From Owenia fusiformis (lineage: Eukaryota > Annelida > Polychaeta > Sabellida > Oweniidae), in the NCBI GenBank assembly GCA_903813345.2, contig CAIIXF020000006.1:6562989-6626988 (forward strand): 64,000 nt of DNA. Direction: 5' to 3'. The notes beneath the pieces are model-generated. The model was given only the letters and a program-made list of their open reading frames with translations, was not told the origin of the DNA and searched no databases. The position numbers and the translations under genes are program-made. Below, piece after piece: positions 1 through 64,000 of the stretch (position 1 is its first letter; every line of letters begins with the position of its first letter).

Positions 1-239
1 TACAAAAGGCCCCCACAGTTTAGGTTTTTCTCTTACTTTTCATAGGCATCAGGGTAGGATCTTCAAATTCTCAGCAGCAGATATAACAAATCAGCAGAAT
101 TGTACATAGGGTAATTGATTCATTATGATATGATGTAATCATCAGCTCCAAGAGACAAAATTGGAAAAAGCTAGCACTAATTCTAGCATACGTATTGCCT
201 TTTGGATAATATTGCACAATTTTCATATTACACCATATA
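1..239. other. Left edge, no feature
   Basis: AT-rich sequence with no recognisable gene or repeat. It ends at the TA dinucleotide (238-239) that forms the left target-site copy of the mariner element starting at 240. Confidence 0.6.
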
Positions 240-2202
240 CCAGGTCGATCAATAAGTTCTGAGAATGTCCCTCTAAAATCAAGAGTTTTGTGACTTTTTG
301 AATGAAATTTTCACAGAATATGTAGAATGTATTCAGCAATTAGTGTACCAAGTTTTTCTTACTTTCCTTTTATTGGACCAAAAATATGGTTACTATGGTA
401 ACTTGTGTTTTCGGTAGGCGGGGCAAATAATTTTAATGTCAGAAGTAAAGCGCATAAAATGTAAATAAATCATTTATAAATCAATTATAAATATAGTTCT
501 GAGCTGCTTCCTGCATTAGGGTTGGTCATATAGTCCTAGTAAGATGTCAAGGGGGTTCAATTAAGATGTTCAAAGTAATTTCCTCGGTTCTTAATACACC
601 TCTCCTGGCGTTGAACCAACTGGCGGAACAAGTGCCTAAATCCATCTGGGAAACGTTTTTTCAGGGCATTTTGCACGGCATTGTGGAGGTCTGTAAAGTT
701 CGCATATCTGAATCCTCTCAGCTCATCTTTCATCGGTCCAAACACACCAAAATCACAGATCGCAACATCTGGTGAATAGGGAGCATGGGGTAGTTGTTCC
801 ATCTGAAGGTCATTAGATACAGTGCTTTTGACAATCGAAGATGTGTGGGACGGGGCATTGTCGTGATGATTAAGTAATGACGACAGCTCTGTTTCAGGGC
901 GTTTTCGTGCAATAGCCCGCTTAAGATGACGTTTCAATACCTGAAAAAAGAAGTGATTTTTAGGGCACCATTCCCTCACTAGATGTATTTAAACTACATG
1001 TACATTCAAGCTGAACTACCTAGACTAGAGTGAACATAAATTCTCTGGCAAGACATGATCCTGAAGGGCATCAATAGCCACACACTAACTTACCATAGCA
1101 TAATAGTCTTTGTTTATGGTTCGTCCTTCAGCGACTGCATGCACCAGGAGTACCCCGTAGATATCCAGGAAAATGATGAACATAACCTTGCCATCTCTAC
1201 GATTGAGTTTAGCAATGGTCCTCATAGGGGTAGGGGAGTCCTTTGTTCTCCATCCACTTGTGGCCCTCTTGCCTTCTGGCTCATAATATGAAACATAAAC
1301 TTCATCAGCAGTAATAATGCGCTCCAAGAAAGCCTCCCCCTCTGCTTGGTATCGTCTGAGGAAGTCTTGTGCAACATCGACCCGGCGCTGCTTCTGGTCC
1401 ATGGTTAGATCTTTTGGCACCCATTTAGAACACACAAGCTTCATATGGAGCTTCTCTTTCAGTATGTACTGTGTCCTTCCATAGCTGAAGTTTACTTTTT
1501 CACTTAACTCCCTGATTGTTATTCGCCTGTCTTCATCAAGGACAGTCTTGAGCTTCATTATATTTGTGGGCTTTGTAACAGATAGTGGCCTTCCTGACCT
1601 TGCTTCATCTTTTACACTGGTTCTCCCACTTTGGAATTTGCCATACCATCTGTAAATAGTTTTAGTGGATATCCTGCCTGGAAAGGCTACCAACATCTCC
1701 TTGAGTGTTTCTTGTTTACTTTTGCCACCAACCACGCAAAATCGTATGGCACTGCGCATCTGTATTGACATTTCCTCATTTTCTTCCAAATTTTTAGCAT
1801 CTTTTGGAGCGGCCATTTTGGCAGGGTACATTGAGGTTGTGGAATTATGATGTAATAGTAATATTATGTAATTTGTCCTGAATTATGATGTCATATTAAA
1901 TTGTTACCATAGTGATGGTTATAAAAACAACAAAATCCTCATTGAAATCCAATGCTTTGGTTGAAACATAAGATTGTTGCTTGATGTTAAAAAAATTTAT
2001 TTACGTTAAAAATACTTGCCCCGCCTACCCAAAACACGAGTTACCATGGTAACCATAATTTTGGCCCAATAGGTGGAAAGTGCATTTAACTTCTTACACT
2101 AATTGCTGAATTCATATTACATGTTCTGTGACAATTTCAAATAAAAATTCACAAAACTCTTGATTTTAGAGGAAAATTCTCAGAACTTATTGATCGACCT
2201 GG
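240..2202 (-). mobile_element. Mariner-like DNA transposon with long TIRs
   Basis: A 1,963-bp element bounded by TA on both sides (238-239 and 2203-2204). The termini are inverted copies: the left end starts CCAGGTCGATCAATAAG and the right end finishes CTTATTGATCGACCTGG. The inverted similarity continues about 190 bp inward, to the shared block with 'ggtaggcggggcaa' near 410-430 and its complement near 2015-2030. The interior carries a transposase on the minus strand. Both ends, the target duplication and a possibly complete transposase suggest a relatively young insertion. It lies downstream of GNL1 and outside the peptide-gene array. Confidence 0.9.
557..1831 (-). CDS. Mariner-like transposase, putatively spliced
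   Basis: Cut-and-paste transposase of the Tc1/mariner superfamily. Two open segments are read on the minus strand: 1831 to 1094 (246 codons) and 940 to 557 (127 codons plus stop). Between them, positions 1093-941 look like a 153-bp intron, with a GTAAGT donor and a T-rich tract ending CAG. Removing it joins ...DYYAM to VLKRHLKR in frame, where mariner transposases are continuous. The N-terminal ~130 residues look like the paired-type helix-turn-helix region (TIYRWYGKFQSGR, SYGRTQYILK). The catalytic acidic residues appear to be in ITADEVYVSYYEPEGK, HHDNAPSHTS and YSPDVAICDFGVFGP. I count 35 residues between the second and third aspartates, one more than classical DD34D. The predicted length of 373 aa is slightly above the usual ~345. 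The alternative is that the apparent intron is an insertion that broke the gene. Confidence 0.75.
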
Positions 2203-2204
2203 TA

Positions 2205-2837
2205 CACGGTGTATAACCCAAACGCTCCTACATGCACGAAGGAGCGTTTCATTTACTTAGAAAAGCTGTGGATTGAAATAAAATGGCAGCTAATGAAGAT
2301 CCCACTTGTCCCACTTGGTTGTAAGTATTGTTTCACTCGTTTCTCTTACATATCATAAGTCATCATATGAAGTTTTCGTGAGCAAAATAAGAAATCTTTA
2401 GAAGTGTGCCTGTTTTGTTTTTTAAAAGTCAATATATTGGCTATAGAAATCTGCAATGTCAGAAAATTTCATGGTGGACTTTATTGATAAAGCCATATTC
2501 ATGATAGTTTATTATGAAGGTCATAAAGGATTTTCCAAAATTCAAACGCCAATATCTTTGGAACAAGGCAAAATCCAGCTTGTAACCCATCTCACTTCAA
2601 ATACATTCAAGTTCTGGCTACATACTTAGAATATTGACTTTATTGCTCTTGAACTGTTCTACAGGGGTCTTTTGAAGATTGATAAATTAACATGGCGCTC
2701 AATGGAAACGTTGAAAATTTTCGAGGCCTGTTTATTATCCACTGGGACAACTTTTAACACCACTTTGGTAAATATCCAAAATATAAGCAAGTGCAATTAT
2801 ACTGCTAACTAGCCCTACTTATGTCTTTTTGAAAATG
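2205..2837. other. Intergenic, no feature
   Basis: AT-rich sequence between the mariner element and an interspersed repeat. I see no coding or repeat structure. Confidence 0.5.
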
Positions 2838-3372
2838 TTTGAACTTACCAGAATGCAAAATGATTCAGGAGAATGTTCAAGCTGGTAACAATATATTTTT
2901 AAGGTTTTATTCATTTCTAAAGCCTCAAAAGAAATAATAGACATTATATCTGCCATTGAAACTAATGAATATGTATTTCAATGGTTAAAACTATTTTCAG
3001 AGCAGATTTTCAAATAAATTATTTGAAACTATTAAATGTTATAGAAATTCCAATGACTTGTTTATTGAAAGTGGTGGCTTTGTGGAGTTTCATCAAACAG
3101 GTATGGAGTTTCATCAAACAATAATAGATAGCAAGTATGAAACATGATTACAGGTTTAATAGCATGTATAGAATTTGAAAATGTATAGAAACAAACTAGT
3201 TTATTGTAAAAATGAACAACATTGTGTTATAGCTCTGAATGCCTTTTATTTTCATTTTAGATATATTTCACATATGTGTATCGGTAAATAAATCCTCCTA
3301 TTCAAATGTGTTAACGCTTTTACTTTCTTTTGTCTGATAATTCTTTTGTTACTCGGATCAAAGGAAAAGTTA
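2838..3372. repeat. Interspersed repeat, copy 1 (about 535 bp)
   Basis: Strongly similar in the same orientation to 12,107-12,640. Both carry 'gaatgcaaaatgattcagga', then 'aagcctcaaaagaaataata', then an 'attttcagagca' block in the same order. No terminal structure or coding capacity is visible. The other copy sits in a GNL1 intron. Confidence 0.75.
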
Positions 3373-3714
3373 GTTCATTAATCTGCCCTTATGAAAAAAC
3401 TAGTCACTGTCAGTAACACAATGTAACATTACATCAAGAAAGATATTATTATTTAAATGGATGGATTATAAAAATATAATTTGTGATTAATTGCTATGAA
3501 AATTGCTGCCTTTTGAATTGTGTCAAAATGTTTAAGATGTGACCAATATAATTTTTGAAATTATAAAAACTCATTGTTACAATTTAAGAAGTTCTTCTGA
3601 TCGTCTAGCTCCTTCAGGACCTCATCTTATTTTGCGCTCATTTTGTCTTGTATCCTTGTCAGTTTTTTTTCTAGTACATTGTGCTGACTAATATGTCATT
3701 GTGATGACATCAAA
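3373..3714. other. Intergenic, no feature
   Basis: AT-rich sequence; nothing supportable seen. Confidence 0.4.
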
Positions 3715-4352
3715 AAGTTGTTACGCGGTAAACACAATACAAAAATATGTCATATTCCGCAACGAATATGGCATATTCAATTGCGGTGTATGACAGATTC
3801 ACCTGCGGTATATGGGATGCAAACTAACCAATGAGAACGTGATACGGAAGTACGCAATTGTCAATTGCATCGATTGAACGAAATAGTAAAACGTTATTAA
3901 TTATTGTAATGATTACTGAATCAACAGTACTATGTATCGAATATATTAACTTAGCAGAAGTATCAGTCACCAATCTTGCGTAATAAACTTACTCAATCAA
4001 TCCAGGATTCATATATTAGTACGCAACGCACTAACTATAATGGTAATACAGCGTAGTTTTACATTTAGAGTCGATTCTCGCAACCAATCAAATCAAGGCT
4101 TTCTGTATCACGTTTTCACCTGCGGTGTATGTCATATTCACCTGCGGTATATGGCATATTCAGCAAGTGAGTATGACATATTCCGCAGGTGAGTATCGGG
4201 TATTCACTGAAATCAATGTATCGCATATTCACTGCGGAATATCGCATACTCACCTGCGGAATATGCCATATACCGCAGGTGAGTATGGCATATTCACCCG
4301 TATCACAAATACCGCGCAACCATGAATGTATGCCATATACCACGTAACAAAA
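3715..4352. repeat. Palindromic TIR element built of 'ATATGNCATATTC' blocks
   Basis: The ends are inverted: 'gttgttacgcggtaaacac' near 3718 and 'ataccacgtaacaaaag' near 4336. The inner part (4100-4300) repeats short blocks of 'catattcacctgcgg' and 'ccgcaggtgagtat' in both orientations, giving several nested hairpins. It looks like a non-autonomous TIR element or foldback repeat. Short open frames on both strands here are products of the palindromes, not genes. Confidence 0.6.
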
Positions 4353-4360
4353 GTCATTAA

Positions 4361-5200
4361 AGTCCCCGTCTAAAGTTTGAAAATATTTTTATATCATTCA
4401 TTTACTATTTGTCAGGACTTAAAAAGTGATTTTAGAGATTTTTGAACCAAAAAAAAATTTGAAAAAAAAATCGTGAGCATTTCATTTCTCAAATATTCAA
4501 ATTTCCCGCCATTTTTCAAAAAAAGTTGAAATTTCTTAATCATCAAATATTTCTTAATGCATTTCAAAAAAAAAAAATCTTTTTACCACCAATGCAAAGA
4601 TTGAACAAAGGACACACTATTTCAATAATAAAATGCCATATTTAATGGGCCACTTCAATGTTTTAGCATATCAAAAATATTTTGAAACATTAGTGATAGC
4701 ACTAAGGTACCAAAAACTTTTTTTTTTAAATTGAAATTTTCTTTTTGATGTCAATCTTTCCTAAATATGTTAGACTTTCATAAAAAACCAATGTTGATTG
4801 TCTAACCAGGTTAAAAGGAAGAATAAATTATGTTTTAGATATCATTGTAGCATTGGTATCTATGAGAACTAAAATTTTGAAATGCATTTTTCTCAGAACC
4901 ATTTTCATGCAATGATAAGTTCATTTCTCGCTTATTTATGAACCGATTTTCTTAATTTTTTCGGCAAAAACATGGGAGGATGAATGCTATACATTGGTAT
5001 GAATTGTGGCTAATTAGAAGATATGAGTGACCTCTAAAAGTTGGTTTTAAATAAATTCACAAATTTTGGAACAAAAAGTCTATCAAAAACCACTTTTTGA
5101 AATTAAAAAAAAAGTTTCACATATCACACTTTGATAACATTGGGTAAGACTACAATATAAGCCAAAGTGGTTTAAACTTTATATGGGGCCTTTAAGGATA
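4361..5200. other. AT-rich stretch without gene
   Basis: Long A and T runs and repeated 'tttttgaaat'-like words, probably old decayed repeat. No gene seen. Confidence 0.4.
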
Positions 5201-5204
5201 TATA

Positions 5205-5900
5205 TAATATAGCTACAAATGTAAGCTTATCTTAAGATAAGATCTGTTTTTTTACAACTGACAATTTACCCTGCAGTATATATGAACATACTGAATATGT
5301 TTATATGTAAAATGGATTAAGGCAGGAATTAGACAACATATAAAAATGTTAAGTTCTCTTATTTCATAATGCTTCATAATCTGAAAATCTCAATTTCTAT
5401 GTTAATTTTCGATTTTTATCACTTATTAAGATGTTGGGGCTGCTGGAAAACAACTGTTTCACGGTTGCCTTGGAAATGCAACCATTTTAAGGGTAGCTTT
5501 GGTACAAGCTGGCCATATCATCACTGTTTTGGTTGTTGGTGGTTAGTCAACACATAAGATACACCCCTTCTACAGATTATGAGTAATAATGACAATAAAC
5601 GGACATGACCATGATTTCAAGGAAACATCATTTATGTCATTACATTTAAAGTAAATTGAAATAGATTGAAATATTGAATGTTAAATGAATTAATAATTGT
5701 GATATTTAAATAGATTAAAAACAAGCAAATCATTTGACTTATACTGTTATTTGGGATTTATATATAATATGTTTTGAAGGGTTTATTAACATTCATCCTG
5801 CGAAAACAATACAAGCTTGTTACATTGTCAAGTGACAAACTCCAATGGAAAATACATGTATTCAAAAAACAGTTCTCCTGGAGTTCAAAGTTACCATCAA
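5205..5900 (+). pseudogene. Orphan last exon of the Trp/Cys-rich family with flanks
   Basis: Positions 5431-5557 match exon 4 of the array genes, closest to the gene at 26.4-29.2 kb. An acceptor (ttattaag) is followed by an open frame starting CWGCWKTTVS and ending HCFGCWW plus a short tail and TAA. Compared with its relative, the middle is 6 nt shorter and lacks one Cys of the CNHWC motif. Part of the preceding intron ('tttttttacaactgaca' near 5249) and about 350 bp of 3' flank, including 'accatgatttcaagga', are also copied. No matching exons 1-3 are visible upstream, so this looks like a partial duplicate without a promoter. It lies beyond the 3' end of GNL1, outside the intron that holds the rest of the family. 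Confidence 0.75.
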
Positions 5901-6625
5901 AATTATGTATTTTATATCCCTATCGGAGATTAAGGACCAAAGATCTTTTTTTATACATGTTGTTCCAAATGTTCCTTTCACACTATCTTAGTGTTGGTGT
6001 TATAAAATAATACTCTTTGTATAAGGCAATTATCTTAACTTAAGACCACAAATATTACCAAACACAAAACAATAATATGAAACTCGTCATTTGCAGCATA
6101 ATTTTTGGAAAAATGCAATGTGTGAGTGAAGATTCAGAAATGATCAGTGGATATCATCATTAAAAATCCCAGAGGTCATAATATTGCACGTTCACATCCT
6201 TCTGAATATGTGCAACTTAAACGTACACTCATACATTGCAGTGTCTACATGATGTGCACTGTGTATGCATGACTAGATTAAACTAAACCAATAAAGCTTA
6301 TTGCAAATATTGTGTATTTTTATGAACAATTAACAGACATAAAAAACAGTAAAATCTGGAGAACATGATTCAACAGCATGCGCATCATGATTGACTTTCA
6401 GAAACAGTGCAACTTGACACATCTACCAAGTAAAGGTTTCAAGTACATCTGATCAAACTTTCTGACTGACATGTTCGAGATACCACATACGTCTAGAAAG
6501 TTGTCATATAAAGTGTTTTGAGAAAGTTCTATAACATAAATGTAATTTAGGAAACTGGAGATATGTGCCTGTCACCTCTGCCTGTCACCTCTGCCTTAAG
6601 TTGGTAGATGTGACATCAAGAATGT
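5901..6625. other. Intergenic, no feature
   Basis: AT-rich sequence without a recognised gene or repeat, apart from a short direct repeat of 'cctgtcacctctgcct' near 6568-6595. Confidence 0.4.
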
Positions 6626-6629
6626 GTTC

Positions 6630-6930
6630 TCATATATAGGGTGTCTGAAAGATTTTGTCACAAACTAGGGCGAAGAAAAACTTTTCTCCATCATTGGTCA
6701 CAAACTTCAGAAAGTACCTTCACATACAGTGTCCAGAAAATGCTGACACAAACAGGGTGTCCAGAAAGTTATGACACAGCGCTATGTCCCCAGAATATTA
6801 TCTTAGAGACAGGGACTTTATAATTTACTGTCAAGTATAATACAGAAGATAAGTCTCATATAAGGTGCCTAAGATATTCATTCAAACAGATGGTTTCATC
6901 ACATAGAGAGTTTCTAGAAAGTCATATACA
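6630..6930. repeat. Degenerate tandem repeat of 'gtgtccagaaagttatgacac'-type units
   Basis: Related phrases recur every ~45-60 bp ('gtgtctgaaagattttgtca', 'gtgtccagaaaatgctgaca', 'gtgtccagaaagttatgaca', 'gtttctagaaagtcata'). This is a diverged minisatellite with no coding potential. Confidence 0.5.
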
Positions 6931-6967
6931 CCCCCAATCCGCACTCTCAAATCACAGTATCATACAG

Positions 6968-7125
6968 CACATTAAGATGGTACCATCCGGTACCATTGGA
7001 GTATAGTGCCGTACAGTGTTTACAGTATCGTATAGTACCGATTTAGTATACAGTACCGTATGGTACCATATTTAATGGTACCATGCAGTACCATTTCCAA
7101 AATGGTACCACATGGTACTGTTGCA
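6968..7125. repeat. GTACC/GGTAC-rich low-complexity tract
   Basis: Irregular runs of 'ggtaccat', 'gtaccgta' and similar words, rich in short palindromes (GGTACC, GTAC). A local repeat of unknown origin. Confidence 0.6.
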
Positions 7126-7569
7126 GATTGGCTGTGTACATTTATAAGGATGCTGAGAAAGTTCTTTCACGATGCAATTCACAAAGTTTGATCATACTGT
7201 ATGTACCCAAATTTAGCTCTAAAAATAAACCTACACCAAAAACTGTCACATTTCCAGGAAAATAAGAGGTCGCATAATGCCAATGTCACATTTCAAAACC
7301 ATCACAAATGGGGCAAAAACAAGATCTTTACCCTACATTGTATATCATGACATATGAAGATTTTACTGTAATTCAGCAGTACCATATATCCCTTCCACTA
7401 TTTTGGCCATCCATGTTTAAAATTTCTTATTCCACTCCTTTCTCTGTTATGGAATGAAATGTATGATTTTCTTATATATTAAGAATATTAACCACAGCCC
7501 TAGATATTTCATTTCAGGCCAATATAAAAGCATTTGCATTGTGACATATTCTATCACAGATCTGGAAAA

Positions 7570-10500
7570 TTAATCGCTGTCCAACAATGCAAATGGATTT
7601 CTAGTTGTGGCAGTTTCAATATTTCCTTCCTGTGATTCTTCTTCACTCTCTGTCTCTCCAGATTCATCAGAACTTCCTCCATCCCCCTCAGAGCTATCTT
7701 CCACTTCCATGTCAGATTCCTCAGAGTCTGTCTTAAGTGTATATTGCTGCAATTGTTGCATTAGTTCCTGAGTGTCTGCATGCTGTTCCCAGTTTGCTGA
7801 AACAGAAATGTTTGTTAAAGGCAATGATAGACAGGGTATTAATATAAGAAAATGTTACCACCTCCATATGGTTACAAAACTGTAACAACTGTAACAAACC
7901 CTGATGCTGGAACAAAATGTTCACACTAAACATCAGTCACAAAAATAATGGCTATAACATACAATTAAAGGGTGACGCATATCGTTTAGCAAATCGAACG
8001 CTCGTTTCTGGTGTTGCTCACCGTTTAGTATAAAAGGCCCGATCCCGGAATAATACTCAAGGGTTCACAGGTTCGATGTCGTTGTGTCAACACATCTAAC
8101 TGTTATATAGCATAAGTAAATTATAGATCGTCACACATTTATAAAAGGGTGATTTTTATTTTGACAAATCAATTCCACATTTATGGGTGAAGTTTCAGGA
8201 TCTTCTATTTGTGTATAATAAGGAAAAATTGGCATCTAAATTTCCCCATAACGTAATAGCACACAGCTTGGCATATGAAATATTCTACAAATGAAACAAA
8301 GCGGTTCTAATACAATAATTTATATTGGCTGTTGTGCATGTATTCTTTGAACGCAATCACTCTATTGATAACGTTTTCAAAATCATTATAAACGGATTAC
8401 TTTATCTCAAAGACAATTTCTATAAACTGGATTTTACAGAACTCCCCTTATTTCTTAAAAATGGACTAATCCAGTTGATTCGCCTGGAGCCGCCATATTG
8501 TTTTTATACGGGATGCTTATCGGAACCCTTTAAACCTGATAGAATGGTGACCAAAGGACCATAAAACATGTAATTGTTGCTAACACTTAATGGGTCTACA
8601 TGTATTTTTGAATCTAACATGCCACACATATGGAATTTTGCAACTTATTTACCTTTATCAGCATTGAAGCCCAATGGTCTCATACACATACACAATTGAC
8701 CATCAACAGCTATACGCAGTATGTGGTTCGCAGCCCTGTAGAGATCTGTCTTCCCAGTCTTAGGCATTATGAAACCTCTCTGAGTAGCCCAGGCTGAAAT
8801 ACAAACAATAACTTTAGAGAACAAGTAGCACAGAGCTTAGGCTGAAGGAAAAAGTGCAGCCTAGACTAAAATAGAAACAACCAATCCTAAGTACATGTAG
8901 CCCAGACTAAAATAGAAACAATAACTTTAGAGAACAAGTAGCACAGAGCTTAGGCTGAAGGAAAAAGTGCAGCCTAGACTAAAATAGAAACAACCAATCC
9001 TAAGTACATGTAGCCCAGACTAAAATAGAAACAATAACTTTAGAGAACAAGTAGCCCAGGCCCAGAGCTCAGGCTGAAGGAAAAAGTGTAGCCTAGATTA
9101 AAATAGAAACAACCGATTCTGAGTACATGTAGCCCAGACTAAAATAGAAACACCCAATTCCGAGTATGTGGAGTCAAGACTGAGATACAAACAATCACTT
9201 CAAAGTACATGTATCCCAAACTGAAGTACAATCACTTCTGAATACATGAAGGTAAGGCTGAGATACAATTAATCACACTTAATCACAGTACGTACCATCA
9301 CATATATCAAAAGCTGACCATTCCCTCTCTGTTTTATCTTGGAGACCTTCTGCCTCTGGATGTTGCTGTAGTTTGAGTAGTTGTTTTAGAGGAAGTCTCT
9401 CTGCTAGATACATCACTACACTGTAGGGCTCCCTCACTTGGGCTATAGGGTATATACCAGCTAACACCTACAGTGAATGATGATACATTGTGTTATATTA
9501 CACTTTTCAATTTAACACAATAAAGAAATGTACAGTAAAGGAACACTTTAGGTATCTCAAATAGTGTTTCACTTATGGAGGTGTTCCACTTAATATGCAT
9601 TAATAATGAATATGTCTACAGTATCAGTATACTTTTATAAGAAAATAGAAGGCTAAGTTGATTTCAGATACAAGTAGATACAATTTGGAAATCTTTTCTT
9701 TTCACAATGCATTCCAACAGATTTTGAATATTTTCCTGTCTTTCTTTTTTAGGTTTAAATCAATATCCCCAAATTGTGAATAAACATGGAATATACTGTA
9801 CATGTATGTGACCTTTAATTCTAAATGTGACCTTGCATGATCTGATGGCTGATATTTGATATACTGTAAAACGGGTAATTTTGACATCGGGAAATTTTAG
9901 CGATTTTTCAATTTTAGGGGGTTTTAGCGCGGGAAATTTTAGCGAAATGAAGATTAATCTTTAAAAAATCAAATTAGTCTAGCGAAATGCATTAGAAATT
10001 TTCATCATTTATGGCAGAAGAATGAATAACGGACATGACAGAGGAATTATCAAAATGTAAGACTTCTAACGCACATGGTATTGGTCCAAACTACTGTAAT
10101 CTCATGATGGATGGCTATTTATCCTTCAGATATTGAAAGAAACATACGATTTAAAAATATTTACCTTTTCAAATTACAAACCGGAAGTTGAGCACTGAAC
10201 GAAAAGCTCCTTAAATACTAGTATTCATGTAGTTTCCCAGGAATTTGCAAAAGCGCCCGGTTTATTTTAGCGAATTGAATTTTTAGCGAAACTATAGCGA
10301 TCGCTAACAATCGCTAACAATTACCCCTCGCTAACAATACCCGTTTTACAGTATTCTATTTTGTACTGACCTGTAGCTGCTTTTTAATGAGAGATGGGAA
10401 GACAAGGCCTGGGGAGTCACATAGCTTGACAGTGGGGGTGAGGAATATGGTCTGGAAGTGTTTAGTATGCCCTGCCGTCTTAGACACACTCACAACCTTC

Positions 10501-13500
10501 TTCCCAACTAGACCATTTATTAAGGATGATTTACCTGTAAGATGACAAAATATTGAAAAACCAGGCTTAATCTTATTTGTACCTTTTGTCATATTAAGTT
10601 ATTCATGACATTTAAAATACACTAGGACCTTTAGTATTACTGTTATGTAAACATAAATTTTCTTACCAACATTTGGGTAACCACAGCAACCTATTGTTAG
10701 GACTCCATCTTTATATGCTTGGTGTTCACTAAATGAGCCATCATTGGTTAAATTTTCCACCACAGTGTCTGTCTCCTCTGCTCCCTCAGGATCTTCTCCA
10801 CACATTTTCTTTCTCCAGGAAGATAAATCAACTGCAAATGGCAAAGAACACTAAAAATTGTTGGTACTTAAATCTTAATGCTTGATTTTAATTGGTCGAA
10901 AACCAGTCAATAGTATATGAATACTGACTGCCATTATGGAAATATCCTATCCATAATGTTGATGGAGAAAATGATTTTATTTCATTTCATTTCTTGAATA
11001 CAGAATTCAAGTGAACGACAAATCAACATTTTAAAATTTTGTTATATGAGGGGAGGGGGGAGAGAGGCAAACCATGATGAAATTACTTCAGCTCACACAA
11101 ACATTTATAACTTGACACTCTTTGCTATCTCTTACCTTTGCCTTGTACAACAGTTTCACATGCTTGTAAGAGCTGAGTTGGGCCCATTGCAGTGTATTTC
11201 CTTCGCTTTCTGCGTTTGTGCATGACTAGAACATATATGTAATTGAATTAAGAACAATCACATGTATTTTAACAACATATAGTCTGAATCAACAATGAAT
11301 GTAAATCTATGTTATAGTACTTTATACTAGAGCTGATGATGTAGGATTGTATTTTACATAAAAATGAACCTAGGCCGAGTGAAAGAGAGTTTTGTTTAAT
11401 TAAGCCTCTAGTTAAGAACACAGAATAGAGTAAAAGGTTAAAGAAGGTTGAATGTCTTGTCACATAATTTTTGATATTTGAGTTGTATATTTCTACACAA
11501 TATCAAAAAGATCAATGCAATACACATGGCTTCAATGATCAACTCTAGTGAAAGTAAGTAATGCAGTAAAATGTTATTGAAGTTTACATTTTCCAACTTC
11601 ATTGGGTTCTGTAGACTTTAGAAATCCTCTGGTGTATTTTCTCTCTGGTGTTTTTTCCACCAATCTTTTACTTGTAGCTCAAATTCAAAAATTTTATTGC
11701 CTTACCTTGACCAGGATCATCCCCAGAATCTTCTAGAGTATCTTTAGGAAAGGATGAGAAACAAACGATATGTAGCCTTGGGTATTTAGACTGTAAATAG
11801 TGTTTCCATGCAACTACTAGGGCAGGGGGCGCCAGGTCTATCTTGTTAAGTACCAGGATGATTGGTTTCCCAAGCTCTTGTGTTACAAAGTCATATAATG
11901 TTGGTGCAAAATGTAATACCTGAAATATAAAAACAATAGTTTACATGTTTTACAGTATAGGCTCAAATCATTGTCATGAAAATGTTAAGTGCCTACAAGA
12001 TCTAATTGTTGGTTCTTTTGACATTATAGCAGAATCCTACATGCTATGTGTGGGATGTCAGGAAACAGATTGTTTTGTAAATGTTTTGTTTTGAAAATTA
12101 TATCTGAACTTACAAGAATGCAAAATGATTCAGGAGAATCAAACCATAATGATCAAGCTGGTAACAATTTATTTTTAAATGTTTTTATTTATTTCTAAAG
12201 CCTCAAAAGAAATAATAGATATTATATCTGCTATTAAAACTAATGGATACTTATTTCAACAGTTATAACTATTTTCAGAGCATATATTAAAGTAAAATGT
12301 TAAATTATTCGAAAACATTAAATTTTATAGAATCATATGACTTTTTACTGCCTATTGAAAGTGGTGGTTTTATGGAATTTCGTCAAATAATCACATCCTG
12401 TTAACAATAACAAGTATTGATAATAGGTTTTATAACATGTATACTATTTGAATAGGTATAGAAACGACTGTTGTTTTTGTAAAGATGAACAACATTGTGT
12501 TATAACGCTGTATGCATTTCATTTTTCTGTTTAAATATATTTTACATAAATGTATTGAGAAATGGATCCTGGTTTTCAAATGTTTTTACATTTTACTTTA
12601 TTTTGTCTGATATTTTTTTTTGTTACTGAAAGAAAAGTGAGTCCAACATCTGCCCCTGTCCTATATGAAAGGTCCCATAAATGGATGCATTGTACACAGT
12701 GTACACAAAATCACACCCATTGACCATCAAAATTCAATCAAGGTTAATACTAAAGTCATACTTACAGGAAATCTGATATCTGTTATGAGGAGTATCACAT
12801 CAGACATCTCCAATACACGCCACAGTTGTCTCCATGTTTCCAGGTTCAATTCAAAATAACTCAGATCTCCTGCATCGTGCTTCTCATAAATATTCTCCAT
12901 GTAGGTCTGCAAAATGACATTTCCATTAGTTTATATTCTCATTTTATAAGGTCAATTTCAAGACAGACAGAGAGACTGTAGCCATGTAACTTTCAAACTT
13001 TCAAACAATATGTAGAATATGTGTAGGATGTTAATTAAATGATGTCTGTATTCATCGATCAGCACTCTCCCCATTCTAATAATGTTACAAAATTGAGACC
13101 AAATGCATCCTCTTAAATATATACCTAAGAGAATTATTGAAACTTCACTTTGTTCAATTAAGGACAAAAGTCCATAAAGTGAAGAATTTATCTAAATCAC
13201 CCAAGTTGTTACCGTGACAAATGTTCAGCGATCTGCTGACTTATTGGAAGGACATTTTTAACTGCAATTTATTGCTTGGAGCTTTTATACTAAACCAATA
13301 AACTATAACACAAACGTGCCAATGCATGCTTGTATGATTTGCACTCTATGTTTGACAAGACCAAAACAGATTTTGAACATAAACCTATCATAAATGAGAT
13401 AATAAATGCTCTTCTCATGCATGTATTTATAAGACACAGAGTTAACAATATAGTACACAAAATAGTAATCACAATTTAAGTGATATACTTTACAGAGAAT

Positions 13501-16500
13501 GTTCCAAAGGATCTTTTCTTGAGTGGGTGGAAAATTCTCTTTTTAACAATTGTGCTAAGTTGAAAATAATATGTCTACTTTCCATGACTAGGTATTATTA
13601 TTCAAGTGCCTCTACATCACATGACACATGACATGGGATGATGTACAGGTTGATGTAGGGAAGAATACAGCTTTTCCACGGAGTGTAGATGCATTGTCTC
13701 AATAGATTTGCCATTCCTTTGGAAGACTGAATGGATATTTCACAAGAACTGAAGAGTTCCAAATATCAAGACCTCATTGATGAAGCAAGATGCCAATGGT
13801 GTAAGGCCAGACACAGACAGACACAGACCCAGTAGAGATAGACTTGAAAGGATTCCCAGGCTCTTCTCTACGCACCATGTTCAATGACCCCGGGTCAATG
13901 ACCTAGGTCTATGGGCAGAGAAGGCAATAGAAGAGATACTAGATGCATGGATGAATCATGCTCGAGATGTATGTAGCTACAAAAGAATGACAACCAAAGT
14001 GGGCATCATACCAAGAAGGTTAAAGCTAGTAGTCATCTCAATTTAAAATTGGAAACTGATCAGTTTTACTGGGAACACCTTCCATTTAAATCAGGTATAC
14101 ATGTCATTCTTAGAACCCCAAAACTTGAGGGCAAACTACTGATGATGCACAAACAACATGTAGGGCTAAGAAAGGAAGAGCAAATTAAGAATGTCGAGCC
14201 TGGCCAAACAAGGGACACAGGTTCTGGTAAAATGGGATAATGCCAACAGCAAGGTAGAGCAAATACCATTGAACATAAAGAAATCATTATTCACAATGGA
14301 TGAAATATCAAAAGATAATTTGTCATTGGTTTTGAAAATTTATGCCTACTATACCAAATTTTTCAAAATGGCTACCGTAAAATCTTTAAAAACATGGACT
14401 TTAAACCAAATCACATGATAAATAACCTTTTGCATTAAAAACCTATCAATATAACAATTTTATAAGTTGTAACAATATAATTCTTTAAAACAAATAGTGG
14501 ATTATTGCATTAAAAGAGAGTTATCATCCACAAAGCTGGTTACGATATAGGACCTTTTCAGGTATTGTTTAAAAGTTTTACAATGGTTTAATATTTCCAA
14601 TAAAAATTCCTTTGTTAAACATCTTAGTTACTGCTGCAATCCTTAAAATTAAAAACATCAACATCAAAACTTCAAAACCTTCAAAACCAATTGTGTTACA
14701 TGAAGTCTAATTTCACAAGAATAAATAAGCAAAGCAGACTACTCAGATTCTGAAATGTTTGGTGATCAATGAATTTAAAATAAAGTTGAAATCATTGGAC
14801 TAATAGCAATAACAACTTCATACACTTCTTGAAAGGTTTAATTTGTTTAATGCTAAAATATCACTCTCAGATAATACTGTTATTTTGATAAAATCTTTCT
14901 CTGCATAATGTACATATGAAGAATCCTCATTTTATATTTTTGTATAATAGTGTTGTGTTCCAGCCAGATGTTATTTTCATGTTTGATCACTCTACTGCAC
15001 TCTACACCAGATTTAAAACTAAAGACCATCATTCAACTTTATTTGCAGGTAATGCCTTATTAATATAAAAATGTCATTGTTGGAAAAATAATGCCCAATC
15101 CTTCACGTACGTTTTCCTAGACCAAGGCTCTTTCACTTGTTTTCATTCTGAGCTGTAATAGCAGCAAAGCTCGATGTGACAGATGACACGTACATTATGT
15201 GAGGATTCCTCATCCTCATCAAATCTGATTGGATGTTCAAAGTTACGGTCACCCTCACCAGAAATAGGGAAGTAAAATTTCTTTGTCTCATGTAGTATAA
15301 AATGGGCAAACATGACGTGTTCTACCAGCACTCGATTTGCCTTTGAGCTTTTAAAACATACAAGCTGTGAGTACTTTAGTCATCCACAATGGTGACACTA
15401 AAGATTCTATTAGGTGAGTCTACATTTAGTAGTTGCATATCATACATTGCATAGTTTACACATTTATGCTGTCTCATACTTCTTCATCCAAATATGTATG
15501 CACAAGTGCCAAAGGGAAAGGACCAAAAATTGTTACAGAACACAGCAAGAAAAAGAAAAAAACATATTCTGTATACCAGTCATGGCAGTGTTGCGACAGC
15601 CAATCAGATTGTGAGTTCTTAATCGGGAAAATGTAACTGCTTATCGCAGGGGGTAAAAAGACAGAATATATTCTGGATTTTGAAGCCCTGTGATTGGAGG
15701 ATGGTCATAAGATTGCATATTCATATTCCATATTCAAGTGAGATATTAAACTCAAAGTGCTTCCTTCCATTCTTAATGTTTTCTCAGTTTAGCCTAATAA
15801 GGTCAGAGGCGTAGCTAGCCCATTTTGCGAGTGTACGCCCGTATGATTTCCCGGTTTTATCAAAATTAACAAAACGATGGTTCCATAGAATAGGAAGATC
15901 CCGGGTGTTCAGAAGATAGGGGACACACTAAACACTCTTAATTCAATGAAGGAAATATGTATTGTTTGATCATTTTGACATAGCTTTTAAAGGGATTGAA
16001 TTAACTGTATTAACAGATAATATTCGGGAAACAAAATAGACAGATTCTATATAATCATGCCATCGGCGATCGAAGCCGTCTATCAAGGCGATTTTATTTT
16101 TTAGGCTACCTAAAACTGTATGTATGAGGCTCATTGTTTTAAGCTTTTGTGGTCATTCTCCATGAACTATTATTATTTTTTCTGTGTTTGTTTTTATCTA
16201 GCTCACAAGATGATTAACAATAAAAGAACAGTTACATGACCGTCTCAACTCCATTTCGGATCTTAACAATCTGTACGTGATTCTATAGAATAAATTCTAT
16301 CTTTCTGTTTTTTGCATTTGGGAACATGTCAATTACAGTATCAACAGAGCTGTCAAGTGTCCCGCGAATGGCGGGATTATCCCGCGAATTTGATCAAAAT
16401 TTGGCTAATTCGCGTGTCCCGCAATGTCCCGCGAAGTCCCGCAAATGTCGGCTTTGACCTCCGCGAATTTTCAAAATTGTAACAATCCCCGAGGTTAAAT

Positions 16501-19500
16501 AATTGTGATTATCTTGTGATATAAGAAGCTAAGTTTTTGCGCTTTTGAGGAGTAAAGTTTACCTAATTTGAAAAGTGCTGCCAAACTCCCAGTGCATCAG
16601 ATCATCGAAGACTGCTTTTGAAAAGAGCATATAGTCCATTTATAAAACTGTGATTTTGATCCAAATAACACCATATAGTCGGCTTCTCAAGTACCTATTA
16701 TGCCGATATTTGGTATCAAAATAAAGAGGAAGAGTGCAATTTTCATTTTAATTACGAAAATAGGGATGTATGTCACGTATAGTTCCAACGTTGGCCTTTT
16801 TACTACGCGTGTCACGGCCTTCATCTAAGAACTGAGCAAATGTTAGCAAATGCGAGTTCCAATAAATGAACACTGATATCTCGAAAAGAAACCTGACTCC
16901 CTATAATTTGATGTAGATTTATCAAACCCCGATATGAATAGGTACATTTTAATATGTAACACTATGGGGGAGTAAATGTTTCATAGTTGGTCATGAACAC
17001 CATAAGTGCAAAATATTGTTCAGAATTTTTGAATTTCGTGTTGGATTACAGTACTCACAACTAAAGCGTGGTTTTTTGATACAGGGTGGTCAAAAAATGG
17101 AAACCCTGCATTTTCCTTATATCTTTGTCACTTTAAGAGATTACTCCCTAATATTTCACACATTTGTACATCATTATTTTTCTACGACCCTATCATATTT
17201 CATGACCATCGGACTAATAGACACAATTTTACAGCACTAAGAACAACATGCTTCTGATTTGGCCATTATCGCGCTGAGGGCAAAACAGCACAGTTGTCAA
17301 TGAGCCGAATGCATTCCTCAGCAGGTATGGCCTGAATGACACAAATAATCTCACTTTTGAGGTTTGCAATTGTCCTGAGGTCATTCTCATATACTCTATC
17401 TCTGCCATATCCCCACAGGTAGGGACATTTTAGACGATGAGTCAAGTTTCCTCACAACCCAATAGTGGCCACTGGGCATGTTCTTTAGAGTACTGTAACA
17501 TTGTGACTATCAATCTGATGGTCGTGAAATAAAATAGGCTAGAAGCAAATTGAATGATGTACAAAAGTGTAAAATATCAGGGAGTTATTTTTTAAAATGA
17601 CAAAGATATGAGGAAAATGGTATTAGGGTTTCCATATTTTTGACCACCCTGTAGTTTAATTATATTTCTTTGCGTATTGTGTGGAATTGTGTTGACGTTT
17701 ACTTAAGCCAAGTGCATTATATTTGATAAATCAGTATCTGAAAGTTTGGTTTGAGAACTTTTACATTAAGCCCCTATCACGTAAATCCCTTTCAAGAATG
17801 TCTTGCGACATCCCGCAAATTTAGGTACATGTCCCGCAAATCCCGCGAATTTCGGGCACTTTGTCTAAAAAAGTCTTTGGTGGTAACCCTGTTAACTGTC
17901 CCGTAATTAGCGTGTTTGTCCCTCGAATGGTCCCGCGAAATCCCGCGAATTTGATCAAAATTTGACCTATTAGCGCAATCACGCAAATCCCTTAAATGTC
18001 CCACGAATTTTTGGCACTGGGTCTAAAAATTCTGTCCCGCAAGAAAATCTTTGGGGGTTGACAGTACTGGTATCAGGCCTGTCAACTTGGGAACACCTAA
18101 CATGAGTGACTTGGAAATGTTGAACACCTCCCCTCAAAATGTGGACACCTTGGTCCAAATCTGAACACCTTGATCCAAATTTTGAACACCTTGGTTTAAA
18201 TTTTATTACATCTTGCCAAATTTTGAGTGATCAAAGATAATATTTTTTCCGAAAAATGGCGGCCATTATTAATTAAGCCGCCATATTCTCAACGATGTTC
18301 TCTAAAAGAGAAACCTCATCTTGGTCAACCCAAATTTCATGTTTTTCAGGTATTCTTGTCATATTTGTGATCATTCAGGCAGAACTGCTTAAGGCTGATG
18401 ATGTAGAAATTGATCGAGAGATACGTGGTAGACCTGGTAGGAAGGGACACAGAATAAGGCCTCCACCTCCCACATCTAAACCTCCACCACCTCCACCTAC
18501 TGGTGAAACTAAGCCTCCCCCTATACGTGGAGCTAAGCCTCCCCGACCACCTCTACCTATACGTGGAGCTAAGCCTCCCCGACCACCTCTACCTACACGT
18601 GGAACTAAGCCTCCACCCACAGATCCACCTTCAGGAATTCCTCCTAAAAAAATACTAGAAGCAGATGCGGCTCGTGATAAACCTGAACAGAAAGCAAAAG
18701 GTAAGATTTAATCTTATAAATAATTATTATAAATGATGTACAGGTATGTAATTCTCAATATTCAATTGTACAGTGTAATATCACTATTTTGAAATTATGT
18801 ACCTTGATTACTTTAGTGCTTTTCTTATAACACCTAAGTGTTTAACAGTAGATTGTAATTTCAAGATAATTATGTTATCTGTATATAAACCATTTCAATT
18901 GTAGCTACTTTTTCCACCCGTCCTTGGTCTTTGGACTGGCGATGTTGGGGCTGCTGGAGTGGATGGTGGCCATATCACAGGAGGTAAGGAAATATTTAGA
19001 AATTCAATTTCCTGTTTTAACAGCTGCTTAGCATGTTGTCAGATGCCACTGTTGGCTAATAGGTGTTTTAACCTCTTGACTACCTGGAGTGATGAGATTT
19101 CTCTACCTCAGAAATGACCTTGAAACCCCGAGTGACGAGAAAATCTATCACAAAAATGTTCACTAAAATTATTCTTATTTGAATAAATTTCATCTTTACA
19201 CAAAAATTGTTTTAAAATATGTAGAAATGATCTCTGTTGTCTAACTTTACTAAATTGAGCATCTAAAGTTGTATAGGTACATGTATGTAGTGAAATGTCA
19301 AAAGATGGCAAAAATGATAAATTATCTGGTTTGAACCGATTTTAGAGCCTGGGATTCAAGAGGTTAATATGGTTGCCATTTTGAAATGAGAGGCTACATT
19401 TTGTAAACCATCTTTCAAGTAGAATTTCTATACACATAAAGCAAGTATCTATAGAATAAGACCAACAGTATTTGACCTATTGAAAGAGCCTGTGAAAATT

Positions 19501-22500
19501 GCACTGAGATTTTAATATTGAACTCTTATCTCAAAATGCTATAGTTTCAGTATTCATGACAATATTTCTATTCATTTACTTGTCAAGATGCTATCTTTGC
19601 TGGTTAACATTTCCCAATCCACTGCTACCTTGGAGATGCAGCTGGTGGTGCTTCTATGGTAGCTTTGGTACACCATGGCCATATTGGCACTGCTGGAACT
19701 GTTGGTGGTCACCAGTTGGCAAATAAGATGCACCCCTTCTACAGATTACAAGTACTGATGACAGCAAATGGACAAAGACCATGATTTTAGGGAAACCTTA
19801 TTACATTGAAGTAAACTGAAATATAGTGGAACATTAAATTGAATCAAACTGATAATAGTTAAATAAATTCAAAACTTAAATGTAGCAAATCATATGACTT
19901 GTACTGTTATTTTGGATTCATATATGTTTCAAATGATTTAACAACAATATCACTCCTAAGAAAGGCATTTGCTACACGTAGCTTTCATGATGCAGCATTT
20001 CAAACCATCATTTGCATTAATCTGAGCACTGGTGATCTCATCTTTGAATGTTAAGAAACAAAAGTCATTTACAGTTGCCTCATTTTCAAAAGCAAAAACA
20101 AAACATTAAAGTCCCCCATAAATCGGGCTACGTATACCGCCGTGTTTACATTAGGGGATTAGAAGAGTTTATTTTTTATTTAGGTATGCAAGCTACGTAT
20201 ATCAATATTAGGCCTTCATTCATGTACTCGTGTGCATGTAATCAGCATGCCCTTCAATATTATGTAAACCAGGCTATTCAAGTACTGTATAATGTACACT
20301 ATTTATGTGTGTACTACATACAATACAATTCCCTGGGAAACAAAACACAAATACTTTTTATATGTTCAAAATGAGCCATTTGATTGATGCAAACACTAAA
20401 TAGCTTCATAAATAACATCTATAAAGTATATCTAATAGTAATTTTCAATTTCAATGGTGAAACTTCCCTGGTTACGATTATATGGGAAATCATCACGAGA
20501 TGAAGATCGTTCGCCTTCCTGGCTTACCTCTGAATCGTGTACCCGGTAATCTCTTTATATAGTTTAGCGAGAGCGGTGCGCCTGCGCAGTTTTAAACTTT
20601 GGCGCACACTTTAAGATTGAAACGGACCCAAAATATATTTTGATATTTTGATAATCAATTAGAAAATCAAATGTAAAAAATGACCTCTGAGTAGCTTGCA
20701 AGTAATATTGGTGGAATGCCCATCCTAACTGGTTATTCTGGCATTGTTGGAGATGCCCGTTAATAAGATCAAAACAATGAACAGCGATGATGCCAACAAC
20801 CATAGATAAAATGGAAAAAGACCATGATTTTAAGAAAACCTCATTACATTTAAAGCAAACTGAAATAGATTTTCATGAACTGTATGTTTAATAGAGTACC
20901 TAGAATAAACTCCTGTGGAACAACAATCAATCAAAGTGTCTTTATTCTCATTGTACAGTTAATAATGTTCTACCATTGAAATAAAGTGTCTTTAATTTAA
21001 CCGATCAAAATGAGATACGGGACAACGGACACTGTATTACCACATGCCGTTGTCTTTGTAAATCATTTCACATTCATATTCCGTTGTCATTGACGATATC
21101 AAAGATGTTATATTATAGTGATTCGCTACCCAATTTGATCGAAATTGGGATTTCATATGATACATCATCGCAAGAGCTTAATACATGCACAGAATTAGCG
21201 ACGATAAAATCCCATGAAATGAGGACCAAGTGATTAAAGAGTTGAAGCGACGGTTATTTCCGCCATTTGTGACAACTGTTTCTGACTTTACCATTGTTAG
21301 GCTATTCTGGTGTGCAAATCAAAATGATTGTTACATTTAGATAAATTCAAAAACTGAATGTAGCAAGAGTGCTACAGCTCAACTGCTTTGTTGATTTGGG
21401 ATTCATGAACAATTGCTACAGATGATTTATTTATATTATTGCCAAATAAGGTTATATAAGGCTTTGAGCCATCATTGATACAAACTGCACAGAGACTGGT
21501 GATATCCAAAATATGAATGTTCTTAACTGGACCATGAACAAAACATACTTCACACAAACAATAATATGAAACTTATCCTCTGTAGCATAATTTTGAATTG
21601 AATTGATTTGGCCTTCAAGCTATTGATGTTTACAAATACATGTAAAACCTTTAAAATGGCTGTCAGATGTAACATTCAGCAATTCAGCTCCCACAGAGGG
21701 ATATGAAGTGTGGGTTTTCATCTGTCACACCCAATATCTATTTCATTATACACAAATGAATATTAATATCCGCATATGTGAGCATAGTGTGTGAGTGCAG
21801 ATATCAATATTCAGAAGTCAATGAAAATGGTATCATAAATAAAAAAAATCAAAGGATGTTCAATTTATTGCATAGTTTTAAATGGGAAATACATTTTATA
21901 CATCAAATTAGAAGAACCCTACAAACACTTTAAAAACTATAAAATAGCAAATCCCACCAAACAAAATACAGGGTAACACCAAATAATGCATCCAATCAGT
22001 AAAAAATGTCCATGCCTCAGATTCAATTCAATTTTCTAAGTGTCTTATCATTGTCATTTTATGGTCAATGACCACTCCTATGAGATGAATATCATATGAT
22101 ACATGTTAAACAATACCTGTTAAACAGAGGTCAAGGTCATTCTAAGGTAAAATGTCAATTTGGTATTTGGCTTTTTAAGACCCTTGGTCTTTACTGTGAC
22201 CCTTAATGGCCCATGATTAGGTGATAAGGTGATTGAGGTCAAATTTATGGGTCAAAGTAATTCCAAGGTCAAAGGTCAATATCTTCAGGCATTTTCAGGA
22301 CCTTGAGGTCTGTTCAGAAGGAGTGAGTAGCTCCCATAATTCTTTCATATTCTATCGTATTCGGGGATTCCCCATTACATCAACTCTTGCATCTGATCTC
22401 CAATCAAATTGCAGGATTCGATCACGTGAACAATCATGAGCACGTGCTCTCTCAGTGCTGCGCATGCGCAAAGTTAAATTTGATCCATACTTGTAGAGAA

Positions 22501-25500
22501 TACTCATAAAACTACAGTGAACATTTGGAGATCCATTTCAACGGCATATTGAGGCCTGTGTTTATAAAATTTGTTTTCGAACGTGCTAATATGATAGGTC
22601 ATCTTTAGGAAATCTCCCTTACTGAGGGCTGTTGTGACCCTTTGCGAACCATGATTGTGACCCGAGGTCAAGGTCATTCCAAGGTCAAAGGTCAATATCT
22701 AGGTATTTGGCGTTTTAAGACCCTTGGGGCTACTGTGACCCTTGGCGACCCATGATTAGGTGGCCTGAGGTCAAGGTCAATGTTTATGGGTCAAGATCAT
22801 CTCAAGGTTAAATGTCAATATATAAGTATTTGGCATTTTGAGACACTTGACAGATACTGTGACTCTTGGCGACTTATGATTAGGTGACCTGAGGCCAAAC
22901 TCAATGTTTATGGGCCAAGGTTTAAGGTGAATATCTAGGTATTTGGCTTTTCAAGGCCCTTGGAAAAGTTTACCTCAATTCAAGAATCAGTCAAAGTCAA
23001 ACAATCAATATACAGGTATTTTGGAATTTATGGGGTCTGCTACAATATGGGGGCTGCCGTGGCCCTTAGTGGCCCACTTGAGCAGGTAGATTACAAGTAA
23101 ATATAAACAAATCAGACCTGGTAAATCAGACAAGCGATTCCCTTTAAATGTTGATGAAAAAAGTGGAATGCCACAATACTCACAATAACAATCAAGACCA
23201 CACCACCATCATTTCGACAATTATTTCACTGGCAGTTTGATAAAAAATAACATTTTGAAATTGTCCTACCCTAAGATTCATCAAATAATATGATAGGTCA
23301 TCTTTAGGAAATCTCCCTTACTGAGGGCTGTTGTGACCCTTTGCGACCCATGATTGTGACCCGAGGTCAAGGTCATTCCAAGGTCAAAGGTCATTCCAAG
23401 GTCAAAGGTCAATATCTAGGTATTTGGCGTTTTAAGACCCTTGGGGCTACTGTGACCCTTGGCGACCCATGATTAGGTGGCCTGAGGTCAAGGTCAATGT
23501 TTATGGGTCAAGATCATCTCAAGGTTAAATGTCAATATATAAGTATTTGGCATTTTGAGACACTTGACAGATACTGTGACTCTTGGCGACTTATGATTAG
23601 GTGACCTGAGGTCAAACTCAATGTTTATGGGCCAAGGTTTAATGTGAATATCTAGGTATTTGGCTTTTCAAGGCCCTTGGAAAAGTTTACCTCGATTCAA
23701 GAATCAGTCAAGGTCAAACAATCAATATACAGGTATTTTGGAATTTATAGGGTCTGCTACAATATGGGGGCTGCCGTGGCCCTTAGTGACCCACTTGAGC
23801 AGGTAGATTACAAGTAAATATAAACAAATCAGACCTGGTAAATCAGACAAGCGATTCCCTTTAAATGTTGATGAAAAAAGTGGAATGCCACAATACTCAC
23901 AATAACAATCAAGACCACACCACCATCATTTCGACAATTATTTCACTGGCAGTTTGATAAAAAATAACATTTTGAAATTGTCCTACCCGAAGATTCATCA
24001 AAACAGTTTAGGAATGTTCAAAACATTTTTTTCAGAGGTAAAATTAAATGAGTAACTCATTTAAAAAAAAATGTTGGATTATTGCATGCGATCAAATTCC
24101 AAAAGAGGCAAATTACATCGGGGCTGTGCAAGTTCCCTCAATAGGCTCTATACAACTTTGTATGGCCTTGTAATGATTCCTGTTATGTAGTTGCTTGTAA
24201 TTTACGAGCCTCATACTGGCTTCTGATTACAAATCTTACAAGGCCAGTTAGAACAAGTGTTTCCCGACACATGTACTTGCCCGTATAGGGCCCGTAACAA
24301 GGCCTATAATTGCTGGTAGTTTCTGAGCCTCATAATAGCTTGTGATTACAAAGACTGTTAGAACCGGTAATTTTCTACCCATTTACTTGACCATAGGGGG
24401 ATCATATTGAGGCCCGTAATAGCTTGTTATTTTCAAGCTCTGTAATGGCCTGTCATTAGGATGCCCAAAAGAACCCATCATTTTCGACCTATGTACTTGG
24501 CCAAATGAGGCTCATGACAAGCATGCAATAGGTCGTTATCAGGGTAAGCAATGACAGACATCAGATTTGTCAACTAGTGGAATAAGTGGATACAAAACTT
24601 ACAAGTTACTCTTTTTTGCCCCGCTGACTCGTAATTTTCATGCCTCGTTCAAACTTGTAGGGGGGCCGATATAAGTTGCCTGTGTATATCATTTGAATGC
24701 TGGTTAAGATATAGGTAAATAACTTTTTTAATTTTATTAATCTTAGTTATTGCTGTGACCCTAAAAATAACTATAACATCTAAATCATAAATCTACAAAA
24801 ATTGTCAAAAATGTGTGACATCAAGTAAAATTTCAAAAGAATAAAAACATGTAAGCAAAGCAAATTGCTCAGATTCTGAAAATGGTTGGTGATCAATTCA
24901 TTCAATATGGTCAAAAACATTCATGAAAGGTTTAATTTAGTATCACGCTCACATAATGCTATTATTTTGCTCAGATATTTCTAGCAAAGTAAACATATAT
25001 AGTTCTTTGTTTCTTGAACTGTACAATGAAATGTTGCCAGATGATATTATTCCTTGATAGATCAACCTTTTTCATTCTAGTTTACATTTAAACTAATGCT
25101 TTATTTACAGGGGATGAATGCCTTATTGATAGAATATCATAATTGCAACTAGACAACAGCAATGCCAAAGCATAGCAAATCCCATCGAACAACTATGGTT
25201 TGCATTTTTACAAACAAAGTATAGCAAAAATGGCAGTCATTTTTCAAAATGGCCACCTTCTACCAAAAGTGTCATTGGATAGTGTGCCATGCTTGCAGTA
25301 TTCACATACCAAATAGGAACAAAATCGCTCCACTACTTTTCTAATAACAGCAAAAATCATAAAATAATGAGTAGGCCGCTATTTTTCAAACTGGCTGCCA
25401 TGTGCTTCTTTAATATCTACATTTCTAGCTTTATTAATGTCCTATATAATCTTTTCACATTTAAAACATATTGCTATTACAGTTTTACATATTGCACCTT

Positions 25501-28500
25501 AACTACTTAAAATCAGCACTAAAATTACCGTCATTTTCAAATGAGTGGCCATTTTGAAAATCGGCTTTCGAGCAGAAATTCTACCCCGATGGGGTATATG
25601 TGTACAAAATATGAAAAAATCAGCCAATGGTATTTGAGTTATTGCCCGGACGGACGTCATTTGTCGGTGCTGCATCAGTGTCTTCGTTCGTTTTCTTCTT
25701 CTTTTGTCTTGATTTGATTGTTGTCTTGATTTGATTCTTCAGGGTCCACAGGCTTGAGACTGCACGTAGGTGGGTTAAACGTTTTGATCCGGCCGGAAAA
25801 CTCTCCCCTTCCCCTTTCTGATGTTCTTACGTTGTCTTCTGTCACTTCCTTCCTCTTACTTGTGATCGGTCTTCTAACTTCTCATAGTTTACCCTCTTTG
25901 TATTGCGGAGAATATACTGTTTCATATTCATTTGTTGATGTTGTCTTCCCTCACTAATTTTCCAGTGCTTCATGATGATACTTTCCTGCATATTGTATTT
26001 AATAAATATCCATTATTTCTTGTTATAGCGGACGGACGGACATACAGACAGACAGATGTACGGACAGAGACGTTCTTTATATCCCTCCAAACTTCATTCC
26101 TTGGGATAAAAATAATGCCCCATCCATCACATTGAGCTACTAGTTCAAGGCTCTTTCACTTGTTTCAATATGAGCTATAGTACACGTAGCAGGAAAGCTT
26201 GATGTGACAGATGACACCTACTTAATTTGATAATCCTCATCTTCATCAATTTTGATTGGATGTTCAAAATTAATGTCATCTTCACCAGCAATGAGGAAGT
26301 AAAATTTCTTTGTTCTGTGGAGTATAAAATGGCCAACATGATGTGTTCCTCCAGCACTCAATTTCCTCTGAGCTTTTGAGTGTTACAACATACAAGCTGT
26401 GGGTACTTTAGCTATCCATAATGGTGACACTAAGGATTCTTTTAGGTAAGTCTACAGACATGTTCATTTGCATTTAGTAAGTTTTTTTTTACAAAGTTTA
26501 GGAAAGATTATTCAATTCTTTTGAACATTCTTCCCATTATGTAACTTCACCCAACAATGGTTTCCGTATTGTTGTCTCATGCAGCCTTATACAATGATTG
26601 CAGGATCCAGATCCATATTCAAGTGAGATATTTACTGAAAGCTTTTTCTAATCTTCAGTTTTTTCTATCAACCTCTCAAATCAGGGGAGGGGGAGAAATA
26701 AAAGGTAAACCTGACATCAGAAAAAGCAAACCTGATTCAGATTGCCCATACTGACAATTAAGAAAGTCTAACAGATCAGTCACATTTGCACCATCTGATA
26801 AGTTCATGTAATCTGATAGCTTTCTGACCAGCCATGTTCTGGAGACTTTTTTCAATGTCTAGGATTTGAAGCGAGTATAATCAAATTAGATACAGGCACT
26901 GTATGGTGCCAGCAAATAATTTGTTGGTTTAAATCCAACATTCATTTGAAGATGACTGTAGGAAGACCATAAGACTATCACAAGGCTATCTGATGATGAC
27001 TGGGCTGTCCTATGATAGCCCAAAGGCATTCATTAATTGTCCTACATATCTATCTCCATGTGTTAATATTAATTGAACATATTGATAGTAATTGTACATT
27101 ATCACTAGGCCTCTCAGAATACAAGTTTTTGTACTGATAGAGCTACCCAGAATATATGTAGTTTTCAAATCAAATCAATCAAAATCAACCAATAGTGGCA
27201 AATAATCTTCCAGTGACAGAAAAGTTTCTAGGCTTGCCTACCCAGTTATGCCAAAAATGGTCAGGTGCTAGTTCTCAAAGTGGAGCAAATGTGACTGAAG
27301 TTTAAACATATTGAAATGCATTTACTTGTGAGATTCACTGATTCAAAAAGCAAAGTGAATAACTCTGCAATTTGAGATTGTTAAATTGTTTAGAAGAACT
27401 TAGAAGATGAATGTCATTATCAATTAAAGTAAGAAATAGGTGCCCAGCTACTTCTAAAAGTAACCGGCTTTTAAAAATTAAGGCTGAACTATTAAATGAC
27501 CTAGTTGACCACATCTAAAAAAGTAGTCCAAGAATTTGATAAATAAGGAAGTATGTGTACTGTTGTTTGATCAAAGCTGACTTATGAAACAAAAAATGCC
27601 CGTGTGTTGTTGAAACTTCTAGTTTTCTAAAATGATTTGTTGAATATGTGTCTATTTCCATTCTATATGGTCCGAGTTATGCCCAAAACATGCTAACCCT
27701 CTTTTCTAAAAGAGCAACCATCTTGAACCATTTGACAAAACCAAATTCTGTGTGGTCTAATATCAAAATGTTTTGCTTTTTCAGGTATTCTTGTCCTATT
27801 TGTAATTCAGGCGGATTTACTTAAGGCTGAGTCAGATGATGTAGAAATTAATCGAGAGATACGTAGAGGTAGACTTAGCCCTGTAGGTCCTGTAGGAGGA
27901 ATTCCTTCTGAAGCAAAACTAAAAGCAGATGCAGCTCGTGTCCAACCTGATTTGAAAGCAAAATGTAAGATTTCAATCTTATTCGAATAAATGATGTACA
28001 GGTATGTATTAGTATAGGATATCTTATGATTTTGAGGGATATCATTTTTATCCACGAGTTGATTTCAATATCTGGACGAGTGAGTGTAGCGAATGAGTGC
28101 AGATATTGATATTGACCTCAAACATGGGATAATAAAACAAATATTTCACTCTATTTTCGGTGATATTTCACAAGCACTTTCACAAGGTGATATTCCACTT
28201 GCCCTTCGGGCTTCGTGGAATATCACTTGTGAAAGATGTACAGGTATTCACCTCAATAGAGTGAAATATTTGTTCAATATTCAATAGTAATAGTCTATAA
28301 GTAATAATATCCCTTTTTTGAAGTTACATGTATTAGTAACTTGATTACTTTAGTGATGTTTATTAACATTCTAAGTGTTTTACTCTGAAAAATAATATTT
28401 CAATATCATTGTGTATATTTATGAAATCAACTAGTGACATTTCTAAGTGATATTACAAAGATTCATTCATTACTCACATGTTGCTGTCAAGGGATCACTT

Positions 28501-31500
28501 TAAAATATATATCAGTCTATGTATTTTCTTGATTATGTAAATACCTCTGATATGAGCCCAAAATCTCTGTAAATGGAACATCTCAGAAATAGAATGCTTT
28601 TAGCAGATCCAAGGCTGTTTCACTGAATGTACACAATGTCTATCCTGTACATCAAATCATTTCAGCTGTCTCTGCATTTGTTACCTTCTGGCACTGGCGC
28701 TGTTGGGCCTGCTGGGGTGGATGGTGGCCAAATCACAAGAGGTAACCAAATATTTATAATGCTAAATTTCTTTAAAAATACTTATAAGTTCTGAGCTAAT
28801 ATAAGGTCTAGTTTTTTTACAACTGACATTTTAGTCTATCACTACTTCAAAATGGTAATTTAGTAGCCAAATTGTTATACAAAAGTGTATTCTATTTATT
28901 AGTAGTCACATATAAAATTTCAACAAAATTACATTTTGAAATGATGGAACTAATAAATATAAACTTTTCATTCCATCAAATGAAGTTTGGAGGGAATTAT
29001 GGTCAGCTTTTATGTTAATCTGTCTCACTGTCTTATTAAGATGCTGGGGCTGCTGGAGAACAACTGTTTCATGGCTGCCTTGGAGATGCAACCATTGGTG
29101 CTTTTATGGTAGCTTTGGTACAAGCTGGCCATTTTATCACTGTTTTGGTTGTTGGTGGTCAATCGGCAAATAAGATGCACCCCTTCTACAGATTATGAGT
29201 AATGACGACAACAAATGGACGAAGACCATGATTTCAAGAAAACATCATTCATGTCATTACATTTAAAGTAAATTGAAACAGATTGAAATATTGAATGTAA
29301 TGAAATAATTACTGCTAAATTCAAATAAATTTAAAACTTCAAGAATCAAATTGTTTGACTTATACTGATATTTGAGATTTATATTTATTCTGAATGGTTT
29401 ATTATACTGCTTGTGCAAGAGACAAACTTAAGAGAAAATACAAATTTATTCAAAGTGACAATTCCCCTAAGAAAGTTGTCATTATCTATTGCCAAGTTAT
29501 ATGTTAAGTGAATGATAATTCTCCCCCTAAAACTTGATGTGCAAATGTGCAATCCGAAAACTCATTTGATTTTTCAACTTCTTAAATGGTACACTCAGAG
29601 GAGGAGATTTCCCAACGTTCGAAGCCGCCATCAAGGTCACACGTCGTGTCAATGATCGAGCTTTTTGGAATCAACACGCTGGTTTTCTTTCATTCCTCCA
29701 ATATAACATTTTTGATAGTGGGAAAACACATATGAATATATCAAATTAGAAAAACCCTAGAAACACTTTGAAAATTAGAAAATAGCAAATTCCACCATAC
29801 AAAATACAGGGTAACACCAAATGATGTATCCCATAATTTCAAAATTGTCCAACCCAAAGATTCTCATCAAACAAATTCAAAAGTTTAAAACATTTTCAGA
29901 GTTAAAACTGAATGTGAAACTCATTTTAAAACAAATGGTGGATTATTGCGTGAGATCAAATTCAAAAAGAAAGTTATCATTTGCAAAACTGGTATCGATA
30001 TACATGTACATGTAGGACCTTTTCACATTTTACAATGGTATGATGTAAATTACTTTTTTAATCTTAGTTATTGCTGTGACCCTTAAAATAAATCAAAATC
30101 ATAAATCTGCAAAAATCTTCATATATAAAGTCAAATTTCACAAGAATAAATATGCAAAGCAGATTGATCAGATTCTGAAATGACCTCATGATCAATTCAT
30201 TCAATATGGTCAAAAACATTGGACTTAGCAATGACAACTGCATACGCTTCATGAAAGGTTTAAATTGTTTTATTCCATTCATGCCAAAGTGTCCCTCACA
30301 GATAATGCTGTTATTTTGTAATGGTTATTTCTCAGCAAAATGTATCAAGAGTAATATCTGCCTCTTGAATTACTCCATAATGAAGTGTTGTTCATGCCAG
30401 ATGATATTGTTCCTTGATAGATCACCCTGTTGGACTCTACTTGAGACAGAAACTAATTTATTTACAGGTAATACCTCATTGATAAAATATAATTGCATTA
30501 AAGTAATGCTCTTCCTTAACATAAAACTCCTAGTTCAAGGCTCTTTCACTTGTTTTCAATATGAGCTGTTGCTGCAAAGCCTGATGTGACAGATGACACA
30601 TACACAATTTGATAATCCTCATTTTCATCAATTTTGATTGGATGTTCAAAATTACTGTCATCCTCAACAGAAATGAGGAAGTAAAATTTCTTTGTTCTGT
30701 GGAGTATAAAATGGCCAACATGATGTGTTCTACCAGCACTCGATTTGCCTCTGAGCTTTTGAGTGTTACAACATACAAGCTGTGGGTACTTTAGCTATTC
30801 ACAATGATGACACTAAGGATTCTTTTAGGTAAGTCTACAGTTCGTATTGTACATTAATTGGTTTCATAAAACATAGGAAAGAAAAATAATTCTATTACAC
30901 GTAGGTATATAATGCGCTCATTAAAAAAGTAAATCACCAATTCTAAAACCATTGTTCCATTGCTCTAAAGTTTAAGCAGTTGTTAATATGAGTTTGTGAT
31001 GTAATACAGGTAAACTCTGCTATGCCTAGTGCAATTTTGTAAAAATTATGAAATAATTTATATTTTTTTCTGTGAGGTTTGAAAAGTACTGTAGGTATAG
31101 TGATCAATATAGTATAGTGATTCGTTTTCATAGAGTGTAAATGTAATTAGTTTATTTCAAAATATTTTCAAAATGATCAACAGAAATCATGAAATCATTG
31201 TGTGAGTTACAATTCAAAATTCATGGCCCTGGTCCTGGATTGTGATATTGGTTTTTGATTGGAGAGTGGAAGGGTGGTGTTAGACATTGTTTATTTTTCT
31301 TATGATAGGTTTATACTTACAGTTTGCTTTTCTTGCTAGGTTTCTTTACAGTTTTTGGTCCTTTCCCATTGGCATTTATGCTTAGATATTTGAGAAAACT
31401 GAAAATCTAGGAAGTTGAAACACACACTTATGAGCAAGGATTTGCTTCTGAGCATTGTTAATAGGAACTGCCAGTAAATAAATAAATTTATGCTTAGATA

Positions 31501-34500
31501 TTTGAGAAAACAGAAAATCTAGGAAGTTGAAACACACACTTATGAGCAAGGATTTGCTTCTGAGCATTGTTAATAGGAACTGCCAGTAAACCGCTATCAA
31601 AATCGATTCGCTTATAGACATCGATGTTTAGTATGAATTTCACCCAAACTTCGCACATATATAGATATACTCATGATCTAGTCAAATCGGCATACCTGGT
31701 TAATATCCGACCCATGGTTTTCATAAAAGAAACTACAATATTTTTAGCTCAAAACTGCCACGTGTCCGCCATTTCGTGATTCCATCATGCCTAATATCAT
31801 TTCTATATGACGTCACACCAATAAGACGAAATACGTGACAACAGTATCCATAAACAAAATTCCTGAATTCTGATCGCAAAAGGTCAATTCAAGTTAAAGA
31901 GTTGGGATGCCTCTATTTTGAATGTTTCATGGTGTCGAACTTATTGACTTTTAGCCATTTATAAGGGGAACAGACAAATATGCTTTGTAGTGTGTAAATT
32001 ATAGAACTTAGTACCTGTTAATTAATTTTATGGAAACATTGGTAATAAATGAATAAATTATGATAATAAGTATGACACTGAAATGAAACGAAAATATGTT
32101 TGTACTTTATTGCAAAAATGTTATTCGTAAAAATCAAGAGCTCCATCACTCACCTTTCTTTCTTAACATCAATTTAAATGTATATTATCTTGCACTTACA
32201 AACAAATTGTGATTTGGCTTTGCCGCAGAAAAACCACAGAATTTGGAATTTCCAAATTTTTGCAGAATTTGATTTTTTGCATGGAATTTTGTGGAACTTG
32301 ATTTTTTCAGTCAACTATCTCATCTCATATTTGTCACTCACCTTAAGACGGTCATTTGAAATCAGAAACTGGTGGTTTGAGGATTTCCAAGGTGAAATGT
32401 TAAATCTTATAAAAATGTACATTACATAACAATAAGATAGTTCAGTATGATAATTAGAAAACGTTCACTATGTAATCTTCATATTACATTGCAAAAATAG
32501 AACTGCTTGGTAAAACTGCAAAACCTGGGAAGTTGAAACACACAGTACTACTTCTCAACATCAATGACAATTTAATGTTTTCTTGAAGTCTTTTCACTGT
32601 ATTCTGGCAACTAAACTCTCACGTTTGACACTTCAAACAACTGGTATTTGGGATACTTGGCATTTCTTTCCTTATATCTAGTTGGATTTTTAGTATGAGT
32701 TGTACTTTTAGTTTGACTGAGATACAAGGGATGTGCCAGAAGTAATGCAGTGCACTATGTCATTATGTTTCAGGTCTTCTCGTTCTTTGTGTGATAACAC
32801 AGCAAGGACTGTTGAAAGCTGAGCCTGCTAAAGAAGTAGAAATTGACAGAGAGATAAGGGGCAAACCATGTTGTCAATGTCCTCCTGATGATAATCCCAA
32901 AAAAATGTCTGAGGCAAGGGTAAAGGCATCATCATCTGCATCCGCAGTTGAAAGAACAGCAAGTAAGATTAAGAGATTTGAATAAGTAACATCTCATTTA
33001 AAAAAATTCAGTATTTGAACAAGGATGTCTATCATATATAGATAGATGTCCTTGATTTGAAGTTACATTGCTTACTTATATAGTGCTGTTTTTACTTCTA
33101 AAATGTTATCATCTCCAGACTTACAACTTATGTGCACATAAAATACTTCAGGCTCAGTTAGTGCACAAAGTCGTTACATCTGGCGCTGCTATTGGTGTTA
33201 TTCTGGATATTGGCCCTATCACAGAAGGGAAGTATCAACTATTTATTAATTTTTGGTGCAGTATGTTTTTTTGTATTTTGAATTAATTTCGAAATTCTAA
33301 TTTGTCAGAGATTAGTTTTTGAGTACATGGATGCTTACTGGATATTCTTTAAAACAATTGCATATATGACTGATTTTATGTCTGGCAAGATAAACTCTAC
33401 TGAAATTATGATACAATTAATTGAAATATATGAAATCCATATTTTGTTAGAATTGGCACAGTATTCAAATATTTGAAACTAGAAGTAAGCAACTCCATAA
33501 AAATAGCAATTCCCAACGAACACTACAGTATACTCATGAATCTGTATAAACCAGAACAACGGCAACGCCAAAGCGTAGCGAATCCCATCAAACAGAAATG
33601 GCTGGCATTTTTACAAACGAAATATAGCAAATATCATAAAATAGCACACATAAGAAAGGCCACCATTTTCAAAATGGTTGCTCACTAGCCAAGTTGTCAT
33701 CAGAAGTAATATGCTTTTTTTCTAGCATTCACAACCAAATATGAACAAAATCGCTTCACTACTTTTCGAGTTATAGTAAAATACTTTAAAATGGTGGCCA
33801 TTTTTCAAAATGGCCGCCTTCTACCAAAAGTGTCATTAGACAGTGTGCCATGCTTATAGTATTCACATACCAAATATGAACAAAATCGCTCCACTACTTT
33901 TCAAGTTACAGCAAAAATTGTAAAATAACAAGTAAAGGCCGAGTAAAATACGTTTAAATGGCGGCCATTTTTCAAAATGGTCACCTTCTACCAAAAGTGT
34001 CATTAGACAGTGTACCATGCTTATAATATTCACATACCAAATATGAACAAAATCGCTCCACCACTTTTCAAGTTATAGTAAAATACGTTAAAATGGCAGC
34101 CATTTTTCAAAATGGCCGCCTTCTACCAAAAGTGTTATTAGACAGTGTGCCATGCTTATAGTATTCACAAACCAAATATGAACAAAATCGCTCCACTACT
34201 TTTTGAGTTATAGTAAAATATGTTAAAATGGCAGCCATTTTTCAAAATGGTGGCCATTTTTCAAAATGGCCGCCTCCTACCAAAAGTTTCATTAGACAGT
34301 GAGCCATGCTTATAGTATTCACACACCAAATATGAACAAAATCGCTCCACTACTTCTTGCGTTACAGCAAAAATCGTAAAATAACGAGTAAAGGCCGCCA
34401 TTTTTCAAGATGGCTGCCATGTGCTTCTTTAATATCTACATTTCTAGCTTTATCAATGTCCTATATAATTTTTTTACATTTAAAACATATTGCTATTACA

Positions 34501-37500
34501 GTTTTACATATTGCACCTAAATTACAGTAAAATCGGCACTAAAATGGCCGCCATTTTTGAATGAGCGGCCATTTTGAAAATCGGCTTTCGAGCAGAACTT
34601 CTACCCCCATAGGGTATATGTGTACAAAATATGAACAAAATCGGGCTAACGGTATTTGAATTATTGCCCGGACGGACGGACAGACGGACGGACGGACGGA
34701 CGGACGGACGGACGTACAGACGTACGTACGGACGGACGGACGGACGGACGGACGGAGGCGTTCCCTATATCCCTCCAAACTTCGTTCGATGGGATAATTA
34801 TGCATGTCACAATGTAATATTTACCATCTACTCTACCCTTGATTAAATTATTGGCAGATATTATAGTCATACATTAGAGATATATCAGAATTTCCAATTT
34901 AAGCTTTTGGGTGAACACTGAGGAGTTTCAAAGGCACAAATCATAAAGACAATACTTCGTTCGTTGGGATAATTAAAAGTCAGACTTTTTTCAGAAAACT
35001 CTGAGCCATAGCTTTAAATCACAGCAAATAATATGTAAGTAATGAAAACTGTTGACTTTGCTATTTTAGGTGTTATTTCTGCTACAAGACCACATATCGC
35101 TATCCAACCTATCCATGGCTGCATTGGACATGCAGTTGGTGGTGTTGGTGGAATTCTGTTACAGGAGGCTGGCCATGGTGGCATTGTTGGAACTGCTGGT
35201 GGCATTAATATTTTTGAGGATCAGAGGATGATGATGACGACAAATGGACAAATACCATGATTTAAGGAATCTTCATTACATTTAAAGTAAATTGAAATAG
35301 ATTGAAATATTGAATGTAATGAAATCAAAATGATTGTTACATTAGAATAAATTCAAAACTAAAATGTAGCAAATTATATCACTTGTACTGTTATTTGGGA
35401 ATTACATATATTTTGATTTGAATGGTTTATTAACATCCAAATTGCAAAATAAACTACATGGACTGTGTCTTGTCAAACTTGCTCCGGTCTGGAGCCCTGT
35501 TTGCCTGTCATCCCCAAGCCCCCATCATTCTTCCTATATAATGCCCTCTGGCCATTGAGGGATGCTATTGTGGAACTGTAATTTAAAGCGAGCGTATCAA
35601 TGAAATAAGTAAATATATAATCCAAAATCAATTAAAGATTGGTGGAGCTAGACAGTTCAGTTTAACAAATACATAAATCTTTTCAGAGGTCCTTTAAGTA
35701 GGCCACACTAGGGAATGACAATTACAGAAGAAAATGTCTCATATGAATGCCACTTGGATTGGTCAAAAATGTTCAGATTTGTATGTGCTCACATTTTAAG
35801 TTTTTTTTACATAGAAGCCTACATGTATGACCAATTAAAAATGGGACCGGAAAAAGAAATTGTTTTCACACTTTAGCATTTATGGTTTCTATTTATCAAG
35901 TCTGTTAATGGAGTGAACTGATTTTGCCTGATTCAAGGTATACACCTGTAATGGAGTATGAGATTTGGAGATTGAACCTTTCTAATCATGGAACATTAAT
36001 ATGTTTGAAAGATGAAGATATTTTTCAAAAAGCTCTGTTACATTTTTTTCAAATGACATACTCAGTTATAGTTTTCATGAACTGGCAGTTTTATAATCAC
36101 AATCCTGAAAAGTCATAGATGTTAAACAATTTACGACAAAAATACATATTCTCAATAGCATGTATAAATTACTGTTTCAATCTTCAAATTCTCAGTCATA
36201 AATGTTTGGTCAGATGCTGAAACCTCCGAAAATTCAAAGTATTGTTGAAAGGTTATCTACATGTCTAACTGTTTGTTCAAATACAGCTTTCCAATGGTGT
36301 CATTGTAATAACTTGAATGAACTATCCATGAACAGCATATCATTACATTATACTTTGAAATAAAAAAAGATGAGCATTTGCTGTGAAAAAATACAATGGG
36401 GATACAAGGGATGATATGTGTACAAATTATATAGAAATTACAAGGATAGCATTAAAGGAACCATGAACAAAAGGATCACTAGAAGAGATATAGATAGCAA
36501 GTTGCTACTACAGTCTCATTTGTATTGGCTAGCGTGCCCTCAGGAAGGGACATAAATTGACCTTACTGACATTTCAATAATGTATCACTGGTGTGGTGTG
36601 AATCGAATAGCTAACCCCTCAACAGCTACATGTAGTAGAGGACTCCCCAAGGGGTAAGTGATAAGGCGACCTGGCCTCTAAAAATGGGACTAAATGGGAC
36701 TTTGGGGTACTTAAAAACGAACAAATGTGACAAATCAATCCTTGCAAGTGACAATTTTGCACATTTATCGGACTGACAAGTGTTTTGAGAGTGACAAAAA
36801 TAGATAATTTGTTCTGAATATAAATTGATGCTAGTTAAGATGACTTATTCTAACCAGCAATCAAACAATGGAACATAACAGACTATTTAGTGCATTAAAT
36901 ACTTTGACTGTCTAAAAAGGAATGAATCTGACAAAATATGACAAGTAAATTTTAAAACAGATCTATTGTGTCCCTAGGCATTTTCATATAAAATTTGAGC
37001 CAAATCCGTTCACTGGTATTTGAGTTATCAAAGATTACGTTTTTTTACGAAAAATGGCTGCCATTTTGAAATTCAGTGGCCATTTCGAAAATCCCATCTT
37101 GAGCGAAGCTCCTTTGTCTCTAGGCATCATCATATAAAATTTGAACCAAATCCGTTCACTGGTATTTGAGTTACCAGAGATTACGTTTTTTACGAAAAAA
37201 TGGCCGCCATTTTGAAATTCAGCGGCCATCTTGAAAATTGTAACTCGAACAGATCTACTGTGTCCCTTGGCATCATCGTATACAATTTGAACCAAATCTG
37301 TTCACTGGTATTTGAGTTATCAAAGATTAAGTTTTTTTACGAAAAATGGCCGCCATTTTGAAATCTAGCCGCCATCTTTAAAATTTTTACTCCAACATAT
37401 CTACTGTGTCTCTAGGCATCAGCATATAAAATTTGAACCAAATCCGCAAACTAGTATTTGAGTTATTAAAGATTACATTTTTTACGAAAAATGGCGGCCA

Positions 37501-40500
37501 TTTTGAATTCAGTGGCCATATTGAAAATTCCTTCTCGAGCAGAGGTCCTACACCCATAAGGCATAAGCCTATAAAATTATAAATTGATGCTAGTTAAGAT
37601 GACTTATTCTAACCAGCAATCAAACAATGGAACATAACAGACTATTTAGTGCATTAAATACTTTGACTGTCTAAAAAGGAATGAATCTGACAAAATATGA
37701 CAAGTAAATTTTAAATGTGATAAAGTAAGAATTTTGAAATCTTAAAAGTGACAAAAGCGACCCCACTACCCTCTCTTTGGGAGCCCTTAGTAGTCTTCTA
37801 GATAGTTTAGGGGAGGCATCAAACATTTAATGTCGGCTTTGTATAAAAAAACCTCCTACCTCATACCCACCTACCAACCTACGTGGAACATGATACAGTC
37901 ATTGAAGGGTTCAATCTTAAAAATTATTAAATCTCAAAATAGCTCAAATAATTAACAATTCCGGCTTTATTTTATAACTAGACAGATGACAGATCCATAA
38001 ATAAAGGCATATGGATGCATTTTAATATGTAAAAATATTGAAAATCGGAGTGAAAAACTGAAATGAAAAAATGAAAAATAAAGAAGTAAAACTTGCCCAA
38101 TATATGAAAGACAAGAATGATGGTTAGCATGATTTAATGATTTAAGTCTGTGATAAAGGGGAAGGAGCTTCATTTACCAGTTAAAACAGACTGTCCTAGT
38201 CTCTGCCTGGAGAAGAATATTACATCATTAATGCACCTAGCAATACAAATCAAAAAAATATGCTTAATATCAATCAACTTGGAAAAAATGTTGAATATGT
38301 TACCAGATTTGATCCTCAAAGTCAAACATATTGGAAGTTTGGCCAAGTTGAAGTTTTCAATCACAATAGCTTTGAGGAAAAACAGCAACTTCACGGAGTA
38401 GCAAATCCCACCGAACGGCAGTTGAGTTACCAAAGATTACGAAAATGAAAAATGGCAGCCATTCTGAAGATAAGCCGCCATCTTAAAATTTTTTTCTCGA
38501 ACAGAGCTACTGTGTTTCTAGGCATCAGCAAATAAAATTTGAACCAAATCTGTTCACTGGTATTTGACTTATCAAAGATTACGTTTTTTCTTATGAAAAA
38601 TAGCTACTATTTTGAAATTTAGCCGCCATTTTGAAAAAAATTTCTCGAACAGATCTACTGTGTCCCTAGGAATCATCACATAAAAAATGAGCCAAATTTG
38701 TTCACTGGAATTTGAGTTATCAAAGATTACGTTTTTTACGAAAAATGGCGTCCATTTTGAACATCAGCCGCCATCTTGAAAATTCTTTCTCAAACAGATC
38801 TCCTTTGTCCCTAGGAATCATCACATAAAAAATGAGCCAAATCTGTTCACTGGAATTTGAGTTATCAAAGATTACGTTTTTTACGAAAAATGGCGTCCAT
38901 TTTGAACATCAGCCACCATCTTGAAAATTCTTTCTCAAACAGATCTCCTTTGTCCCTAGGCATCATCATATAAAATTTGAGCCAAATCCGTTCACTGTTA
39001 TTTGAGTTATCAAAGATTACCTTTTTTACGAAAAATGGCCGCCATTTTGAATATCAAGCCGCCATCTTGAAAATTCTTTCTTGAACAGATCTATTGTGTC
39101 CCTAGGCATTTTCATATAAAATTTGAGCCAAATCCGTTCACTGGTATTTGAGTTATCAAAGATTACGTTTTTTTACGAAAAATGGCTGCCATTTTGAAAT
39201 TCAGTGGCCATTTCAAAAATCCCATCTTGAGCGAAGCTCCTTTGTCTCTAGGCATCATCATATAAAATTTGAACCAAATCCGTTCACTGGTATTTGAGTT
39301 ACCAGAGATTACGTTTTTTACGAAAAAATGGCCGCCATTTTGAAATTCAGCGGCCATCTTGAAAATTGTAACTCGAACAGATCTACTGTGTCCCTTGGCA
39401 TCATCGTATACAATTTGAACCAAATCTGTTCACTGGTATTTGAGTTATCAAAGATTAAGTTTTTTTACGAAAAATGGCCGCTATTTTGAAATCTAGCCGC
39501 CATCTTTAAAATTTTTACTCCAACATATCTACTGTGTCTCTAGGCATCAGCATATAAAATTTGAACCAAATCCGCAAACTAGTATTTGAGTTATTAAAGA
39601 TTACATTTTTTACGAAAAATGGCGGCCATTTTGAATTCAGTGGCCATATTGAAAATTCCTTCTCGAGCAGAGGTCCTACACCCATAAGGCATAAGCCTAT
39701 AAAATTTGAATCAAATCCGTGAAACGGTATTTGAGTTATCCCCCGGAAAAACAGACGGACGGACGGACAGACGGACGTACGAACAGACAGACGGACGGCT
39801 TTCCTGTATCCCTCTCGAACTTCGTTCGGTGGGATAATGAATTATTGAACCTATAGTTTAGGAGAAGAGGGGCCATTTATCAAACATTGGCTTATTCAAC
39901 CCATTAAGGGGAGGCATCAAAAGTTCGATGTCGGACAGAAAACTAAATAAATCTAGTTAGGGGGGAGGGGGTTCAAACCCATTTCAGTTTGCTATCCGAC
40001 AAATTTCAACATTTCAAGTTTTTGGCAATATCGACTCAGAATGCCTTGGAATGATTTAAAAATAAAGATTTTACCCGATGCTTTCTTCGTCAAGATCATT
40101 CCAATGGATTCTATTCTATCAATAGTTGTTAAAAGCCACAATTGACGATAGGAATTAGCAAAAAACTAGATTGTGTTTAGCAACAATTTTTCAAATTCTC
40201 AAACCCGAAGTTAGTGATAAACTTTTGTGGTATTTAGTTTGGGGGGGAGGGGTAGACTATATCCTATTTAGTCTGAATTATATTCAGACTATAAGGCACC
40301 TATGTTAGAATTTGGTAATTGTAAATATTTGTTTACATAGGAAGTGCTATTCAAAATGGCTGATTGGGTAAACTTAATTTGCACATTTGTAACTTCAACT
40401 AGCTTTATTTCCACTTGACAATATGCTGTGTTACTTTTTATTGCATTTAATTGTATCTTACTATTTAATTGAAATTTTGTAATGTTTATTTTATTGAAGA

Positions 40501-43500
40501 AATGATTCCTCCAATTGATAATTTTGTGCAAAAAATTTCACTGCAATTTCCACAGGAAAGTAGTACATCATAACAGACTGACTTCTAGTCAGTCTGTTGG
40601 ATACATACTAGGGGGAGGGGGGGGGGTCAGAGTCAAAACTAGATTTATTTAGTTTCCGATCCGCATCGAACTTTTGATGTCTCCCTTAACATGATGAGCT
40701 ACATGTATAAACGTTATACCCAATGCACATTAGAAAGAACTATGCTCAGTAATATTTTGGTATATTAAGGTGGAGAAATAAATTTTCTACATACTGTTGT
40801 TCAACATTTAAGTAATATTCCACTTTTTGATTGTCATGAATACCAATAACGCAAATGCGAGTAGGTAGTTACCAGTTTCACCACCAGGTAGCTTGCTCGG
40901 GTCAGATAGCATGGCGGGTATAGTAGAAAGTTCCCTTTAACTTAAATTACATCTGTTTTAGTGGTTCAATTTTCATATAGCCCTTATGTATCGAATAGTG
41001 TTTAGGTCTCTCAATATTGCAATTGTATAAAGGAAATTTTGGTTGATTTTAAAAATGTATCTTGTTTATGAAATAAAAGGTTTATCTTGATTTTTATCTA
41101 ATTTGGGGGGATTTTGTTTTTTGAATTTTTTGAATACTTTTTTAAAATCAACCAAAAATTCCTTTGTATAACTATAATATTGAGAGGTCTAAAAACATGT
41201 TGTATATGCTATTTTGTTCCAACAAGGTTCGGAAAGACACTTTATTTCATTCTCAAGAATTGGTAGAAAGGAACAAAAACAATTGCACTAATAAAAAAAA
41301 TGTTAACAAAAACAGTAATATGAAATATTTCTAAATAATTTTTCTAATTAAATTGTTGTCAATCAGCCAACATTACATAAAATACCATGTTTTTTACAAA
41401 ATGTTTTCAATGATTGGTTTAAGAGAACAACATTGTTGAATTCAGTTCTCCATATCGATACCACTCCTTTTAACAATAAGGTAAAAAACATTGGACTTAT
41501 CAATGACAACTGCATGTACTTCGATGAAAGGATTAATTTGTTTAATTTCATTCATGCTAAAGTGTCACTCTCAAATAATGCTGCTATTTTGTTTGGATAT
41601 TTCTCAGTAAAGTGTACAAATAAAGTTCTTTGTTTCTTGAATTTTTGCATCATGAAATGATGTTCAGGTCAGATGATATTATTTCTCTATATATCACCCT
41701 ATTGCATTCTACTTCATATTCAAACGGATGACCATGATTCAACTTCATTTACAGGTAATGCCTGATACAATATCATAATTGCAAAAATGAAGCCCCATTC
41801 TTCACGTAGAACTCCTAGTTCTAGTTGTTTCAGTATGAGCTGTAATAGCTGCAAAGCCCGATGTGACAGTTGACACATACGCATATTGACGATTCCTCAT
41901 CCTAATCAATTCTGATTGGATGTTCAAAATTACGGTCATCCTCACCAGAAATGAGGAAGTAAAATTTCTTTGTCCCATGGGGTATAAATGGGCAAACACG
42001 ATGTGTTCCAACAGCATGTGCCACTGAGCTTTTGAGTGTTACAACATACAAGCTGTAGGTATTTAGCAATGATGACACTTAGGATTCTTTTAGGTAAGTC
42101 TACAGTGATTACTTGCATATTGAACATTTACCATATTTGTTTCATAAAATATGGGAAAGAAGAATAATTCTATTCAATCTTGGTATATCATATGTTCATC
42201 TAAAATCAAATTTTAAATTCTCACAAAATAACCAATTAAGTTTCAATCCAAATATATTGGTTTTCGATTTCAGTCACTTACATTCTCTGAGATTTATCTT
42301 AAAGATAGAATCAGATCTAGCAAGCAGCCTAATAAAAAAAAATTAGAATATTTCTGGCTTATGTCATTCCTTTTGATGTCTATTTTCTAAAAATCTTCTA
42401 AGTGCACACTTTATTTCAGGAAAACTAATGATTTTTACAATACTGTATTATTTTTCTATTAGAATGGTTACCATTCTTATTATTTTGGAGAATTTAAACA
42501 TTTTTTACCCATTTTTGCACTTTGAATCCATCATAACTTCACCAATTTATAACATATCGTGAATCTTTTGGGGGATATTGTATTTGCGATTGTAAGGAAG
42601 TGTTACTTGTAATTCTGTCATCCCCATATATCTGATTCTGCCTTTAATATCGCTTATTTATTTTCAACTAGTATAGATTGATTCTACATTTATAAAGGAA
42701 GGTGCATCTCATTCTCAACTGGTTATTTTTATTGATATACATGTTGATGTTTTCATGTTCAAACATCATCACTGTGTGTCATAAACATAGTAGATGAGTG
42801 AACAGGTGAAATCTCAAATCTCAAGTCAGATTTGAGCTTTATGATTTTGAAAAAAATAATTGGTCAATTTGAAGCAAGTTGAAAAAATACCTTATTGACT
42901 TTTTTTGACCTTAAGAAGGTCATTGAGGTCACATCTTTTTTGACTTTGAGAAGGTCATATCTCAAATCTATAGTAAGATTTGACTTTTGAGAACTTGTAG
43001 ATGATTTTGAATAAAAGAATTTGGTCAATTGAAGCTAGTTGAAAAAATACCTTTTTGACCTCTTTTGACCTTGAGAATGTCATAGAAGGTGAAATCTCAA
43101 ATCGAAAATCATATATGAACTTCCGAGAAAAATACCTTTTATGACCTTTTTGGGCAGTATGGCAATATAGTGAAATATTGGACCAAGGGCCAAAGGTCTA
43201 AGATAATTCACACATCATTATTTTCTGCACAAGAAAAATGCAAATTCTGCGCTGAAATTCTGCATGAAAAAGTCGAATTCTGCGCCAAATTTTGCATGAA
43301 ATCCCAAATTCCGCGATAAATTCTGCAAGCAACCGCTTCATCTAAACTATCACGATATTACAAGGAATCCAAAGTTCGAGATATATTAAACGCAATCTTT
43401 TAGTCCAATGGAGGAAGTTTGAGATTTCACATTTCCCCTTTTAAAGCCTCATAACACCAGTTTCTGATGATAAATGACTAACAGACTAAGGTGTCTAAGG

Positions 43501-46500
43501 TCTTAGGTGTCAAGGTGATTGACAAATATGAGATGAGATGAGGTGGTTGATTGGAAAAATCAAGTTTTCTGCAAAATTCTGTGTGAAAAATTCAAATTCT
43601 GAAAAGATTTTGAAACCAAAATTATCTGTGGTTATAAGTATTACCACCGTTTATGGCCAAGGCGGACAATAGAAAGAACTAATAAGTACCACTGAACAGA
43701 AATTATATGCACAATATCTCATTTACCAGGGAATATTACCAGGCTAAAATATCCATTTGGCCTGACAATCTGGCCCGCCACTATGATGCCACATATTGCT
43801 CAGGACAAAATAGTAAATTTAAGCTTTCTAAACTAGTGCTAATAAACTTAAGAACAGGCCCAGTAAGGTGGTAATAATATCTTACTGACTTAATCTTTAC
43901 AAAATGAGTAAAACTAAGATTATTTCTACTCATATTGAATATTTCTGTTTGGTGAAATTCTTATTATTTGAATTGTGTTTGAAGGAAATATTTTTCATTG
44001 TTATGCAAGGAATTTTCTTGAGGTTGTTTTCTCAACAATGATAACTAAAATCTCACATTTGACCCTTATAACAGGTACTGCTGGGATGTAGTGGAGTACC
44101 AGTAGTATACAGTGTATATTTAATAAATATTCCTTAAAACTTATTACAGTTATGATATTATCATTGCCTGTTTTAGGTATTGTTGTTCTTTTTGTGATAA
44201 CATAGCAAGGACTGCTAAAAGCTGAGACTAAAGATGTGGAAATTGACAGAGAGATGCGGGCGGCTCGACCAGCTATACCCGACAGTGCGATAAAAATAAA
44301 GTCAAAAATAGGTAGAATTCAAGCTCAAGCAAAAGGTAAAATTCATCTTAGAGGTTAATTAATTTCTTCTTAATATGTCAGCAATTTTATTTGTTGAATG
44401 ACTCCATGGCATTGTGTTAATATTTGATAGAATGCAATCATCTGCAGACGAACCATCTGCATGTGCATGTACTTTTTCAGCCCTACCTTCAGCACGTTCA
44501 TTTAAGCTCTACTTACGCTGGCGCTGTTATTATTGTTGGAATTTTGGCTTTCTAATCGGCACCAAGATGTAAGAAAATATTCAAGAATAAAAAATTTCCT
44601 TTTATATTAAATTTTTTCATGGGAATAACAAGTATATCTGTTTCACTTAATTTGTTAGCATATCCAAATATTTATTCCATAGTTAGCATGATATTCATAG
44701 GATAACATGTGAAAATAAAAACGGTATTTTTGTAATCAGTGGTAAAATATGATATTTTTGACAAATTTTCACTTAACCATAACATACGGTTTTTTAGCCA
44801 TGACATACGACGTCGTATGCGATGGTTTATGGATTTTTGCTACTTCAGACTCAAAACGAGGCTAAGTGTCAACATCGCCGGATCGTTTGGAAATTCGAAT
44901 TAAATAACTTAATTTCCGACGATTCTGATGATGACTTTAACTTTGGAATAAAAAGAACATCCTCTATATATTCTATATTTCGGGACCAAGGAACCCTAAA
45001 TGTTATATAAAAAATATGCACTATCATGGTTGGGATTTTGAAACCTGTGGCCTTTTGAACATCAGCTTTGAGCAAATACTTCTATACCTCTCCATGGGCT
45101 TTCAACTAGTTGAACGCCCATGACTATTAGAGATCAGAATTACACTATTTGAATTTCAGTTATAAGTTTGGGCATAAGATAGATGAATGAATGTCTGGAT
45201 ACCTGGATCTTGTTTTGAAGCTCTTCCTGGGTGGTTCACTTAGTTTTTGTGCGATTTTCTTCTTATGTTTTCCTCATATTTTCTGTTGAGTCTTGTTATT
45301 TTTTTGGTGTCAGACTAGCACTCCTGAATATTCCATGAACTCCATTTAATGATAAATAAAGCAAAAAATATTACATTTTATGGCTAATCTGACCCTTATA
45401 CACATGATGAGGTAAAGTGGAATAAGAGAAAACTTCTTAGAGTTTAAAAAGTTATCTTATTTGAGGAATTATATACTGGCAAAAATGGTTTCATGCTGTA
45501 TAGCAAGTGCAATAATTGAACTGTGTTCAGCTTTAGGACATATATTTCATGATATCATACTTTTGCAAAATAGATTTTAAGTCAGTTAATATTTTTTGCA
45601 TTGTATCAAGTAATGACAATTTAAACATATTTTTGTTGCTTTATGATCAACAAAACATGCAAAAATGTCAGTGAAAAGTCAGTGACCAATGCTTTTTGCT
45701 GTTCTAAAATCACTAAAATTTTGAACTTTCCAATGAGCAAAAATAGAAAAAATCTGTTGTTCAGTTTATGTTGAGTTTTAGTACACCCTGTTAATAGTTA
45801 ATACCTCCAATTCTAACATGTTTCCCAGCTTTTATTAAAAACAAAGTCAGTGATACAAACTTTTTAATTGGAAAAATAACACACTTGAATTAAAACAAAT
45901 ATATACACTACATGATTGAATTCCCCACTCTAAATAACTACCTAATAATGCTTTATAGTTTGAGTGATCTTGATCTATTTTTTGTCTTTTGTCAAGATGC
46001 TGGCCCTGCTGGTATACATTACCCTATCCAGCATATCCATGGCTACGTTGGACATGCAATTGGTGGTGCATGTATGGTAACTTTGGTTCACCCTGGCCAT
46101 ACTGGCACTGCTATGGTTGCTCATGGACGATCGGGAAATAAGATGCACGCCTTCAACAGATTATGAGTATCGATGATGACAAATGGACAAAGACCATGAT
46201 TTCAAGGAAATCTCATTCATGTCATTACATTTAAAGTAGATTGCAATAGATTGAAATATTGAATGTAATGAGATCAAAATGATTGTTACATTTGAATAAA
46301 TTCAAAACTTGTATGTAGCAAATCATATTACTTGTACTGTTATTTTGAATATATGTTATGAATGGTTTATATTTTATCCATTTATCCTGCTAAATTGACA
46401 CAAGGTTACATTGGAAAGTGACAAACTTCAATGGAAAATATATGTATTAAAAGTGAGTTCCCAGGCCTGTATCCAGAATTTTCCAAGGGGGGTTCACTTT

Positions 46501-49500
46501 TCCCAAAAATTCTAGGGGGGAGGGTTCACTTTGGCAAATTTGGCTAAAAATCACTCAAAAAATAGTCAGAATGGTGAAAAAATGCATGATTTTGAAAGAA
46601 ATTTTGGCCAGAGGGGTTCGCCCAAAACCCCCAAACCCCCCTGGCTACGGGCCTGGTTCCCCTAGGGAAATTGTTATAATTCAATATTCATGTCATGTCA
46701 CCTATTAACTAAATCATACTTTTACCTTAAAACTTGATGTGCAAAATGTTACCAAAAACTGATCTGATTTTTTACAATGGTGTTCTGGTTTGTCGTAAAT
46801 TATAGTAGTAAAAAATTATATCCTTTCTATCACTTTCAAAGAGTATTGGGACTCAATACCTTCTCTAGCTGATATTATCATGCAGCGTTAAAACCCATCA
46901 GTTACATTACCCTAAGCACTCCAGATCATAAGTTACTGATGTAAATTTTTGAGATTTAGTTCTCAAATGTACCTTTTCTAGCCATCTTAAAATGTGTGGA
47001 TGTTATGAAATAATAGTCTTTGTAACAGTTGTAGCCTCATATTGAATAGCAGACAACTAGACATCAAGATTGCAAGAAAACCAAAAAGGGACTCATAAGA
47101 TATTTTGATCTTTTGAAGATCAATGAAAGATCTATGACCTGTTTCCATTTTTCAACATACTACCCCCCCCCCCCAGGATATCAGCAGCCCTCCTATCTTT
47201 TGTTTCATTGCAAGGCATTCTACCATTTACAGGTGACATCCAGGTTAAAATGAATATTGTACTTTGTTGTTTATTTATATAAGGGGACATCTAATGCTTA
47301 CAGCGCTTTGCCCCTTGTAATTGTATCTTAATGATTTGTGCTTACAATAAATATGAAAGATGATAAAAAAAAATGAAAGATCAATTATAAAAACAAATGT
47401 AATTAAAGTATGAATTCCTTATAACTTGTATCAGTAGAATGCCCATCCTAGCTGCCATTCTTGGAAATGCTGTTCTCGGCTTGTGATGTTTAAACATAAG
47501 AAAATGAACACCTAAAATACCTACAAAGGTGATATTGAGGGCAGACAGTGAATCAGATATGTTAGTATAATAATACAGTTGTAGAAGTTTGGTGTCACTG
47601 TCAGAATGTCAATAATACCAGACTCACAAACTACTAGTTAATACACCAGAATCCCATCTTTCTACAAGTACTAAACTTTAACATCAGTGATGTTACCACC
47701 CAAGATTATCATCTATAGATTTACAGACCAGTTTTGATATCACAACAGAAAATGACCTACAACTAAATGTCCAATCGCTATCACATGAAAATACCATCTG
47801 CTACTCTCAAAACTTGTATGTAGCAAGTCATATTACTTGTACTGTTATTTGGAATATATGTTATGAATGGTTTCTCGGTAGCCAGTATTGATGAGCACTT
47901 TGTGAGACCCGAAAAAGGTAATATTGTTGATCAAACTTTGGTATTTATGGTATGTCTATAAATGGTCAGAATTGCAGACTGCTATGCTATTTAACCTGAT
48001 TCTGGGTATGGAGTAGAGATTTGAAAACTGAGCCTTTCTAATCATAAAGCACTCATATGTTTGAAAAATGACAATGTCGCAGATATTTTACAAATTAACG
48101 CACTGTTACATTTGCTTTCAATAACATATTCAAATAATTGTTTTTATGACCTGACAGTTTTAAAATCACAATCATGAAATGTCATATATGATGTTTAACA
48201 ATTTACAACAAAAATGCATAATCTAAAATAGCATGTATAAATTGCTGTTTCAATTTATCACCTTCCTAGATATTTCAATTCTTGAAAAAGTTAAAAGATA
48301 TTGAACAATATAACACAACTCACAATAACATCTATGAATGAAAAGTATCCAAAGCGCCAACATCCAAATTCTCAGTCATAAGTACGTATTTGATGAGATG
48401 CTGAAACCTGGGAAAATTTGTTAAGTTTTGCCAAAAGGTTTGCTTTCTACCTACATGTTTAATATAAGTGTTTGTCCAAACACAGCTTTCTAATGGTGTC
48501 ATAGTGATCATTTGCATGAACAGCATATCATGACATTATACTTTGAAATACAAAGAGTATAATATGTTTTGAGATAACATGATGAGAAACACGATACAAT
48601 GGAAGAGCATGGATCAAGAGGTCATGAAGCTCTTCAGAAAAAAATATTGATATATTACATCTTTATCATGATTATCCAGTTTTGGCAGTCATACAAACCC
48701 CAGATAACACCCTAAATGATATAGGAAAAAAATCATACCTCAATCTTACTATTCTTGCCAGATAATACTGCATGTATAAGACCATCGTAAAATTTGTTTT
48801 CGAGCTGTGGAGCGCCTCATTTCACGATTGGACCAATCAGATCATGCCATGCATATGAGACGCATGAGCTATAACCATGAAGAGAAAGTGGAATTTCACC
48901 TTCATAACCTGGTGAATATAATCAGCTTATAGTAGGACTTCCCACAACCATGGTTAAGAGGCATGGTACACTGTATGTGTATTACATGTATATAGAAATT
49001 TCAAGGATAGCATTGAAGGGAATATGTACAAAAAGATCGCTCGGAGAGATATAGGAATGAAAGATATACCAAATATTCCATTCTATTGAGGTGAATACAT
49101 GTTCATCTTTCCCTCAGTATATTTCCCGCAGCCCTAAGGTACGGTAAGTGTATTTCTTTTAACCATTTAATGCATAGATACAATACATGTGCTCATCAGA
49201 ATAACCACTCTAACTACAGCCACTCTTAGATGCAAGATATTGCCATCTTTCATCCTCAAAAGTCACACGTGCAAGATGACTTGTGACATCACTGGTTTAT
49301 AAACATCAAGAACATGGCAACGGATTCACAATTGCTATGAGTACCCATGCTCATACTACAAATATAAGCTGTGACGTCATAATAATGAAGTTTTGTTGCC
49401 GTGCGTATCCAAGTATTTTCTACAATATTGTTGTGACGTCATAACAAAAACATAACATCCGGGACTTTCTACCGTGGTATATACTCTGTGGTATATACAT

Positions 49501-52500
49501 CGTGGTATATACAGTTGAAAACGAGGCTGCGGCTGGAGACTGCAGGAAACGATGAAATACAACCTAATATTTTTAATCATGTGATCGGTTCTTATCCAAT
49601 GAGAAAACGAGAAACATTTCAATGATATAATAAATCTTAATATAAAAAAATCTCTGAATATATTGTAGTAGTGCAGTATTTAGTCATTATGATTATATTA
49701 TAGTATAGGACGTGATTGAAACTATGACCTTTCACCACAACTACATATATGCAATCAATTTCAAAGAATATTTCATGACTTAAAAGTCATGCAGAAACAT
49801 TTTCCTCCTTGATAATCATGAAAAAATGTTTTACTTCCTCACCTAAAAGCCCATAATGAGCAAAACTGTCTATGTACATGTATTGTGTAATAAATAATAA
49901 TACAAATAAACAACACATCATATGAGACTTCTCACACGTCTGTTATAGCCACCTACTGTCATACAGTAGGTATACAGAATTCATATCCAGTAAATTGATT
50001 GGCTGGTGACAAAAATACACTTTTCTAGTCAACTTCTGGGCAATTTTTTTCATAGGCTAATCGATTGAGCTCCAGCTCTCTCCATGACTTGCATCAATAA
50101 TAGATTGTGATTGGATAATAGAATAAATGTCTCTGTCACTACACAAGAGATTTATTAAAATACATTGTTGTACAATTGCACAAATATGTGAATGAGCTAT
50201 AAAATAGCGATCTTTGGGGATGTAGGCATTCCTTGCCACAGAGAGCTCCTGTGTTAAGATACACCAGGATCAAGAGACAATTCCAGCATGAGAACTGTGC
50301 ATTTAGTTGGTAGGTATTTTAAAGAATCACAAATAGGAACAGAACAGTAAGTTAATTTTTATGACATGTTAATTTTAAAATAAACATGACAAATGCATGT
50401 GTACTTGAAATATAACCGATTCTTGTGAAGCCATGAATAATTGAGACAATGATTTTAATTCCTCAGAGAATGTTTATTGGGAAATCCAAATAATGCATAA
50501 TTTGTTTAAATTAGGCATCTATGCGCTAAAAAACACATCTATACTGCAAGCTATAAAATACTACTTTTAGCTTTGCTTGAATTTATTTCCCTGACAAAAA
50601 CATAATATATATGATTGCAGGCTACTATAAAAAAATAAAAAAAACATTTTCATCTTTCTAGTTTTAATTGCTTTGGGCACCCTTGCCTGGGCAAAAAACA
50701 AAGGGACTAATACAGAGGAATTAGAGAATATTGCCCAAGAAGGAGATCATTTGAAAAGGTCTGCTGAGTTCAGTGATGGGAGAAAAAGAGATATGAGAAT
50801 GAAAGCAGCTCCCAAACCAGGCCTAGCAAGCTTAGATACAGGTCTTCGTTCTATGAGTGAGAGTTCTCTTGAAAGAAGCCTTAAATCTGCAGCTGTAAAA
50901 TTCGAACTTGAAGAAAAGAGTATGTGTTTATATGATTATACTGAAGAAAGGTTATGCACATATTTTTAGTTTAATATTGTAGAAACTATTGATTTGAAAT
51001 ATAAATAGAGAATTTTTAAAATTCCTCATCTCACTTTCAGATTTAAAGATTATTAATTTCTACCTGTTTCTCAGTATTTGTTCTCTCTGTCCTACACACA
51101 CATTATTGTAATGTTTTTATCATTTTTAGGTGGAGGAGGAGGAGGACCAGCAAGACCACCAGGGGGAGGAGCAGCAGGGCCAAGAGCAGGGGGAGCAGGA
51201 GGAGCACCAAGAGTAGCAGGATCAAGTGGAAGAGGAGGACCAGGACCATTGGGACTACCAGGATCAGGAGGAACAGCAAGGGGAGGAACAACAGGATCAC
51301 GAATGTATCATCCCCCATATTTCAGTACAAGATGGCGTTGTTATCACTGTGTCAGAGGGTGGTACAGTTGTGAATGGAGGTCAGTTTATATTTGATGTCA
51401 AGTTAAAGTCTTCTTTGAAACTCAAATAGAGTTGGGGAAAGCATCAATCAATAGTTCGTAAGAAAGCAGTTTGATATTAAGTATACAACAAAAGCCAGAA
51501 AATATATTGTTTAGTTTGCTTATGTCTTTTAACATTAATCTGTCCATTTCTAGGTAAATATCAGTGACGTAGCCAGGAATAAAAAAATTCGACGAGGCAA
51601 AAAATATTTCCAAACCTTGCCTGGCAATAGAACATGATGATACTGTGTATTGCCCGCAGCTCGTAGGGTGAGGGAAATACATGCTGCAAAAATCATTGAA
51701 AGTGCAACAGATATTGCCCAAACATGGAATGAAATATTTGTTTTATTATATCATTGCTAGACATTCTCTATAATCATTTATTTTAATCAATAAAATATAT
51801 CATAAACCCATAAGTTAACATAACAAGTACAAGTATTATTGTATAACACACTTTATTTTCATCCAGTGTATTTGTCAGAATTCCCGGAAAGGCAATACAA
51901 GGGGCAACGTCTTTTATTATCCTAAAATTAAGGATGCGATGAAATATGCTTTTTTTTATCACATTGTAATGAATCTGCCAATTCAATCACAATTTCTAGC
52001 AATGATATAAGAATTCTAAATATCGCAATTTTGTCCCTTACATAAGTTGTATGTACTTTTAAATAGAAATAAAATCTATTTATAATTGTAGATGCTTATT
52101 CTGTTACGACACATACGCTTGGGGATGGTCATGGCTGCGATGGACATGTAACCACTGCCACATGGATGGTGTTGCCAGGTGGGGATGGTATATGAGGCAA
52201 TATACATGTTGGGGCAATTGCTATTAGGACCAAGAACACGGAACTTCAGACTATGAGATTATGGATGATGAATCTAATACCACGAAACCAACACAAATTC
52301 AATGTTGAATCATATTGTTCATTATGCAATAATAATAGAACTAAAACAAAGGAATAAAAAATCAAAATAATTCTATTTGATCATTTTTTGTCTCATCTTT
52401 CATTCAATTTAATGCAATGTAAGAGTATGCACCAATAATTGATCATGATAAAAAGTTATGTGATGAACAAATTAAGAGGAATATTAAGCAAATATTTCAT

Positions 52501-55500
52501 TCTATGGAGGGCAATGCAGTTGTCTAAATTCCTGGGTGCGCAGTAGGCCGGGACATACATCTCACAATAATTCAGGGAGCTGTCAAATACACTATGGTAT
52601 TTTTCAACACATGGAACTGAATCAGCTAATCAAATCACACAATTTCTAGCAATGATACAAGGTTTATTAACTCACTGTCTATATTTATGATTGATCAGAT
52701 ATATATTGGTTTCACTGTATACAAAATTTGGTGGGGGTCCTAGGCTGAACCCTCAGATATCAATATATTCCAATACAAACAAATCGTTTTTTGATTCATC
52801 AGTCAAGCCTATCTCTGGAGCGAGATGATATGGTGAAGACACTGAATTAATATCCATTTAGCCATTAAAGGGACACTCCTTGTAAGGTAGTTCTGGTCGC
52901 AAGAAAAAATAGGCCAATCTATTTTTGATTGATCATTCATGCATGCCCCTGAATATGATATATTGCAGGGGAACTGAGTCATTATCCATTCAGCCATTTA
53001 AAGGGAAATTGCTTGTAAGATAGTTCTCATCCTAATGAACACTAAAATATTTTTGACAAAATTGATTCATCAGTCATGCCTGCCCCTGAATGTGATAAAT
53101 TGCTGAGGGACTGAGTCAATATCCATTTACCCATTTAAAGAGACACCACTTGTAAGGTAGTTCTCAACCAAAGAGGCTAATGGGTCAATCTTTTTTTTGA
53201 TTCTTCTCTCAATTGCCTTCCCCTGAAGATGATATATTGCTGAGGGACTAAATCAATATCCATGTAGCTGTTTAAAGGGACACTGCTTGTAAGGTAGTTC
53301 TCACCAAAAGCAACAAATAGGTCAATCTATTTTTGATGCCTCTCCAAAAAGATGATATATTGCTGAAAGACGGAATCAATATTCATTTAGCCATTAAAGG
53401 GACACTGCTTGTAAGATACAGTAGTTCCCATCCTAAATCAAACAAAAATATTTTTACTTCGTAATAATTATACGTTATACAATATATAGATTAGAAATAC
53501 TTCCACTTCCTTGATAGCAAAACAATAGCTTTAAATGGGTTTTATATTGGAAAGTCATAACTAGATTTTTAGCATTTGAGTTGAATACCTATAGTCTACT
53601 AGGTTTTGTGTTTTTAATATGTTTCTCTCGTGTCCTTTGATAATGATGCTTAATATGTCCTCTAAATTGAATATCCTAGGTTAAACCTACTGCATACCAA
53701 CTAAGGTGATATTGGGTCTTTTGCTGAGATTCAAGATTAAAGTTCATAGATATATTGCATTTTAGGGGTTGTTTTATGATTTGTGTTTTCAATATGTTGC
53801 CCTTTGTGTCTTATCATAATGGTATTTTGATATACAGGGTGTTCCATATGTTTCAGGAATGATGCTGTATTTTATTACCTAGATAATGAATTTCGTTCTC
53901 CAAACCGAGAATACCCCTTTGATTTAGAAATTTAATTTGTCAATAATCGTATGCAGGCACAACAACCTCTACAAGGCCGCTATCATTTCTAGACATAAAC
54001 AACTATTTTGTTATACAAAACCTAAATGATGATGATGATAAACTACGATTGTATCAGCTGGCATCAAGAGACCCCCTCATCAGTATTCAAGCTAGGTTTT
54101 CATTATCTTCTAACCAATCTTTTTCGGGGAACAAATGGTGTTTAGCCCTAATCTGTTAAACACATACCCTTTGTTTCACTATACATTTGCTTATGATAAT
54201 ATATGTATTATTAAACATATGTCTTTTTTGACAATACACACACATCTAATTGATCAAGGGGTAAAACCATTGGTCAAATGTGAGTAAAATGTATTGAAAT
54301 AACATTAATATGACACCCATGCTTTGAACACAGGATCCAATGATAAAAATCCTAGAGGAAACCAATGCGACATTGGTGTTGTTTTACATAATATGGAGAA
54401 ATGTGTTATAAGAAGAAATAAAGAAATTATGCTGGCAATCATCGATGTGCACACTTATTTTCATTGGTCAACAGGGTATTGCATTGAGAGGAAAAACTGA
54501 TGAAAAATCAAACTTTCTTTCACTTATAAACTACACTGCAAAGAGAAACCCTGTCTTGCAAGATCACCTGAATAATGCACCAAGATATGAAACATATCCT
54601 TTGCCAGATACATCCAAAATGAGCTGCTCTCTACATGTGGTGATCAGATAAGGTCTATGATAGTGGGTGAAATTAATCAGTCAACATCTTCTGCCATTTT
54701 GGCTGAGCTTACATAATGTTTAAATTTGGCATACATTTTAAAAGAGACGTAATTTTCTGCAAAAATGTTGTTATAACAATGATATAACATAACTTCAAGT
54801 ACAGAAAGATGGCAGCAAATTATAAGCTTTGGGCCTTAGTATTATTTGATTATCTGATCAGCCATTAATTAAAGTAGTTAATATCATAACTCACACATCC
54901 TAGTTTTCTGCATGAGAAAAATGCAAATTCTGCGCAGAAATTCTGCATGAAAAAGCCAAATTCTGCACCAAATTCTGCATGAAATCTACAATTCTGCGGC
55001 AAATTCTGCACGGGGAAAAGTGAAATTTTCTGGTTCAAGTATGTGCAAAAAGTGAAATTCTTGCTAAAATCAATAATTTTCTCAAAAAAATCAATAATTC
55101 AAAATTCTTGAACTCCACTCATGCTGCTTTATTCAGCGATAATGGACAACTGCAGTAATAACACCAGATGCAATTTTAATCAATTAGCGACAAAACTTAC
55201 CAAATGCTCACTTGTGAACTATCACGAAATTCGAAGTATCACGAAATTCCAGATCAATATGCAGGGAATTCAGATGTCGTTTATTTATATATGACGAAGT
55301 AAAACGCAAGAAGAAGCATGATTTATTACGTTAGAATACAAAAGAATACAAGATTAGACATATTATTGCAAAACAATTACAAGGGACAGTCATCGGTTTC
55401 AAATTTCGTGATTATGTTAGACGCAGTCTTACCTCTAAGTGCAAAGGCGGAAGTTCGAGAATTTAAAACAGATTTCAGATTTCCTCTTGAAAATCTGACA

Positions 55501-58500
55501 AAACACAACACAAGTATCTGACAACAAACGAGCGGAGGCTTTTGGCGTTTAGGTGAGTGACAAATATGAGATGAGATGGTTGACTGGAAAAATCATGTTT
55601 TCCGCGAAATTCCGTGCCAAAACAAAAATTCTGCAAAAAAAATGAAAATGCAAATTTCTGCGGTTTTTCTGCGGCGACGCGGAATCACGGAATACTAGGA
55701 TGAGTGATAACTGGTACATGTAGTTACATACAACTCCCTGGAATATCTTAGATTACCAAGGTATGAAGTTTTCAAAAATCATACTGGTAAACAAGTATGC
55801 CCTGGAAGCCAAGTTCAAAATAAATTGAAATGTTTGGCACACAGTCCAAGGCAGTAGACATCCAATGCTTCACTGACACATAGGTGTAGCCAGGGGGGTG
55901 ATGGGTGCGACCCCCCCCCTCCCCGATTACCAATAAAAATATAACCATGAGATGACTGAAAGTTGGCTATACCCCTGCTGACATGTCATATGGAAACAAT
56001 TATTGTTGCTGAAACTCCCTTAATTATTAGAGGCAAAAGGGTTAATTACTGTACAACTTCATGTAACTACGTGAAATATACAAAAGTGATGTATCCAAAA
56101 TATTACAATATTTTTCCATATAATATAACACTGTGGTTCTTTGGTTGCTTATCTCTTGATAAAATATGGAAATACATGTATACATTCCATGCACTTTCTT
56201 AGACAAGTGAGTTCTTATGGAAACCTCACATTCAACACACATTTACTGATTATATGTGATCAAGTGAGTTTTAAACTTTGGTTGGCGTCAACCTTCGAAC
56301 GTGACAATGTAGTGGATGTTTTGCAGGATGTCACGACAATGGATATATTATCGGCATTGTCTTTTTTGATTCTCTTTATGACACATCCAATATTATTTTC
56401 AATATGGAAGTTAAAATTAGCAGCAGAAAAATTTATTGTAATCATAAAAATGTGTTTATGGCAGTATACACATAAAGAGAATAACAATTTTGCACGTTTA
56501 AAATTTGCTACAATTGAAGATCCTTCCTAATTATTTTCTTTCATAGGTGACAGATGAAAAAAATGTTCAAATTTGCAATCATATGTGTTTGAATAAGATG
56601 GTAAAATACTGGTAATTTCAAAATTCTAACTGAAAGGTTTCACTCGGTCTTTTTAAAAATAAAACTGCGCCACACTGCACATTCAACTTAACTGCTGCAT
56701 CCGCTCACGTATACACCTTTTGAATTTGCATGAACTATCTATCTGTGAATAAAAGTTTTTGCTTATTAAAGGCAGAATCAGATCTATAGGGGGTGATAAA
56801 ATTACAAGCAACATGTACATGTACAATTGACCTACCAATCTATTCCTAACAATCTCAAAAACAAGATCTCCAAAATAATTCACAATATGTTATACAATAT
56901 GTTGAAGTTATTAAGGATTAAAAGTGCAAATATGGGTGAAAATGTTAAAATTCTCCCAAAAATAAAAAAGAATATATTATTGCAAAGATCTCTACATTTC
57001 TTGAAATACAAGGTGTCCAAGAAGTAACGTCAATGACCCTGGCATTTTGTCATTTATGCTTCAAATGTCATGAAGCTTGGTCAGAATGTTTCTTGTACAT
57101 TTATAAATATAAATATGAAGTATGGAGTTACTAGCATTTGATTGGCCGGTTTTATGGTTACCATAGTAACACAAGTGCATGGACCCCGGGGCAGCTCTGC
57201 AATCCATAAGATCTTTGGAAAATAAAATAACCATAAACACTAGTTTTGAAGTCTACATCTTTTATTTATAATATGACCACAAATATAATGTTTTCAACTA
57301 CATATCATTTATTCATAATATAGCTGTTGCTGGTGTTATATTTAAGTTTATTGAATGTTACATAATCACCACCACATCTCTGGTGTCTTCTTACCCACTC
57401 CAAGAAACCACCAGAGCTCATTTCTGCAAGGGATGACAGAACAGAGCTCTTAAGTTCCTCATTTAAAGAGAAAGACTGTCCAGCAAGTTTAGCCTTCAGT
57501 GCACCATAAAGATAGAAGTCACTAGGGGCCAAATCAGGCGAATATGGAGCTTGTTCAAGTAGGGGTATTCCTAGTTTCTCAATTACTTCCATGGTGTTCC
57601 TGGCCTTGTGAACGGGGGCAGTGTCCCAGTGCAGTGAAAGGCGCAATCCAGGTCCAAGAGACAGAAAACATATTATGATGTCATAAAGTACTCCAAAGAA
57701 GTGTTACCATGGTAACTCCCAATAAACAATAAAACCGTTAAGATTTGAAAAAGTCCCAAGACATTTCATTTCATTTTTGCCAAAGGTTTTACCTTATAAT
57801 AACCTGATTTACATAATATTTACCAGGAACATTCTGAACTGCCCCGGGGTCCATGCACTTGTGTTACTATGGCAACCATTAAATCGGCCAATCAAATGCC
57901 AGTCACTCCATACTTCGTATTTATATGTATAAATGTACAAGGAATATTCTGACCAAGTTTCATGACATTTAAAGCATAAATGACAAAATGCCAGGGTCAT
58001 TGACGTTACTTCTTGGACACCCTGTACATGTAAAGTATGCACTTTGGGGATTTTTAGAAAATGGACATGACATCAAGGAATGACAAACGAGCTAAAAATG
58101 TTCTAAAATTAAAACAGCAGATCCGATTCTCTCTTAAAGTTGAAATGTAAAAGTAATAGAATAAATAGTAAATAACAACGATGGGAATAAAAAGCATAAA
58201 ATGAATCAAAAAAATACAGAAATATGAGACTAATACAAAAATGCAGGGTTGACAACTTAGTGAAATGTTCACGATTGACATAAATAAACTTATTGGCATT
58301 CAGTCCATTTCCAAATAAGCAACCAGTTTTTTCGGTCCATTCAGCCAATAGCAAGAAGTGGCTGTCCCTACCAGTCAGGTAGCTGTCAGCTTCAAACCCT
58401 GTGGGAGAGACCAGGTACAATTTTTATTTCAAAACTCTAAAAGCCAGTGATTGGATAACAGGAATAAATGCAACAACACCTACACATGAGAATTCAAAGG

Positions 58501-61500
58501 AATTATTGTAGAAATAAACTATAAATGGTTGACTCAGGAGTTGCGTTAATCAGCAGTTCTTGCGAACAACAGCAAACAAGTACTTCGATTCACAAGGAAC
58601 CACTGACAAAGACAACATGAGAATTGCACAATTAGCTGGTAAGTACTTTTTAATCCATCGCATACACGCATAATAGATATACACCATGTACAGTACTTGA
58701 ATAGAGGAGTTTCTAAATAGCTTTGAAATCTCGCTAATTCTCATTTTTTCATGGGATTATAAGAGATTTGCACTTTTAACCTCTAATGACTTACTTTTCT
58801 TTATTTTTGATAGCATATTTGGTGTAATGCTAAAATTCATTAAAACCTCGGCTTATTTGTATGACAACCAACATTTTCATGTTTAATCACAATATGTACA
58901 TTGACAGGGTCATCCAATAGTATGTCATTCAAGTTTCAGACAGATTCAACCAACATTTTTTGATAAATCATGAAATTAAGTGACTATTGCAAGTTTCTAG
59001 CATTGAAGTGAATGGAGGTCTGGCCCAAGAAAATCAAAGACAAACAAGGGTGACATCTATTATGTCAGCGTTATTCAGCTATCTAGAAACTATACAATTA
59101 AGCATATATTACTTGGCTTGTATAAGGCATCCTTCCCCTGACATAACACATCAAGCCTGAAGACTCTGACCAAGGCTAAATGCACTTTCAGATATTTTGA
59201 TTTGAGGACAATTTTTTTATTTCATTTTTTCATATGAACCGATAGAGTAGGCAGTGAAAAAATGATGTGGTACAGTAATAAAATCTCCAGACTGGGTCTA
59301 GTTAAAGAAATTTTGCTTTTGATTCATTTTTACATGGTTAAAATGTTGGCTAGGCTAATCACTGGTCATAAATACCTGTATGGCCAGACAGAAAATATTA
59401 TGGCCAGAATCTTTTCAATGTCTGTGGACAAATTTGGCTAAAGTGAAAAAATCCTTATTTGCCAGACTTATATTGTTACTTTTCAGCAAGTAGTGGGAGT
59501 AGAAATTTATATCTGGGTGATTAGACCATGATTGTTAGTTTAACTTTTTAAGACCAATATATCAGCTTACAATATTTATTACAATAATTATGATCTTTTA
59601 TAGCGTTGTTTGCTTTGGTCATATTTGCTTTGGCAAAACACATTGAACCTGAAGAAGTCGAAGTAAATGACATGCAACCAGAAGATGTTGAAAAGGATGA
59701 TGAAAAAAGGGCTTCAAAAGTTGCAAGTCCTCTCATGGCAAAAGTTAGCGTAGCAACCCTGGACAGGACTCTTGGTTCAATGAAGGAGAGTACTTTGCAA
59801 AACAACTTGCAAGTTGCAGCAAATAAATTTAAAGTTGAGGAAAAGGGTGAGTGCTTTTTCAGTTGTACCAAAGAAAGGTTATCATCATCATCATTTAATT
59901 TCAGTTCTAGCAGAGACTGCAGACTGAAAATGCAATAATACAAGGGATGATCAATAAGTTTTACTTGTCTGTAGTCTGTATCATACTATTTTTCAATTGA
60001 CTTATGTGTTATCTTCAATATACTTAACAGCTATACAGGGATGTTATCATAAGCCTTTTTATCTTAGCGAGTGTTGCGAGACATACCCTTACACTTGATG
60101 CTCGTCCATTATTCTGGGTTCGTAGATGGCGCTGCTTTTACTGTTACAAAGGGTGGTACAGTTGTCATTGGAGGTTAGTTTAACATAATTCGACTATCTT
60201 TCTTTTAGAGATGCATAGTACTAGTACAAAATAACATATTTGCCGTAATTGGTGACCATGTTCTTATTAGCATCCCCCAGATTTTTGTAGGTCCGAGGGT
60301 GGGTCCCTTGGTTGAGAATCAATGATCATTAGGGTCAAACATAAAGAAAATTAAATGGTCAATTAATAGAGTACTTACTTGTTTTAGTTACTTTTTGTAG
60401 TTTTGGAAAAGGTATTTCAGCTTGGATATGTCATTCTTGTCACCATAAAATGTATATAATAATGTTGTAATGTTGAAATATATAATGTTGCTAACTCAAG
60501 TCCATTCCATTATTTTGATGTCTACCAGTGAAGAAACAAGGCTGAGAAGAAATTCAAATTTCTATAAATTAATGAATGACAAATACAAGTCTGGACAAAC
60601 CAATGGATGAACTCTATGGCAGACTCTTAATGCATGACATTCATTTCACAATATTGTAAATAAAATAAATAATGTTTATTCCCAACTAAATCTAGATGTC
60701 TATTCTGCTACTACACATATGGCTATGGCTATTATTGGATGCCATGGAACTGCAGTTACTGTTACGTAGAAGGTGTTAGCAAGTGGTATTGGTGGATGAA
60801 AACATACAATTGTTGGGGCAATTGCTACTACAGGAGATATTAGACACAATGAGAAAAGATATTTCGTAGAAACAGACAGCAAGATAATTCATATTGTTCA
60901 TGATATAATGAATGTCATTGAAATAAAGTCATGAAAACAAAGTTAGAAGTACTTATCTGCATTGATAGAGCCACACTTGCAAAAATATACTTTAACAATT
61001 GATACAGATGCCAATGCCTAAGTGGCATTCCCTAAAAGGTGGGAAAGACAATGTATGTCACCAGTTCTTACTGCACTGCTTATGAATAAAATCAGACTTG
61101 AAATCAATCAAGAATGATTCCATAATTCTAGGAGGCATCATCATTTACAATGTGTGATAAAAACTAAGGAAGTTAAGCCCAAATAAAGTTACATCAGTTA
61201 TCATTTATACAATCAGAAACCTACATTAGCAGAAAACTCACTTTTTTTTGATTACAAAAACATTCTCTTATTTTCCTCAGAGAATCCAAAAAGATTTTAC
61301 ATACTACATGTACAAGGAAATTTTTTATTGGAATCCATGTGTGTGATTTGAAATGAGGCAAAATGTGTTATATATTACAGCTGTTTGAGTGAGGCAAAAT
61401 AGGGTAGGATCAGAGTGAGGTGTTGTGCCTCAATCTAAATGCCTCATACACAAGCTAACACAAAACAAAACAAGTCATTAACATGCAAATGCTACCACCT

Positions 61501-62599
61501 GCCATATGTTAGACGTTGACTACAGAATGCCAAACACCAACCTCCAAATACCAACTGCAAAACACCAACAACAAAAAAGTTGGAGATGTTAACAATATAA
61601 CACTCTTCTGATGGTTACTTAATAAGCTAAACTGGGCTTACCCTAAAGTATGTCTCTTCCCTGGTGATCAGTTGTGACTTGGACATACTGTAGTCCCATT
61701 TGGGTCTCTTGGGCATATCTAGTACAGATCCAGGCTGATAGATGGCATCATGATCAACCTCTAGGGCTATCTATAAATGAGAAAATATGGAGATTGATTT
61801 GCCAGGCTTTTAATATACAGTAAAAATTATGTATAAGGAATGTCTTCCATACTTCAGTAAATTGTTCCTCATAGATATGTTTTCCTTTTACACAAGTGCT
61901 CTTATAAACAAGTGTTCATTGTGGACAGGTGTTCATTGCGGACAGGTGTTCCTTATCGATGGCGTTTTTTATACACATGTGCTCCTTATATACAGGTGTT
62001 TATTACAGACAGGTGTTTATTACAGACAGGTGTTCCTCATAGACAGGTATTATTTTATAAATAGGATCTTCAGAGTTCCTCCAATGATTTTCTAGATAGA
62101 TTTTGATTTTCTCAATTCAATGTACTGCCAAAAAATATGGAATTTTGTAATTTTTCTAATATTCAAGGTTGTGCAAACATATTTTAAAGAGGTTGCATGC
62201 CTTTTTAATATCTCAATTGAGTGGAGCCCAGTTGGGGAGATAACTATACAGTACACAGTGATCTCCATAGGATTAAAGCAAGTGGGTGCAGCACCCGCAT
62301 GAGATTTTAAAAACAGGCTTGCAGCACCCGCATGAGATTTTAAAAACAGGCTTGCACCCACCTGAAAATTCATTTGCAACCACTTGAAAATGAGAAAACC
62401 ATGAAAAATGGCCATATTTTTACAAATTTTTGTCTCAATTGTGAAAATGGAAATTTTGCTCCCACTTGAGAAAAATTCTGTGGAGAACAATGGTGCAGAA
62501 CATGAACTTACAACAGGCAGGCTCTGAAGAGGTTGTCTAGCAAGCTTTTTTCTTCTTTCTATTTCTTCTTGACTCTCTCGTCGAAAATGTAATTGATAT
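7570..62599 (-). CDS. GNL1: GNL1, circularly permuted GTPase (partial, spliced)
   Basis: Member of the HSR1/MMR1 GTPase group, nucleolar proteins linked to ribosome biogenesis. Exons on the minus strand, 5' to 3': 62599-62512, 61770-61642, 12906-12766, 11919-11706, 11225-11136, 10831-10667, 10534-10371, 9467-9296, 8793-8653, 7796-7570. All introns are GT...AG and phases fit throughout, giving about 509 residues. Landmarks in order: YQLHFRRESQEEIERR; YQPGSVLDMPKRP; LETWRQLWRVLEMSD; NKIDLAPP (G4); GYPNVGKSSLINGLVG (G1 P-loop, split across two exons); DSPGLVFPS (G3); then VLAGIYPIAQ; an acidic Ser/Glu-rich tail ending NPFALLDSD. G4 before G1 is the circular permutation typical of the family. Human GNL1 is 607 aa, so roughly the first 85-100 residues lie beyond the right edge. 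The second intron in the window is 48.7 kb and holds the peptide-gene array on the opposite strand. Confidence 0.95.
7797..8652. other. Last GNL1 intron, no further feature
   Basis: AT-rich. A 79-codon open frame on the plus strand (8325-8564) shows no recognised motif, and the sequence around it has no gene structure; I consider it chance. Confidence 0.5.
8790..9160. repeat. 113-bp tandem repeat adjoining a GNL1 exon
   Basis: The phrase 'aacaataactttagagaa' recurs at about 8804, 8917 and 9030, a period of 113 bp, with a fourth diverged unit. Each unit contains a sequence like the real exon acceptor at 8794: on the minus strand 'ctattttag' then 'tctgggctac', compared with 'gtatttcag' then 'cctgggctac'. 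The array therefore seems to have grown from the exon's 5' boundary and lies upstream of it in the direction of transcription. Confidence 0.8.
9864..10351. mobile_element. 488-bp TIR element (MITE) in a GNL1 intron
   Basis: Ends CTGTAAAACGGG and CCCGTTTTACAG, flanked by TA at 9862-9863 and 10352-10353. The interior repeats 'ttttagcgaa' and 'atcgctaacaa' blocks in opposite orientations near the two ends. No coding sequence, so probably a non-autonomous Tc1/mariner-type element. It ends 19 bp from the splice donor of the GNL1 exon at 10371-10534. Confidence 0.8.
12107..12640. repeat. Interspersed repeat, copy 2
   Basis: Second copy of the ~535-bp repeat at 2838-3372, in the same orientation, in the GNL1 intron between the exons at 12766 and 11919. 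Confidence 0.75.
12910..14440. other. 5' part of array region, coding-like scraps only
   Basis: No intact gene. Between about 13,740 and 14,050 there are open scraps on the plus strand separated by stops (for example NHARDVCSYKRMTTKVG read near 13,950-14,000). They could be relics of an old mobile element, but I cannot assign them. The rest is plain AT-rich intron. Confidence 0.35.
15228..15302 (+). promoter_or_regulatory. Promoter of peptide gene 1 (inverted CCAAT + TATA)
   Basis: ATTGG (15228-15232) and TATAAAA (15296-15302), 68 bp apart start to start. The ATG follows 93 bp after the TATA start. The same pair at the same spacing is found at genes 2, 3 and 4, within about 1 kb of related upstream sequence (14,440-15,388). 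Confidence 0.7.
15389..19726 (+). CDS. Trp/Cys-rich secreted peptide gene 1 (Pro-rich pro-region)
   Basis: Exons 15389-15413, 18350-18700, 18905-18983, 19588-19726; phases 1, 1, 2; 197 aa. Exon 1 plus the start of exon 2 gives a signal peptide (MVTLKILLG, ILVIFVIIQAELLKA). It is followed by DDVEIDREIRG, a basic stretch and a Pro-rich spacer with 12-residue repeats (IRGAKPPRPPLP), then DKPEQKAK. Exon 3 adds DWRCWGCWSGWWPYHR. Exon 4 begins CYLCW, carries RCSWWC and ends WHCWNCWWSPVGK. The C-terminal ~72 residues hold about 15 Trp and 8 Cys, mostly in CxxC pairs. A Trp-keeping frame is chosen because all exon junctions preserve it and another open frame seen in paralogues has a stop here. Probably secreted; function and family are unknown to me. 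AATAAA at 19862. Intron 1 contains a MITE and CCCGCG repeats. Confidence 0.8.
16345..18065. repeat. Two blocks of 'tcccgcgaat' repeats
   Basis: Dense 'gtcccgcgaat' and 'tcccgcaaat' words occur at 16345-16475 and again at 17795-18065, much more CG-rich than their surroundings. Both carry 'cgcgaatttgatcaaaattt'. A simple repeat interrupted by later insertions, within intron 1 of gene 1. Confidence 0.65.
17082..17651 (-). mobile_element. 570-bp TIR element with transposase remnant
   Basis: Ends CAGGGTGGTCAAAAAATGGAA and TTCCATATTTTTGACCACCCTG are inverted and flanked by TA (17080-17081, 17652-17653). Inverted similarity extends to about 110 bp on each side. On the minus strand, 17440-17268 encodes the C-terminal end of a mariner-type transposase (LWGYGRDRVYENDLRTI ... 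IRLIDN) with no catalytic part. Non-autonomous deletion derivative in intron 1 of peptide gene 1. Confidence 0.8.
19862..19867 (+). terminator. Poly(A) signal of gene 1
   Basis: AATAAA 136 bp after the stop. A related 'AATAAAttcaaaact' block follows genes 3 and 4 at a similar distance, and gene 2 has a near copy. Confidence 0.6.
19868..20703. other. 3' flank of gene 1, no gene
   Basis: Contains flank sequence shared with other array members ('ctgagcactggtgatctca' near 20021, also relic-like near 21490). A 108-codon open frame (20048-20374) has no recognised motif and is not supported. Confidence 0.4.
20704..21600 (+). pseudogene. Decayed exon-4 fragment and 3' flank
   Basis: Around 20712-20790 a frame reads WWNAHPNWLFWHCWRCP followed by a short tail and a stop, resembling the WPWWHCWNCWW end of gene 3's last exon. 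Downstream, 'accatgattttaagaaaacc' near 20821 and 'gtagcaagagtgctac' with 'actggtgatatccaa' near 21360-21510 match the 3' flank of gene 1. About 300-400 bp of other sequence separates the two parts. No upstream exons seen: a dead partial duplicate. Confidence 0.55.
22120..22590. repeat. Diverged AGGTCA-rich unit
   Basis: A degenerate member of the repeat that follows: 'gaggtcaaggtcattc', 'ccaaggtcaaaggtcaatatct', 'gacccttggtctttactgtgac'. A palindromic TGCGCATGCGCA (NRF1-like) lies near 22453-22464. Confidence 0.6.
22588..24003. repeat. Tandem duplication of a ~0.7-kb AGGTCA-rich unit
   Basis: Two nearly identical copies: 22588-23286 (699 bp) and 23287-24003 (717 bp). The second copy carries an additional 18-bp 'aggtcattcca' repeat. 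Each includes direct repeats of AGGTCA spaced by 0 or 1 bp (for example near 22665-22697). Only a few substitutions are visible, so the duplication is recent. Confidence 0.9.
24004..25148. repeat. Diverged ~120-bp tandem repeat, then flank of gene 2
   Basis: Between about 24,170 and 24,540 three diverged units share the order 'cttgtaatt', 'gagcctcat', 'tgattac', 'gttagaac', 'tacttg'. After 24,700 the sequence is the upstream flank shared by genes 1-4. Confidence 0.5.
25149..26108. mobile_element. Pearl/CvA-like repeat element A
   Basis: Starts 'ctagacaacagcaatgcc', has subterminal 'agcaaatcccatcgaac', core blocks with 'ttttcaaaatggc', a short 'gcggacggacgg' microsatellite (about 26030-26070) and the tail 'acttcattccttgggata'. 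The tail is inverted relative to the start. The flank of gene 4 (about 41775) continues 'attgcaa' directly into the post-insertion sequence, so that paralogue serves as an empty site and sets the ends. It lies 1.2-0.3 kb upstream of gene 2. Assignment to the bivalve pearl/Helentron-associated class is inferred from layout. Confidence 0.65.
26255..26329 (+). promoter_or_regulatory. Promoter of peptide gene 2
   Basis: ATTGG at 26255-26259 and TATAAAA at 26323-26329, again 68 bp apart, with 98 bp from TATA start to ATG. A conserved 'atgaggaagtaaaatttc' (ETS-like GAGGAAGT) lies between them. Confidence 0.7.
26421..29173 (+). CDS. Trp/Cys-rich secreted peptide gene 2
   Basis: Exons 26421-26445, 27785-27964, 28666-28741, 29041-29173; phases 1, 1, 2; 137 aa. 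The signal peptide is MVTLRILLG followed by ILVLFVIQADLLKA. The pro-region has SDDVEINREIRRG, a short 'SPVGPVGGIPSE' spacer in place of gene 1's Pro repeats, and ends RVQPDLKAK. Exon 3 gives HWRCWACWGGWWPNHK. Exon 4 begins CWGCWRTTVSWLPWRC and ends YHCFGCWWSIGK. It shares promoter, intron edges and 3' UTR words ('aagatgcaccccttctacag') with gene 1. No defect is visible; I take it as functional, probably secreted. Alternative frames through exon 4 are open but do not keep the exon phases of the family. Poly(A) signal AATAAA at 29324. Confidence 0.8.
28085..28280. repeat. Nested hairpin element in intron 2 of gene 2
   Basis: Outer arms 'aacaaatatttcactctatt' (28136-28155) and its complement (28255-28274). 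An inner stem pairs 'tttcacaaggtgatattccac' with 'gtggaatatcacttgtgaaa' around a loop 'ttgcccttcgggcttc'. A foldback-type element without coding sequence. Confidence 0.75.
29324..29329 (+). terminator. Poly(A) signal of gene 2
   Basis: AATAAA 151 bp after the stop codon, in a block similar to those after genes 1, 3 and 4. Confidence 0.55.
29330..30636. other. Flank between genes 2 and 3
   Basis: Downstream flank of gene 2, then (from about 29,860) the ~0.9-kb upstream flank shared with genes 1, 2 and 4, marked by 'ggattattgc', 'atgacaactgcat', 'ttcatgaaaggtttaa' and 'gccagatgatatt'. No coding sequence supported. Confidence 0.6.
30637..30711 (+). promoter_or_regulatory. Promoter of peptide gene 3
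   Basis: ATTGG at 30637-30641 and TATAAAA at 30705-30711, 68 bp apart. ATG is 99 bp after the TATA start. Confidence 0.7.
31374..31597. repeat. 112-bp tandem duplication
   Basis: Two near-identical 112-bp units starting 'atttatgcttagatatttg', at 31374 and 31486, in intron 1 of gene 3. A few differences are visible. Confidence 0.9.
33476..34973. mobile_element. Pearl-like element, outer copy interrupted by an inner copy
   Basis: An outer start 'actagaagtaagcaactcc' with 'attcccaacgaac' at 33476-33515 pairs with an outer tail 'acttcgttcgttgggataat' near 34953-34972. Between them a complete element of the same family (33551-34797) is inserted. The outer element without the insert would be only ~250 bp. 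Confidence 0.6.
33551..34797. mobile_element. Pearl/CvA-like repeat element B (inner)
   Basis: Start 'ccagaacaacggcaacgcc' with 'agcgaatcccatcaaac'. Then about six diverged ~150-bp core units, each containing 'atatgaacaaaatcgctcca' and the palindrome 'atggcggccattttt'. Then a GACG microsatellite (about 34669-34757) and the tail 'acttcgttcgatgggataat'. Open frames across the microsatellite (Ser-Val-Arg-Pro repeats) are artefacts. Confidence 0.7.
35209..36818. other. 3' flank of gene 3
   Basis: Poly(A) signal AATAAA at 35346-35351. From about 35,920 to 36,480 the sequence parallels 47,990-49,080 downstream of gene 4 ('cctttctaatcat', 'acaatttac', 'atagaaatt-caaggatagcatt' in the same order), showing that genes 3 and 4 were duplicated with more than 1 kb of 3' flank. 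No gene seen. Confidence 0.6.
36819..37715. repeat. 621-bp copied block between 138-bp direct repeats
   Basis: Positions 36957-37577 equal 39085-39705 in length and nearly in sequence, with only a few differences seen. The block is flanked by a 138-bp direct repeat (36819-36956 and 37578-37715, starting 'tataaattgatgctag'). The donor segment is the interior of pearl-like element C, 2.1 kb away. Confidence 0.85.
38380..39837. mobile_element. Pearl/CvA-like repeat element C
   Basis: Start 'aacagcaacttcacggagta' with 'gcaaatcccaccgaac'. Then eight or so ~150-bp units with 'ttcactggtatttgagttat', 'ttacgttttttacgaaaaat' and 'atggccgccattttgaa', a short 'gacggacggacagacgg' tract (39750-39798) and the tail 'acttcgttcggtgggataat'. 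Confidence 0.7.
39908..40685. mobile_element. 778-bp TIR element flanked by TTAA
   Basis: Inverted ends: 'ggggaggcatcaaaagttcg' at the left and the complement 'cgaacttttgatgtctccc' at the right. Similarity continues about 55 bp to 'actaaataaatctag' and its complement. TTAA lies immediately outside both (39904-39907, 40686-40689). No transposase is visible. TTAA suggests a piggyBac-type target, although the ends do not start with the usual CCC. Confidence 0.7.
40690..41914. other. Flank upstream of gene 4
   Basis: AT-rich. From about 41,290 it is the shared upstream flank of genes 1-4. An imperfect inverted pair, 'tcaatattgcaattgtata' and 'gtataactataatattgaga', lies near 41010-41190. No gene seen. 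Confidence 0.5.
41915..41989 (+). promoter_or_regulatory. Promoter of peptide gene 4
   Basis: ATTGG at 41915-41919 and TATAAAT at 41983-41989, 68 bp apart. ATG is 86 bp after the TATA start. Confidence 0.65.
42069..46141 (+). pseudogene. Trp/Cys-rich peptide gene 4, stop in signal peptide
   Basis: Exons 42069-42093, 44177-44335, 44481-44568, 45997-46141; phases 1, 1, 2 and proper splice sites throughout. Codon 18 is TAG (44203-44205), within the hydrophobic signal segment; gene 3 has CAG (Gln) there. The rest stays open: pro-region core DVEIDREMR, a short Lys/Arg-rich stretch, exon 3 with LRWRCYYCWNFGF, exon 4 starting CWPCWYTLPYPAYPW and ending HCYGCSWTIGK. Exon 3 is 9-12 nt longer than in genes 1-3 and its end is altered (GFLIGTK instead of WPYHR), so the RR/KR joint before exon 4 is lost. 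Either a recent pseudogene or a null allele in this individual; read-through cannot be excluded. Poly(A) signal AATAAA at 46295. Confidence 0.65.
43215..43640. repeat. Copy of the 'aaattctgcgc' repeat
   Basis: Shares 'gaaaaatgcaaattctgcgc', 'aattctgcatgaaaaag' and 'gacaaatatgagatgagatg' with the longer copy at 54886-55711. It lies in intron 1 of gene 4. A shorter related scrap is near 32190-32300, inverted. Confidence 0.6.
46463..46655. mobile_element. 193-bp short TIR element with 6-bp target duplication
   Basis: Ends 'aggcctgtatccag' and 'ctggctacgggcct' are inverted, and GTTCCC is duplicated at 46457-46462 and 46656-46661. The corresponding flank of gene 2 (about 29460) reads straight through ('gacaattccccta'), giving an empty-site comparison. 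Type unknown; no coding sequence. Confidence 0.75.
46660..50109. other. 3' flank of gene 4, no gene
   Basis: Includes flank duplicates: 47,805-47,875 repeats 46,305-46,375, and 47,990-49,080 parallels the flank of gene 3. A short C12 tract is at about 47163-47174. No supported coding sequence. Confidence 0.5.
49373..49520. promoter_or_regulatory. Two CRE palindromes and a triple 'gtggtatatac'
   Basis: TGACGTCAT occurs at 49373 and 49434, the consensus CREB/ATF site. It is followed by three near-tandem 'gtggtatatac' words (49473-49512). About 0.8 kb upstream of gene 5. Function is inferred only from the motif. Confidence 0.35.
50110..50204 (+). promoter_or_regulatory. Promoter of peptide gene 5
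   Basis: ATTGG at 50110-50114 within 'gtgattggataa', which is shared with gene 6, and TATAAAA at 50198-50204 (88 bp apart). ATG is 90 bp after the TATA start. Confidence 0.65.
50288..52227 (+). CDS. Trp/Cys-rich secreted peptide gene 5 (Gly-rich spacer)
   Basis: Exons 50288-50309, 50662-50919, 51130-51379, 52092-52227; phases 1, 1, 2; 221 aa. The signal peptide is MRTVHLV plus VLIALGTLAWA. The pro-region is charged and ends with SMSESSLERSLKSAAVKF then ELEEK, as in gene 6. Exon 3 opens with about 58 residues of Gly/Pro/Ala/Arg (GGGGGPARPP, GPGPLGLPGSGG), coded mostly by GGA, GCA and CCA, absent from gene 6. It then continues TRWRCYHCVRGWYSCEW. Exon 4 begins CLFCYDTYAWGWSW, has TCNHC and ends TCWGNCY. 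Nine Cys fall in the C-terminal part, mostly as CxxC pairs. The spacer is not collagen-like G-X-Y. Probably secreted; function unknown. AATAAA at 52353. Confidence 0.8.
52353..52358 (+). terminator. Poly(A) signal of gene 5
   Basis: AATAAA 126 bp after the stop codon. Confidence 0.55.
52790..53440. repeat. Diverged ~125-135-bp tandem repeat, five units
   Basis: The phrases 'aatatccatttagccattaaagggacac' and 'cttgtaaggtagttct' recur near 52845, 52985, 53115, 53255 and 53380, with 'gatatattgctgaggg' before them. Non-coding. Confidence 0.8.
53441..54340. other. Intergenic within the host intron
   Basis: AT-rich. 'cagggtgttccatatgtttcag' at 53836 resembles the end of a mariner-type element, but I found no partner end. 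No gene. Confidence 0.4.
54350..54654 (+). pseudogene. hAT-like transposase fragment, frameshifted
   Basis: The frame at 54472-54651 reads GQQGIALRG, NFLSLINYTAKRNPVLQDHL and APRYETYP, ending in a stop. This matches the typical '(R/G)QxIALRGH...NFxxLLxxxAxxDPVLxxHL' region of hAT-type transposases and the host ZMYM/DUF4371-like proteins derived from them. Just upstream another frame reads RNKEIMLAIID, which belongs before it, so a frameshift lies near 54,450. No dimerisation domain or ends were seen: a relic. Confidence 0.6.
54886..55711. mobile_element. TIR element of the 'aaattctgcgc' repeat family
   Basis: The left end 'ataactcacacatcctagt' and the right end 'actaggatgagtgataac' are imperfect inverted copies. 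The interior has many 'aaattctgc' words and ends 'tctgcggcgacgcggaat'. A 67-codon frame (55318-55521) has no recognised motif. A shorter relative is at 43215-43640. Confidence 0.6.
55712..57008. other. Intergenic, no supported gene
   Basis: AT-rich. Open frames of 129 codons (56141-56530) and 79 codons show no family motif, no splice-compatible neighbours and no similarity to the array genes. A C-rich 'gtagccaggggggtgatggg' scrap near 55890 belongs to a common short repeat. Confidence 0.4.
57009..58024 (-). mobile_element. Mariner-like element, internally deleted
   Basis: The left end 'caaggtgtccaagaagtaac' and the right end 'gttacttcttggacaccctg' are inverted. Similarity continues about 190 bp inward to 'ccccggggtccatgcacttg' and its complement. 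TA flanks both ends (57007-57008, 58025-58026). At 1,016 bp it keeps only the 3' part of a transposase. Confidence 0.85.
57345..57646 (-). pseudogene. Transposase C-terminal remnant
   Basis: Mariner-type catalytic C-terminus: LHWDTAPVHKA holds the second Asp and YSPDLAPSDFYLYG the third. I count 34 residues between them, the DD34D spacing. It continues to RRHQRCGGDYV and a stop near the right-hand repeat. The helix-turn-helix part and the first catalytic Asp are missing, so it cannot be active alone. Confidence 0.8.
58450..58526 (+). promoter_or_regulatory. Promoter of peptide gene 6
   Basis: ATTGG at 58450-58454 in 'gtgattggataa' and TATAAAT at 58520-58526, 70 bp apart. ATG is 97 bp after the TATA start. 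Confidence 0.65.
58617..60843 (+). CDS. Trp/Cys-rich secreted peptide gene 6
   Basis: Exons 58617-58638, 59604-59846, 60068-60173, 60696-60843; phases 1, 1, 2; 172 aa. The signal peptide is MRIAQLA plus ALFALVIFALA. The pro-region is acidic (IEPEEVEVNDMQPEDVEKDD), then has LGSMKESTLQNNLQVAA and ends FKVEEK, parallel to gene 5. Exon 3 lacks gene 5's Gly-rich spacer and gives RRWRCFYCYKGWYSCHW. Exon 4 begins CLFCYYTYGYGYYW, then has NCSYC, KWYWWMK and NCWGNCYYRRY. Nine Cys, and more Tyr than in genes 1-4. Intact by inspection. Its start is chosen by the in-phase signal exon after a TATA box. Poly(A) signal AATAAA at 60922. It lies about 0.8 kb from the GNL1 exon at 61642, on the opposite strand. 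Confidence 0.8.
60922..60927 (+). terminator. Poly(A) signal of gene 6
   Basis: AATAAA 79 bp after the stop codon. Confidence 0.6.
60928..61641. other. Host-intron edge, no feature
   Basis: AT-rich sequence between the gene 6 poly(A) signal and the GNL1 exon. Near 61500-61570 short 'aacaccaac' and 'ccaaataccaac' repeats occur. Confidence 0.4.
61877..62060. repeat. 17-bp minisatellite
   Basis: About ten units of the type 'gtgttcattgtggacag' / 'gtgtttattacagacag' in tandem, in the first GNL1 intron of the window. The open frame across it is an artefact of the 17-bp period. Confidence 0.8.
62288..62353. repeat. 33-bp direct duplication
   Basis: Two exact-looking copies starting 'gcagcacccgcatgagattt', at 62288 and 62321, in the GNL1 intron 5' of the exon at 61642. 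Confidence 0.85.
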
Positions 62600-62720
62600 C
62601 TGAAGTCAACATAGATAAACAATCAGGAACGAAAATGTGAATGTTTCTAAAGAATGAGTAATTCATATATGTATACAGGATTTTAATTAGAAATTTTCAG
62701 CTGCAATGATAGGAAACATA

Positions 62721-63519
62721 ACTAGATAATGGCAACTCCGCGGAGTAGCAAATCCCAACGAACAAAATATCAATTACCGAATTCCAATCAATTATACTCA
62801 TTACTTTGGTTAAAATTGAAAAATTTAGATTTTAGAATTGCGAATTCCTGCAAAGCAGCCATTTTGAATTTTCTGAGGTACAAATCTGAAAAATAATAGC
62901 ATAATTGTGATCTACTCCAAAATTCCTTCAATTTGAGTATAATATAGCCATACTTTGAAGGGATCGAAAAATGATTGCGAAATCGTACATTAGACGGCCA
63001 TTTTGAATTTTACGAGGCTCGAATCAGAAAAAAGATACAATATTTGCAATCTACTCTTAATTGCCTTTCATTTGAGTATAATAAAGCTATACTTCAGAAA
63101 GATCTAAAAATTAGCGAAAATTTCTGTTTTCCTGACCCCCATACACGGCCCCTGGGGGTCAGGATGAAAAACACGGAATATATGTGAAATAGATAGATGT
63201 TGCGAATATACTACCAAAATTTCAAACAATAATATTAATTACTTTGGTTTAGAATGAAAAATTTATGATTTTTGCGAAAAAGTCCCGTCATTTTTAAAGC
63301 GGCGGCCATCTTGAAAAAAAATTTTTTGCGTAAAACTATTCATCAATATACATCTTTCCACTAAATATGAAGAAAATCCGTCCACTAGTATTTGAGTTAT
63401 CTTCCGGACGGACGGACGGACGGACGGACGGACGGACTGACAGACTGACGGACTGACGGACTGACGGACGGACGGAGGGCTTCACTATATCCCTACCGAA
63501 CTTCGTTCGTTGGGATAAT
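62721..63519. mobile_element. Pearl/CvA-like repeat element D
   Basis: Start 'actagataatggcaactccg', with a 'ctccgcggag' palindrome and 'agcaaatcccaacgaac'. Then diverged units with 'gcagccattttgaatttt', a mixed GACG/GACT microsatellite (63403-63476) and the tail 'acttcgttcgttgggataat', which is inverted relative to 'atcccaacgaac'. It lies in the GNL1 intron upstream of the exon at 62512-62599. Confidence 0.7.
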
Positions 63520-64000
63520 TAGTTAAAAGAGGTCTCATAAACACATTTAACCATTCAAAAAATAAAGAATAGTCACTGGAAATCAAGCAAATTAAAATGA
63601 CAGTAATTTCAAAATCTAAATTCTCAAATCATATTCTCAAAAACCAATCACACAAAATTTTGGCCCTTGATCCGAAATCAATTATGCTTTATGATAGATG
63701 GCATAGACTATGGGTACAGTGTATGAGGTCTCGGATTGACTGCTGAGTTTTAAAATACTAAATTAATTGAATTCAAACCTTTGGAAATAGTTTTACATAC
63801 ATTTTAGATGATGCTAGAGGAAACAACTGTTAAACATGACAGTCGATTTGGTATCTAGAAATCAGATTCTTATTTAAAGTTTACATAAAGAAAATATATG
63901 ATCTGGATCTGCTTAAAGGGGCAACAAGGTCTGTAGAGAATTTTTTTTCTCTTTTTCTGAGCTATCAGGGCAACATTTGGCTTAACATCTTCTTTGACAT
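63520..64000. other. Right edge, GNL1 5' exons not found
   Basis: No convincing exon for the N-terminal ~90 residues of GNL1 here. A minus-strand scrap at the very end (VKEDVKPNVALIAQ) has no match I can support. Confidence 0.4.

Follow-up and report, generated by a model that had tools for sequence, protein, structure and literature searches.

The window analysed here, a 64-kb stretch of DNA, carries six loci whose predicted products are rich in tryptophan and cysteine, raising the question of what kind of family they form and what it might do. An earlier note had placed them in a mollusc, as a six-gene array of undescribed secreted peptides expanded by tandem duplication. The host is an annelid, Owenia fusiformis, an early-branching annelid by position; Owenia is also in use for developmental genomics, and RNA-seq of nine adult tissues has been published for it (PMC9977687). 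The six loci themselves do extend, as that note had it, from 15389 (start of gene A) to 60843 (end of gene F), all on the forward strand.

Four of these loci are intact, and their spliced models are letter-for-letter identical to four 'unnamed' Owenia proteins (F, P0001; E, P0002; A, P0003; B, P0004) that share 24 invariant alignment columns. Gene A (15389..19726; exons 15389-15413, 18350-18700, 18905-18983 and 19588-19726) encodes 197 aa, comprising a signal stretch, an acidic DDVEIDREIR segment, a Pro/Arg-rich linker with a KPPRPPLP[IT]RGA repeat, an 8-Cys Trp-rich core and a -VGK end. The 137-aa product of gene B (26421..29173; exons 26421-26445, 27785-27964, 28666-28741 and 29041-29173) has a short linker, an 8-Cys core and an -IGK end. 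Gene E (50288..52227; exons 50288-50309, 50662-50919, 51130-51379 and 52092-52227; 221 aa) opens exon 3 with a Gly-rich segment followed by a 9-Cys core, and gene F (58617..60843; exons 58617-58638, 59604-59846, 60068-60173 and 60696-60843; 172 aa) joins an acidic pro-piece to a 9-Cys Tyr/Trp-rich core. The proposed common layout of four exons with intron phases 1, 1, 2 holds in five of the six copies (A, B, D, E and F) and fails in copy C, whose exon 3 lacks a canonical GT donor. Every copy has a TATAWA box 86-99 nt 5' of its ATG (in A, TATAAAA at 15296..15302, -93; starts at 26323 in B, 30705 in C, 41983 in D, 50198 in E and 58520 in F), compared with a background of 4.3% of window positions with one at -80 to -105.

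The tandem expansion envisaged earlier is supported, but not as six equivalent working genes, since copies C and D look broken and are probably pseudogenes. Copy C (30804..35208; exons 30804-30828, 32774-32962, 33152-33227 and 35070-35208) retains all four exons, and read-through past exon 3 reaches a stop within the intron. Copy D (42069..46141; exons 42069-42093, 44177-44335, 44481-44568 and 45997-46141) carries an in-frame stop codon in exon 2, inside the signal stretch, and its exon 4 ends in -IGK; protein-database searches returned no annotated protein for either copy. Three relics, also on the forward strand, accompany them. R0 (5431..5759) is a lone exon 4 (5431-5557, open frame) with 3'UTR, 85% identical to gene B over 342 columns, with 5 Cys in its exon 4 and 6 in that of B; a search for exons 1-3 upstream, within the window and the preceding 20 kb, gave no match. 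R1 (20709..21366) consists of decayed exon-4 and 3'UTR fragments downstream of gene A, and R2 (47807..47852) is a 3'UTR fragment downstream of copy D. Two further broken copies lie outside the window. The earlier note had overlooked the breaks in C and D, the relics and these outlying copies; with them the tally is four intact genes, four broken copies and three relics, a birth-and-death pattern.

Counted from its WRC motif, the core holds 14 Trp among 61 residues in A, 13 among 59 in B, 10 among 60 in E and 9 among 64 in F (14-23%), together with 8, 8, 9 and 9 Cys respectively; W, Y, F and H make up 35-44% of it, and the core of F contains 16 Tyr. The exceptional Trp and Cys content that had drawn attention to the locus is thus real, and it is not a product of chance: a W/C filter retains seven segments of the six-frame translation, whereas 60 first-order Markov resamplings averaged 0.12 and never gave more than 1. 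Six of the seven are exon-4 frames and the other is an antisense frame of E exon 3. The cysteines of A and B are arranged as four C-x2/3-C pairs (spacings 2, 10, 2, 12, 3, 13, 2 in A). Exon 3 of the same two genes contains W-x2-W-x2-W-x2-W, and aromatic residues spaced three apart are enriched in two of six cores, again only A and B. Thrombospondin type-1 repeats have a tryptophan ladder of similar look, but a Pfam scan of the Owenia proteins gave no TSP_1 match and the WxxW/C count stays at compositional level in all six cores (shuffled fraction 0.16-0.62), a result that also led us to reject C-mannosylation as the source of the ladder. Diversifying selection on the core is likewise unsupported: pN stays lower than pS in all 15 pairs compared, which share sequences, are hence non-independent and include the broken copies C and D. 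One-sided Fisher tests on nine of these pairs gave p<0.05 in seven, the exceptions being A-B (p=0.11, not significant) and A-E (p=0.051, borderline).

The family is apparently undescribed until now, as had been suggested, and is best read as a lineage-restricted set of secreted precursors, found only in Owenia in the searches run. A clear match to a described family, one of the outcomes named beforehand as refuting the claim, was sought by a Pfam scan (E<=10) of the four proteins at full length, together with exon 4 of each of C and D, which gave no credible relative, with filters that may drop weak matches; sequence comparison with the PDB gave none either. Protein-database searches returned only the four Owenia proteins themselves, and none of 223 pattern matches in a viral collection or 92 in a prokaryotic one was confirmed as a relative. 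Among the matches listed from the open-licence PMC literature, no paper concerns the family. Elsewhere in the genome, a candidate further copy on C7 (E 9.8) proved on inspection to be a chance match; at the pattern sites on C1, C5 and C10, L025 and L031 gave no W/C-rich segment under the filter used and L027 gave one, judged to be chance.

All four intact precursors follow one plan, legible directly in their sequence: a signal stretch of hydrophobic residues is followed by an acidic piece with a dibasic pair, and then by a cationic core. The N-terminal stretch reaches 2.78-3.65 (11-residue Kyte-Doolittle mean) in 4/4, so that the signal peptide claimed earlier is supported as a prediction from hydropathy. 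With hand-set segment borders, net charge is -3 (A), -2 (B), -1 (E) and -7 (F) in the pro-piece and +5, +6, +3 and +6 in the core. A dibasic pair (starting at residue 39 in A, RK; 35 in B, RR; 39 in E, KR; 42 in F, KR) lies at the acidic stretch or just C-terminal of it in all four; F alone has one immediately before the core (RR), A, B and F have extra pairs within it, and a furin-type R-x-[KR]-R site is absent from all four. An amidation-type Gly-Lys C-terminus occurs in A and B, as in broken D, and not in E or F, and the linker is Pro/Arg-rich in A, Gly-rich in E and neither in B or F. AlphaFold models of B and F (mean pLDDT 50.2 and 52.0, pTM 0.30) are too weak to argue a fold; their N-terminal half contains helices, and their core short strands.

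This anatomy leans towards processed cationic peptides without settling function, and our leading reading, given a probability of roughly 45%, is that the genes encode lineage-restricted antimicrobial-type (host-defence) peptide precursors. The signal peptide would direct the precursor into the secretory pathway, and the pro-part, an acidic spacer with the linker behind it, would be cut at the dibasic pair, with other basic sites perhaps serving as well, releasing a cationic, disulfide-bonded, aromatic-rich domain of ~60 residues, amidated at its C-terminus in A and B. Trp and Tyr side chains with Arg and Lys may bind microbial envelopes, the putative target, and the Cys pairs may impose a compact, perhaps beta-rich fold. 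Favouring this reading are the secreted precursor with acidic pro-region and cationic mature part, the plan expected of an antimicrobial peptide (AMP), in all four proteins (borders hand-set, E piece only -1), the dibasic pair in all four with Gly-Lys ends in A and B, and birth-and-death turnover with a TATA box in every copy. Lineage restriction also points this way, AMPs being mostly taxon-specific, in annelids especially, according to a review (PMC6780910).

Several observations count against it. Being secreted, Cys-rich, tandem, orphan and TATA-bearing suits other roles equally well; neither a Pro-rich nor a Gly-rich linker occurs in B or F, and the Gly-Lys end is missing from E and F; the acidic piece of E is weak and core charge modest. 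The lack of furin-type sites, the restriction of a pre-core dibasic pair to F and the in-core pairs of A, B and F, where simple dibasic cutting would break the core, all weigh on the same side, as does the absence of any match to AMP models in the Pfam scan. AMPs with more than 25% Trp are, in one review, generally 5-11 residues long (PMC6017362), against ~60 in the Owenia domain.

Crustacean hyastatins and penaeidins offer one near parallel: in them, as described in PMC4954822, a Pro-rich or Gly-rich region precedes a C-terminal Cys-rich domain. Two of the four Owenia proteins (A, Pro-rich; E, Gly-rich) place such a region, which would be an additional module, between signal peptide and Cys-rich domain, and B and F have neither; where present, the layout counts towards an antimicrobial role. 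The crustacean array C-x2-3-C-x9-10-CC-x5-CC (PMC4954822) is in none of the four, and the Owenia core, with its 8-9 Cys and 14-23% Trp, has no CC pairs. Annelid BRICHOS AMPs of polychaetes (arenicin, nicomicin, capitellacin) are likewise made as secreted precursors in which a pro-region precedes a Cys-containing peptide at the C-terminus, but theirs is a short hairpin, not a ~60-residue domain with 8-9 Cys, and no BRICHOS domain was matched in the Pfam scan. Annelid macins (theromacin, neuromacin) are likewise cationic, Cys-rich and secreted and contain much less Trp; Macin and defensin profiles gave no match at E<=10, where weak matches may have been filtered out. Indolicidin-type AMPs combine high Trp with Arg and Lys in short, often disulfide-free peptides, unlike this Cys-rich domain. 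More tentatively, the family may represent a novel multi-domain host-defence class of oweniid origin, built on a Trp/Cys-rich core with aromatic residues at intervals of three (a spacing enriched only in A and B), its Pro/Arg- or Gly-rich modules gained independently in different exons and converging on the hyastatin plan.

The main rival, unlikely in our view, is that these are structural or adhesive matrix proteins of tube, mucus or cuticle, cross-linked through Cys and aromatics, with Pro- and Gly-rich segments as flexible or fibrous spacers. Protein is seemingly present in all polychaete tubes, and the tube lining of Owenia collaris consists of threads in layers (PMC4375521). The odd count of 9 Cys in the E and F cores would leave one free for intermolecular bonding, and the in-core dibasic pairs, which fit cut peptides badly, the modules of A and E and the many tyrosines of F also suit such a role. 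Nevertheless, precursors that are small, combine an acidic piece with a dibasic pair and in part end in Gly-Lys resemble processed peptides, no repetitive segment is visible by eye in B or F, and the portions of the Owenia tube literature available under open licence in PMC name no such protein.

Zinc or copper chelation by secreted metal-binding proteins is improbable: it would draw on the C-x2/3-C pairs of A and B, but the oxidising secretory route favours disulfides and metal-site models in Pfam gave no match. Metallothioneins, though rich in Cys, have hardly any aromatic residues or none, unlike the aromatic-dense Owenia core. Least probable is a signalling role, whether as hormone, pheromone or settlement cue, for amidated peptides matured by prohormone convertases; the dibasic pairs of all four proteins and the Gly-Lys ends of A and B would suit it, but not the large, very Trp-rich cores, an expansion with many broken copies, or searches that found no relatives outside Owenia.

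If the antimicrobial reading is true, Owenia would possess a family of disulfide peptides unusual in being so dense in aromatic residues, which would be worth antibiotic testing, and the locus would offer an example of a secreted gene family arising, gaining modules and decaying inside one lineage.

The six copies (A–F) lie in tandem on the + strand at window positions 15389–60843, and intron phases 1, 1, 2 are common to A, B, D, E and F; exon coordinates were determined for all six. Tryptophan- and cysteine-rich open segments occur in the window beyond chance (7, versus a mean of 0.12 and a maximum of 1 in 60 first-order Markov resamplings), and the C-terminal Trp/Cys-rich domains (cores) are coding. 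Across core pairs, which are non-independent in that sequences recur and the broken copies C and D are included, pN was below pS in 15 of 15, dN/dS was 0.19–0.54 in the 9 of 15 where it was measurable, and Fisher tests on 9 of the 15 gave P < 0.05 in seven, with 0.11 for A–B and 0.051 for A–E. A TATAWA box stands 86–99 nt 5′ of the ATG in all six copies, against 4.3% of window positions with TATAWA at −80 to −105; these are not six independent cases, the A–D promoter being common by descent.

The spliced models of A, B, E and F agree letter for letter with four 'unnamed protein product' entries of Owenia fusiformis. These were the four matches at E ≤ 1 when the intact models were searched against a protein database, scoring the 8000 candidates with most shared words; C and D were absent from them. 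The mollusc host supposed in the earlier note is thus not borne out, the host being an annelid of the family Oweniidae. A published Owenia annotation is described as built with RNA-seq, Augustus and PASA, with in-frame-stop models discarded (PMC9977687).

With segment borders placed by hand, each of the four intact proteins opens on a hydrophobic stretch that intron 1 divides, followed by an acidic piece (net −3 in A, −2 in B, −1 in E and −7 in F), a dibasic pair within residues 35–43 and a linker leading to the core. A furin-type site occurs in none of the four, and further dibasic pairs fall within the cores of A, B and F, so more than one pattern of cutting may be considered. The linker of A has 32 Pro among its 91 residues and a net charge of +15, with a KPPRPPLP[IT]RGA repeat, and exon 3 of E opens with a Gly-rich segment. 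Cores of the intact proteins begin at WRC and span 59–64 residues, with a net charge of +3 to +6 and 14–23% Trp. Their Cys spacings are 2,10,2,12,3,13,2 in A, 2,10,2,11,3,13,2 in B and 2,6,3,2,14,2,16,3 in both E and F. Gly-Lys forms the C-terminus of A, B and the broken D. Aromatic residues at a spacing of three were more frequent than in shuffles for the A and B cores (fractions 0.0024 and 0.010), with no excess in the C, D, E or F cores.

Copy C retains exons 1–4 and lacks a canonical donor at exon 3, where read-through meets a stop codon within the intron; exon 2 of D has an in-frame stop inside the signal stretch. Relics comprise an exon-4 piece at 5431–5557 (85% identity to B, 3′UTR included) and scraps near 20709–21366 and 47807–47852. 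The 20 kb on either side of the window gave just short weak matches, and whole-genome searches (498 Mb) with exon-4 and exon-3 queries found two further copies. One, F′, is an inverted copy of F (95–100% identity) at a distance of ~310 kb, near 6312700–6314900 on the − strand of C6, the contig whose positions 6562989–6626988 make up the window. A deletion has joined its exons 2 and 3 out of frame, and the copy suggests a recent segmental duplication. The other, G, is a dispersed copy on another contig (near C4:6973456–6975251, +) with the TATA box and exons 1, 2, 3 and 4, the last interrupted by an in-frame TGA. Exon 3 of G has the extra Cys seen in E and F, and its exon 4 resembles that of A–D, a mixture that favours a common origin for the two subfamilies. 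When the A+B and E+F profiles were compared, the probability was 95.6 (E 1.3e-8, 47 columns), a number made generous by composition bias; the relationship is supported by the layout, phases and TATA position common to both. The family thus counts at least four intact copies (A, B, E, F), four broken (C, D, F′, G) and three relics, a lower bound given that the genome searches score best candidates only.

Several other features were seen in the window. Mariner-type transposase pieces lie at 560–1882 (−), with Transposase_1 above cut-off (E 1.1e-5) and Mos1 HTH_48 below it (E 0.0011), and a second, weak DDE transposase-like fragment lies between E and F at 57308–57703 (−; DDE_3 E 0.022, below cut-off). 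An open frame at 11671–11940 (−) with the GTPase-like motif NKIDLAPPALV (NOG1 E 0.094, sub-threshold) could be an exon from the gene of a nucleolar GTPase, and an acidic one at 7573–7854 (−; FAM176 E 0.031, sub-threshold) may be an exon of another gene. By eye, a ~700-base stretch is apparently duplicated in tandem at about 22590–23980.

At E ≤ 10, Pfam matched none of A, B and F, nor exon 4 of either C or D; E had a single sub-threshold match to DUF6437 (E 0.038, 14.3 bits versus a cut-off of 27). Region searches, which require shared five-residue words and which distant relatives may escape, returned one candidate for the F core and two for the B core, all members of the same Owenia family; no relative was found in viral and prokaryotic collections. 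PDB relatives were not credible (best E 0.042, a capsid protein matched by F; 8.8 with the profile as query), and AlphaFold models were unusable. Hyastatins and penaeidins are described with the same precursor plan (PMC4954822), its Pro- or Gly-rich module having a counterpart in A and E but not in B and F. The penaeidin Cys array is missing from all four intact proteins and the BRICHOS, Macin and TSP_1 profiles of Pfam have no match at E ≤ 10, so membership in any of these families was rejected.

The main rival explanation, which we consider less probable, is that these are tube or mucus matrix proteins; protein is reported in polychaete tubes (PMC4375521), and the odd Cys number of the E and F cores would suit such a role. 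On the leading reading, the Owenia peptides may be host-defence peptides, as suggested by their precursor layout, their occurrence in a single lineage across the searches and their birth-and-death pattern. The layout meant is a signal, an acidic piece, a dibasic pair and a cationic Cys-rich domain, in part with an amidation-type end and in part with a Pro/Arg-rich or Gly-rich module. Metazoan antimicrobial peptides, according to one review, generally mature from a precursor that carries a signal peptide and a proregion, and are mostly taxon-specific, those of annelids especially (PMC6780910).
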